A DNA stretch of 64,000 bases from Owenia fusiformis (lineage: Eukaryota; Annelida; Polychaeta; Sabellida; Oweniidae). The stretch lies in assembly GCA_903813345.2 (NCBI GenBank), contig CAIIXF020000003.1, positions 4,363,815 to 4,427,814 on the forward strand, in the 5' to 3' direction. The position numbers and the translations under genes were made by a program. The notes below the pieces were generated by a model. That model made no database searches and was not told the DNA's origin. It saw only the letters and a list, made by a program, of their open reading frames with translations. Each line of letters begins with the position of its first letter. Position 1 is the first letter of the stretch. Below are positions 1 to 64,000 of this stretch, in pieces.

Positions 1-671
1 CAGACTATGAAATGTTGCATTGGGTGTGAGGAGTTGTACCCTGTGGTTGCCACCGTCTGCTACAATAATAAATCCATTGCTATCTGTGCAGACACCCCAG
101 GGACCATTCAGTTGTCCCTCTCCTGAGCCTTTCTCTCCATAATGGAGGATTTCATGGCCGTCTCTGTTGATCACTTTGATGAAATGAGCATGATAGTCAC
201 TTACTATGATCTCATTGTTTATGCCAACTGCCACATAATGAGGGTCTCTGAACATACCAGATGGAGAGATCAGTGTGACGTTCCCATTTGCTGAATCCAC
301 CATATAGACTCCATTGGTGATCCAATCAATCACTATGAACCAACCTGCTGGCAGTGAGGCTATAGCATATAGCTTACTTACAGGTGCTGCAAAGGTGATG
401 GTACGAATGGGCGACCCATCCTCACTGTATATTTGGATCTTGTTGCTGGAGGGGTGGGTTGTAAAAGCCAGCTGGCCATCTGTGGTTTTTGTAACACGTA
501 AGAAGTCCTTGTTTATTTCTTTGATCATCTGGAATGTATTGCTGTTGTAGATCTTTGTTGTAGACCGACCTGTTGTAGAATAACCTATTGCAATTATATT
601 CCCCAGGCTGGTCACTGTTAGATCAGATATATAACCAGATTGGAGTTGCCTCTTGACAACACTTGGTCTGA
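1..671 (-). CDS. NHL-repeat (beta-propeller) exon, runs off the left edge
   Basis: Reading the minus strand from 671 gives 223 open codons in one exon. It starts behind a pyrimidine-rich acceptor ending TTTCAG (phase 1: first bases TC complete a Val if joined to the exon ending at 6214). The C-terminal part has clear NHL-repeat signatures: GEGQLNGPWGVCTDSNG, then FIIVADGGNHRVQLL. An earlier, weaker repeat holds PHYVAVGINNEIIVSDYHA. NHL repeats form a beta-propeller used for protein or RNA binding, best known in TRIM2/3/71 and in secreted proteins such as PAL. No RING, B-box or coiled coil is visible. Because the nearest upstream coding exon on this strand is the last C1 exon of the TINAG-like gene and the phases agree, this may be the C-terminal half of that protein; it could equally be a separate NHL gene with unseen upstream exons. 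The exon continues left of the window. Confidence 0.88.
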
Positions 672-1375
672 CTGAAATTACACAAAAATAAAAACAAATT
701 AGACAAATAAAAGAACTCTTGAAATAGAATTTTCATTTTCCAATTATGAATTATGATGTTTATAAGATCAAAATAAAAACATCCAATTATAATTACAATC
801 AGTTTAATTCAAATGAAGTTAAATATATCATACATTTAGAAGCTTGTTTATGATTATGTGTTGCTTTTTGAAATATGCAGACGGCTTTGAATTGATAATT
901 AGGTCAACATTTTAAAGGACAGGGGTGATATTGATGTTTTGTTTACTTTTTGTTCTATTGAACATGTATTGATTTATTAGCTTACATCCCCTGGCTTTTA
1001 TTTGGAATGATCCAAAGGGGTCCCAACCAATCTAGAACAACATTTTGTTTTCATGAATTAAATGACCTCCCAAAAATTGTAATTATTTAAAATGTTTGAT
1101 GATGATTATTTCTGTATAAAGAGTTTAAAGAAACATGTTTAAAGTAAATATTAAATCTGGATTTAGAGCTTTTTCTACTATTTTCATTTTCTTGGTTCAG
1201 CATATGACTAATAGAATCAAGAGGAAATGTCTTATGATTTTTTGAAAGGGCCATGTTAACTGTTTACTGATCATACTCCAGTTTTATGAACTTTATTATA
1301 TGGAAGAGGGAGGGGGTTTCTTGTAGTTGGAGTATTGAAGGAAGGATGTAGGGCTGCATAAATGAATGGAATATG
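672..1375. other. AT-rich intron-like sequence, no gene seen
   Basis: No coding pattern on either strand. On the minus strand this is intron sequence leading into the acceptor of the NHL exon. Confidence 0.6.
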
Positions 1376-1568
1376 CAGGCCCGTAGCCAGGGGGGTTCGG
1401 GCGAACCCCCCCCCCCCTGGCCAAAATTTCTTTTTAAAATCATGCAGTTTTTCACCATTCTGACTATTTTTTGAATGATTTTTGGCCAAATTTGCCAAAG
1501 TGAACCCCCCCCCCCTAGAATTTTATGGAAAAGTGAACCCCCCTTGGAAAATTCTGGCTACGTGCCTG
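1376..1568. mobile_element. MITE with CAGGCCCGTAGCCAG ends
   Basis: The left end CAGGCCCGTAGCCAG and right end CTGGCTACGTGCCTG are inverted repeats. ATATG stands immediately outside both ends (1371-1375 and 1569-1573), as expected of a target duplication. The interior is short, with runs of C and two related CCCCCC-rich blocks. No open frame, so non-autonomous. Confidence 0.75.
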
Positions 1569-1980
1569 ATATGCAATATTCTGCGGGGCAAAATATGATT
1601 TTTTTTAAATTTAAGATAAATGAACAGTAACAAAATAGAAAGATTATGAACTAAAAAACTTAAATAAAATATATCAATGTACTGGTGGAAAGAAAACAGC
1701 TTTGAAAAAATTGCTATACCTGTGCTTGTCTGGATTTACTTCATGTTTAACTGTGTGCAAATATCATTATTCCAAATTTCCTTGATATAAAGGCAGTTCA
1801 TCATATGGCCCATGGGCCGGTAACTGAACATGCCTTCAAATCATGCTTGAATGTGTACCGAATTTATTATAATTCCAAATTGTCTTGATATGAAGCTTGT
1901 TCATTTATGACTCATGAGCTATTAATCAAAAGTGCATTCAAAATTTAAAATGCATTAGCTGCTAAAACTGTGGATTGATA

Positions 1981-3360
1981 GAAAAACCAGAACAACGGCA
2001 ACGCCAAAGCGTAGCGAATCCCATCGAACAGAAATGGCTGGCATTTTTACAAACGAAATATATAGCAAATATCTTAAAACAACACACCAGTAAGGCCACC
2101 ATTTTCAAAATCGTTGCTCACTAGCCAAGTTGTCATCAGAAGGAATAATATGCTTTTAAGAAGCCACCTATAAAATTTTTGAAAAATCGCACACATGTAC
2201 TTGTAAAATAACACACATAAAAATGGTGGCCATTTTTCAAAATGGCCGACTACTCCCCAAAGTTTTATTAGACAATGTGCCATGCTTAGAGTATTCACAT
2301 ATCAAATATGAACAAAATTGCTCCACTACTTTTCGAGTTATAGTAAAAAATGTAAAATGACAGCCATTTTTTAAAATGGCCGCCTACTATCCTAAGTGTC
2401 ATGAGACAGTGTGCAAGGCTCATGAGTATTCACAAATCAAATATGAACAAAATCGCTTTACTACTTTTCAAGTTATAGTAAATTACGTTAAAATGGGGCC
2501 ATTTTTAAAAATGGCCACCTTCTACCAAAAGTGTCATTAGACAGTGTGCCATGCTTTTAGTATTCACATACCAAATTTAAACAAAATCGCTCCACTACTT
2601 TTCGAGTTATAGTAAAATACGTTAAAATGGCGGCCATTTTTCAAAATGGCCACCTTCTACCAAAAGTGTCTTTAGACAGTGTGCCATGCTTATAGTATTC
2701 ACATACCAAATATGAACAAAATCGCGTCACTACTTTTTGAGTTATAGTAAAATATGTTAAAATGGCGGCCATTTTTCAATTTTTTTTCAAAATGGCCACC
2801 TTCTACCAAAAGCGTCATAGGACAGTGTGCCATGCTTATAGTATTCACATACCAAATATGAACAAAATCGCTCCACTACTTTTCGAGTTATAGTAAAAAA
2901 CGTTAAAATGGCGGCCATTTTTCAAAATGGCCGCCTTCTACCAAACATGTCTTTAGACAGTGTGCAATGTTTATAGTATTCACATACCAAATATGAACAA
3001 AATCGCTCCACTACTTTTCGAGTTACAGCAAAAATCGTAAAATAACGAGTAAAGGCCGCCATTTTTCAAGATGGCTGCCATGTGCTTTTTTAATATCTAC
3101 ATTTGTAGCTTTTTTAAATGTCCTTTATATTTTTTTTACATTTAAAACAAATTGCAATTACAGTTTTACATATTGCACCTAAATTACTGTAAAATTGGCA
3201 CTAAAATGGCCGCCATTTTAGAATGAGTGGCCATTTTGAAAATCAGCTTTCGAGCAGAACTTCTACCCCCATAGGGTATATTAGTACAAAATATGAACAA
3301 AATCGGGCCAACGGTATTTGAGTTATTGCCCGGACTTTTATTGCCCGTTCGATGGGATAA
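1981..3360. mobile_element. Pearl/Helitron-like non-autonomous element 1 with six core repeats
   Basis: The left end carries AGCGAATCCCATCGAAC and the right end GTTCGATGGGATAA, a short inverted pair. Between them lie six tandem copies of a ~135-145 bp unit (recognisable by AACAAAATCGCTCCACTACT near 2311, 2446, 2580, 2716, 2859 and 2996). Each unit holds the palindromic phrase AAAATGGCGGCCATTTT. This layout (end, tandem core, distal end with TTGAGTTATTGCCCGGAC) is shared with the elements at 9443-10738 and 12010-12524. It resembles the bivalve pearl elements; I could not run a library search. Confidence 0.65.
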
Positions 3361-4865
3361 TGAAAAAATATTTTAGGACAAGTATGCTTGTGATTTTGCA
3401 TTGAGCTTTTTTTCACTAGAAGGGATTTTGAAAAGGATAAGAATTTTTGAGACATGTTTTATTTTCTAAAAGGAAAATTGGATTTTTCAAAGGACTGAAC
3501 TGAATCTGGATGACCAAAATGAGCTGAATTCAATGAACAGCATTGAAAACATTGGGACACTTCAGCAATTCTCTTTTTCTTTCAGAATCCTATTAATATA
3601 TTAAAACAGGGAACAGACATGCATTAAAATTGTCTTAAGATTGCTTTTTTGGTGAAAATAGGTCAGCAGAATAAAAAAGTACAGTAATATTGAAGCTGTC
3701 TAATCTAAATGCCATTGGGACTGGCTAAAAGCATTCGGATTAGGAGGTGTTCAGATTTTAAGGATTTTGCATCTGCAAGATCCTAAACTTTGAGAAAATG
3801 TAGCCCAATCAACTTAACATATGCCTTTCTTTGAGATTATGGTCAGAAAAAGTCATTGTTTAGGATTAACTGAATGAAATTTGCTTGTAACCAAAGAGGC
3901 CTTATTGTCATTAAAGGGGCAACAAGGACTGTAGAGAGAAAATTCGAAAATTTTTATTTTTCTGAGCTATCAGGTCAATATTTGGCTTGAAATCTTCTTT
4001 GACATACCTATTTTCTTAAAATGTATGGATAAACTCTCAAGTTCAGCATTAAGAAGTGTAAATTCAGTTCAAAGCTTCTATAAAGGGAGTCCCACTTATA
4101 GATTTTTAAGATTCACAACGTTTCAAGAGGAATATCAGCTGAAATAATGTTCATTCAGGGGTTTCTTTGTAGATAATAAAAATATATGGAAGTCTTGATG
4201 AAATATCCAAACTTTAACATATTTTGACACTGGTCGATTATCGTTGAATGGCCCCCCTGCACTAATTGTTGCACCTTTAACACTTGTCAAATGTTTTTTT
4301 TAATCATCATTTATTTGGGACCATTATGAATAAGAAATAGTACCATGGGTACTGGGCTCACATGGTGTTGCTCAACAGTGAATGATGGCTAAAATGGCAG
4401 AAAATAAAAAAATGGATGTAATTTTTGCAGATTTTTGTAACAAAATTATTTCATACAACTACTCTTTTCAGTGACATGACTTTTTACAATGCAGGTCACC
4501 TGAAATTATTTGTAAAGCTAGGAAATGGACCGAAAGTGAATTTCGCGAGACAAAAATGGTGGCCATTTTGAAAAAAGACGAGCTTTTGAACCAGGGACTA
4601 TGATCAATAAACTGCTTTTGCTTTATTAAAAGTAGGTCAAATGGTTTTTTTTATAATTTCTTCTATTTGATCGCATATTTGAATTCTGGATGTGATTTTC
4701 TACCAAAACAACTTTGATTTGCATTTATTTATTTTATATGGCACAATGTTAAAATAAAATAAAATGTTCATATAGTATTACAGATATGTTTTATTAATCA
4801 AACAAGGAAAATACTTCCTAGAGGACAATGCTTTCTCTAATATTGGATTTCTATATTTTTATATA
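3361..4865. other. Non-coding interval, no gene seen
   Basis: AT-rich unique-looking sequence. The only recognisable item is an isolated AAAATGGTGGCCATTTTGAAAA phrase near 4553 (core palindrome of the pearl-like elements), so the stretch may hold degraded transposon sequence. Confidence 0.5.
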
Positions 4866-5860
4866 GTGACCTTCATACTTAATAAGTCATACAAATTCTT
4901 TTCCTGGCAGATATCAGTGCAAACGATATTTACAGGAGGACAATAATTCCTCTTACATTACTTGTCCTGGCAGAAATTATAGCATACTAGGACAATATAT
5001 TCTGGAGGACAATACTTTCTCTTATAATAGATTTCCATACTATTATATAGTGACCTACATACGTAACAAGTCATACAAACTCTTCCTGGCAGATGTCAAT
5101 GCAAACGAGGACAATATTTACAGGAGGACAATAATTCCTCTTACATTACTTGTCCTGGCAGATATTATAGCAAACTAGGACAATATTTTTGGAAGGACAA
5201 AAATAACTCCTACATAAGATTTCCATACTAAACAAGTTATACACAGTATTTTCCTGGGAGATATACATGCGAACTAGGACAATATTTCCTAGAGGACAAA
5301 AATTCCTCTTACATTAATTTCTCAAACTTTCATATGGTGATCTTTAAACTTAACCAGTCATACAAAGTCTTCTCCTGATGGATACCAATCCAAACTAGGA
5401 CAATATTCCCAGAGGGACAATATTTCATCTACATTAGATTCCCATACATAAATATGTTGACCTTCAAACTAAACCAGTCATACAAATTCTTGTCCTGGCA
5501 GATATCAATGCAAACTAGGACAATATTTCCCGGGGACAATAATTCACCTTACATTAGATTTCCATACTTTTATATAGTGATTTTAATACTTTACCAGTCA
5601 TACAAAGTCTTGTTCTACCAGATATCAATGCAAACTTGGGACAAAATTCCCTGAATAGCAATACTTTCTCTTACATTAGATTCCCATACATTCATTTGGT
5701 AACCTTTATACTTAACCAGTCATGCAAAGTCTTCTCCTGGCAGATATCAATGCAAACTAGGACAATATTCACTGAAGGACAATAATTCCTCTTATATCAG
5801 ATTCCTATATTTTAATACGATGATGTTAATACTGTACCAATCATAAAAATCTAAAATTTT
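4866..5860. repeat. Tandem array, unit ~120 bp (longer at its left end)
   Basis: A phrase like AACCAGTCATACAAAGTCTT recurs near 4879, 5061, 5232, 5351, 5471, 5591, 5712 and 5833. Spacing is about 180, 170, then a regular ~120 bp. Each unit also has CTGGCAGATATCAATGCAAA and GGACAATAATTCCTCTTACA. Non-coding; lies in the intron between the last C1 exon and the NHL exon. Confidence 0.85.
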
Positions 5861-6118
5861 TAATTTTTAAAATAACTTTAAGACCTTGCTCTATAAGAAT
5901 CCAGTGAGAAACTAAGGGCACAAAAAGTTTTTTTAATATTTTGCTCAGCTGCTGACATATGAAGAGAAGCTTGAGAAGGTCAAATCTTGAATCTTGATGA
6001 TTTTGAAAAAATACTTTCTTTGACCTTTTTAACCTTTTTTGACCTTGCGCTAAAATTCTTAAATCTAGAGTCAGATTTGAACTTCTGTCATTTAATTTAT
6101 CAAAAATTATGTTATTCT

Positions 6119-6192
6119 AGGAAAATGGTGGCCATTTTGAAATTTAGCTACCATCTTGAAAATTCTTTCTTGAACAAAGCTAGTTCGAGATG
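6119..6192. repeat. Fragment of pearl-like core repeat next to an exon
   Basis: AAAATGGTGGCCATTTTGAA followed by AGCTACCATCTTGAAAAT matches the core units of the element at 9443-10738. It ends about 20 bp from the donor of the C1 exon at 6214-6319. Confidence 0.55.
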
Positions 6193-6202
6193 AGCATACT
6201 TA

Positions 6203-6328
<126 letters not shown>

Positions 6329-6415
6329 TCATGCTGTATGTATGGATGTTCATGGTTAGAATATCAATAAATATATTTAGACAAATGCATTGTAGACCAG
6401 TGACCAATACTAGTA

Positions 6416-7359
6416 CAGGGTGAGCCAAACAAAAACATTTACCCAAACAAATCTTAATAACTCAGTCATCCAGTATAGAGTTTAAATCACATTTTGCACA
6501 AATTTTTCAATGTTATGACTTTTATTCTGTCAATTTCCATTTCACGCGGTACAAACTTCGACCGTTAATTTGAATTTTTGACCTACCAGATGCTCGAAAA
6601 TCAAGGATTGCGAGTCTCATACTACACCGTTTTTCTTCAAACGTATACCATTAAAAGCAAAACAAAATTGCCTTTCTGTCGGTGCATTACTTTGTCCCTC
6701 GTTCTAGCAGCGTTTTGGTCCCCAGCTGTTAAAAGGCCTTCTTACAGCTGGGGACCAAAATGCCGCTGGAAGTAGGGACTCTGTTTAAGAGAATAATGTA
6801 CCAACAGAAAGGGATTTTTGTTATGCTTTGAATGGAACAAGTTTGAAGAAAAACGGTGCAGTACGAGACTCGTAATCCTTGATTTTCAAACATCCCGTAG
6901 GTCAAAAATTCAAATTAATGGTCGAAGTTTGTACAGCGTGCTTTTGTCTATTTCAAATGATCACTACTTTTTGGCCATTTTACAAAACATTCTCCAAATG
7001 CTAAAACAAACAAAAGTCACTTAATATGAGCCCCAATAATTTTATCTTTGGGGCTAATAAATAATGTGTATACTAATAATTCTATGAGCATCAGAAATTT
7101 GAAACAATCGATTAGAACGAAATTGGGGCCTTTACACAAGATATCTGAAAGTGTGTAGACAGGAAATCTCCCTAAATGCATTCAAGTTTGCCTCTTAAGA
7201 CAAGACCAGTATTTTGAGCATATTTTGTAAAATTGTCATAAAATCTATTACATTTGGAATAGACCAATGAAACTTTGTGGTATAAAAGAATATTGAACAA
7301 GTTCCAATTATGCCTGTGTTATTAAGATGTGTTTGGGTTACCTTTTATGGCTTACCCTG
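6416..7359. mobile_element. Mariner-like foldback MITE, 944 bp, TA target site
   Basis: The ends CAGGGTGAGCCA and TGGCTTACCCTG are inverted repeats of the Tc1/mariner kind, flanked by TA on both sides (6414-6415, 7360-7361). The outer arms continue for ~45 bp. The middle (about 6548-6945) is a second, larger hairpin with ~190-bp arms meeting at TTGGTCCCCAGCTGT / ACAGCTGGGGACCAA near 6730. No transposase frame. Confidence 0.8.
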
Positions 7360-7599
7360 TATTGCTCAAATTTTTTCTTAAATTATTCTTCATCCCAGAT
7401 TTTACATGTGTTTAATTTATTTTGTCGATAACCAGGATGTTTTTGTTTGTCTTGCATCCACAATTCCTTGTAACTTTTTAAACCTTAAAATGTTTTTACT
7501 GTTTTCATGTATATATACTACATGGTGTTTAATAATGACCATTACCTCATATTTGGAGATCCTAGATCACGTGTACCTACAATCTCCAGGGAAAACATA

Positions 7600-7963
7600 C
7601 AGGGTGGTCAAAAAAACTGGAAACCCTTACACCATTTTCCTAATATCTTTGTCATTTTAAGAAATAACTTTACACATTTGTACATCATTCAATTTCCTAC
7701 CAGCCTACTATTTTCATGACCATCACATTGATAGTCACAGTGTTACAGCGCTTTAAAGAACATTCCCGGTGGCCACTACTGCGGTATTTAGAAACAAGCA
7801 CATGTCTCACTGTAAAATTGTGACTATCAGTCTGATGGTTATGAAATATGATATGGTAATAGGAAATTGAATGATTTACAAATGTGTGAAATATCAGTGA
7901 GTAATTTCTTAAAATGACAAAGATATGAGAAAAATGCAGGGTTTCCATTTTTTGACCATCCTG
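7600..7963. mobile_element. Mariner-like MITE, 364 bp, TA target site
   Basis: CAGGGTGGTCAAAAAAACTG at the left and the inverted TTTTTTGACCATCCTG at the right, TA on both sides. The arms extend inward (ATATCTTTGTCATTTTAAGAA left, TTCTTAAAATGACAAAGATAT right, each split here by reading direction). Non-coding. Confidence 0.8.
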
Positions 7964-8235
7964 TATATAATTCTACACGTTGTACACATAATCCACTTTT
8001 GGGTGGTGGTGTAAAATAGGAGGCTTGATAGGTTCCAAGTGACCATACTAGCAACTCTTATCATATACATGTTATTCAACACATTCATCTAGAATAGTCA
8101 TAAGGCCAAGCTTTCATTTTGTGTCACATATCTCAGTTTCTGTTGGCATCTATATTTTTGTTAAGGTAATGGTTTGAGGGTATTTACTCTAGTGTGCCAC
8201 TTTAAAGCTAAATAATTAATCAATTATTTCCTTAC

Positions 8236-8278
8236 CCAATATTTTGTCTCCCTTTGAGAACTGCATTCAGAGCCCCAT
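8236..8278 (-). CDS. TINAGL1: TINAG-like gene, exon 8: 43-nt microexon
   Basis: Very short exon between acceptor TTTCCAG and donor GTAAGG. One base (A) completes Gly with GG from exon 7, followed by 14 codons reading WGSECSSQRETKYW. In TINAG and cathepsin B this stretch is the GWGEE...KYW loop between the active-site His and the NSWG block, so the position, length and both junction phases (2 in, 0 out) are as expected. Confidence 0.88.
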
Positions 8279-8725
8279 CTGGAAATATGAATATGGCAAA
8301 ATACAAAATCAGTAGAGTGTGTATGTAAATAATACAATCTATGTGTTTAGGGAACTCCTTGACTATTGCGATAAAATTACCTACATGACATTTTATGTAG
8401 TGGTACATGACATTTAACATGGTGCTTATGTATTTTACGTCTGATGCATTTATACCCTACTATTACTTTTAAACGTACAAGTGTTATGGATATGTGGACA
8501 AAACATTTTTGAAAATATTGTTATACCTACACATGTTATTTTCTGGTTCAAAATAAAGTATGTAGGTGTGTGTAACAACAATGTAATGATACTTTCCTGA
8601 AAAAAGCAAGGTAATTCATGCATGCCTTCATTCTTTATTTTGTACCAGAAAATAATGTGTACAGGTGTAGCAGTTTTTTTTAAAAAGGTTATTGTTCCAC
8701 CATCACCTATACTAATCAGACTTAC

Positions 8726-8883
8726 CCGACTATTCTGACAGAGTGGTAGCCACTTAACCCGATATCATCTGCTGCAACAGAATGTCTATATATACCGCTT
8801 TTGTACATGAAGAAGTCTTCGTGTACAGCAAAGGTGGCTTGGACAGGACCATTGGTGATGATCTCCTTCATTATCTCCCTTTC
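8726..8883 (-). CDS. TINAGL1: TINAG-like gene, exon 7: C1 segment with active-site His
   Basis: The minus strand reads [34 protein letters not shown] and [10 protein letters not shown]. This is the strongly conserved NGPVQA...EDFFxYKxGIY block of cathepsin B/TINAG, followed by the active-site His (GYHSVRIVG, about residue 317). The acceptor is TTTTTTCAG (phase 0, after exon 6 ending PYTIPSD) and the donor is GTAAGT after GG (phase 2). 158 nt = 52 codons + 2. Confidence 0.93.
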
Positions 8884-8963
8884 CTGAAAAAAGAACAAAA
8901 GATACCCTATCTGTTGCAAGACTTATGCCTGGCACAACTGTCAACATGTTATTTAATGTTTAA

Positions 8964-10841
8964 GTTTCGCAAGGATCCTGCCATGACCGTGGTAGTGTTA
9001 TCGTGAAAGCCTGGTATAACCGTGACAATGCAAGGCCTGTCATGACCGTGGTAATGTTAAAGCCTGATACGACCCTGACAATGGTTGCAAGGCCTGACAT
9101 AACTGTGGTAATGATAAAGCCTGATATGACCGTGACAATGGTTGCAAGGCCTGTCATACCTGTGGTAATGTTAAAGCACAACATGACTGTGACAACGGTT
9201 ATATTAAATGATATTTAGTAGCATGAGAATACTGTAATGAAAAATTTCATCATAATCTACCTTAATTAAATATGTAAATCTAAACTACTACTACCACCAA
9301 GTCATATTTCCACAAACTATATTTCTTATTACATTCAAAAATGTGAACATTGTCACAGTCATAACAGGCTTAAACATTACCACGGTCATTACAGGCCTTG
9401 CAATATAATACAGCATTGTCACGGTAATATCTGGCTTAACTAGAAAAACAGCAACTCCACGGAGTAGCAAATCCCACCGAACAAAACATGTTTTGATAAA
9501 AAAATTGAGCCAAATTCATCCACTGGTATTTGAATTATCAAAGAGTATGTCTTTATGAAACATGGTTGCCATTTTGAAATTCAGCTGTCATCTTTAGATT
9601 TTTTCTTTAGCAGAGAATGTCCGTCCAATGGTATCTGGGACATCAAAGATTACTTTATTAATGAAAAATGGCAGCCATTTTGAAATTCAGCTATTGCCTT
9701 TAAAATTTCTTCTGAAGCAGATCTCCTTTTTCCCTAAACATCAGCATAAAAAATTGGAACCAAATCCATCCACTAGTATTTGAGTTATCATTAATTACGT
9801 TTTTTTACGAAAAATGGTGGCCTTTTGAAATCCAGTGGCCATCTTGAAAATTTATTTTTGAGCAGAACTTCTTTGTCTCTAGGCATCAGCATATAGAACT
9901 TGAACCAAAACCGTCAACTGTTTATTTGAGTTATCAAAGGTTACGTTCTTTTATGAAAAATGGTGGCCATTTTGAAATTTAGCTACCACCTTGAAAATCC
10001 CTTCTCGAGCAGAGCTCCTATGTCCCTAGGCATCATCATGTAAAATTTGAACCAAATCCATTCAATGGTAATTGAGTTATCAAAGATAATGTTTTTTTTA
10101 TGAAAAATGGCCGCAATTTTGAAATTTAGCTGTCATCTTGAAAATCCTTTCTTGAGCAGAGCTCCTATGTCCCTAGGCATCAGCATCTAAAATTTAAACC
10201 AAATCCATTCAATGGTATTTAAGTTATCAAAGATAACATTTTTCTTAAGAAAAATGGCCGCCATTTTGAAATTTAGCTGCCATATTGAAAATCCTTTCTC
10301 GAGCAGAGCTCTTATGTCCCTAGGCATCAGCATCTAAAATTTGAACCAAATCCATTCAGTGGTTGAGTTATCAAAGATAACGGCTTTTTACGAAAAATGG
10401 CCACCATTTTGAAATTTGGTGGCCATCTTGAAAATGTCTTCTTGAGCAAGGCTCCTTTGTACCAAGGCAAATAAAAATTGAACCAAATCCATCCACTAGT
10501 ATTTGAGTTATTAAAGATTATATTTTTTCCGAAAAATGGCCGCAAATTTGAATTAAGCAGCCATATTGAAAATTCCTTCTCGAGCAGAGGTCCTACAACC
10601 ATAAGGCATCAGCCTATAAAATTTGAATGATATCCGTCAACCGGTATTTGAGTTATTGCCCGGACACCCGAACGGACAGACGGACGAACGGACAGACGGC
10701 TTTTCTATATCCCCCTCGAACTTCGTTCGGTGGGATAACCATTACCTCAGTAATGACAGGCCTTGCAATATGGTGTAAAATTGTCACGGTTAAACCAGGC
10801 TTTCACGATAACACTACCACTGAACAGGATCCTTGTGAAAC
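8964..10841. mobile_element. TTAA-flanked TIR element with tandem repeats, split by a nested insertion
   Basis: The left end GTTTCGCAAGGATCCTG and right end CAGGATCCTTGTGAAAC are inverted repeats, and TTAA stands outside both (8960-8963, 10842-10845). The arms continue inward with GTGTTATCGTGAAAGCC and its inverse. Inside the left arm are ~4 tandem units of ~55 bp (CATGACCGTGGTAATGTTAA, CAAGGCCTG). The same units appear inverted at 9345-9438 and 10740-10840, the two halves being separated by the pearl-like element at 9443-10738. No transposase. Confidence 0.7.
9443..10738. mobile_element. Pearl/Helitron-like element 2, nested in the TTAA element
   Basis: Begins GAAAAACAGCAACTCCACGG with AGCAAATCCCACCGAAC and ends TTCGTTCGGTGGGATAA. 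The interior is about eight tandem ~130-bp units around AAAATGGCCGCCATTTTGAA, GAGCAGAGCTCCTATGTCCC and TTGAGTTATCAAAGATAAC. It finishes with TTGAGTTATTGCCCGGACA, an ACGG-type microsatellite (10660-10700) and CCCCCTCGAACTTCG. It interrupts the inverted array of the surrounding TTAA element, so it is the younger insertion. Confidence 0.7.
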
Positions 10842-10879
10842 TTAAAAACACTAAAATAACATGGTGACGGTTGTGCAAT

Positions 10880-11310
10880 AGATAGTATGTGGAACAAAAG
10901 CAGACTAAGACTAGACATACTGAGATAAATATTCCAAACCACGAGTAGCATAGAGTATTTTCGTTGAGTACAGGCGAAAATATTCTAATATAACGGTTAT
11001 ATATATTTTGCAAGTGGATCCAAGAGACCAAGTGGGCGAGTCAATTATTTTGCAGGGGTGGCAAGATACATACATTTCAATTTTGTATATAGTGAATTCC
11101 CAGTGATTGATCTCAGTACAGTAAAACTGTCATAATGAACACTGCCATAGTGAAGATCTGTGCCCAGTGAACCATTATATTTATCCAAAAATAGGTAAGC
11201 GTAGTTTTGGAGAATACGCTCTTACTGTTCTAAGAACTGTTGACAATAAAACTATAACAAGAACACAAATGTGTACAAAATGTCCCCACCTATGGGTGAT
11301 CCCTTCAAAT
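10880..11310. other. Non-coding interval
   Basis: Within intron 6 of the TINAG-like gene (minus strand). No open frame or clear repeat seen. Confidence 0.5.
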
Positions 11311-11319
11311 GGTTATCCT

Positions 11320-11710
11320 ATAAATGAGTAGACAAGACTTTACCGACAAGATTTGAGGACCGAAAATCCAAAATGGCTGCCTTGACATTTATCCAGAATG
11401 CCAAAAAACTAATCTGTACTAGATTTTCATACTAAGAATCATCCCTGAAAATTTAAAATTGATCTACCAAACGGTTCACATGGAAATGCGTAGACAAGAC
11501 TTTACAGAGAAGATTTTAGGACGGAAAATCCAAAATGGCTGCCTTGACATTTACCCAGAATGCCCAAAAACCAATCAGATCTAGATTTTCATACTAAGAA
11601 TCATCCCTAAAAATTTGAAATTGATCTACCAAACGGTTCACCTGAAAACACGTAGACAAGACTTTACTGACAAGATTTTAGGACGGAAAAATCCAAAATG
11701 GCCGACAATA
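11320..11710. repeat. Tandem repeat, three ~161-bp units
   Basis: GTAGACAAGACTTTAC recurs near 11329, 11490 and 11652. Each copy is followed by GGAAAATCCAAAATGG and, in the first two, GCTGCCTTGACATTTA, then TTTTCATACTAAGAATCATC. Non-coding. Confidence 0.8.
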
Positions 11711-12009
11711 AAAAAGTGATTATGAGTTTTTGCTGATTTTTGTTTACAAAATTATCACATATAACTGCTGTTAACAATAACATAGGATTTTACAACAAAG
11801 TACACCTAAAATTATCTAAAGCTACTAAATAGTTAAAGTATGAAAACTGAAAAACACCATTCAATATGATACAAAGTATTATTGCGCACTTACTTTTCTT
11901 TAAACATTCAAAATGGCTGACATGACTGAGCTAACAGGTCAAAAACCTAATCAGATCTAGAATGAAGTGAGCTGAACAAGATGTAAAGTTTTAAAAGCAA
12001 CTGTGAAGC

Positions 12010-12524
12010 CGTTTTTCTTAAAGTTTATTGAGTTATCATAGCTACGTTTTTTACAAAAAATGGCCGCCATTTTGTAATTTAGGAGCCATCTTGAAAATCT
12101 CTTCTTGGTCGAAGCTCCTTTGTCCTTAGGCATCAGCTTATGTGAGTTAAATAAAAAAAAAATTTTACAAAAAATGGCCGCCATTTTGACATTCAGCAGC
12201 CATCTTGAAAATATATTTTTAAGGAAAGCTTCTTTGCTCTTAGGCGTTAGCATATAAAATTTGAATCAAATCTGTTTACTTGTATTTGAGTGATCAAAGA
12301 TTACATTTTTACGAAAAATGGCGGTCATTTTGAATTGATAGGCTATGTTGAAAATTTCTTCTCGAGGGAAGGTCCTACTCTCATAAGGCATAAGCCTATT
12401 GAATTTGAATTTTATCTGTCAACCGGTATTTGAGTTATTGCCCGGACACACGAACGAACGAACGGACGGACAGACAGACGAACGGCTTTTATATATCCCC
12501 CTCGAACTTCGTTCAGTGGGATAA
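12010..12524. mobile_element. Pearl/Helitron-like element 3 (left end unclear)
   Basis: Three core units with AAAATGGCCGCCATTTTG, then TTGAGTTATTGCCCGGACA, a (GAAC/GGAC)n-type microsatellite (12445-12485) and the same right end TTCGTTCAGTGGGATAA as the element at 9443-10738. No matching left end was found, so it is truncated or diverged. It ends ~50 bp from exon 6. Confidence 0.6.
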
Positions 12525-12572
12525 ATATTTCTACCACTTCATTGAAGAAATACAATCCCAAATGAAACTTAC

Positions 12573-12744
12573 GTCGCTAGGGATCGTGTAGGGTTTCTCC
12601 ATTTGATAGATTATATTCCTTGGTATTTGTTCTTCCTTTGGGCATACACCATTCTTTGATCTTGATGTTGATCTTTCTATTTGACAGTTTTCCATGGAGC
12701 TGCCAAGACTACTTGCGTAGGGGTAGCATTTTTCATCAACAACT
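12573..12744 (-). CDS. TINAGL1: TINAG-like gene, exon 6: C1 domain middle segment
   Basis: One base (A) completes Gly with GG from exon 5, followed by 57 codons: VVDEKCYPYASSLG, SMENCQIERSTSRSKNGVCP and the tail EKPYTIPSD. This corresponds to the VVxDxCYPF block and the variable Cys-containing loop of TINAG and cathepsin B, before the NGPVQA block. Acceptor TTTTAG, donor GTAAGT, phase 0 out. Confidence 0.9.
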
Positions 12745-13301
12745 CTAAAATAATACAAACACAGTGAAATATTTTAGAATTACTTTGTAGCTGTCTTTAC
12801 AGCATTTTTTTTACAGCAAAATTTTACAAATAAATCTGAACACTGAAAACAGATAACAGATGCAACTCTCTCAGTTTGTGTTATATTTAACCTAAAGAGG
12901 ACCCAAGAATGAAATTTAAAACAAAAATGAACACAATAAAGGATGTCTACATGTAGATTTAGGTTCATATTTGATATCACCTAATTTGTTTTACTAAAGA
13001 ATATAGGCAGGGTGTTGGTAGTTACCCAATGTGAACCTGAAATCTAAGCAATATTCCAAGTAAACCTACAATTCACCTAATCAATTTAGGAAAAATGTAT
13101 GAATCTAAGTGAACTAAGGTCACGCTGTATTAAATTGAGTTGTGAAACTTATGATCTCCCACCCTATACCAATTGGAATCCACTTTTGGACTTTATGGAT
13201 TACAACAATCCTCTATATGGTGCTACATCATGCTGTTGGTGTGAACTAGTTTAATCTGATGTCTAAGATGTTTTATTTCTCTATCTTAACAATTGAGGTC
13301 A

Positions 13302-13570
13302 TGTCTATGTCTATGTCAATAATCTGCAAAAGGCTAATAAGCCCATATAAAGCAGATATATAATTTAACAGTGATAGAATTTGAATATAATATAATTTGA
13401 AACCAAAACATTTAAAAATAGATCTATGGTTTACAAGTCATTTTAAAATTGAAAGAAACCTTCCCGGTTGGCCCCTGTAACCCCCTAGGCAGTCCCTTTA
13501 TGTTGAAATACCCAGGGGCGATTGTCAGGCTACCGCATTGACATATCCCCTCTTTACCAGTAGTGCAGGT
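13302..13570 (-). mobile_element. 5'-truncated LINE 3' end, same family as the element at 26.9-29.5 kb
   Basis: In reverse complement this matches the 3' untranslated end of the LINE at 29180-29452. Shared phrases are ATAGATCTATTTTTAAATGT, GGGCTTATTAGCCTTTTGCA and the terminal (GACATA)n tail, which here lies at 13302-13318. Only the last ~270 bp are present. It sits in intron 5. Confidence 0.8.
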
Positions 13571-13663
13571 CATTTCCCATTAGCTTGTGTGCATACATTT
13601 TTTTTACTGTAAAAGAGTTGCCTTCATCATATTGAAAGTTCTAGTGCGAATTCTATTACCTAC

Positions 13664-13814
13664 CCTTGTACTCTCATGTACTCCCATGCTCTATCCAAGT
13701 GCCCCCCTGCACATGCAGTTTTCTTTTCCCCAATGCAAGAGATAAGTTGTTGTGGGGAAAAATCTACCTTGACTGCATTAGAAGATTCCATTGCTAGCCG
13801 ATCTGAGGTAACAG
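13664..13814 (-). CDS. TINAGL1: TINAG-like gene, exon 5: C1 domain segment
   Basis: CT completes an Ala with G from exon 4, followed by 49 codons: VTSDRLAMESSNAVKV, FSPQQLISCIGEKK and ACAGGHLDRAWEYMRVQ. SPQQLISC and CxGGxLDxAW are the conserved C1A segments after the active-site helix. Acceptor CTTTTCAG, donor GTAGGT after GG (phase 2). The combined phases with exons 4 and 6 are exact. Confidence 0.93.
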
Positions 13815-14150
13815 CTGAAAAGGAAACCATCAATAATATTGTACAGGACTGGGAAATTATTTTTGCACTGAAGTTATGTGCCAACCCCATTTTACATCCA
13901 CATTTTATGTAAACAGATCCAAGTATTTACTGAGTGGATATATCAACAGACTTGATGAAATCCCTAACTTTTGGCATTGATTGGACACCCTTCTTCAAAA
14001 TGGGATAAATGAAAATTGAAATTAATGCATCTAGACCTGGAAATGTTCCACTGAGTTAACTATTAGCCTATTAGCAAGATATTATATAAGCCCTGCATGG
14101 AACCGTAAACTTTAATCTGACAATATGTTGAAGTAATTTGTTTGACTTGC
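13815..14150 (-). other. Intron with a GC-AG splice pair
   Basis: The preceding exon ends GCAACTG and is followed by GCAAGT, a consensus-like GC donor; the acceptor is CTTTTCAG. Using G|GC gives A-T-A-V-T-S-D, the sequence expected for this family. No GT donor keeps the frame there. Confidence 0.75.
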
Positions 14151-14383
14151 CAGTTGCACTAAATGCCCAGGATGATGCACAATCCCCCTGGTTACGAATT
14201 GCAGACACGTATACTTTTGATTCCTTTCGTAAGTCGTATTCTCTTGGGAAAGTCTCTTCTTCCCTCACTTGGCTTTGCCCTGTGGGTATTACATCACTGC
14301 CTGGCAAAAACGTCCCCAACTTGTGGTTGATTCCAAATGTCAATGTTTTCTCTTTCAGAAAGGAATAACTACCAGCTTTCCAC
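14151..14383 (-). CDS. TINAGL1: TINAG-like gene, exon 4: start of C1 domain, active-site Cys replaced by Ser
   Basis: 77 codons in phase 2-1. They open with WKAGSYSFLKEKTLTFG and NHKLGT, the TINAG-type linker (compare GW-A-xxxxF-x-TLxxGxxxRLGT). FPREYDLRKES starts the mature C1 fold. RNQGDCASSWAFSAT is the active-site segment: the oxyanion Gln is present (about residue 150) but the nucleophile Cys is Ser (CASSW, about residue 156), as in TINAG-family pseudoproteases. The protein is therefore expected to bind (matrix or cell-surface partners) rather than cleave. Acceptor TTGTAG; the donor is GC (see 13815-14150). Confidence 0.93.
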
Positions 14384-14605
14384 CTACAAGTTACATCTAG
14401 GAAATAATACCAACGATCTACAGTGGGTGTTCAACATTATTGTCTACGAAATAATACAAAATGGCTGCGGAGTTGAATTGGATAGTTGAATCATTTTAAT
14501 TAAGGAACTAAAAATATAGAACGATTATAGATTCATCCTGACACTAGCATTTGTATTTAAATAAATATGTCTGTATAGATTGAAACTAGAGAATATGGCA
14601 CCCAC

Positions 14606-14716
14606 CCTTTATTGCCCCCATTTACATGGTCTATGATCGAGTCCCTGATGAGACAATCCAGACCTTCGCATTCCCATACATAGTGGTCATCATTTTCCAT
14701 GTCTTCTATACAAATG
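14606..14716 (-). CDS. TINAGL1: TINAG-like gene, exon 3: second half of VWC-like module (intact copy A of a six-copy exon array)
   Basis: Acceptor TATGTTGCAG, then one base (C) that makes Cys with TG from exon 2. 36 codons follow: ICIEDMENDDHYVWECEG, LDCLIRDSIIDHVN and GGNK. GG then completes Gly with the first G of exon 4, and the donor is GTGGGT. The order C-x-C...W-x-C-x(4)-C-L-(I/V)...(I/V)-N-x-G-N-x-G-W is that of the TINAG/TINAGL1 segment between the VWC-like Cys cluster and the GWxA motif, so this is a real exon and not only a repeat. 111 nt, symmetric phase 2-2, so skipping or duplicating it keeps the frame. The neighbouring copies at 14759-15382 are decayed. Confidence 0.85.
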
Positions 14717-14758
14717 CTGCAACATAAAGATATACAGAATATACAATATGGCACTTGT

Positions 14759-14869
14759 CCTTTATTGCCCTCATTCACATTGTCTATGATCGAGTCCCTG
14801 ATGAGACAATCCAGACCTTCGCATTCCCACACATATTGGTCATTGTTTTCGATGTCTTCTATACAAATG
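14759..14869 (-). pseudogene. Exon-array copy B: open frame, donor lost
   Basis: The same acceptor (GTTGCAG) and an intact 36-codon frame, with ICIEDIENNDQYVWECEG at its start and VNEGNK at its end. GG is followed by ACAAGT where copy A has GTGGGT, so no GT donor exists at the homologous site. The nearest GT (GTGCCA) would be out of phase. Likely unspliced or rarely used. Confidence 0.7.
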
Positions 14870-14904
14870 CTGCAACATAAACATATATAGTATATATATA
14901 ATAT

Positions 14905-15382
14905 GGCACTTGCCCTTTATTGTCCTCATTCACACGGTCTAGCATTGTCCCTGATGAGACAATCCAAACCTTCACAATCCGACATGTACTGGTTGACATT
15001 GTTCATGTCTTCTACACATATGCTGCAAATGCAGATATGGATTTTAGTCCACTTTCAATTATTCCCAATCAGAAAATCTATACCATTACACTCCCACATG
15101 TAATAGTCAGCATTGTCCAAGTCTTCTACACATATGCTGCAATATGAAGATATGGATATTAGTCCACTTTTAACTATTATGGAGTCCCTTATCAGAAAAT
15201 CTATACCATTACAATCTCACACGTAATAGTCGATATTGTCCATGTCTTCTACAAATATGCTGCAATATGAAGATATGGATATTAGTCCACTTTTAACTAT
15301 TATGGAGTCCCTTATCAGAAAATCTATACCATTACAATCTCACACGTAATAGTCGATATTGTCCATGTCTTCTACAAATATG
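14905..15382 (-). pseudogene. Exon-array copies C-F: decayed
   Basis: Four further copies start behind GCAG acceptors at 15022 (C), 15136 (D), 15259 (E) and 15382 (F). C has a 2-nt deletion after LIRD and stops soon after. D reads ICVEDLDNADYYMWECNG but lost the tail and donor. E and F are nearly identical to each other, carry TGA after DYYV, and have a ~123-bp period. Start-to-start spacing A-F is 153, 153, 114, 123 and 123 bp. Confidence 0.75.
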
Positions 15383-15529
15383 CTGCACCATGAAGATATG
15401 GATATTAGTCCACTTTCAATTTGATTATTAATTGTCAAATTATTACTGATATTAATCATGATATTAAAGAATGCCTCCTTATGTTACCTACACCTCCTCT
15501 AATTGTATATTGTGATTGGTAAAATATAA

Positions 15530-15660
15530 TATGCGATAGTTTGGGAGTGATGTAAGGATATTTGTTGCAAATGGATGTAGCAGATTACAATTTTAAAAAT
15601 GAACCAGCATTTATTTTTTATTTCTTAAATTTTGAGATTAAATTGAAAATTGAAATAGAA
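15530..15660. repeat. Dispersed repeat, second copy at 18985-19120
   Basis: Both copies share GATATTTGTTGCA, ATTACAA, CAGCATTT and ATTTCTTAAATTTTG in the same order. Nearby, TTTTACATTTTGGCATGCCA (15770) occurs inverted at 18785. Non-coding. Confidence 0.6.
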
Positions 15661-16183
15661 CCGCTGTTAAGAAATCTGAGTTTATATTTGTCGAAAAAAT
15701 AAAATATTTCTTAATTGTCTAAAAATCCTTTGTGTCTCTTCCCTTGATCTGCTCAGTTGCTAATAGAGATTTTACATTTTGGCATGCCAACCTAAGGTCC
15801 TTACCATGGCATGGGTGCACTAAGGTCCTATCACCTTTGGAAGAGTTTATTTTCATTCAAAAGGTAGTATAGGAGTCGATACATTTTATAAGCAAAACAT
15901 TTGAATACACACTCAGTGGAGTCAGTTACTTGAATAAAACCTAGACATTGCAAATCTATATAGTAATGTATTAGTATAGTATATAATTTATCAATTGTGC
16001 AAAAGACCCCATGCAGAACAATTCTAGTGATAAAGACAATCTTCCCATTACAAACCAAAGGCTTTACCAAAATGCCCAAAAATCACTATTGATTTTTCTA
16101 TTATTGCAGACATTTCTGGTTAGTTTATTGACTAAATTTCACAAACAGGCACAATTCTAAAAAATCTTACTTGGAAATACAGA
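15661..16183. other. Non-coding intron interval
   Basis: AT-rich, intron 2 of the TINAG-like gene; no supported exon. Confidence 0.5.
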
Positions 16184-16187
16184 TTAA

Positions 16188-16929
16188 GGTGCTATAAGTT
16201 AACAGGAAATGACAAAACAAAAAATGTCAAAACCATGCTTGATTTTGAAATTTTTTTGAATCAAGATAACAGAGTTCTGTTTGGACCTCCAGTCAGTTTA
16301 ATTAGTTCCACATATCATTTACATGACTGGGAACACAAGGCAAATGGTCAGAATGACCATAAACATGATGAAATAACCTTTTCAGCCCTTTGAAAATATG
16401 ACTGAAAAATAGCTAAGAGTAGGTGCTCAGGAAAGGTCACTGAAGAGAATCTTTTGACTTTTTCAGAAAATGTGCCCAATATATTACTCTAAATGATACA
16501 ATTTAAAAAAATTCATATCATTCTCAGAAAAAGAAAAAAATGAAAAAAACTGAATTTAAAATCGATCTATTTTCCTTTTAACTACAGCAATTATTGTTTC
16601 AGACAATTTTTTAAAATTTCAAAGATTGTATCATTTAAGGCAATATATTAGACACATTTTCTAAAAAAGATCAAGAGATTCTGTTCATTGACCTTTCCTG
16701 AGCACCTACTTTTAGCTATTTTTCAGTCACATTTCAGAGGACTGAAAAGGTTATTTCACCATGTTTATGGTCATTCTGACCATTTTCCTTGTGTTCCCGG
16801 TCATGTAAATATGTTGAACTAGTTAAACTGACTGGAGGTCCAAACAGAACTCTGTTATCTTGGTTCAAAAAATTTCAGAATCCAGCATGGTTTTGACATT
16901 TTTCGTTTTCTGTTAACTTACATAGCATC
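16188..16929. mobile_element. 742-bp foldback element with TTAA target site
   Basis: The left arm starts GGTGCTATAAGTTAACAG and the right arm ends CTGTTAACTTACATAGCATC. TTAA flanks both (16184-16187, 16930-16933). Nearly the whole element is two arms of ~330 bp, for example GTTCTGTTTGGACCTCCAGT left and ACTGGAGGTCCAAACAGAAC right, and GGTCAGAATGACCATAAAC and its inverse. No open frame. Confidence 0.85.
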
Positions 16930-16959
16930 TTAAATTACAAATTAAAATGTGTTGCATGA

Positions 16960-17660
16960 AACACATTGATGAATTTGTTCATACAAACTGGAGAAAGTAT
17001 ATAATCTGGGTTCTCCACTTTCAATGAACACATTTTTTGTACTTTCTCCTGCATGTATGAACAAATATTTTGTGTCCATTCTCCAACATGCATAAGCAAA
17101 TGATTTGTACTTTCTCAATTGTGCATGAACCAAAACGTTGTTCATTCTCTTCCGTGTTTTCAATATTTTGTTAATTAATCAATGTGTCAGAACGAATAAA
17201 ATGTATCTAAACCAGTGAGTATGAACGAATTTAATGTACTACAATATCTATAATGTGTATGAAGAGACCTTACGCTCTTTCTCCAGTATGGACATGTATA
17301 TGAACCAACACGCCTGTGTATATACTTTCTCCAGTATGTATGAACAAATATCATGTACTCCATTTTTTATGAACACACATTTTGTATGAACAAATACTAT
17401 GTACTTTCTCCAGTGTGTATGAACGTACAGAGTATTGGTTAAATAACTAGTGAAAGTACATAATATTTGCTCATACATACTGGAGAAAGTACATGATATT
17501 TGTCAATACACACAGTTAAAATTTATTGTTTCATATATACACTGGAAAAATATAAATAGTAGTCCATACACACATACACAGAAAGTAGATAAAACAATAA
17601 ATTATTGGTTTAGGCACATGGGAAATTAACCTAGTTTCGATTCATACATACTGAAGAAAG
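16960..17660. repeat. Degenerate repeats around TACTTTCTCCAGTATGTATGAACA
   Basis: About a dozen copies of a 30-45 bp motif (TACTTTCTCCAG plus TATGAACAAAT), most in one orientation, with inverted copies (GGAGAAAGTA) at 16990, 17482 and 17651. Non-coding. Confidence 0.7.
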
Positions 17661-17689
17661 TATACACAGAGGAGTGTGACTCAGAAAAT

Positions 17690-17990
17690 GTGACTCAAAA
17701 ACAGTTAAAAGTTGGACTTTTAGAAAGGTCACCAGACAGAATCTATTGCATTTTTGAGAAAGTGTGCCAAATATATTATTTGAAATTATAGAAGCTCTTG
17801 AAAATTTGAATTCATTCCTAAAAATAGAAAAATTAGGAAACTGCTTTAGAAAGCAATCCATTCTCTTTTTATGATCACAATATTTGTTTCAGACAACTTT
17901 TCAAAATTTCAAAGCTCCTATGACATGTATGATTTAGAGTAATATATTGGGCACATTTTCTGAGAAGTCTTTCACATGATGTTTAGGGTC
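17690..17990. repeat. Diverged relic of the 16188-16929 foldback
   Basis: Shares GAAAGGTCAC, ATTGCATTTTTGAGAAAGTG-like text, TTGTTTCAGACAACTTTTCA and AATATATTGGGCACATTTTC in the same order as the foldback element, with insertions and deletions. Confidence 0.6.
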
Positions 17991-18429
17991 ATTCATTCAT
18001 ACAAACTAGAGAGAGTATGAGAATATTGATTAATCCAATCTGAGTAATATGATAGATAGTTGGTTCTTCAAAAAGAGAGGTTTACTCAGATTTTGAATAT
18101 TAAATAGATTTGGATCAAGTGTTATAAAGAATCTCATCTTCTTAACTTACTTAACTTCGAGCATGCAGAAAAATATTCAATGGATTTACATAAAATGCAG
18201 AGTTCCTGTGACAATGGCATTTATTTTTAATGATCAAGAAAGTACTTTGCACCCTCCCGCCAAGTTAGGAAGAAGCCAGAGCTTTCATTCTGGTACACAT
18301 CGCATCTAGAAACATGTCTGTGTCTATCATGTAAGAAGAGAGGGTCAAGGTATTCCATGATGGAGCATTTTGGAAACCCTTCTTAGAAATTACTATGCTG
18401 AAAATGGGCTATTCAGGTATACACTGTGT

Positions 18430-18545
18430 ACAAGTAATGCAGATTGCTCCGATTTTCACTACGGCGCCATGCCGATTGAGTATTTTGTTCAAAATTGAAT
18501 ACAATATTGAACAAACGGAGCAAATGAGACCCATGCATCAGTGTA
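18430..18545. repeat. Diverged MITE related to 46260-46399
   Basis: GCCGATTGAGTATTTTGTTC and AATTGAATACAATATTGAACAA also occur in the 46.3-kb MITE. Here the ends are diverged and no target duplication is visible. Confidence 0.5.
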
Positions 18546-18984
18546 GTATGAATTTATTTTGTTAGGATGCCAGTCAGAGCTCTTGATGCAAGTACTAAAC
18601 TGTTTGCAAACATGCATGTCAACCATGGCCAATTAGAAAAGTGCACCCCTTCTATATGATAATATAAACCCTTCCTACACCTTGGTTTAGCTTTGGATCA
18701 CTATGCTATCACTATGTGGCAGAAATGCATTCTGATTGGATATAAATGATCACATGACTTAGTTCACTAAGGTGTCAGGAGATGGCATGCCAAAATGTAA
18801 AATCTCTAATTGGACAAAACAAATACAATTTGTGTTGGTGTACATGTAATTGATTTATTTAATATTACATAATCATATCAATTAGCAAGTTGGGTAGTCC
18901 ATATCTGAAGGGAGGTTTGCCTCGCTTAATATTTTTTCCTTAAATATTTATTCTGGCATATCCACCTCATGGTCATCCAGTATT

Positions 18985-19120
18985 TGTTAAATATGTGATA
19001 GTTTCGGAGTGATATAAGGATATTTGTTGCACATTGATGTAGCACATTACAAGTTAAAAAATGAAGCAGCATTTGTTTCCTATTTCTTAAATTTTGCAAT
19101 AAAATAGAAAAGTGGCAAAT
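18985..19120. repeat. Second copy of the 15530 dispersed repeat
   Basis: Same ordered phrases as at 15530-15660; the remainder of 19120-20070 shows nothing recognisable. Confidence 0.55.
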
Positions 19121-20079
19121 AGAAGCGCCAGTTTAAGAGCATCACTTCATTAAAATTCCAACCAACAGCCAAATTCTAAAGTTGTAGGAATTTAAATCTT
19201 GCCATGCTCTTTAACTGGTGGTGCTATGTGCTGCTTTGTCATATGTCAACATAAGGAATTACATCAGCATGGGTCTCTTTATGAGCTTACACACCAGCAT
19301 TTTCTTCTTAAATAGAGCAAGAAGTATTATTTGAATATACCTAATATGTATAATCAGTATGTATCTCTTTAAGTCAATATTAGAATCGTTTCGTCTGTTT
19401 GAAAAGTTAATTATATGTAAATCAGCAAGTGCTTCTTTAATAATAGAAAATGTTTAAATGGTTATAAAATCATTATTTGTCTACTTGTTATTCACTGTCA
19501 AACATGTATATTAACTACCAGGGATCAGTGCCAAACATAACATTGTCGGTTGACTTTGGCATTTTATGATATTTCACTGTCATACATGACCATTAATTAC
19601 CATGGACATACCTTGGTATATCCCTGCCAAAATAATAAGTCTCATTTACCATGGCATCTGATGGTTTCTGGTATTTAATATTCAAACTTGTGCATTAAAT
19701 AGCACGGTCATACCCCAATAAACCATCACATGCAATAGGTTTAATTATGACTACCATTAAATGCAAAGCCATGAACCTGGTGATCAAAGTTTCATTGTAT
19801 ACGTATTGGATGACAATTAACTGATAATACAATGAAAAAGGTTTTTTTAGATACAGATTAAGAGTGGGAAAACAAACATTGAATGAACTTAAAAAGTCGA
19901 TTGGCCCTATGGACAATTTTGGCATTATTGGAAAGGTAGTAATTTGTAGATATAGGATATTATATCAATTTCAATTGAAATTAATGTCCTTAACAAGACT
20001 AAAATATACAAAACAATGTGTAGCTAGCATTATGTATATGTATTCCTATCACCTGTTATATATGGTCACTTGAACTGTT

Positions 20080-21480
20080 GTCTAGAGCAATGGTTTTGGC
20101 AATGAAACTGCAATGGTCACTTGAACTGTTGTCATAAGCAATGGTTTTGACAATGAAACTGCAATGGTCACCTAAACTGCTGTCTTAAGCAATGGTTTTG
20201 GCAAAGAAACTGCAGTTGTCACTTGAACTGTTGTCCTAAGCAATGATTTTGACAATGAAATTGCAATGGTCACTTGGACTGTTGTCTGAGGCAATGGTTT
20301 TGACAGTGAAACTGCAATGGTCACTTGAACTGTTGTCTAAAGCTATGGTTTTGACAATGAAACTGCAATGGTCACTTGAACTGTTATCTAAATCAATTGT
20401 TTTGACAATGAAACTGCAATGGTCATTTTAACTGCTGTCTAAAGCAATGGTTTTGACAATGAAACTGCAATGGTCACTTGAACTGTTGTCTAAAGCAATG
20501 GTTTTGACAGTGAAACTACAATGGTCACTTGAACTGTTGTCTAAAGCAATGGTTTTGGCAATGAAATTGCAATGGTCATTTGGACTGTTGTCTGAGGCAA
20601 TGGTTTTGAGAATGAAACTGCAATGGTCACTTGAACTGTTGTCTAAAGCAATGGTTTTGGCAATGAAATTGCAATGGTCACTTGAACTGTTATCTTAATC
20701 AATGGTTTTGACAACGAAATTGCAATGGTCACTTGAACTGTTGTCTAAAGCAATGGTGAAACTGCAATGGTCACTTGAACTGCTGTCATAAGCAATGACT
20801 TTGACAATGAAATTGCAATGGTCACTTGGACTGTTGTCTGAGGCAATGGTTTTGACAATGAAACTGCAATGGTTACTTGAACTCTTGTCTAAAGCAATGG
20901 TGAAACTGCAATGGTCACTTGAACTGTTGTCATAAGCAATGATTTTGACAATGAAATTGCAATGGTCACTTGGACTGTTGTCTGAGGCAATGGTTTTGAC
21001 AATGAAACTGCAATGATCACTTGAACTGTTGTCTAAAGCAATGGTGAAACTGCAATGGTCACTTGAACTGTTGTCATAGGCAATGATTTTGACAATGAAA
21101 TTGCAATGGTCACTTGGACTGTTGTTTGAGGCAATGGTTTTGACAATGAAACTGCAATGGTCACTTGAACTATTGTCTAAAGCAATGGTTTTGGCAATGA
21201 AACTGCAATGGTCACTTGAACTGTTATCTAAATCAATTGTTTTGACAATGAAACTACAGTGGTCACTTGAAGTGTTGTCTAAAGCAATGGTTTTGACAAT
21301 GAAACTGCAATGGTCACTTGAACTGTTGTTTAAAGCAATGGTTTTGGCAATAAAACTGCAATGGTCACTTGAACTGTAGTCTAAAGCAATGGTGAAACTG
21401 CAATGGTCACTTGAACTGTTGTCTAAAGCAATGGTTTTGACATTGAAAGTGCAATGGTCACTCAAACTGTTTTGACCCTG
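20080..21480. repeat. 51-bp minisatellite, ~27 units
   Basis: Unit about 51 bp (GCAATGGTCACTTGAACTGT, TGTCTAAAGCAATGG, TTTTGACAATGAAACT), with some units 9 bp shorter (the GGTGAAACTG form). Because 51 and 9 are multiples of 3, both strands stay open over hundreds of bases. The minus frame from 21651 is 318 codons of a 17-residue repeat (VKTIALDNSSSDHCSFI). I regard the frame as a by-product of unit length, not a gene. Confidence 0.9.
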
Positions 21481-21812
21481 AAGCACAAAAGGAACTAGTG
21501 AAATCATGGTCTTTACCATAAGGGTGTAACATGTTAACTGACAGCTTATCATGGCCAAAACCATTAATTTTGATGACATTTCATTGTAATTTTTACCATC
21601 CTTACATTGCATTTGATGACATTTGACCATGGCATACTGCAGAAAGGACAACTCAAAGTATAAAAGTGGTGTTGATCATGATATGTAATAATGCCATAGG
21701 AACGACAATGGTATGACCATGGTTCTTCACTGCATTCAACTGTTATGAACCATACCAATCATGACAATGGTCAATTTCAACATTAAAGTTATAACACATG
21801 GGAATTACTTAC

Positions 21813-21879
21813 CATTCCTGACAGTAGACCTTCCTTATACTCCCAGGGCGATAGACTTTGCCATCAACCTTACAGTCAT
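21813..21879 (-). CDS. TINAGL1: TINAG-like gene, exon 2: first half of VWC-like module
   Basis: Acceptor TTTTTTCCAG; AT completes a codon (Asn with A from exon 1). 21 codons follow, DCKVDGKVYRPGSIRKVYC then QE, and TG makes Cys with exon 3; the donor is GTAAGT. The C-x(4)-G-x-x-Y-x-x-G...C pattern is the start of a VWC-like module, as in TINAGL1 before its CxC pair. Phase 1 in and 2 out agree with exons 1 and 3. It is isolated between 7-kb and 10-kb introns. A somatomedin B module, usual in vertebrate TINAG proteins ahead of this point, was not found. Confidence 0.78.
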
Positions 21880-23250
21880 CTGGAAAAAAGGAAACCTGTT
21901 ACTGGACCGCCAGGATAAAATAATAGCATTGTTAACAGAGTATTGCAGCCAAGCCTAACTGCCTAGAATAGAATATGTGCGTATTTCCACTGTTAATCAA
22001 GGCTTGACATGCTAAAATCATCCAATCAACAGAAAATGTTGAAACACTTTTCTGAAATATAAAAATGCACACAAACACATTCTGGTTGAACTAACAACCA
22101 ATTTGCTAATAGGGGTTCTCTTAGAACATACAGCCACTGTAGGTTTCACTATTGAATTTGTAGAGAATTTGTGAATATCTAAACTTTTATGTAAAATTCT
22201 TATGAGGATATTATTGTTGTTCATAGTCGTATGCAGTCATCTGTATATTCAAAACAACATTTCATCAATATTTTGACATTTTGAAATGCTTTTGTACGAT
22301 TTACCAAAAAAGCCTGAAAATCAGGGGTTCTGCGCTAAAGTAGAATTAGGTTACAGCATTAGCTGGTTACACATCAGGCTTCTAAAAAACAAGTTGAGGA
22401 TAAAATATCCTTAAATATAAGCTGAAGTCTAATGATGAGATAAATAATTCTAATATTATAGTGCTACACATGGTTTATATTCATACACCTAAGTATTTTT
22501 AAGAAAGATACAACATTTTCCTTTTTACAATAATGACAATCTGCATGAGGTTCGCCTGCAAAATTAGAATAGTTCTGATTTTACCTGGGCCTCTTTGGTA
22601 TCTAAATAATTACACATTTATGAGAAGAATATCATTTAATTAATTATTTACAGCAGTCTCATTAAAACTTAATAAAAAAACTTCCGTTGAAAAATGCACT
22701 CCGATATATCAATTACTTACTAAGTATATATGTTTATACAAAACATCCACAATCACCAGACTGGAAACAATTCAAAATGTATTAGCTAATGTAATAGTCT
22801 ACGATCATTATCTGCTATCATGCATAATAATAGAGATGACTATATGACTTGAAGTTTTATTAAGACCATTGTAAAGAGTAAATAAAGGTTATTTAATGGG
22901 AGGTTTTTGACAAAGGGTATATCTGAGGGAAATGCAATATATCTATCCAAGGGACCGTAGATACCGAGGTAGAGACCATATAATACAAATTACCATTTGT
23001 TATACAAACATTAACCAGAACCAGATTTATTCTATACTTAGTAGATTTTGAAGATTAGTAGATTATATTTAAGTATGCATTGGATGTTGTGGAACCCTTC
23101 TGTAATAATTATAAACGATAACTACAATCAAAACATAAATATTGAATCTAAATGTAAAGGTTTTAACAGATATTGTTTTTTAAAAACTCCACACCTTTTA
23201 ACATAAAACGAAATTCCTGGGAATTGTTGAGCAGGTGAGATATATATCTC
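21880..23250. other. Non-coding intron interval
   Basis: AT-rich, no supported exon. AAAGGTTATTTAATGGGAGG near 22884 recurs at 52713 beside the MITE there. Confidence 0.5.
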
Positions 23251-23264
23251 CCGCTCACCTCATG

Positions 23265-24360
23265 TTGTTTACCATGTTTAAATGTAAACCATGATACCAT
23301 GGTATACCATGGTTTACCATGGTCTATCATGATCGGCAATGAAATTACCATCAACTCTGACCATGGTGGCAATGATGTTTTTTTGGTCAATTTTTGACCA
23401 TGGTATACCATGGTATATAATGTTATACCATGAAACATGGTATTTCATGTCCAAAGTTTGCCATCAAATACCATGGTATTTCATTGCCATGTTCCTGACC
23501 ATCATTTACCATGGTATTACCATGGTATATCATGGTTGATTGCATTTCATTGTAAGAAGTGACAATCAAATACCATGGTATTTCAATGCCATGTTCCTGA
23601 CCATAATTTACCATTGTATATCATGGTTGATGGCATTTCATTATGAGATGTGACAATCAAATACCATGGTCATACCATGGTATTTCATTGCCAAGTTCCT
23701 GACCATCATTTACCATGGTATTACCATTGTATATCATGGTTGATGGTATTTCATTGTACAATTTGACAACCAAATGTCATGGTCATACCATGATATTTTA
23801 TTGTTATGTACCTGACCATCATTTACCATGGTATTACCATTATATATCATGGTTGATGACATTTCATGGCATTTCATTGTACCGTGTGACAATCAATTAC
23901 CATGGTCATACCATGTCATTTCATTGCCAAAATCATAACTCTCATTTATCATGGTTTTATCATTGCATTTCATGGTTGGTGGTATTTCGTGGCATTTTAT
24001 TGTCAAACCTGACCATCAAATTCTATTGTCACACCATGGTATTTCATTGCCATAATCATAACTATCATTTATCATGGCATATCGTTGCATTTCGTGGTTG
24101 ATTGTATTTCATAGCATTTCATTGTCAAACCCGACCATCAAATACCATGGTTATACCATGGTATTTCATTGCTAAAAAGAACTCTACAAGAGTCTCAAGT
24201 CTAAAATTGGTCAGAGTTGAAATGGATCATGAAATACAATGAAATACCACGTTTAACCATGAAATGCAATGAAATACAATGATTGATCATGATATGCAAT
24301 TAAATGCAATGGTCTTTCTTGCAATGCAGTGAAATACAATGAAAGGCCATGTTCAAAAAG
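23265..24360. repeat. CCATGG/ATACCATGGTAT-rich tandem array
   Basis: Dense repeats of CCATGGTATACCATGG and TATTTCATTGCCA in units of ~100-150 bp. Each has CATTTACCATGGTATTACCA, ATATCATGGTTGAT and TGACAATCAAATACCATGG. The core is itself palindromic, so the array reads much the same on both strands. No gene. Confidence 0.85.
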
Positions 24361-24639
24361 TATTTTTTACATGAAATATCTTTATTAATAAATGTTGATT
24401 AGATAACCAAATTATTATAATTAGTGATTCTGATATTCATCAAAATCACAACTTTATATACTTTTGTTCCTTTATTTAATAAATTAATTTCTATTATGAA
24501 TAATTAAGTTAATAACCCTAGAAACAATTTTTTGTTTGTTAAACAAATATGCTTTATTTTTGTTTGACTGTTGTCGGTTAAATAGAAGATCAACTTAATA
24601 TTTTGTAAGTCAAACCTCCAGTCTTCGATTAAACATCTT

Positions 24640-25330
24640 GACTGTACTTCATTGCATTTGATGGTTTGCAACCATGAAATACTGCAAAATAGCAGTATTT
24701 TTAAATGCAAAATTTTAAGTATAGTTCCAACAATATTATTATATATTATTATGAGCTTTTGTGATAATTAAATGGCTCCATTGCATATCATGGTTAAATG
24801 TCTAGACCATGATATCACTGCATTTGATGGTATTTGACCATGAAATACTGTGAAACGGTGGTATTTTTTAGATACAAAATTACATGTTAATTGACCATGG
24901 TATACCATGGTATATCATGATCGTTAAATGGCACCATTGCATTTCATGGTCAGAAGCGTTTTTTTAACATGGAGTTTGCCATTGAAAAAATACTGCCGTT
25001 TCACAGTATTTCATGGTCAGAAACCATCAAATGCAATGATATCATGGTCAAGAAACCATCAAATGCAATGATATCATAACTGAGAACTTGACCATGATAT
25101 CATTGCATTTGATGGTTTCTGACCATGAAATACTGCGAAACGGCAGTATTTTTTCAATGGAAAACTCCATGTTAAAAACGCACTGTTAACAATGAAATGC
25201 AATGGTGCCATTTAACGTTCATGATCGGCCATGGTATTACCATGGTATTTCATTGCATTTCATGGCCATATACCATGGTATACCATGGTCATACCATGGT
25301 ATACCATGGTATGGCCATGGTCCATTTCAA
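24640..25330. repeat. Large hairpin (arms 24894-25052 and 25087-25242) with related flanking units
   Basis: The left arm holds TCGTTAAATGGCACCATTGC, AACATGGAGTTTGCCATTG, AATACTGCCGTTTC and GAAACCATCAAATGCAATGA. The right arm has the same phrases inverted, ~90% alike over ~157 bp, with a 34-bp spacer. Single partial arm copies precede it (24640-24710, 24790-24890). CCATGG palindromes continue to 25320. Confidence 0.85.
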
Positions 25331-26100
25331 CATGGTACCTATAACACTTCTAAGTATGGGATAAAACGTTGTATGCATCATAAGGGATCCAGAATATTTA
25401 CACAAAGGATAGCTATTTTTGTAGAATAGTTAACATGAGGGAATAGCAATCCTAACTATCTTCGCTAGATCATTTAATTGTATATATGCAATTATTGCAT
25501 TACTATTACTAGATGGTTGGCTTTATGCCTTTTATTTAGTTCATTTTTTGAAGGAAATTCTCTTTAAAATATGAAGTGCCTCGATCTGCTGCATCATGAT
25601 TTCCAATAGGATAGTTTCTAAATAGCAGAAAATCAATGAAATCAAGTGCTGCCATCTTTTATTCAGATTTTAATTTGGGCTAGAGTTCCATTCACTTACA
25701 TGCTAAAATCTTGGAAAAGTGGCTTAATTTCATGATTTATCAAAGAAAATGTGTTAGTTGAATCTGTATAAAACTTGAATGACATACCACATGCTGACCC
25801 TGTATATGTAAATGTTGTAATTAAACATGCAAATGTCTATTAGGTTTTAAAGAATTTTAGCATTGCATCTATGGATATTTGGCCCAAGTTTTTTTTAATT
25901 GTCATAGAAAATTATTCAAATTACATAGCTGCGTACATCAAAGCTATTATAGGAGAAAACATATCACTGAATTCAAATATGCCACTTAAAAGAAGGTAAT
26001 GTAAGTCATTAGAGGTCTAATATGCAAGTCTCTTAAAATCTCACGAAAAACGAGATTTAGTGAGATTTCAAAAGCTATATGGAAACTATGCTATTCAGTA
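25331..26100. other. Non-coding interval
   Basis: No gene or clear repeat recognised. Confidence 0.45.
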
Positions 26101-26109
26101 CGCTTACAG

Positions 26110-26530
26110 AGTTGAGAAGATGCAACCCAATAAACTAGATGCGAGTAGAATGATCTTGATTGCATCATTAAATATCCAAAATTCAGTCAAAGTGATGTCA
26201 TATTTGAAATACATCTAAAAATATGGTTTCGAAAATTGTTTATCAACTTTGAAAATTTAACATTTTTTGAAAATGTGACTTCTCGTTCGGGTTGATTCCC
26301 CATAGACTCCATATTACAAAATCACAAAAAGTGAAATATCTTTTCTTCTATTGGATATATAACATTTTCATTTACTGGACATACTTTAATTTGCATAACT
26401 ATTCGATATATTAGGGCTATATGAAAATTGAACCACTTAAACAGATGCAATTTAAGTTAAAGGGAACTTTCTACTATACCCGCCATGCTATCTGACCCAA
26501 GCGAGCCACCTGGTGGGGAAACTGGTAACT
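26110..26530. repeat. Dispersed repeat, second copy at 54015-54310
   Basis: Shares AGATGCGAGTAGAAT, TTTGAAAATTGTTTATCAA (first letters vary), TCGGGTTGATT, GGGAACTTTCTACTATACCC and GCCACCTGGTGG-like text with the 54-kb copy, in the same order. Possibly an old transposon; no frame. Confidence 0.65.
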
Positions 26531-26879
26531 ACCAGAGATCACGATAGTTGAAAAAACTTGTTAGCCATTGTGGCTAAATCTTCCAAAAAAATTTTCGCCA
26601 ACCAAAATATGAATTAGCCATTTTGAAAAACCGTAAAAAAGGGAACATTAAAATGATCCAATGTCTGATGATGACAGTTTCACTTTCAGTTTCACTTTTC
26701 AAAATCATATTCAGAAATAAAAAAACGTCAATTAAAATTGAATGTTAAGCATCTGCCGCGAATGTGATCGGCATTTCACATAGTCTGCACGGTGTAATAT
26801 CACCAATTCGTTTACCTTGTGATATCGGAGTCCCAAAATACTTCCAAACTGCTGACTTTTTCGACTTAGATGCCGGCTC

Positions 26880-29452
26880 GATTTTTCAATTTCTTTCCTA
26901 CATCCGGCATACTGATAATGCACTCGATTTGCGAACGACGATGAAGAAATTTACGAACAAGTATTACCGAGTGATCACGAGGCAGTCCTATGTGATATAA
27001 ACCTAAAAATGAAAATTCAGAAAAAGAAGCCTCGTAAGGTCCACATATACAAGCGGGCAGAATGGACTGGACTTAAAGAGACTCTACGATCTAAGTTCAG
27101 CGAATTCAAAGAGAACTGTGAAAGTAGATCAGTTGAAGACAACTGGTCCTCCTTCAAATCTACATTAATATCGTCAATCAATGAGCATATTCCAAGTAAA
27201 ACTTTAAGTGGGAAATTCAAAGTACCCTGGATTACCACCAGGATACTGAGAATGATCCGACAGAAACAAAGACGATATAATGTTGCCAAACGTTCAAATG
27301 AACCTCATCATTGGCATAAGTACAAATCACTACGGAAATTAATCCATAGTGAAATTCGTAAAGAACATCAGCGCTACATCAATGATCTGCTTGACATTGA
27401 TGAAAGCGAAATCATAAATGAGAATGTTCAGCACAAAGGTATTACCAAACGCTTCTGGAGCTACATAAAGTCTAAACGCAAAGATGCATCAGGTATCAGC
27501 GTGCTGCGTAACAAAGATGGCGACGAAATAACAGACGCCGCCCAGAAAGCAAACATCCTCAATGACCAATACAATTCTGTATTCACAGATGAGGATGCCA
27601 CTCTACCGACAATGGTACCTAGTCAAATTCCTGAAATGCCAAATATCAAAATTTCGACAAAAGGAATTCACAAATTGCTAACTGGCCTGAATCCATCAAA
27701 AGCCACTGGACCCGATCTTATTCCGACTAGGGTCCTGAAGGAATGCAGTGACAGCATATCACCATTCCTTCAAATAATTTTTCAACAGTCTATCGATGAA
27801 GGCTTAGTGCCTTTGGACTGGAAACATGCCAATGTTACTGCTATCTATAAAAAGGGACGAAGAGATGAGGCTGTGAATTACAGGCCTGTATCTCTGACGT
27901 CAGTTCCATGTAAAATAATGGAACATATTATATTCCATCATGTTATGGCCCACTTTGACCTCTATGAAATTCTAGTAAAATTCCAACATGGATTCAGGTC
28001 AAAGCACTCATGTGAAACACAACTTGTCAATACAATAGAGAATATAGCTCGGGCCCTCGACAACAATAAACAAACAGACATGTTGGTATTAGACTTTTCC
28101 AAAGCGTTTGACACGGTGGCTCATGAACGCCTCTTGCTCAAACTCGACTATTATGGAATTCGCAATAATAACTTTAACTGGTTCAGATCCTGGCTTGTGG
28201 GAAGATCACAACAGGTAGTGCTCGATGGTGAATCAAGTTCAAAAACTCCAGTAAAATCATGAGTTCCTCAAGGAACAGTTCTTGGACCACTCTGTTTCCT
28301 TGTTTATATCAATGATATGGGCAATAACCTATCATCCTCAGCCAGTCTTAAGCTTTTTGCCGACGACAGCCTTTTATTCATGACAGTCGAAAGCAAGCAA
28401 GATGCATTAACACTACAGGAGAATCTTGATAAACTGGTCTCCTGGGCATCAACATGGCAAATGAAATTCCATCCATCAAAATGCTATGTGCTAAATATTC
28501 ACAAAGGTAAATCCCCTATCATGCACACTTACACCATGCTAGGGGAAAACCTTAAGTCGGTAACACACATCCCATACCGAGGAATTGACATCACAAATAA
28601 CTTACGCTGGACTACACATATTCAAACTATTGTATCCAAAGCCAATAAGGTGCTTGGATTTCTCAGGCGCAACCTCCATCAATGCCCTGAAAAAGTGAAG
28701 GCTCAGGCGTATAAGTCACTAGTCCGGCCTAATTTAGAGTATGCCAGCTCGGCATGGGATCCATACCGACAAAAAGATATTGATATGTTGGAACAGGTAC
28801 AGAGAAGAGCAGCCAGGTTTGTAACCAAATGTCACTCAAGGGAACCAGGCTGCGTCACCAAAGCTCTTCAAGACCTACAGTGGGAGCCACTGAAGGAGCG
28901 TCGAGAGGCTGCTAGAGTTTTCCTTTTCTACAAAGGAAAGCAGAACCTAGCAGCCATCGACGTGCCTCCATACTTCCGCCAACAGATCAATACCAACACT
29001 AGGTTGTATCATCCTTCTAAGTTCATACAACCATCAGCTAGAACGGATGCATACAAATTTAGCTATTTCCCTAGGACAATAGCTAAATGGAACACTCTAC
29101 CTGGTGACATCTTAGATTGTGACAGTCTAAGTAGTTTTAAATCATCATACTATGCCTATGTCAACAACTGCAATTAAATAGGTGTGTTTTTAATATAGAT
29201 CTATGTTTTAATGTAAAGGGTCCCCAGTGCACAGCAACAAGCCTGCACTACTGGTAAAAGGGGGTGATGTCAACGCGGTTAGCCTGACAGTCTCCCCAGG
29301 TAAAATGAGTTGTAAACCATAGATCTATTTTTAAATGTTAAGGTTTTAAATTATATTCTATTCAAATTCTATCACTGTTAAATTATATATCTGCTTCATA
29401 TGGGCTTATTAGCCTTTTGCAGATTATTGACATAGACATAGACATAGACATA
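26880..29452 (+). mobile_element. Non-LTR retrotransposon, CR1/L2/Jockey-like, 5' truncated
   Basis: A single reverse-transcriptase frame is followed by a ~275-bp 3' end and a short tandem tail (GACATA)n at 29428-29452 rather than poly(A), a habit of CR1/L2 elements. The left limit is uncertain. An endonuclease tail is recognisable from about 26890, with HTDNALDL in one frame and then LPSDHEAVLCDI in another, so most of the endonuclease is missing. An inverted 3' fragment of the same family lies at 13302-13570. Confidence 0.85.
26922..29177 (+). pseudogene. LINE reverse transcriptase ORF with one internal stop and a 5' frameshift
   Basis: The frame runs through the end of the endonuclease (LPSDHEAVLCD), a linker, then reverse transcriptase. 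Motifs seen: NPSKATGPDLIPTRVLK, NYRPVSLTSVPCKIME, QHGFRSKHSCETQL, LVLDFSKAFDTVAHERLL (motif A), VPQGTVLGPLCFLVYIND, KLFADDSLLF (catalytic FADD), then a C-terminal region with RPNLEYASSAWDPY. TGA at 28260-28262 stands just before VPQGTVLGP, where the family has Gly. Otherwise the frame is open to TAA at 29175-29177. Upstream of ~26920 the frame is lost by a stop (TAA at 26916) and a frame change. One stop in 2.2 kb suggests fairly recent inactivation. It lies in intron 1 of the TINAG-like gene, opposite strand. Confidence 0.88.
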
Positions 29453-29994
29453 CCATTTACCTGGAATCGCGGGTCCGTTAATAACACTTTTCAATGCAAA
29501 GTGTAATCTAGGTACGAGGTAAGTGAAAATATTTAATTTTTCAGAACGAAATCGGAGGTGTTCCTCGCTATTTATACACGTTTTTGTAACATTCCCTCAA
29601 AATATACTGTGGTAGCGTGGTTAAAAGAGAGGGAGATGTTATTGGTTAAAATTATGAGCTTTATTCATAGTTAATTATGGGGGCTGTAAAACATCTGTCT
29701 TTACAATGAGTCTTATAAGAAATAAACTTTTATGTCGAAAGAAAGATGGCGTTCTAGTAAAAATCTCTACATCTTGATTATACTTGGAATTGTCTCATGA
29801 AAGGGGGGGGGGGATAATATCACCTTAAGAAATATAACACGACAAAAGTTTTAAATAAAGAAACATATTTACAGGTGTATATATTGTTAAGATATTAAAG
29901 ATAACAATGACAACAGTACAGTAAAAATTAGTTATGAATATTCAAATTGTATTCTGGGAGAAGTCTTTGTATATGAAGTGACTAACATGGACTA

Positions 29995-30118
29995 ACAATG
30001 ACTAGCACGAATTATAACAAGTGACTAACACGAGCTAACAAGTGACTAGCAAGTGACTAGAAAGTGACTAGCAAGTGACTATCAAGTGACTAGCAAGTGA
30101 CTATCAAGTGACTAACAC
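29995..30118. repeat. Microsatellite, ~11-bp unit AAGTGACTAGC
   Basis: About ten units of AAGTGACTAGC / AAGTGACTATC / AAGTGACTAAC in tandem. Confidence 0.9.
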
Positions 30119-31840
30119 GAGCTACATGGTTGGAAATTTGCAATATGACTGCCGGAATTTCCAGAGACTGGGAAAGCTGGACTGTGGGGTACTTTGGGAA
30201 GGGGAAATACATCTCTCTAATAGGATACATGGTCCTGGGACTAGAGTAGATGTAAAGGGGATCCTGGGCAACTTTTGGGCCGGAGCATTATATACATTTC
30301 AAGGTAACTTTCATGTCAAATCTCATAACAGAATGTCATAAAACATATATCAATTTGTTGATCATCATTTGATTAATACAAATATATATTTACCTAACAC
30401 CAATAGAGTCGAAATACTGCAAAATCGATCGAAACGCAGGAGATATATCCATTAGCAGCCTTACAGTTGAAATCTAAACAGAACACAAACCAAACTTCTC
30501 AACTGAGGAAAACCTTACGCCGAATACTAACTTAACAAACAAAAGTATTTCATACCTAATACTGATATCAAAATATGATGAACATAAATAAACATGTTTA
30601 AGAAGCTGTGATTAAAGTAAATTGCTTATAATTAATGCTAATTACTGGATCAAATCTTGGAACTATATTCTGCACTATTTGCTTTTAATATCAATACGCC
30701 ATCACTGAAATGTTTCTTGCTAGAGATTGGCATTCTTCTTGAGAGTGAATATCAGCTGAATGCATATAAACGTACAACTTATAAACGATTAAAGTTAAAA
30801 TCTAATTAAATATAGAGATAAATACAGTAACAGCACACCAAATAATAAGAGAAATTATATTATAAGTATATATGAATTTGGTGGGTTGTTACATTTTTAT
30901 GCATTTTAGGGAAGGAATGTATGTACCGATATTAACCCATTCTGTCCCATGTCCCGAACCGAAGCATCCGGACCGAAATTCGGACCAATATCGGGAAACC
31001 GTGACACTTCTAATTCGCCATAACTGCGAAATACCTTTACATATTTTTCGCCACCTCTTTCGAAAATTCGTGATTGGCGAATGGCGAACGTCTACCGTGA
31101 TCTCTGTAACTACCTACTCGCATTTGCGTTATTTGAATCCCTATATATGCAACTATAATGATTAATATAGTATGAAGTTGACGCTAGAACCTATTGACAA
31201 AGTATGAATATTCTGTATAACAGTTCAAGAAAATCAACGCTATAAAAGTTTAGGGAATAACACACCAAGTGGCTCGATTGTGTACTCGTGTGGTAAAATT
31301 CTAAAATCCCCAAAACAAGAAAGGAATTCTGAATATCTTAAATATTACACAAAAGATAAGAGAACTCATATATTCTAAATAAGCTTACTTTAACATAAAA
31401 TGTTTCTTTAACACAAAATTAAAATATCTTGGAAAAGTACTATCATAGGCAATAATGTTATTTTAAAAAGAGGTGATGAAAATGTAATTGATCTAATGAT
31501 TTCAGCCTTTGCATACAATAGCTATAAATCTTGGCTAATTAGCAAAGAAATCAATTCCACAAGATTATGGAACACTACACTATATTATTCAATTGCACAA
31601 CTTTGTCTTTATGGAAAGTCAACCTGTGATATAAAGAATCTCTGATCTTATATACATATTAAGCTAAAAACAGAGGTGCTCATGCTGTCATCCTAGTCAA
31701 ACCTTGTATATGTAACCCCACTTTCAAATCTTTGGGGAAAATTGTACTTTCCTTTTGTTATGAATAAAATATATTATACATTTATTCTAAATATTAGAAA
31801 AGATGAGAAGAGTGAAATTAAATACAAATATAACTATATG
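30119..31840. other. Intron interval, one open GC-richer stretch
   Basis: 30119-30305 (+) has higher GC and reads without stop (e.g. RLGKLDCGVLWEGEIHLS), ending at TTTCAAG followed by GTAACT. There is no convincing acceptor or homology, so I do not call an exon. The remainder is AT-rich and empty. Confidence 0.3.
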
Positions 31841-31847
31841 TACTTAC

Positions 31848-31923
31848 TGATGCTAACTTGAGCTTGTGTTATAGAAATAAATAACAAGCACCACAACAGT
31901 CCAAATAAATGAAGACTCGCCAT
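31848..31923 (-). CDS. TINAGL1: TINAG-like gene, first exon copy 1: signal peptide (best candidate)
   Basis: ATG at 31923 opens MASLHLFGLLWCLLFISI, then TQAQVSI: a short n-region, a hydrophobic core and a likely signal-peptidase site after TQA. The exon ends in phase 1 (A) at donor GTAAGT, which fits exon 2 (A+AT = Asn, then Asp-Cys). Of five copies this one has an intact frame, a good donor, a TATA-like box and a CCAAT box. It is also the nearest to exon 2. Linkage to exon 2 is inferred from phase, strand and the need for a secretory leader, not proved. Confidence 0.65.
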
Positions 31924-32215
31924 TCTATGTTTTAATTGTTAATCGTGCTATCACTGCCTAACTATAGCCACGTTTTGATGTTGATCTTGTTATTTCGGAT
32001 TTAAATGTATGTCTTCCGTATATGAAATAAAGTTTATTTTATTAAATGCGTATTACTATTGTCTTGATATGCTGCAGTTTTCTCTGTCTCGTTGCTCTTT
32101 TGAATAAAACGGAATTGTCTAGCATTACAAGCTTAGTTATTTAATGATAATGTGTCTTTCTTAGTTCCGCCTTTATATACTCCTCTACAAAAAGTTTCAC
32201 TGCTCTGATTGGTTG
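31924..32215 (-). promoter_or_regulatory. Promoter region of first-exon copy 1 (TATA, CCAAT)
   Basis: On the minus strand GTATATAAAG (32171-32180) is a TATA box ~250 bp before the ATG, and CCAATC (32207-32212) lies ~30 bp further upstream. The region between is conserved in copies 2, 3 and 5 (phrases like ACTCCTCTAC, GAATAAAACGGAATTGT and TTGTTATTTCG on the plus strand), consistent with a shared core promoter and 5' UTR. Confidence 0.6.
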
Positions 32216-32689
32216 CTAGCTATTAGTCGATGTGTCATTTTCTGAACCTTTGAATCTGTAAAAACACGATGTTTTATTGTGGAATCACTATCATAAGGGT
32301 TTTATGAAGTGATTTAGCTGGGTTGGACAAAGGGCAACCTTGGGGAAAAAATTATATATGTAAATGAAGATGGCCATGTTATAAAAGCGATTTTTGAAAG
32401 CCTTTGACTCAATTGACCATACTATTTTGTAATAAACTTACAAACGATGAAATCAACTGTGGAATAGTGGTAACATGGCATAATAGCTAAGAACACCAAC
32501 ATATTGTCTCATCCAACCATACTTCATTAATTACACATGGTGTGATTCAGGGATTTGTTTCATGTTATATTATTTTTCTATACATCAAACACCTGCATAA
32601 ATCAAGTAATTTATTGATTTCTTTGTCACTATTGGTGATTACACACATCAAATTTCATCTTACAAAATGTTTGATATCTCTAAATATGC

Positions 32690-33376
32690 TAAACATGCAT
32701 ACTATATAATATGTACACTTATCTGATAAGTTATTTTTATATATTTTAACATTATCTTATTCATTGAAGCTAAAAACATGGGTCTCCAGGTCCCAGGGCT
32801 ATCATTTTTCCTTTCTAAGATATGTTAGAAATTCAATAATTGGCAACCCAATTAAATTACTAAGAATTTAAGGAAACCAACAATTAGTCACTCCTTTGTA
32901 CTGCAAGCTTGATAAACAAAATATTTTGAATAAATGCGAAATACCAATAATAAATATGCTAATTTGCATTTATGCACAATATCTAAAAAGTTATCATTGT
33001 ATCTTTTAACATTACCGTATATCTGACTGACCCTGAAAACATTTTGGCTAATTTGCATATAATGTAGTACATTAAAATATAATAAATAATTCTTGTATCT
33101 TTTTACATTATCTTATTCATTGAGCCTGAAAACATGGGTATAGTAAGGGCACAACAATTGTGATGTTATCATTAATAATGGCTGCCTTTATTTACATATA
33201 TCATTTCCCCTGAAATTAGTTATTTTTTTGGCAACCCAATTAAATCAATAAAGAAACCCTTAATTAGTTAATTAGTCAGCAATTTTCAATGTATTACAAA
33301 CTTGATATGGAAAATATCTGAATAAATACGATATTTCAATCATAAAATATGCTAAGTTGCAATTATGCACTCTATC
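32690..33376. repeat. Degenerate ~200-bp direct repeats, interrupted by a G-rich insertion
   Basis: ATCTTATTCATTGA..CTGAAAACATGGGT recurs near 32755, 33010 (diverged) and 33110, and resumes at 35092-35145 after the G-rich block, showing that the block was inserted into the array. Confidence 0.6.
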
Positions 33377-33377
33377 T

Positions 33378-35090
33378 TATAAGTTATCAGGCCCGTAAGA
33401 CACTTTCCTCCAAGGGGGTGCAGTTTTTAATGAAGAGAAAATAAAATTGTCATTTTCTGCGTTAAACAAAGCACGTAAGTCAGAGGGAGGAGGTCAGTTA
33501 CTCTCTATATTAAGGCCACGCAGCCTATTTTGTAGTATTTTATTGTCTTCATATTGTTTTTAGACTAAATATTGTATGAGCAATTTGGAGAAATATTGGA
33601 ATAGGGGGAGGGTGTGCTAGAAGGCAATAGAATCAATTTAAAGAAATTTTGATTTTTTAATCATTTTCTTCTTAGGGGAGCGAGTGGGCAGCACAGGAAA
33701 ATTTTACTAATTCAAGATGCTGTCTGATTAATTCTGAGAGTGCCCCCCCCCCCTACTTTCACTTTCAAAGTGTATGAGTCAATAGAAAATGTGTTTTTGG
33801 GAGGTTTCAAAGAGGATAAAAGGTTTAGGTGGGGTGGGGATACCAGAGGGGGAGCAAGGGTTTTCCTTCAGAAACATTGACCATTTCAAGGTGCTATTTG
33901 ATGATGTCTGAGCACTTTAAGTGTCTGAGATAATACATGAGATTCATATTTTTTGAATTGTTTTGTGGGGGTGTGATGGCTGACCAACTCTCCTAGAAAT
34001 TTTTACAATTTTAAGATGACATTTGGTGCTTTCTGTTCACTTTTAAAGTGTATGAGTCAATAAAAGAAATGAACAACAATCACAATTTTTTGCACCCCCA
34101 GAATTTTTTCAAATTGTGGGGGTGCCAAAGGGGGAGGTAGGATTGGGGTGCCAAAGTGGGGAGCAAGTGTTTGTCCCCCATATCTGTCCCCCAGAAACAT
34201 TGACCATATAAAGGTGCTATTTGATGAAGTCTGAGCACCTGAAATGTGTCTGAGACAATACATGAAATAAATTCAGAATTTTTGTTCATTTTGTTTTGTG
34301 GGGGATGTGAGAGGTTGCCTACTTCCTTAGATGCTATTTGGTTCTTTCTGGGCACTTTTTAAGTGTATGAGTCAATAAAAAAGATTAAATCACTTTTTTG
34401 GGAGGGGGCGAAGGGGAGGTGGGGTGGGGATGCCAGAGGGGGAGCAAGTGTTAATACCCCAGAAACATTGATTTTATCAAGGAGCTATTTGATGATGTCT
34501 GGGCACTTTAAAAGTGTCTGAGACAATACATAAAATAAATTCAAAACTTTTCAATTGTTAGTGTGGGGATGTGAGGGGTGGCCCACTCCCCCTAGAAAAT
34601 TTTACAATTTTAAGATGCTATTTGGTGCTTTCTGGACACTTTAAAAGGGTATGAGTCAATAAAAAAAGATGAGAAAAAATCATAATTTTTTCAATTTTTT
34701 TTGGAGGGGGGGTGTCCAAGGGGGGATCCGGGGGAGGTGGGGTGAGGATGCCAGAGGGGGAGCAAGCAAGTGTTAGTCCCCAAGAAACATTGACTATATC
34801 AAGGAGCAATTTGATGATGTCTGGTCACTTTAAAAGTGTCTGAGACAATACATAGTAAATTCAGAACTTTTCAATTGTTAGTGTGGGGTGTGAGGGGTGG
34901 CCCACTCCCCCTAGAAAATTTTACAATTTTAAGATGCTATTTGGTCCTGTTGGGCATTTTCAAAGTGTATGAGTCAATGGAAAAAAAATTAGAGAGAAAA
35001 ATATTTTTCAAAAAAAGAATTCCATAATTTTTTTTTTGGGGGGGTTGTCAGAGGGGGGTCGCCCCCCCCCCCCCCATCTGACAGCCATGG
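33378..35090. repeat. G-rich tandem array, unit ~270-320 bp
   Basis: Units carry GGGGATGCCAGAGGGGGAGC, AGAAACATTGA, GAGCTATTTGATGATGTCTG, AAAGTGTCTGAGACAATACA and CCCCCTAGAAAATTTTACAA. About four to five copies are present. The block begins AGGCCCGTAAGACACTTTCC and ends CATCTGACAGCCATGG. No gene; stops in all frames. Confidence 0.75.
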
Positions 35091-35439
35091 TTATTCTTGT
35101 ATATTTTAACAATATCTTATTCATTAACCCTGAAAACACAAGTTTAGACAAATTAATTATGCTGCTTTCATTTTTACATTTCAAGATATAGAAAACAATC
35201 AATATTTCAATAATGGCCTCACTAATTAGCCTATATTATTTTTTCCCCAAACTAACTTTTTGTCCAACCCAGCTAAATCTCTTCAGGCAACCCTTATCGT
35301 CATAAATTAACCAAAAACCATCGTGTTTTTAACAATTCATAGGTTCACTATAGGATGCATAGGAGTGACAAATGGACTATATTAGGAATAGCCACATCGG
35401 ATCATCCCTATAATTTTAAACTTAAAATCTGCAATTATA

Positions 35440-36360
35440 CAATTGCCTCGATATGCTAAGAGTATTATATATATTTACCAAAAAGACATAGGTTGTTTTG
35501 AAAATGAACATACTAATGAAGATGATATTTTCATAGCCTTTCGAAAACTGAGCACTGATGATTCAGAGTTCAGGAAAAAATAACCTAGAAATATTATTAT
35601 ATACAATAACCAAAAAATTTAACACAATGATGATTCAGAGTTCCAGAAAACCATAACTTTGAAATTTTATTATGTACAATTACCAAAAAGCCATGACTTA
35701 TTTCGAAAATAAACACTTTAATGTAGATTATATTTCCATAACATTTCAAAACATGAACACTGATGATTCAGAGTTCCAGAAAACCATAACTTGCAACTGT
35801 TTAATGCATAAAACATATCCTCCCGGATTGATCTATACTCTGACTGATCTAGGATGTATTAGCAAAAGTTGTTGTCTGCTAGCATTATCTATCAGTGTCT
35901 ATATTAAAATAGTTGATTTAAGGTTTCATTAAGACCATTATAATAAAAATCATATAACATAAAATGAAACTTTTTAGCATATCATGAGGCTCAAATTAGA
36001 TTATCTCATTAAATACTTTAAATTTGCCATTGTATAGAATTTAAAATCAAGTCGAAGCACGTCAAAGCAAATAACATTTTAAAGGTGAAGATATTATATG
36101 CAATTGCCTAAAAGGCATGAGTTATTTCGAAAATAAACACGTTAATGTAGATGACATTTCCATAGCCTTTAGAAAACTTAGCATTGATGATTCAGAGTTC
36201 CAGATCGCCATAACTTGAAATTGATATTGAATTCAATTACCAAAAAGCCATGAATTCTTTCGAAAATAAACATATTAATGTAGATGATATTTCAGAGCAT
36301 TTCTAAAGTTGAGCACTGGCGACACAGAGTTCAAGATCACCATAACTTGGAAATGTTAAA
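35440..36360. repeat. Locus-specific ~140-bp repeats (direct copies)
   Basis: Copies near 35470, 35620, 35690, 36110 and 36235 share TACCAAAAAGCCATGA, TTCGAAAATAAACA, TTAATGTAGATGA and GATGATTCAGAGTTCCAGA. More copies lie at 36970-37045, 41380-41470 and 52145-52430, with inverted ones at 37725-37800, 39830-39930, 40315-40450 and 53440-53560. All lie around the first-exon copies. Confidence 0.75.
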
Positions 36361-36666
36361 TGCATAAAACTTTGAAGTGACCTATGCCCTGAATGACCTT
36401 AGAAGAACTTTGAGAATTTTAATGACTTTTTCAACGAATTAATGATGATAGGATGAAGGATGTATTAATCGCAAATAATTATTAATTGAAAAATACACCG
36501 ATACTACTGACGAATTTTTCAAAAGTATTATCTTTAACAATTCTGCATCAATTTGAATGTAGAAAATTATAACATGAAGTTAAACAACCTAAGAATAAAA
36601 GGGATACTGGATGCAAGGTTGGGATTTTTGAGTGAAATTAACAAATATAAATATATGTTATCTTAC

Positions 36667-36729
36667 TTGAGCTTGGGTTATGGACATTAACAAGCACCAA
36701 AAGAATCCAAATACCAGAAGACTCACCAT
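36667..36729 (-). CDS. First exon copy 2: signal peptide, altered donor phase
   Basis: ATG at 36729 opens MVSLLVFGFFWCLLMSI, then TQAQ, clearly homologous to copy 1. A short deletion after the last CAA leaves GTAAGA directly behind it, so the exon would end in phase 0 instead of phase 1 and could not join exon 2 in frame. Either non-functional or spliced to an unseen exon. Confidence 0.5.
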
Positions 36730-36975
36730 TTTTGTTTATTATTAATTGTGCAATAAATGCCTAACTAGCCACTCTTTTATGTCTATATTGTTTTGTCGGA
36801 TTCAAATGTTATGCCTTGTTTATTGTTTATTGCTACTGTCTTTTTGCTGCAGTCGTTCTCTGTTGGGTTACTATTTTGAATCAAATGCAATTGTTAAGTA
36901 TTCCCAGCTTATTCATATAATGTTAATATATATTTTCCTTCCACCTTTATTTACTCCTCTACAATATATTTTAAT
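36730..36975 (-). promoter_or_regulatory. Promoter-like region of first-exon copy 2
   Basis: Matches the copy-1 upstream region (ACTCTTTTATGTCTATATTG, TTTACTCCTCTAC on the plus strand). The TATA position reads TAAATAAAG on the minus strand. The similarity ends before the CCAAT box. Confidence 0.45.
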
Positions 36976-38240
36976 GTAGATGACATTTTCATAGCCTTTT
37001 AAAATTGGGCCCTGATGACTCAGAGTTCCTGATTACCATAACATGAACATGCACAAACTAATCCTCCTCGAAGTGAACTGTTCGGTGTATATGGATATGT
37101 TGAAGACATGCATAAGTAAATTCTGTCTATTGTGTTTAACATTAACATTAACCATGGTATTTTTGGATATTAATTTATTTATGGACACTTGAAAGGCAAA
37201 TACACGAAGCATTGGATATTACAATCACTTAATAAATATATCATTATATAACCGAACCAAATCTAAAGTATCTTCTTCTGTCAACCTATGCGATGACATT
37301 GGTACAATATGATTCTATTGAAAAAGTCATTGTAATGTCCATAGATGTTCTTAGGTCTTTCAGTGTATATGTCATTTAAAAACGAATTAGCTCTCTGCAT
37401 TTAACATAACCTCTATGTGTTGCGCTAGAAACTTTACACAAAGTATAAATATTCAAGTCATAATAGCTATTATAGATATAAAAGTTTAGGAGACAGCAAT
37501 TTGTTGGATTATAATTATTATTATACAGGGTAGATACATTATAATAATTTTTTGCATTTTTGGTAAAACAGTTTGCACCCATAAACCGTATTAAACTATT
37601 AATGCAATTCTATCGTATCATTATTTACTCGTTGCAAACGTCATTTTAATAAACCTTCATAAGTAAATTGGGGTGTAGGTCATTTCAAGACGGATATGTT
37701 CTCTGCATTTAACATTGAAATGAATGTTATGTTAAAATGAATCATAAGTGATCAATTTTCTAAAATCTATAAAAATATCATTAATATATTATTGTTTGTT
37801 AAATACTATTAATTTAAGTGAGTGCCTCGATTTCATACAATCTTCATTTGCAATTCTGAAAAAATGATAGAGCTGGCAATATACCACAAAATTTTAAACG
37901 AGAATTCAAGCTTAGGGATAGTAATTTGACGTCCATTGTATGAGAACCTAATAATTAATATTATGTTAAGTTGAGCTTGAAGTTTGCCTTGTCTTGAATT
38001 ATAATTAGGCCATACGGAATAATAAAATGTTAAGTTAACATGTTGCCACATTGTACAAAAAATATGAATATTCTGATATAATGCTTGAAAGAAGAAATTA
38101 CTATCTTGTTAAATCATAATTATGCTTGTACGGGGTGAATTCATTAATAAAAATTACATGCAATTAGTATACTCTTAGGTCATAAATAAATGCGCAAAAT
38201 CAGTTCGTTTATTGTCGAAATCTAAGCACTTGTGCATATG
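36976..38240. other. Non-coding, scattered repeat copies
   Basis: Holds degraded locus repeats (36976-37045 direct, 37310-37400 and 37725-37800 inverted). No gene. Confidence 0.45.
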
Positions 38241-38454
38241 AGAGAGTGGAGAGTTTCATATTATTGGCCTCTGTACCAAGTGCTAACAAACTACATTGAA
38301 TTTGAAAAACTATTAAAAAATAGAAGAAATATTCATTTTCTCCAGAATATGTTATGTTCAAAATATTCAGCAAGAGATGGGAAAGTCATATATCGATAGA
38401 GCTAGTATTAAAATAAAAGTGAAGTTAAATACAAATATAACTATATGTACTTAC

Positions 38455-38530
38455 TGGTGCTAACTTGAGCTTGTGTTATAGAAACAAACAACAAGCACCA
38501 CAACAGTCCAAATAAATGAAGGCTTGCCAT
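38455..38530 (-). CDS. TINAGL1: First exon copy 3: signal peptide, intact
   Basis: ATG at 38530 opens MASLHLFGLLWCLLFVSI, then TQAQVST, only a few substitutions from copy 1, with the same phase-1 donor GTAAGT. About 200 bp of the following intron (38240-38455) is also shared with the region behind copy 4 (56575-56770). Could serve as an alternative first exon. Confidence 0.55.
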
Positions 38531-38795
38531 TTTATGTTTTAATATTTATTCGTCCAATAATTGCCTACTGTCGCCACTGCTTTATGTCTATCTTGTTATT
38601 TCGAATTCAAATCTTATGTCTTTCGTATATATGTAATATTGCTACTGTCTTCATATGCTGCACTTGATATTGGTCTACAAACTCCTCGGAATAAAGTGGA
38701 ATTGTTTAGTTTTCGTAGGTTATTAAATAATCATGATTATGTGGCCCTCTCAGTTTTCACAATACAATAATTTTCACTGCGCTGATTGGTTTGCT
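38531..38795 (-). promoter_or_regulatory. Promoter-like region of first-exon copy 3 (CCAAT, no TATA)
   Basis: Conserved with copy 1 (TGTCTATCTTGTTATTTCGA, GGAATAAAGTGGAATTGTTT) and has CCAATC on the minus strand (38784-38789). The TATA segment is deleted. Confidence 0.5.
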
Positions 38796-38899
38796 AATGG
38801 AAACACCCAATGGTGTAATGAAAGGAATGATTGAGGGAATCTTGTAGGCAATGCGTGAATACTATTGGTCGAGTTTGTTGTAACCATCGTCACTTGCGT

Positions 38900-39540
38900 G
38901 ACTCAGTTACTAGCTCTGGTCATTCATATACTCATTTTGGTCACTCGTTTATTCATTTTATCCGACTATATTCATTCATTTGCAGGTCTGTCAACTGTCC
39001 CGCAATTTGCATATTTGTCACGCATTTGCTGAAGAATTTGAAGTCACGCCATTTATTTTTGCGTGACAGAAAATGTCACGCAAATATGCATTTTACCTGG
39101 TAATTGTCAAGCAAAAATATTTCTGTAGAAAAATTTCCAAAAAATGATCGTCTACACAGCAAAAATACGAACGACGGGAAAAAACGTACGCATTTTGTTC
39201 GGACTTTTCACGCGAATTACGGATATGTCACGCATTCCGTTCGAAATTTTTCAAGGTGTTCAGATTTGGACCAAGGTGTCCACATTTTGAGGGGAGGTGT
39301 TCAACATTTCCAAGTCACTCATGTTAGGTGTTCCCAAGTTGACAGGCCTGCATTTGAGTCACGCACTTACCCATTTTATCCAACTGTATTCATTCATTTG
39401 AATCACTCATTTATCCAATTTTACCCGACTATATTCATTCATTTGAGTCACTCATTTATCCGACTGTATTCATTAATTGAGTCACTCATTTACCCATTTT
39501 ATCCGACTGTATTCATTCATTTGATTCACTCATATTACAA
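38900..39540. repeat. Short tandem repeats (TTCATTCATTTGAGTCACTC) split by a MITE
   Basis: Units of ~30-40 bp with ATCCGACTATATTCATTCAT and GAGTCACTCATTTA. A MITE-like insert occupies 38982-39351: ends GCAGGTCTGTCAACT and AGTTGACAGGCCTGC are inverted, with ATTT on both sides. Apparent 90- and 147-codon frames here are repeat-derived. Confidence 0.7.
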
Positions 39541-39544
39541 TTAC

Positions 39545-41630
39545 TAAAAAATGTATTATTATAATGAATAGCCGAACCAAATCTAAGAATTAATTGTGTG
39601 TTTAAAATGTAATATCATCGCATTGATCATAATCATAAATAATTCATTACATATTGTAAGTAACATCTACGAATAATAAAAAACATGTTGTTGATGCAAT
39701 GAGAAAATGCTATGGTGCAATGTAATTCCATTGTAAAAGTCATTTTAATGTCCAAAGGTCACCCTAGGTCATTCGGGGTATATGTCACTTCAATACGGAT
39801 ATGTTCTGTGCATTTAACATTTTAATGCTATGATATACCGGAACTCTGAATCATCAGTGTTCAATTTTCTAAAATCTATGAAAATATCAACTACATTAAT
39901 AATCCCTTTATTGTTAAAATATGTCATGCTTTTTTAATACTGTTCACTCTGAAATGTTAAGTGCCTTGATCGTCTATTCGTAGATGAATAATCCGAGCGA
40001 TTTAGCACCCATTGTAAGTGAGCGTGGCTTACCATGGTAACCATAGATCATGGTTTTGGGCTATATGGGGTTTGTTTTTCTTGACTGGTATGCACTTAGA
40101 GTTTGCTTTTTCTTGCTAAGTTCCATTACAGCTTTTGGTCCTTTCCCTTTTGCACAAGTGCTTATATATTCAGTAATTGAATTAAATAACCTCCACCTTG
40201 AAACGATACTCAAAGTATACATATTCTGATATGACAGTTTAACATTTGTCCTCTTACGGTTATTGGGGTTGTAGGTCACTTCAAGGCAGAAACGCCGTAT
40301 GCATCTACAATTTAAATGTTAAAATAATCCCGACAATCTGAATCATCAGTGCTCAATTTTCTAAAAGCTTTAAATATATCAACTTATTGATATGTTTATT
40401 GTTGAATTAGAATTCAAGCCTTTTTAGATCATTGTATGTTAAATACCATTTCCTTAACTGAGTGCCTCAATCGTATACAATCATTATTTGCAATTCTGGA
40501 TAATGATAGAGCTGGCTTTATCCCTTGACACTTTAACTGGCAAGAAATAATGGAATTTGACTCCCATAAAGTTAAGCTTGAAGTTTGCCTTAGATTGAAT
40601 TTTTATTCAGACCATAATAAATAATGTCCAGTGAACATTTGACTATACATATGCAATCCATGGATTAGTGTACACTTAGGTCATAAATAAATGCTTTGTC
40701 ACAATATTATTTCATTTATTGTCGTGACATTTAATAATAAAGATAAAACACATAAAGTCTAAACAATATGCAAATATATAATTAATCATTTCTACCCTTT
40801 TGATATTTTAGAATTATCTGAATTGTCTCACGTGACTTGTGAAACTGTTCACTAGAAAATACTGGGTACAATTGGAGGGAACTTAAGGATTAGATTCAAT
40901 GTGAACCAGACATTAAAGTACATATTAATGTAACAATATTGATTTTTTAAATATTATTAACTATAAGAATTTAAAAATATCAAACTGTAAATTCAAAACA
41001 GTAAAAACAGTAACATGACAAAGGCAACAAATAACATGACAAAGGCAACAAATTACAAAAATCTAACAACGAATGCCAGTCACAAGTATGCGACAAATGT
41101 TCAAGGCCTATAATCAACCCTGCTTTAATACAGCAATCACAGAATATTAGGACATGTAGATTGAGGCATTTTAAACGTAATGGTATGGTTATTTTATAAA
41201 TTACATGCATACTAATGTAGCTTTATATCTTATATAATAGGAGCCAAATCGAACTAACCCTGCAGTGTCAATTAATACTACAACTCCATTACACAGAATT
41301 GCAAGTTATGAAGTGGTAGATCGAGGCACTTCACATTTTAAATGTAATGGTATTAAAAACAATAACCTAAAAGCCTTGAGTTGTTTCGAAAATAAACATG
41401 TTAATGTGCATGATATTTTCATAGATTTTCCATTTAACGATAACTTGGAAATGTTAAATGCATAAAAAATATCCTCGTTGAAGTAACCTATAACCCGAAT
41501 GACCTATGAAGACCTCTGAATAATTAAATGACTTTTACAACGAATAAATAATGATACGGTAGGTTAATATTAATGTGCTGAAAAATAACTGTGATGAGAA
41601 AAGGTATATGCTCAAAGTAGTGCCAGTGCT
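39545..41630. other. Non-coding, with inverted locus-repeat copies
   Basis: Inverted copies of the 35.4-kb repeat at 39740-39930 and 40250-40450; a direct copy at 41325-41480. GGTCATAAATAAATGCTTTG occurs at 40680 and again at 53.9-54.5 kb. No gene. Confidence 0.5.
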
Positions 41631-42258
41631 ACTGTTAAAGGACTATTCTCGGTTTGGAGAACGAAGTTCGTCACTCTAATTGAGCGTTATCCCTGCTTCG
41701 GACAAATTTGATTTTTTTACATAATATAGATTTGAATGTCTTCTTTTGAATAGTCATAATTCAATTTGGGTAATATTTCTAGATTTTCCATATAAAAATT
41801 ACTAGTGAACCACCCAACGTCGCTTTTAAGATTCGTACCACTTTTTTAACCTGATGTATTGCATATTTCCGTGGGTCGAATTGAGAAAAAAGACAAACAA
41901 AGTGTACAGGGATATGTCATGAGCATATCATGAAAAAATCCTTTCAATATGTTTTTAAGAAACATTCGAAAATAATTCATTCTTAAATCGTGTCACATTT
42001 TCGAGATATTCTCTGACATTCTATACAGATTTATCCAATAGAGGACCTCCCAAAAGAGTGACTTTAGATTTTTTGGCATTTCACAAATCATTTATAAAAT
42101 TGATTTTTCATCTATTAATTAGATGTCACCACTTGCTATGAACTACATGTACGCAAGTGGTGAACATAAGCAAGTCAATTGCTGTGAGCTGGAGAGGGTG
42201 TATTTATATCATTGACTTCTTTCCTACAACGTGATTATGTTTTAAAAGAAATATGGGG

Positions 42259-42475
42259 CCCGGGGCTACAGTGAAGTTGCAAATGGAGCAGGTATTCTCT
42301 ATCTTTTCGATGGGGCTTTTCTGCTAATAATACACTGAAAACTGCCTGATGAATTTATACAATATATTGTAGAACACTTGGAATAAACATGTATGTAAAA
42401 TCTAGTATACATTCTGAATCAGAAATATTGAAATAAACAAACGTCCTCCCTTCACGGCTTCACTGTAGCCTGTAC
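42259..42475. mobile_element. Palindromic MITE, sister of 46750-46935
   Basis: GGCTACAGTGAAGTTGCAAA at the left, and a diverged TTCACTGTAGCC at the right. The interior shares GGTATTCTCTATC, GTAAAATCTAGTAT and GAAATAAACAAA with the copy at 46.8 kb. Confidence 0.65.
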
Positions 42476-42533
42476 CCCTTTTAAAGTAACTGGAAAATGT
42501 AATTGTAAATGTAATAACATTTTCGAACCTTTA

Positions 42534-42642
42534 AGCTACGTTCACACCAACGGCGCTTTGATGGCGCTTTAATAAGACGTGCAAAGCCGCTTCACACGCC
42601 GCATTAAAGCGCCATCAAAGCGCCGTTGGTGTGAACGTAGCT
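42534..42642. mobile_element. 109-bp palindromic MITE, TTA target site
   Basis: Arms AGCTACGTTCACACCAACGG and CCGTTGGTGTGAACGTAGCT are perfect and continue through GCGCTTTGATGGCGCTTTAAT. TTA stands on both sides (42531-42533, 42643-42645), a PIF/Harbinger-type target duplication. Confidence 0.85.
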
Positions 42643-42754
42643 TTAGTGACATGAACAAAGGACATTTAGCTTCTCCGATTTAATTCACAATTTTCAGAAA
42701 TTCACATCAGTTGATGATTACGCTTTGCACGCCGCTTTAAAACCCCGATGACTC

Positions 42755-43200
42755 CAGAGGTAGTTTAATCCGGTAGCCGACAGGCGTTTCTTGCATTATT
42801 GAATACAAGCTAACCTTATATTCGCGAATGCAACTAACGCCTGTCGGCTACCTGATTAACCCAGTATTATATGACCAAGTCATTTAAATATGAATGGAAT
42901 AGTGGCAGGTACTATTCGTATTGACATGAGTTTCCAGTAAAATAATAGGTTAATCCGGTAGCCGACAGCCGGTAGCCGACAGCCGTTAGTTGCATTTGCG
43001 AATACAAGCTAAGACTATGATTTGGGAATGGAAGATTTCAGCTACCGGATTAACCTACCATTCTATGGGCGACTCATTTAAATATGAAAAGAACCTGATA
43101 ATATTCCATTCATATTTTAATGAATTGCCCATAGAATAGTATAGTAGGTTTATCCGGTAGCCGACAGGCGTTAGTGGCATTCGCGAATACAAGCTCATTT
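42755..43200. repeat. Cluster of inverted repeats around TAATCCGGTAGCCGACAGGCG
   Basis: TAATCCGGTAGCCGACAGGCG-type ends occur at 42767, 42952 (doubled) and 43150, and inverted at 42838 and 43040. An inner inverted pair, CATTCTATGGGCGACTCATT / AATGAATTGCCCATAGAAT, lies at 43062 and 43120. Likely nested or incomplete MITEs. Confidence 0.65.
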
Positions 43201-44518
43201 ATTTCATAATTTGGGAAATATATATTTTCACAATATTGAAATAGATGGTGGTTCAAAGTGGATACATATCATACAAGTGTCACAGATATAACTAGCAGTT
43301 ATATACTTTTAGTACATATATGGTCTGTCTTTGCATGACTTTGTAGAACATATCAAAACCCTGGGATCCACAGGGTAACAGTAAGTACATTTCGTTAGAT
43401 CTTCCGAAGTTCATGCTTCAAAGTTGTCAAAGTTGTAAAAGGGTAATCCTTTTTTGAGTACGAAAGCGTACTTTTTGTTGAATAGCCTTTCCCAGCTGCT
43501 AATCTTTTGAGTGCATCGTGCATTCAACGAATTGTATTCACTTATTAACCAATCAGTGCCAGGAACAAAATGCACGCTTACTTTTTGGGCTAAGTTTAGT
43601 GTTTTATGAAGCATGCTACATACAAATGTTACGCTTTTGCTCATTTACTTTGAGAACTATCTATAGGTACACATTATACAATTGTTGACCTCTCCAGAGG
43701 TCAACCGGCAAAATTGTATACCGAGACTGTAAACCGAGAAACTACTGCTGACAGAGACCGAAGGTTGTTTGTCCGAAGAAACTAATAATACACATAGAGA
43801 CGACAATCATCAATCGGCATGGCTTCATTTCACAACCTTTTCTCCGAACCACGTTAGCAATTTTTTTTTTTGGAAAATCTGAAGACAGTGCAAGTAGCTA
43901 AACTCTCTGTATTCGGCACATCACGGCGTACTCATTAGTAAATTAATGTTAATTTTACGTTTCTATTTGTATTTTTGCTATATTTGTTGTCTAGTAAAGT
44001 CAAAATATCATTTTCATCAACGTTTACAAAATGTCCGTCTTCCATCTTTTTTGTGACGCCATGAAACTTTTTCAAAAGTAGCGCTCAACAGTACCTAGTA
44101 GCGGTCAACAGTACATATTGTTGACCGCTAATCAACCAATCAGAATCGAGTATTTCAGTTGAAGTACTAACAATACCAATTGACTCCTAGATTTGAGTGA
44201 ACAAGTACCTCGTATTTTTCATTTTTCGATATTTTGAGATTTGTTGGCTGATGAGTAACTTGATATTTTATGTCTAAATATATTAAAGTGGTTAATAGTA
44301 ATAGTTTTATTGTACACCATAAACTGTTTACGTTTTAGAATTGGGACACAATATATGATTTGATAATAGAACAATACATGTATATGTCTAAACTCGGTGG
44401 TTTGTTTGTTAGTTTGTTTTCTTAACAGCTCAATAACTGTTGTATTAATAAGGCGTTATATTATGAAAAAAAGATTGAACGATGTAGGCATAGGCAGAGG
44501 GAGTATCACACTACCCTA
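43201..44518. other. Non-coding; short perfect hairpin at 44099-44130
   Basis: TAGCGGTCAACAGTA and ATTGTTGACCGCTA form a hairpin near 44099-44130. No gene; part of the 7.7-kb element interior. Confidence 0.5.
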
Positions 44519-44787
44519 GTAGAGTTGTTTCAAACTCGCCGACTTCGACAACAGAGTCCCGACACCGACTTGGTTACTGTAAATCGATACTGTAATTATG
44601 TATTTTCAAAGTTTATTTTTGAGGTTAATATCTACCTAATTCAATTGGATTGTTTCAAGCTTCCGACTATGGAACAAGAAATGATATTTGTTGACTATAT
44701 AATCAGAGGGACATAATATTCTGTTATGTATTCACTGGGTTTTTATTATTAATATATAATAATAATGATCATACAAGTGTGGTAAAG

Positions 44788-45158
44788 CTAATCTGACGAT
44801 TCTGAGGAGGAAATACTAATGCCAAGTCCTGTAATAATTTTGGGCATTTTTTTCAATAGAAATCTTTCTTGGGATTTTAAAACTCTTCTGTGGAGTTCAG
44901 TTAGTGTCTCTGTTTTCTTCTTCTTTTTCTTCATTGTTGGAACTGCGAGTTCCTCATCATGACCACTCGACATATTATGTGCGATATTATCCCGGAAATC
45001 GTCCATCTGCTGATCGTCATCCTCATTAAAAATGGTGACGTTTTTGTCTTGAGTTGACGTACTTGCAGTTGCAGCTTGGGTCTGGGCTTTTGTAGACTTT
45101 GGGGTCGGGTTTTTTACAGGCTTTGGGGTTGGGGCTTCCACAGGATTGGGAGTCTTCG
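44788..45158 (-). CDS. Candidate element gene, exon 3: acidic/Lys-rich tail
   Basis: Acceptor AAATTTCAG at 45159-45160, then an open frame with KTPNPVEAPTPKPVKNPTPK, a Thr/Ser/Gln-rich part, FNEDDDQQMDDF, the basic run MKKKKKKTETLTELHRRVL and the end GISISSSESSD, stop TAG. Low-complexity Pro/Lys repeats, an acidic patch and a basic patch fit a nuclear protein. The phase does not match the obvious donor of exon 2 (2 against 1), so either another junction is used or a frameshift has occurred. Unrecognised family. Confidence 0.5.
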
Positions 45159-45223
45159 CTGAAATTTGAAAGTCTAGTAAATAATAGTACTAAAAAGAAT
45201 GAAAAAACCCTGAAATCTCTTAC

Positions 45224-45482
45224 TGAATTTCTGTATCTTTGACAACCTCCTTTCCTGTAACCAACTTCCCAAGCTTTGTAGAAAGACGGGTCTGTAGCTG
45301 ATCATAGCTTGTTTGTTTGTAGTAACTCGACGTGTCTTCTGTTAGAAGATGGAGATTGTCTTTGATGGTATCGACAATTTCTGTCCAACAACATGGATGC
45401 ACCAAGTAGCTTCTTAGTAAAAGTAAAACTTCTGGTTTCGAAAAGAAAACCATTCGTTTTCTTTTTGTCAAGAGCGTAGGTT
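45224..45482 (-). CDS. Candidate element gene, exon 2: possible Myb/SANT-like DNA-binding segment
   Basis: Acceptor CTGTTTCAG, AA completing Glu with G from exon 1, then PTLLTKRKRMVFFSKPEVL, LLLRSYLVHPCCWTEIVDTI and further to VVKDTEI, ending CA before donor GTAAGAG (phase 2). A basic start followed by a helical stretch with spaced aromatic residues is reminiscent of Myb/SANT-type accessory proteins of DNA transposons; this is only an impression, no motif is diagnostic. Confidence 0.55.
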
Positions 45483-46106
45483 CTGAAACAGATATAAATT
45501 CAGTAATAAGGCTGCTGCAAGGCGAACGCGTGCTTTGATTTGCACAGTGTCATGTTTATTCTTCACAGCTAACGTGCCATTTAAACCCTGTAAAATGTTA
45601 AGCCCCACACAGAGTACGTAGTTTTTATAATATTGTGGGATATACATGTAGTTTCTGATTTCATTGAATAAACAAGGAGGATTGGCTCCCAGAGTGCAAC
45701 ATCGATATTCTGTCCCATATATGGGCATGTCGTGCTACAAAATTTGAATTCCAACAGTCGCCATTTTGTTCACTTCAACATTTGAATTGTCTTATTTCCT
45801 TACGAAAAATTCCAAAACTCACAGGAAATGATCGAGATATTGGTTCGAATCTTTTGAACTGTTTATTTTGAATTTATAATCGGTTATAATTTCAGAAAAT
45901 AAAGACATCTCGGCGTTTTCATTGTTGGAAAATATCGACTTCGATAGTCGATAGTCGCTGGGAGCCAATCCTCCTTGTTGAATAAATAAACGAAACAGTA
46001 AACACGTACTGTTTTGAAATATCGAATGCATATTTAGAAAAAGCTGTACGATGCCTGTAAGTATATGAACGTACATATTTGTTTGCTAATTAGTCAAGTA
46101 ACTTAC

Positions 46107-46131
46107 CTTTGCTTACAGTTTTCGAAGCCAT
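46107..46131 (-). CDS. Candidate element gene, exon 1 (start codon)
   Basis: ATG at 46131, reading MASKTVSK plus one base, with donor AAAG|GTAAGT. Phase 1 matches exon 2 exactly. 25 nt. Confidence 0.5.
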
Positions 46132-46259
46132 GTTACTCGTGTACTATCGTAAGAAGGTTGTGACACACCAGTGCACAAGTCAAGTAAATATATGAATGCA
46201 TACGCATAGACACGTGTCACTGCCAAATACTCAGCGATGCACAAACTTGTCTCATGTTA

Positions 46260-46399
46260 TGCCTGGGTCACACAGGCTCCGATCCATCGGCCGGCGCCCG
46301 GCCGATTGAGTGTTTTGTTCAATATTGTATTCAATTTTGAACAAAATACTCAATCGGCCGGGCGCCGTCGTGAAAATCAGAGCAAATGTGACCAAGGCA
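46260..46399. mobile_element. 140-bp MITE, TTA target site
   Basis: TGCCTGGGTCACA and TGTGACCAAGGCA are inverted ends with TTA on both sides (46257-46259, 46400-46402). The centre is a GC-rich palindrome, CCGGCCGATTGAGTGTTTTG and CAAAATACTCAATCGGCCGG. Related to 18430-18545. Confidence 0.8.
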
Positions 46400-46749
46400 T
46401 TACTTGAAAAAATCATAGTTTTAGGACCGAATGAAGCGTATGGGCTCTGGGCTTAAACAATGCCGTTACTGTAAATCAATTGCAAATTAAATTAGACCTT
46501 ATGTAAAACGTGTAGTCTATCGTCTAATGATAAATGAAATAAACCTGAAAACCATTAAATGATGAATATTTGTCGAATATGCATTGGAATTTATCTAGAA
46601 ATATTGCATGGTAAGTAATCAGTTTATCCGCAAAAATAAACTTTGAAAATACATAATTACAGTATCGATTTACAGTAACCAAGTCGGTGTCGGGACTCTG
46701 TTGTCGAAGTCGGCGAGTTTGAAACAACTCTACTACGTGAACACATTTA

Positions 46750-46935
46750 AAAAGAATACAGGGTACAGTTAAGTTGCAAATAGAGCGGGTATTCTCTATC
46801 CTTTTCCATAGGACTTTCTGGTGATAATACGTTGCAAACTGCTCGATAAATCTATACAATGTAAAATCTAGTATTCCTTCAGAACTATGGAAATAAACAA
46901 AGGTCCTCCATTTGCAACTTCACTATAGCCTGTAT
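46750..46935. mobile_element. Palindromic MITE, sister of 42259-42475
   Basis: GAATACAGGGTACAGTTAAG on the left and CTATAGCCTGTATTCCTTTT on the right are inverted, with GTTGCAAAT / ATTTGCAAC inside. It begins just outside the 44519-46733 element. Confidence 0.65.
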
Positions 46936-46939
46936 TCCT

Positions 46940-49105
46940 TTTAAAGTAATACGGGCTACATACAGTATTGGGGTATAGTAGTTTGATTTTTCAATAAATC
47001 ACTAATCTAGCTTCTTTCCTTGAAAAAACATGAGTTTTGATGTACGTATATTAAGCTTATAAACTTGCTGATCATATGATTTTAATATTTTAATACTACA
47101 TGATACTCATATCAAAATACCAATGTATTAGTGAACAACTCTTAAGTTTGATATTGTACGAATTTTCTGATTTGCTGTAGTAGTCGTAAATGCAACATAT
47201 ATTATCAATGTTATGTTACTTTGTGTCATATGAAAAATAAATTCGTACAAAAGTGAGTTTTATTTCGTTTGTTATTCAATGTAGAATACACGTTGTACAT
47301 TATTTCATGTAGGATATTGACAATAATCAGACTATCGTATTACAATACAGAAGAATAAAAAGAGATAATGATATATGCATTGACATGCGTAAAGGTATCA
47401 ATATTTTATCTAGTATTTCATTTTATCCCTCCCATCCCATCCCACCCGCTCATCAGCAATCCCCAGGAAATTCATTCGGTGCTTTTAAATGTTAATAGTT
47501 CGGTTGAGTTTTAAAAATAAATCTTAAGCACTTTAAATCTAGATAAAATATTCATGATTTGATTGTGATTATCATTTGTAATTATTACATGACGGTTCCA
47601 TTACATTCAATGCGTATCTAATCTTCATAGTTTACTAATAAATCAGTTATTAAATACTCGATTTTCGACAGGTAAAGGTAATATATCAACTCTCGGTCCC
47701 TACTATTTCTCGTGTAGATATATTGCATAACTTTCTCAGATATATCCTGTATATTAAATACATTAAATAACATTATATATGTTAGTCTCAGCCTAGACAG
47801 TATATATATCAATTTTATTGGATAATGTCATGGGCTTTCCCACGATAATGCGTAAATTCGAATGAACTTGAAATAAAATTCAACATCCAAAATGTGTTAA
47901 TGTGATCATCCACCGTGTAACTAAAAGCATATGCATGGCCTATTTGCCTTAAAATACGATTGTAATTATGATTTCTGTTCTCCATATGTAAAATCTAGAA
48001 ACTTACTTGAACATGAAGTCTTGTCAATTTACTTAATCGTTGATTGATTTCTAGGTTTATTAGAATTAAAACAACGATCGTTTCATCAAACGAGTCCTAT
48101 ATTCAATATCTATTCGTTGGGCCTATTCTTTAAATGTAACTATATTATTTTAACTTTAAAAGTATCTGTTTAGTGCTACGTTAACATATATTCATTATTT
48201 TTATCCACACAACAGTATCAAACGTTAATGCATAACTAGCCATGCCAAGACATGGCCACTACCCTTGTCCAGAGTAAAATACAAGGTCCTCATTCTTTAA
48301 TGATTATGTTTCAATTAATTTAGTCTAGTGCTTTAAATGTAGGAAAATGAGTCGCTGTCACGTCATATCTGGCGCAGCAATTTCAGAGTCACTGCAATAA
48401 ATTGAAACATCACTCGGATCATAAGACTAAATAAATAAGCTATTTAGGGATGAATAACATTCGGTGAAATCCGTGATATCGTTATATCATTCGTTAATTG
48501 TCAAAGCTGCGCCCATTCGCTACCCTCATCTGTGAAACTATCGATATTGAGTCGAGTCTCTATTTTCTATTTTAAAACATTGGGATTTACGCGCACAAGA
48601 GATGCTTTGTAGTTAGGCTATTACAAAAATCACGAAATCACCACCAACATTTCTCGGTGCAGGCAGATATAAGGCCAGACTGGGCATACACTAAATGTAT
48701 TGTATGTGCTCCTTAGGTTGCACTCGGGTGCTATCAACATCGAACACACACACGTTTAAGATACACAGAGATAATTAAGGGATGAGTGACAAAGGGATGT
48801 TAAAAACAGGTGGCTATTGCAATTGATATTTTAATGTAACTTTAGTATGTAAGAATCTTTTCATCAATAAAAATAGCATCTTAGATATTACAGCTACATG
48901 TACAATGTGAGTGTATTTAAAAATGTAGTACATAGCTAGTTCCATCTATAAAGATGTCTGATGACAAAAAGCTCAATTTTCCTTGATGTCATGGTCAATG
49001 GGACTTTAACACGTGAACTAATGTTTTTTATTTTTTTGTTTTAAAGTCACTTATAGCAAACCTAATCTAACAATTATCTCACTATATGCTTATGACATAT
49101 TCATG
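46940..49105. other. Non-coding, no gene seen
   Basis: AT-rich interior of the 7.7-kb element, stops in all frames, no repeat recognised. Confidence 0.5.
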
Positions 49106-49522
49106 TATACGTTTTTGTCTTTTTTTTCAAATCAACCCACGGAAATATCCAATACATCAAGTTAAAAAAAGTGGTACGAATCATAAAAGCGACGTTGGGT
49201 GGTTTACTAGTAATTTTTATATGAAACATCTAGAAATATTACCCAAATTAAACTATGACTATTCAAAAGAAGACATTCAAATCTATATTATGTAAAAAAA
49301 TCAAATTTGTCCGATGCAGGGATAACGCTCAATTAGAGTGACGAACTTCATTCTCCAAATCGAGAATGGTCTTTTACAAAATTATTATATTTAATGCAAA
49401 ACAAGTATACACAGGTTTACATAACAAAATTATTACATAAAATAAAAGTGCAAAAAGCACAAACTCAATTTATATTGAATGGTAGGTCATGGTTTTAAAA
49501 AAATGGAAATCTCTACAAACTA

Positions 49523-51932
49523 AAGGAGAGGGAGTTGTTTGTAGAATGAATCGGGGATTTTTTTCATGAATTTCGCTTATATTTTTCATCCAAAAAACAT
49601 CAATACACTTTAAAATATTTTGTTTACTTTAAGATTACACCATGTAATCCAAAAATATATTTCTCGTTTTCAAAGATAATCCATGGATTAACACCCAGGT
49701 ATTTTTATTTTTCAAACTTCAGAGGGCTGGGAATCATTGATGCTCAACGCTTTTGAATACGATAAATGCTGTTTAAATAAGTTTTACGTATGCCAATAAT
49801 TTCTCAAATTATGTAAGCTGAATGCATTCCATAATCCCTAGAATATTCTCTTGGAGGAATCCAATGGCAGTTCCAAGCAGATTTTTAGATGGCAGGTAAG
49901 TAAATTCTCTAGTACTCGCCTTATTGGGTTGAGTTAGTTTATATTCAAAAATTATATATGATTCTGTAAAGATGTCAGTATGGATGCTATATAGATTGCA
50001 CACGTATGGTAAGCTGTATAATCCTATATTATGTAACACAAGTACAGTTTTGGTTGACATGATTGTGACTGAGTGAGAGATTAAACTCTTTAAGGTAGTT
50101 CTGCATGTTGATAATTTTTACTAATTTTGGTGATGAATAAATTATCTGATAATTATAAATTGGGCAATATTTTTGACATTTTAAGTGGATATAAAGAATA
50201 ATGGTAACATACACCATGGACCATGCATACACATACAATTACAAATGTGAAAATATTGTCCCTTTTATTGATTATCGGTATTTATAATCATGAAAATTAG
50301 TGAAAAATATCGAGACTCTACCTTAAAATCAGATTGGCTTACAAGTACCCTAAGCTATTTTCATTACACTATACTCATGATACTATAGCCCACTGTCCAG
50401 GAAAATGGATGCCTGCAAAGTTCCAAATAATTCACTTTTTCCCTGTGTAATCTGTAAAATTCAGTTGAAAAAAAGAAGAGCGGGCAAAAGAAGACTGATT
50501 TCAAACTCAAGTTGGCTGTCGGGATGGTTGAAAATAATAATAACAATAGTGTGATAATTATCCATTATTATTTTCACATTTTATTGCAAGAAAATCTTTT
50601 TGCAAGGGTTACAAAGGTTGAAATATTGTGCTGGCTCTATTTGCCTGGAGTTTAATATTCAGACCTAGCTATGTGTGAATTGATTATCAATCACATTGTA
50701 CATTATAATGAACATAATAAATAAAACCATGAATGTTGTTCATAAATCAAACTGGAATCACAATCTTCATCAACATCAATTATGGATGGAAAGGCAGTAC
50801 TTATTTATCAGACATAAATTATTGTAATTGTATGATATCGTATTTGTGATTTGAATATACACTGTGATATTTGAGAAAGAGAATGTTTTGTTTTAGTTTC
50901 ATTGCAATTGATAACCCTAATATCTTAAAGCCAGAATCCTTCCTTGTCTTCCAATTTTCTAATAACCTCAGAAGTTCCTACTTTTTTTAAAAAAATACAA
51001 TTTTCCATGATCATTTTTATATCACCACCACAAGTGGTGACATATTGTTATGGTCTCAAACTTTTTTGTGGACGGTGTTCAGTGGTTGGTGTTTATCATT
51101 TGGCAGTTGGTGTCTGTAACAAATGGCAGGTGTTGACATTTTGCATGTGAATGCCTTGTCTTATAATGTAGCCAACTGCAATGGATGTAAAACGGATGCA
51201 GTTGACTAATACATTTCTTGGCATAAATTCAAATCATATGCTAATTTTAAATGAAAATGCTTTTTGTCATGTTTTACAACACATAAATGCCATAATATCT
51301 CGATGTCACATTCAGGAAAATATGGCTATCAACAAGTTTTGAATTCTTACAATCCTGGAAGTTGTACATGTAAGCATACACATCTGTCAGTTCAGTTTAT
51401 GTGTAAAAGTTAATCCCCTAAGCCTTAATACCTGATGCATGAAATATTATGGAATAGTTACATAATATGTACTTGTGCTATTTAGGTTAATGTTGTGCTG
51501 TTTCACCAGATTTGACTGACATATTTAAATAACAACAATTTGATTTGATGATCAGACAGCAACAACACATATTAAGTGGCCAAGACAAAAGAATGTCATA
51601 TGATAGGCATTCTAGGGATTAAGGAATGCATTCAGCTTACATAATTTGAGAAATTATTGGCATACGTAAAACCTATTTAAAACAGCATTTACTGTATTCA
51701 AAAGCGTTGGGCATCATTGATTCCCAGCCCTCTGAAGTTTGAAAAATAAAAATACCTGGGTGTTAATCCATGGATTATCTTTGAAAATGAGAAATATATT
51801 TTTGGATTACATGGTGTAATCTTAAAGTAAACAAAATGTTTTAAAGTGTATTGATGTTTTTTGGATGAAAAATATAAGCGGAATTCATGAAACAAATCCC
51901 CAGATTCATTCTACAAACAACTCCCTCTACTT
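49523..51932. mobile_element. 2.4-kb element with ~340-bp TIRs, TA target site
   Basis: 49523-49860 is repeated inverted at 51595-51932: GGGAGTTGTTTGTAGAATGA / TCATTCTACAAACAACTCCC, CCATGGATTAACACCCAGGT / ACCTGGGTGTTAATCCATGG, TTATGTAAGCTGAATGCATT and its inverse. TA lies outside both ends (49521-49522, 51933-51934). The interior has only frames under 90 codons, none recognisable; it looks non-autonomous. Confidence 0.82.
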
Positions 51933-52144
51933 TAATACAGTTCCCCAAGTGTTTTTGTATTTTTGGTTCATGTAAGCTATATTCCAATGTATTGAATTTT
52001 TAAAATCAATTTATAATTAGAACACATATTCATTATCGATAATAATCCTTACTAAATTATATTAAAAATATTAAGCAAATGATGGAAAGTCATACATTGT
52101 TATTATGAAACATGAAAATAAAGATAATAGTTTAGTATATGTAT

Positions 52145-52430
52145 ATGCAATTACCAAAAAGACATGGATTTTTTCGAAAATGAATTCAATATATTAATAA
52201 ACATATAAACTACATTAATATAGATGATAATTTCACTCTTTTGAAACCTTAGCACTGATGATCCAGAGTTCCAGATCGCGATAATTTTGAAATGTTATTA
52301 TATACAATTACCAAAAAGCCATAAGTGTGTCCAAAATAAACAGATGTTATTTTTACACCCTTTCAACAATTGAGCACTGATGATACAGAGTTGCAGATCA
52401 CCATAACATGGAAATGTTAAATGCATTAAA
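52145..52430. repeat. Two copies of the ~140-bp locus repeat
   Basis: ACCAAAAAGACATGGATTTT / ACCAAAAAGCCATAAGT and GAGCACTGATGATACAGAGT match the 35.4-36.4 kb copies. Confidence 0.65.
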
Positions 52431-52731
52431 AATTATATATTGTTTTACCCAATTAGACCTATAATTTCATTTTTTTCGGAGAATAAACTAAGCCTTGGGA
52501 TGCCCCAAGCACTATCACTATCTATTTTTTTCATATTAATCCAATGTGTAAGGAAAAAGTAGAAAGTCGATCATTTAAAAAGAAAAGCAAAGAAACCACA
52601 CACCCAGTGATGGTATCTTGATGTGTTGACTACAAACATTGTTGCGTTGTGTTTTACTGTCTGAACCATTGTTTTTTAGATCTTAATTAGAAAAGGATGT
52701 CATAAATAAATAGAGGTTATTTAATGGGAGG

Positions 52732-53133
52732 GATGGAATATGAATTTTATTTCGAGGGAAAATATGATATTGACCAAAGAAAATATCATATTGACCGAGG
52801 GCATCCTCCTAAGCAGATGTCCAGAATCCGTACCTCCTTCTCCCCCCTGCTATAACCAATTTGGACGCGCCCGATTTAACTGAATCACGTGATCTACTTA
52901 TGCGCAATGACTTATACATGATTTCTGTCGCAGTGTTGCGACAGCCAATCAGATTGCGAGTTTCTAATCTGGGAAATGGTAAATGCTTATCGCAGGGGTA
53001 AAAAGAAAGAATATGTTCTGGATTTTGAAGCCCTGTGATCGGAGGATGGACCGAGGGTGATAGCCTGAGTGTAAATATGATATTTTTCGAGGCCAATATC
53101 ATATTTTCTCAAGGAAAAAATTCATATTCCATC
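52732..53133. mobile_element. MITE with GATGGAATATGAATTTT ends
   Basis: GATGGAATATGAATTTTATT with GAAAATATGATATTG at the left, and AATATCATATTTTC with AATTCATATTCCATC at the right. The 400-bp interior is GC-richer. No frame with homology. Confidence 0.7.
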
Positions 53134-53339
53134 ACGACAGAAAATAGTTAAAGCTAAAATAGTTACACTTAATTATGAAGATTATTTATTTGTTTGAAAG
53201 GTAATAACATCGCATTGATCATCATCATAAAAAAATCACTTCATATTGGAAATAACCAATATGTATGATGACAAAATTAATGATGAAGTGCAAAATTTGT
53301 TGTTGTTGCGAAGAGAGAACGCTGTGACACTTGTGCAGT

Positions 53340-54500
53340 ATTCTTAAATTGTAAAAGTCATTATATGTCTATAGGTCTTTAGGCCACTTGGGATAAATAT
53401 CACTTCAAGACCGATAAGTTCTGTGCATTTTAACATTTCAATGTAATAATGATTTAGAACTCTGAATCATCATAGTTTAATTCACTAAAATCTAAAAAAT
53501 ATCAACGGCATTAATCTGTTTCTTGTTAAAATATCTCACGCCTTTTTATGTAATTGTTTTTTAAAATATAATTTGCTTAAAATGTCATTTGCTTGATTAT
53601 CTTCTTGTGGAGGTATAATCCAGTTGGACATTATAACCGATTTTGGCCATAGTTAACCATATAATTAGTTTATTAGTTTAGGGAACTGTAGTTTTGTAAA
53701 ATTATGATTATGATTGTTCAGGATAAATTCATTAAACAGTTTTGCCATAAACCTCGTTGGACTATAGGTGCAATTCTATCATATCATAATTTTTACTGGT
53801 TATAAACGTCATTTTAATTTTATAAAAGTCCATAATAAACGCTTTATTCATAAATTTAGTGTAAAAGCTATGCAATTATTGTTTTCTTGGGTCATAAACA
53901 AATGCTTCATCACAAAATAAGTACATTTATTGTCAATCCTAAGCAATTATTATACTCTTAGGTCATAAATAAATGCTTTGTTACGAAATTAGTACATTCA
54001 TTGTAAAGTCTATGCAATGGACTAGATGCGAGTAGAAATAATCTTGATTTACGTCATTAAATATTCAAAATTCAGTTAAAATGATGTCATATTTGAAATC
54101 TACAACTAAAAGTACACCTAGAAATATGGTTTTGAAAATTGTTTATCAACTTTGAATATTTTAAGTTTTTTGAAAATGTGACTTCTAGTTCGGGTTGATT
54201 TCCCATAGAAAATTGAACCACTAAAACAGATGTAATTTAAGTTAAAGGGAACTTTCTACTATACCCACTATGCTATCTGACCCGAACGAACCACCTGGTG
54301 GTGAAACAGGTTACTACCTACTGGCATCTGCGTTATTATTATTTTCCAAGGTCATAAATAAATGCTTTGATGCAAAATTAGTACATTCATAGTAAAACCT
54401 ATGCAATTATTATACTCCAAGGTCATAAATGAATGCTTTGTCACAAAATTAATACATTTATTGTAAAATCTATGCAATTATTATACTCTTCCGTCACATT
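53340..54500. repeat. Inverted locus repeat plus GGTCATAAATAAATGCTTTG repeats
   Basis: 53340-53560 is an inverted copy of the 35.4-kb repeat. GGTCATAAATAAATGCTT-type units of ~75 bp with ACAAAATTAGTACATT recur near 53890, 53960, 54350 and 54420. Between them (54015-54310) lies the second copy of the 26110 dispersed repeat. Confidence 0.65.
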
Positions 54501-55020
54501 TATTTTCAAGACATTTAAACAAAAAAGCTTAAACACATGACATCTAGAGAATATGCAAATACATAATAATTATACTCAATCATTTATACACAAGGCTTAA
54601 TGATATTTAAGTGTTATCTAAAATTGTCTCATGTGACTACTTGTGAAACTTTATACTAATTTACAAATATAAATGGGAAAAGACTAAGCTACAATGGGAA
54701 GGGACTATATGGTTCTCATCAAAAGGTTGCCGAGAAATGTATAGCCACAAGTAAGACTCAAATGTCTAGTGAATAATTTAGGATCAAGTTCAAAATAAGT
54801 TTAAAATAATAGGGAGGTTAAGATACATTTTTTACATTAATGTGTAGAATTATGGTCCTCTGTGGATTATTTCTCCCTTTTGTACTGTTTCATTGGCCGA
54901 TTGAGTATTAAGGTATACAGGAAAAAATATAATGTTTGTTTATAGGGGATTCGTTAATGAAGTGAATAGTAAATGGGTAAAAGTCCCGTAACCTTTGACT
55001 TCATCGTAACGCAGTAGGTC
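54500..55020. other. Non-coding interval
   Basis: No gene or clear repeat. Confidence 0.45.
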
Positions 55021-55024
55021 CTTA

Positions 55025-56440
55025 GACAAGTCCTGTATGCTTGAATGTTTGTCTTAAGTGGATTCGAAAATGAAGTGAATAGTGGATTGGGAAAATGCCC
55101 GTCACCTTTGACTACGTTGTAACGCAGTAGGTCCTTAGACAGATTCTGTATGCTTGAATGTTTGTTTTTAGTGGATTCGTAATGAAGTGAATAGTGGATT
55201 GGGAAAATGCCCGTAACCTTCGACTATGTTGTAAAGCCTTGGGTTCTTAGACAACACCTGTATGCTTGAATGTTTGTTTGATTGTAAACGAAGTGAATAT
55301 TCAATTAGGAAAATGCCCGTCACCTTCGACTACGTCGTAACGCAATAGGTTCTTAGACAAATCCTGTATGCTTGAATGTTTGTTTATGGTCGATTTGTAT
55401 TCGAATGGAGTGAATAGTTGATTGGGAAAATGCCTATAACCTTCGACTATGTCGTAAAGCATTGGGTTTTTAGACAACTCCTGTATGCTTGAATGTTTGT
55501 TTATAGTGGGTTGTAAATGAATTGAATAGTGGATTGGGACAAGTCCTGTATGCTTGAATGTTTGTTTTAAGTGGATTCGAAAATGAAGTGAATAGTGGTT
55601 TGGGAAAATGCCCGTCACCTTCGACTACGTCGTAACGCAGTAGGTTCTTAGACAAATCCTGTATGCTTGAATGCTTATTTTAGTGGATTCGTAAACGAAG
55701 TGAATAGTGGATTGGGAAAATGCCCGTCACCTTCGACTACGTCGTAACGCAGTAGGTTCTTAAACAAATCCTGTATGCTTGAATGCTTGTTTTAGTGGGT
55801 TGTAAATGAAGTGGAAGGTGAAAATGCCCGTCACCTTCGACTACGTCGTAACTTAGTAGGTTCTTAGACAAATCCTGTATGCTTGAATGCTTGTTTTAGT
55901 GGATTCGTAAACGAAGTGAATAGTGGATTGAGGAAATGTCTGTAACCTTCGACTACATTGTAACGCAGTAGGTCCTTAGACAAATCCTGTATGCTTGAAT
56001 GTTTGTTTATAGTGGGTTGTAAATGAAGTGGAAGGTGGATTGGGAAAATGCCCGTAACCTTTGACTATGTTGTAACGCAGTAGGTCCTTAGACAAATTCT
56101 GTATGCTTGAATGTTTGTTTTTAGTGGATTCATAAATGAAGTGAATAGAAGATTGGGAAAATGCCCGTAACCTTCGACTACGTTGTAACGCAGTAGGTCC
56201 TTAGACAAATCCTATATGCTTGAATGTTTGTTTTAGTGGATTTGTAATTGAAGTGAATAGTGGATTGGAAAAAATGCCCGTATTCTTCGACAACACCGTG
56301 ACGCATTAGGTCCTTAGACAAATCCTGTATGCTTGAATGTTTGTTTTTAGTGGATTTGTAAATGGAGCGAATAGTTGATTGGAAAAATGCCTGTAACCTT
56401 CGACTATCTCGTTATGCATTACGTCCTGCATGCATGATTG
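55025..56440. repeat. ~112-bp tandem array, 12-13 units
   Basis: TGTATGCTTGAATGTTTGTT recurs every ~105-119 bp from about 55034 to 56327 (one short unit near 55487-55550). Units share GAAGTGAATAGTGGATTGGG, AAAATGCCCGT, ACCTTCGACTACGTCGTAAC and GCAGTAGGTCCTTAGACAAA. Non-coding. Confidence 0.9.
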
Positions 56441-56817
56441 CTTGTTCATGAATTATTTTCAAATATAAAGATATAATTAGCATGAATAAAATAAGAACAC
56501 TGTGTAAAACATAAAGGGGAAGAAGCTAAAACTAAAATGCATATTTGATGAATGGTCATGTGATTTTTAAGGAAATGTATGTTCAGTTAATTTAAGCACA
56601 TATGCACATAGAATAGTGGAGAATTTTGCATTATTGGTCCATGTACACTTGGATGCATTGAATTTTAAAAACAATTTAGAGATAGAATAAATATTGATTT
56701 TTGATATGAATCCTGAATATTTTATGTTCAAGTATTGAGTAAGATATGAAAATTCATATATTCTTATGATGAGAAAAGACACGTCACACGAGTAAAGTTG
56801 GATAAAATTACTCGTGC

Positions 56818-56877
56818 TTATTTTGTAGAAATAAACCACAAGAACCACAACAGTTCAAATACCCAAGTACTTGCCAT
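56818..56877 (-). pseudogene. First exon copy 4: decayed signal-peptide exon
   Basis: ATG at 56877 opens MASTWVFELLWFLWFIST, then Lys and TAA where the other copies read into QAQVST. The donor is also damaged (GAGTAATT in place of AGTAAGT). Homologous in sequence and flank to copies 1, 3 and 5. Confidence 0.7.
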
Positions 56878-57026
56878 TTTTAAGCAAGAGATGGGAAGTC
56901 ATATATTCTCATTATCATTACTGTATACACCCACAAGGGTGTCATGTAAAAGTTTGTAAATAATACTATATATTAGAAAATAAAGCTGAATTGAATTGAA
57001 TTAGAACTATAAATATATGTACTTAC

Positions 57027-57102
57027 TTGTGCTTACTTGAGCTTGTGCTGTAGAAATAAACAACAAGCACCCAAGCAGTCTGAATATCCAAAGACTCGAC
57101 AT
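57027..57102 (-). CDS. TINAGL1: First exon copy 5: signal peptide, intact
   Basis: ATG at 57102 opens MSSLWIFRLLGCLLFIST, then AQAQVST, ending in phase 1 before GTAAGT. Intact frame and donor; it differs from copies 1 and 3 at several residues, so it is an older copy that has stayed open. If used as a first exon the TINAG-like transcript would span at least 57 kb. Confidence 0.5.
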
Positions 57103-57390
57103 TTTCCGTTTAGATTGTTAATCTTGCGTTAACTGACTAACCGTTGCCACTCTTTTATGTTTATCTTGTTCTTTTTGATTCAATTGTTGTGTCTTGTGTA
57201 TTTAATATTGTTTATTTCATTAATTCTTTGCGTCTTCTGTCCTCTTGCCGCAGTCGCCCTCCGTCTGCTCACTCCTTTGAATAAAATGGAATTGTACAGT
57301 ATTCTCAACTTATTCATATAATGATTGTGTGCCTCAGTTCTACCTTCATTTGCTCCTCTCCAATAATGTTCACTGCGCTGATTGGTTAAA
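57103..57390 (-). promoter_or_regulatory. Promoter-like region of first-exon copy 5
   Basis: Matches the copy-1 upstream region (CTTTTATGTTTATCTTGTTC, TTTGAATAAAATGGAATTGT, TGCTCCTCTC). CCAATC on the minus strand at 57380-57385; the TATA position has decayed to CAAATGAAG. Confidence 0.45.
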
Positions 57391-58025
57391 TATAATCTAT
57401 TTGACAAGTATATCCATTTATTCTAAATAAATACTTTGTTCTCAGAATTAGATCATCAATGCTGTGACATTCAATAATGAATATAAAACCTATCTGCCTA
57501 TCTAGAACAGGATGTTAAGAGGTTCTGGACAAATCATTTGATTCTTGACTTGTCATATTTTTTTTCAACGAAATCACATCCAAGGGTTGAATTTTTATTA
57601 GCTATTTAGAGAGTGAGTCCTGCCTAGTATTAATTTCAATAAAAAAGTTAAAATAGAACCCTATTTGAGAGTCAATCTAATACTTACATTACATTGATAA
57701 ATTAAGGCAAATCCTGAAATATTTTTAAAGTGCATTTTTTATGAAATATTATCCAGCAAGTATTTAGATGAAACGGTCTTATTTAAATACAAATCATAAC
57801 ATGATGATATTTTTCATGAAACATTTTTCAATGAAATTCAATTGAAGGGTCAAGATAAAACGAGCTACTTTAGGTGAAAACCCTTACATGATGATGTGTT
57901 TTCATAACTTCTTTCATAAAATTCCATCAAGGGGTGAAGATAAAATGATGAATTTAGTGATTTAAGGATCACGAGAATATGTTTTCTTTGATATTTTCTA
58001 TGAAATCCCATCCAATGGTCAAGGT
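57391..58025. other. Non-coding interval
   Basis: Weak ~75-bp repeats (CATGATGATATTTTTCATGA-like, AAATTCAATTGAAGGGTCAA-like). No gene. Confidence 0.4.
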
Positions 58026-58029
58026 AAAA

Positions 58030-58738
58030 TTTTGATTTTTATTTGGTATAAGTCACGTGTTCGAAAGATCCATATAAGGCCCATAGAACCATATAGGAAC
58101 GTCATTTTGAATGTCGCGTGATAGATCCATATAAGGCTTTTAGAACCATGTATGGAAAGATGAGGGGAAGCCCCTGACACCTGTTTCACGATTTTTATGC
58201 ACTTCATTATTGTACCGAAATTTGCCGATTCGATTCGTCGTATTTCGGAATCCTGATGACAATTAATTTTGATTTGGTATTAGGTCACGTGTTCGAAACA
58301 TCCATATAAGGCACATAGAACCATATAGGAACGTCATTTTGAATGTCACGTGATAGATCCATATAAGGCTTTTAGAACCAGGTATGGAAAGATGAGGGGA
58401 AGCCCCTGACACCTGTTTCACGATTTTTATGCACTTCATTATTGTACCGAAATTTGCCGATTCGATTCGTCGTATTTCGGAATCCTGGTGACAATTAATT
58501 TTGATTTGGTATTAGGTTACGTGTTCGAAAGATCCATAAAAGGCACATAGAACCATATAGGAACGTCATTTTGAATGTCACGTGATAGATCCATATAAGG
58601 CTTTTAGAACCATGTATGGAAAGATGAGGGGAAGCCCCTGACACCTGTTTCACGATTTTTATGCACTTCATTATTGTACAGAAGTTTGCCGATTCGATTC
58701 GTCGTATTTCGGAATCCTGGTGACAATTTTATACTCCA
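58030..58738. repeat. Three near-identical 236-bp tandem units
   Basis: Units start near 58030, 58266 and 58502. Each has GGTCACGTGTTCGAAA-type text, ACATAGAACCATATAGGAAC, AGATGAGGGGAAGCCCCTGA and GCCGATTCGATTCGTCGTAT. Very few differences between units, so recent. Followed by two copies of TATACTCCATTGGAGTATTT (58730, 58870). Confidence 0.92.
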
Positions 58739-58964
58739 TTGGAGTATTTTTGACCTACTTCTTATGACGGAAATTCCCGAACCTTGTTCGGATTAATCCG
58801 GATTTTCTGACCTACTTTATCTACCGAGATTTCACGAGTTAACATTTGTCTCATTCCGGAATCCTGGTTACAATTTTATACTCCATTGGAGTATTTTTGA
58901 TCTACTTTTTCTGGATTTTGCCCTACTTATTATATCTTGACAACAAGCAAATCAAAAAGTTCGA

Positions 58965-59042
58965 CATGAACGGGTCTCGATCAACTAACCTAGACAATGG
59001 AAGCCAGGCACGCTAACCATGAGGCCAACGAGCTACTGATAT
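58965..59042 (-). ncRNA. tRNA-like sequence, probable SINE head or tRNA pseudogene
   Basis: On the minus strand TGGCCTCATGG (A-box-like) and GATCGAGACCC (B-box-like) are ~34 bp apart as in tRNA promoters. I could not fold a full cloverleaf with a good acceptor stem, so a functional tRNA is unlikely. Confidence 0.4.
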
Positions 59043-59761
59043 GAGAAACAAAAGTATTATATATTTATACCGAGCGTCAATTCAAAATGATCTTCACTTT
59101 TGTCTCCACTTAAATACGACTCATCAGTTGTATCCAGAATAGTAGAACGCCTATGGTGCTAGTGAATAACCAAGTCCCATGTGAGTGGTTCGTATCCCTC
59201 CGTGATATACTATTTTTGTTTTATTAAATACGACAGAAAGGAGCAAGGTGTAGGTTGAAAACAAGACGTTAGTTTGTTTCAAAACATTAATTTGTGAAAC
59301 TTGGAAGGATGTGCAACTTTGTGTAATCAACATGAGAACTTCAAAATGGGCAGTGGCATACTTCCCTTTACTGGGCTTTCAATAGTAGGGGGCGAGTGTC
59401 CAAAATTGCCGTTTGTTTTCGATAATACGCCGTTTATCAGAAGCCAAATATTGTCATATAAGTTTTACGGGGAAATTGAAAGTCGTTTATACAGACTATC
59501 CTTTATTCTATTGAGCGATCTTATTTTGCACTTCCTAGTTTATAATTTGTACCTCAATTTCGAACTGCAATTGAACTCATTTTAATCGTAAATATCATGT
59601 GATATTGGTATAGTGGTAAACATCACGTGATCTATGAATGAAAGTGTTAGTAAATAACGCAGGGGGATTTCCCAAAGATGACCTGTAGTATTCGGCACGT
59701 TCGATGAACAATTTTATAAACAGGCCTCATTTGCCATTGAAATGAATCTAACAATGTTTTC

Positions 59762-60485
59762 GTAAAACACCGACCGCCGACCACCGACCAGTCACTCTCC
59801 ACAGTTGGGTACATGTGGTTGGTGGTCGGCTGACGGTCTTTTACATAAAGATGAAAAAATGCAAAATTAGAAGTAAAACTAAAACAGGGAATCCAATGAC
59901 TATAGTACCTTTACTAGGTGAAACGCAATAACAAAAACACACAAACATCGTCGATGTTGACGTCGTAACGTTATGTTTGATTTCTCAGTTGTTAAACGTC
60001 AACTGGTAAAAACTACATTTGATATGACAAAAAAAAGCTTTCTAATGGTGTACTGAAATGGTAAGTCACTTTTAATCCCGATAAGAGAACGCATGTAACA
60101 TTATATCGTGTTCAGTATTCAGTAGGCTATGACGAAAACAAATCATTTTTGTTTCAAAATTGTTAAATTTCAGTAAAAAATTAGGATAGATTCCCGTAGA
60201 AACGGGATGATAGGTTAGGACCTAAGGCAGGGCAATTAATCGAGAGGAGACGGTCATGACCAATTTGTTTGCTTGCCATTCGTTGCAAGGTACAAAATCG
60301 GTAAAAAACGTTGCCTAGTCCAACGATTGACATTCAAAATCAAATTATTAATATTCTAAGGCTACAAATATGTTCGGTCTTTTACATGATATGGTCGGTC
60401 TTTTACACATTTTCTTCAAACCCTGTTTTGAGGCTACCAGTGGAAAACACCGACCGGTCGGTGGTCGGTGGGGTCGGTCTTTTCC
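59762..60485. mobile_element. GC-rich-ended TIR element, ~720 bp
   Basis: AAAACACCGACCGCCGACCA at the left; GGTCGGTGGTCGGTGGGGTC and GGTCTTTTCC at the right are its inverse. Internal extra copies of GGTCGGTCTTTTACA occur at 59835 and 60380-60400. The interior is AT-rich and has no frame. Confidence 0.65.
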
Positions 60486-60837
60486 GAAATCCACAATGTT
60501 TGCTTTTGTTTTATGAGTATTCCCTACAAGTTTGGATCAAGTAACTTCAATAGCATAACCGTCATTTTGAAATGATGATGCTGAAATTATGTAAAACTGA
60601 AATAAACGCCATTTCCACAATTTCGAATTTTACTTGATGCATGCGCAATACTGAATGAGCACGTGCTCATGCTTGCTCACGTGATCACATCCTGCAATTT
60701 GATTGGACGTCATATAATTGGGAATCCCCGAATACGATAGAATATGAAAGCATTGTGGGAGCTACTGACTTTTTCTTTAAATCAGGTGGTAATCTTTACC
60801 CATTTTGGCTTTGCACTTTAGACCACTATCAGACCAC

Positions 60838-61090
60838 TAATTGCATAATAATGCAAATCCCAACTTTTGGTATAATATGAGTTATTTATCATGGGATATG
60901 CAGTGACATGTATCATTAACACAACTCAACACGTTTGCATAATAATTCAAATTCCAACGTTTGGTATAATATGACTTATTTATCATGGGACACGCAGTGA
61001 CATCAATCATTGGTACAACTCAACACTTTGGTATGATATGAGTTATATTTCATGGGGCGTGCAGTTACCTGTATGATTGATACAACTCTG
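60838..61090. repeat. Three ~110-bp tandem units
   Basis: TTTGGTATAATATGAGTTAT, TTATCATGGGA, GCAGTGACAT and ACAACTCAACAC recur near 60868, 60959 and 61020. Confidence 0.75.
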
Positions 61091-64000
61091 TTCAACCAGT
61101 CACCATACAGTCTTTCCAATGGGTGTAAAATTGTATTAATCTGTTAAAGGCCCCATACAAAGTTTAAACCACTTTGTTGTCTTACCCAATATTATCAAAG
61201 TGTGAAATGGAAAGAAATGAATTTTTGTTCAAGATATCATGAATTTATTGCAAACGTTCTTTTGTAGGTCACATTTATCTTTTAAAGGGATAATTCACAC
61301 CAATGCATATAGCATTCATCCTAATTTGTTTTTGCCGACAAAATTAAGAAAAATTGGTTGATAAATAAGCGAGCAATGAACTCATCCATGCTTTTCAAAA
61401 TTTTAGTTCTAGAAATGGATGGTACAATAATATTTAAAACATAGAATATTCACCCTTTTAACCTGGTTATTCAATTAACATTGGTTTGTCTTTTAAGTTT
61501 ATCATATTTAGAAAAGATTGACATTGAAAATGTAAGTGATGAGGTAACTTAGGTTGCAAAATATTTTTGATACGCTAAAACATTATTGAAGTGGCACGTC
61601 AGATATATGACATTTTATTATTAAAATAGTGTGTCCTTTGTACAATTTTTATTTTGGTGTTAAAAAGATAATATTTTTTGCACTGTATAAAAAAAATATT
61701 TGGTCATTAAAAAATTAATGAAGATTCGAGAAATGAAAGACTGACAACTTGTATTTCAAAAACATTTTTTTCAAAAAATCTCTGAAATAAATTTCAAAGT
61801 CATGAAAAATAGTAAATAAAAAAAAAGTTCCAAACTCTGCATGGGGATTTAAAAGGCAGCAGATAAACTTTCAATGTAAATGATATATGTACACATGTTG
61901 TGCATTCTATATTAAAAGTGTGCAATTCAGCAGGACTGTTTATTTGCATTTGTAAAATGCAACCTGCGTAAGTGTGAATTATCTTATAAAAAGGCAAATG
62001 TCATTCTATATAAGTTGCATATATAGTCATTCCCTAGTTCCATGTGTTATTCTGTGTATCCCATATCTTGCTGTCAATCCAATTGAAAATACCACACGTG
62101 GAAATGACTTTGACAAATCTGCAAAAAGTAAAATCCTCTCAATAGGATTCAATGTTCAAAACTTTGAATGACTGAACAATACTATTCTATTTCAGATACA
62201 TTGTCTTTGAAATGTTATGCACATCATATTTTGACATTATTGTTGGCAAAACCTGCCAATTCCCTAGTTCATATGTCATTTTTGGTCCGCCCCAGGGTCC
62301 ATGGGCTCTAAAATAACAAGAATTTGCATTCCCGGGAGCGAAAAATTGGTTAATTTGAATGCTGCCTGTTGTATTTTTTCATCTGCCTCTTGTACAAAAC
62401 GTTACTGAAACCACTGCTTTAAGATAATGTTTCAAAGGGTTTAGCATAAATTCATATGTTTTAGCATCATCTTGAAGAAAAATCAATTTTAAATATAATT
62501 AAAGCATAAAATATGTTTATCTCATTTGAAAGTAAACAAAAAGACCGATAAGAAAAAGAGGTATCAAAATGTTCTCTTTGAATGTTGCATTGTGGATAAT
62601 TATCAAGAACGCATTCCAATAATAAAAATAAAATTTGTGGGAGGAAGGTCACTTTTTGCCATAATTATGATGAATTCCATTTTATATTAAATTATCAATA
62701 TGTATGCAGTGGGAGATTGTATTTTAAGATGATGTGACCAGTGAAGAGTTGTTGCAAGCAGTTAGATATTGCTCAGTGGTCCTCCAAGCAGTGATCAAAG
62801 TCCCCCAAAGGTCAGATAAGTACAACGTTAAAGTATAAAAGTGTACAATATTCTGAAAAGGTTTTTATTGAGAAAACACAGAGAGAAAAATTGATTTTAA
62901 TCTTTATATTTTGTATCTTTTAAACTAAGTCTACTGATAATTTACTGTTTTATTTTTTCAACACTGGCATCCCCAGCCTGACTGTGATTTCTGACAATCC
63001 CACTTAACATGACAATGAGGAAGAATGATGGTGTACTCAGAAACATCCCTACCTATCCCTAAGTGTACACAAACAAGCGTGTAATGCTATTTAGCTTAGT
63101 TAGAAAGGCCAATTTCGTTGTGAAAGTAAAAGGCATTTTTTGAAAAATGTCAAAAATAATGTGATGTGATAATACAAATATTTTGCAAGTTGTGCAAGAT
63201 TACACTATGGAACTAATTTCTATTCCCAAACAACTTGATATAGTACTCACATTTCACTTTTATTTTGGCTTGTTATATTAGCATATCAAAAGTTTCATCT
63301 ACATAGTTTAATTAAAGAACTGTTAAATTGTGCTGTAATTACACATTTCACTACTTAAGTGACAAGGAAGGGGTACAACCGTTACATGGAAGTTGGAGGG
63401 GGGCCATGTTATTTTCATCTCCTGAAAAAATAAGGCTTGTAATAATAAAATAACAACGGAAGAAAACATTAGAAATTTTATTAAGTAGATAATCAGTTAA
63501 GAGTATATTAACAAATGAAGACATATGAAAATGATTACAAAACACAACAAAAAATTAAAAATGAATTAGTTAAGAAAACCGGTGAGATACAAAATAAGTA
63601 CTATTGAAAACAATAATAACTCAAATATACATACAGTAATGGAATAGGTTTTATATTTTTTGTTTTTAAAATACAGAAATGGAAAGACTCTGCCATATAA
63701 CAATTATTGAAAACAGCTTCACTGACAGATTGGAAAAATCTAATCATGAAATTGAAAAAGACCCATTGGAGTTCGAAGAGCCTAAAGCAATCATATCATA
63801 TAAGGGTTATTTGAAATAGATCATTTGAAAACAAGTAGAGAGTTGTTGCATTAAACAGATATAGCATTATTTTAAATACGAGAAAATGATACGGGGATTT
63901 AGAAAAAAGCAAAAAGTATTAACATTTTGTCCATAACCTAAGACCATTTCATTGGAGTGCAACAGATTTAAGTTTATTTATAAGCAAGATGAACCTTATG
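61091..64000. other. Unique-looking AT-rich DNA, no gene seen
   Basis: No frame longer than ~65 codons and no recognisable repeat or RNA gene. If the copy-5 first exon is the true 5' end, this is upstream intergenic DNA; otherwise unknown. Confidence 0.5.

Follow-up and report, generated by a model that had tools for sequence, protein, structure and literature searches.

Tandem signal-peptide first exons as putative alternative promoters upstream of a TINAG-like gene in Owenia fusiformis

The window analyzed here is a 64,000-nucleotide stretch of the Owenia fusiformis genome (contig C3, positions 4363815–4427814; assembly of 498 Mb in 525 contigs). Its minus strand carries several homologous leader exons, a single exon 2, and the exons of a papain-fold body (Table 1). 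The original prediction, made from the letters alone, listed five leader copies, and a blastn search of the window with the copy-1 region located all of them on the expected strand and at the expected positions: copies 2, 3, and 4 (L2, L3, and L4) were matched with E-values of 3e-49 to 6e-71, and a fifth, hereafter the remnant, by a short match at 56810–56861 (E 5e-9). L1, L3, and L4 had been described as keeping the frame and a phase-1 donor that fits exon 2; they do, and the ATG is also kept. Each consists of 76 nt (25 signal-peptide-type codons plus one base) followed by GTAAGT, and exon 2, which starts A/TGACTG after a TTTTTTCCAG acceptor, matches their phase. The copy said to have changed phase is L2, in which 8 aligned bases are gone at the donor and a GTAAGA remains in another phase, and the copy said to contain a stop is the remnant. 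Judged by the −3,−1 rule, each intact leader likely ends four residues past the signal peptide cleavage site, these residues being QVSI or QVST. The mature proteins would therefore be nearly, although not strictly, the same from every leader, much as had been proposed.

Table 1. Features of the window on the minus strand and loci with a leader series on contig C3. Window positions count from its first letter; leader exons run from the ATG to the last exon base.
Feature	Position	Strand	Remark
CCAAT element of L4	57369–57387	-	exact 19-mer
L4 leader exon	57102–57027	-	intact, phase-1 donor
Leader remnant	56877 to ~56818	-	promoterless; in-frame stop
CCAAT element of L3	38773–38791	-	exact 19-mer; 12-nt TATA segment missing downstream
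L3 leader exon	38530–38455	-	intact, phase-1 donor
L2 leader exon	36729–36667	-	wrong-phase donor; CCAAT element absent upstream
CCAAT element of L1	32196–32214	-	exact 19-mer; TATA box begins 32179
L1 leader exon, coding part	31923–31848	-	intact, phase-1 donor
Exon 2	21813–21879	-	common to all leaders; phase-1 acceptor, phase-2 donor
Cys-rich exon (ECEG)	14606–14716	-	boundaries by eye
C1 exon a (GDCASSWAF)	14151–14383	-	GC donor; boundaries by eye
C1 exon b	13664–13814	-	boundaries by eye
C1 exon c	12573–12744	-	boundaries by eye
C1 exon d	8726–8883	-	boundaries by eye
C1 exon e (VANSWG)	6214–6319	-	boundaries by eye
Locus A	~0.65 Mb on C3		
Locus C	~2.44 Mb on C3		
Locus B	~3.54 Mb on C3		
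Locus D	4363815–4427814 on C3		the window

Downstream of the leaders, exon 2 continues in frame into the following exon, giving a Cys-rich stretch, and C1 exons a to e have usable splice sites (both judged by eye). Reading exons by eye, we did not find an exon between 8726 and 6319 or the 3′ end of the gene, and tblastx of this body against genes B and G was too noisy for a gene model. Two exons match the peptidase C1 fold (Pfam PF00112, E 4.7e-8 and 7.9e-8), and cathepsin chains were matched as well. Wild-type cathepsins read GSCWAF, whereas the seven loci read here all have CASSWA, in which Ser replaces the catalytic Cys; this motif aligns with GSSWAF of chain 5j94_A. The Cys-rich stretch runs from ECEG to GNKGW, a pattern that we take to be typical of TINAG. 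Given the papain fold, the Ser replacing the catalytic Cys, and a Cys-rich stretch ahead of the C1 exons, the body fits a TINAG-like protein. TINAG and TINAL are counted among the inactive papain-like proteins (PMC10318531), and with its Ser the body resembles TINAG and TINAGL1 in this respect. TINAG-like proteins carry Somatomedin-B and VWC-like domains ahead of the C1 domain; here the N-terminal part is Cys-rich over exon 2 and its neighbor, as judged by eye. Across the genome, one C1 exon has 10 strong matches and a single weak one, which puts the family at about ten genes.

Several further features accompany the body. The intron after C1 exon a is of the GC-AG type (GCAAGT donor at 14150, by eye). 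Partly decayed tandem copies of the ECEG exon occupy 14593–15384 (two open, two with stops, others partial), and the copy number of this exon varies between loci. The intron after exon 2 contains a minisatellite of ~51-bp units (20431–21675) that includes 326 consecutive open codons on the minus strand; loci A, B, and C have similar arrays. The intron separating L1 from exon 2 holds a long mosaic of ATACCATGGTAT-like palindromic repeats (23300–25400) and, on the plus strand, a reverse-transcriptase-like frame with one stop (26919–29174, non-LTR type by eye). At the window edge (1–732, minus strand), an NHL-repeat stretch (Pfam PF01436, E 1e-13) apparently belongs to another gene running off the window.

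The leader series is not confined to the window. Genome searches with the DNA of the L1 and L4 modules returned 20 and 23 matches (19/19 and 20/20 first-look candidates scored), all falling in four clusters on C3 (loci A–D) or at one place on contig C4 (locus E). A longer first query matched elsewhere in the genome by its ends and not by the leader (best 40 of 223 candidates). Each of the four C3 loci has the order L4, L3, L2, L1, and then exon 2 on one strand, that is, tandem homologous first exons upstream of one constant-exon set. In a tree of 17 modules, L1, L2, L3, and L4 each formed one clade over loci A–D with 100% bootstrap; the four units are therefore older than the copying of the locus. 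Sequence similarity between the loci is high (about 92% in the L1 module). In the window the series extends over 25 kb, against about 10 to 13 kb in A, B, and C, because ~13 kb is extra between L4 and L3; at the thresholds applied, C has nothing that corresponds to this segment. Locus E has a single leader, placed beside L4 in the tree (support 93/88); it may be a reduced series, or L4 may be the oldest unit. Two more genes on C3, F and G, each combine exon 2 with a single diverged leader (MANFLIFGLSLCLM..; E-values of 0.008 to 0.04 in tblastn), with a matching donor and a CCAAT element carrying 2 and 3 mismatches, respectively. From these two genes we infer that the ancestral state was probably one leader. 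A DNA search with the F leader matched F, G, and, partially, three places at array loci. Because the L1 and L4 searches missed both of these leaders, there may be further diverged ones.

A signal-peptide exon with a phase-1 donor could serve any phase-1 body, and the upstream leaders might thus be first exons of other genes, with bodies between the copies or further off. We regard this as very improbable. Body exons had been predicted to be absent between the copies, and this was borne out by tblastn: exon 2 and three C1 exons have true matches only downstream of the leaders, other matches outside the body exons being at chance level (E at least 0.13). TINAG body exons are likewise absent between the leaders in all four loci (tblastn), and it is for such exons only that separate intervening genes are rejected. 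Furthermore, in the L1 and L4 searches leader modules turned up only in the four C3 series and at the C4 place, each time ahead of a TINAG-like exon 2 with matching orientation.

The putative promoter sequences differ between the units in a regular manner. About 250 bp of upstream sequence had been said to accompany the copies, which holds for four of the five, whereas similarity of the remnant starts 3 nt before its ATG. The CCAAT motif ascribed to this upstream region is present at L1, L3, and L4 but not at L2, whose upstream sequence is similar yet lacks the element. A CCAAT-containing 19-mer occurs exactly three times in the window, at these three leaders (0.00 expected in shuffles). Over loci A–D, a 17-mer of the element was recovered with 0–2 mismatches at all 12 L1, L3, and L4 units; the L2 units had 7–8 mismatches in 4/4 loci, equal to shuffles. 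The TATA box predicted for copy 1 was confirmed, and within the window L1 alone has one at the expected place after CCAAT. Position-specific differences at this place are identical across all four loci: L1 has the TATA box 31–33 nt past the start of the CCAAT element (4/4), L3 lacks a 12-nt segment there (4/4), and L4 has AAATGAAG (4/4). Fragments that comprise promoter and UTR but no coding exon are found between L4 and L3 in A, B, and C, and directly upstream of L4 there are additional promoter copies (two in C, one in B); promoter units have therefore been both gained and lost. Just upstream of the L1 promoter in the window begins a 78-bp repeat (32222–32300) with many near-identical copies in the genome; the L1 sequences of loci A, B, and C do not extend into it. 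Upstream of L4, three near-identical tandem units of ~230–245 bp (58022–58728) are open on the minus strand.

The units also differ in their state of preservation. All 12 L1, L3, and L4 units of loci A–D have kept the ATG, an open frame, and the phase-1 GT donor, and the gaps in two of them keep the frame (3 nt in A-L3, 9 nt in B-L4). By contrast, only one of the four L2 units retains the phase-1 donor, which reads AT for GT in A and C and is deleted in D; A and C share this GT to AT change though they are not otherwise shown as sisters. Over the four loci, with columns gapped in any locus dropped, exon and GT sites of L1, L3, and L4 were changed less often than flanking sites (16/222 vs 164/946; odds ratio 0.37, P=8e-5). 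The ratio for L2 (6/68 vs 32/214; odds ratio 0.55, P=0.23) was not clearly different from this value. Taken position by position the test is weak (P 0.07, 0.03, and 0.02). Moreover, the first intron sites of L1 (3/50 changed) and L3 (5/55) were changed about as rarely as the respective exons (4/78 and 5/75). Since all 12 units are intact, all 12 have the CCAAT element, and exon changes are fewer than in the flanks, L1, L3, and L4 look kept, while L2 and the remnant look dead. In one of these units, B-L3, Val 16 in the core of the signal peptide is replaced by Asp.

These data bear on the possibility that one leader per locus is used (most likely L1, nearest to exon 2), with L3 and L4 being duplicates that have not yet decayed. 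Copies plainly do decay here, as L2, the remnant, and the promoter fragments without a coding exon testify; moreover, the loci are close in sequence, and the codon changes in L1, L3, and L4 (10 nonsynonymous, 6 synonymous) are too few for dN/dS to be informative. Over the same time, however, L3 and L4 stayed intact in 8/8 cases and L2 broke in 3/4. In a neutral simulation that took the loci as independent, ignored gene conversion, and used only changes unique to one locus, 12/12 intact units had a probability of 0.0003 when indels were included and 0.028 when only substitutions were allowed. The L4 exon was changed at 7/69 sites against 72/314 in its flanks (P=0.02). We therefore consider it doubtful that L3 and L4 are relics, without dismissing the idea.

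The bodies show a patchwork of similarity. Exon 2 and its flanks group A, B, C, and D (96/99), whereas C1 exons a–c unite B, C, D, F, and G (100/99) to the exclusion of A; A and D are near each other at either end of the gene (again in exons d and e) and distant in the middle. The cause is likely recombination or gene conversion within the family, and because of this patchwork the loci are not independent. Within the leaders, D-L1 departs from the other L1 units at three codons and there agrees with L3 (two at the amino acid, one at the codon), which points to conversion or to an older state, and the leaders may be kept alike by gene conversion. Interlocus conversion alone could then account for intact units, preserved through copying between loci and not by selection on each, in line with the donor change common to A-L2 and C-L2, the conflict between the trees of exon 2 and C1 exons a–c, and the alternating proximity of A and D. 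Such a process should, however, have spread or mended L2 alike, which instead shows two distinct kinds of breakage across three loci, and it sits uneasily with positions that remain separate clades. We judge it improbable as the whole explanation.

The original prediction offered alternative promoters or a promoter duplication in decay, and copy by copy both halves find support, the former in L1, L3, and L4 and the latter in L2 and the remnant. We hypothesize that more than one leader is in use, the array acting as a set of alternative promoters whose first exons supply the signal peptide to a common body, and assign this reading a probability of roughly 0.6 on the basis of genomic sequence. 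A live unit would comprise a promoter (CCAAT, in some cases also TATA), a 5′ UTR about 220 nt long, the 25-codon signal peptide, and the phase-1 donor. Transcription would begin at one of the three live units, the leader would be spliced across the intervening units to the single exon 2, and cleavage of the signal peptide would leave a nearly identical mature protein. What differs would be the promoter (CCAAT and TATA in L1, CCAAT only in L3, CCAAT and the L4-specific sequence in L4), and with it, presumably, expression. A genome-wide pattern search for a retrocopy with a leader–exon 2 junction, which would have been evidence of splicing, found none; one match with three mismatches was taken as chance. 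In evolutionary terms, the series is older than the duplications that brought the locus to four sites on a single contig; L2, which lacks CCAAT in all four loci, would later have lost its phase-1 donor in three of them, as units undergo birth and death.

Among known systems, UGT1 and Gcnt2 have homologous first exons standing in tandem ahead of a shared constant-exon set; units are born and lost, pseudogenes occur, and a distinct promoter for each first exon is stated for Gcnt2 (PMC1885805). In these systems the first exon encodes much of the mature protein, which for UGT1 means the signal peptide together with the N-terminal recognition domain. Compared with these descriptions, the array reported here would work like a multiple-variable-first-exon cluster but differs in that its first exon encodes a signal peptide and about four residues, so that the mature protein hardly changes. 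Diversification of the mature protein by first exons, as in UGT1, was not found, the residues after the likely cleavage site being QVSI or QVST only. Mouse amylase has several promoters for one gene, with alternative non-coding or leader first exons. Several promoters for one gene are also described for human SHBG (PMC2973947). Both resemble the leader array, as far as these accounts go, in having several promoters (putative ones here) for one gene. In open-licence literature searched by title or abstract start, none of the matches listed concerned tandem first exons limited to a signal peptide or the first exons of TINAG. To our knowledge, the leaders of amylase and SHBG are not arranged as tandem homologs that were copied en bloc to several paralogous loci.

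Variable-first-exon arrays are mostly known for diversifying proteins. One whose first exons encode little beyond a removed signal peptide would isolate the regulatory side of this architecture, and with four paralogous copies, single-leader relatives, and an L2 position that has no promoter element and has lost its donor in three loci, these loci offer a natural experiment on the selective keeping of extra promoters. More tentatively, we propose that units of promoter and signal peptide are born, specialized (with or without TATA), and lost before one body, and that they may travel as a block into new loci and recombine with different bodies. If true, this would be a gene family that multiplies promoters and not coding sequence, diversifying expression while the mature protein stays constant.
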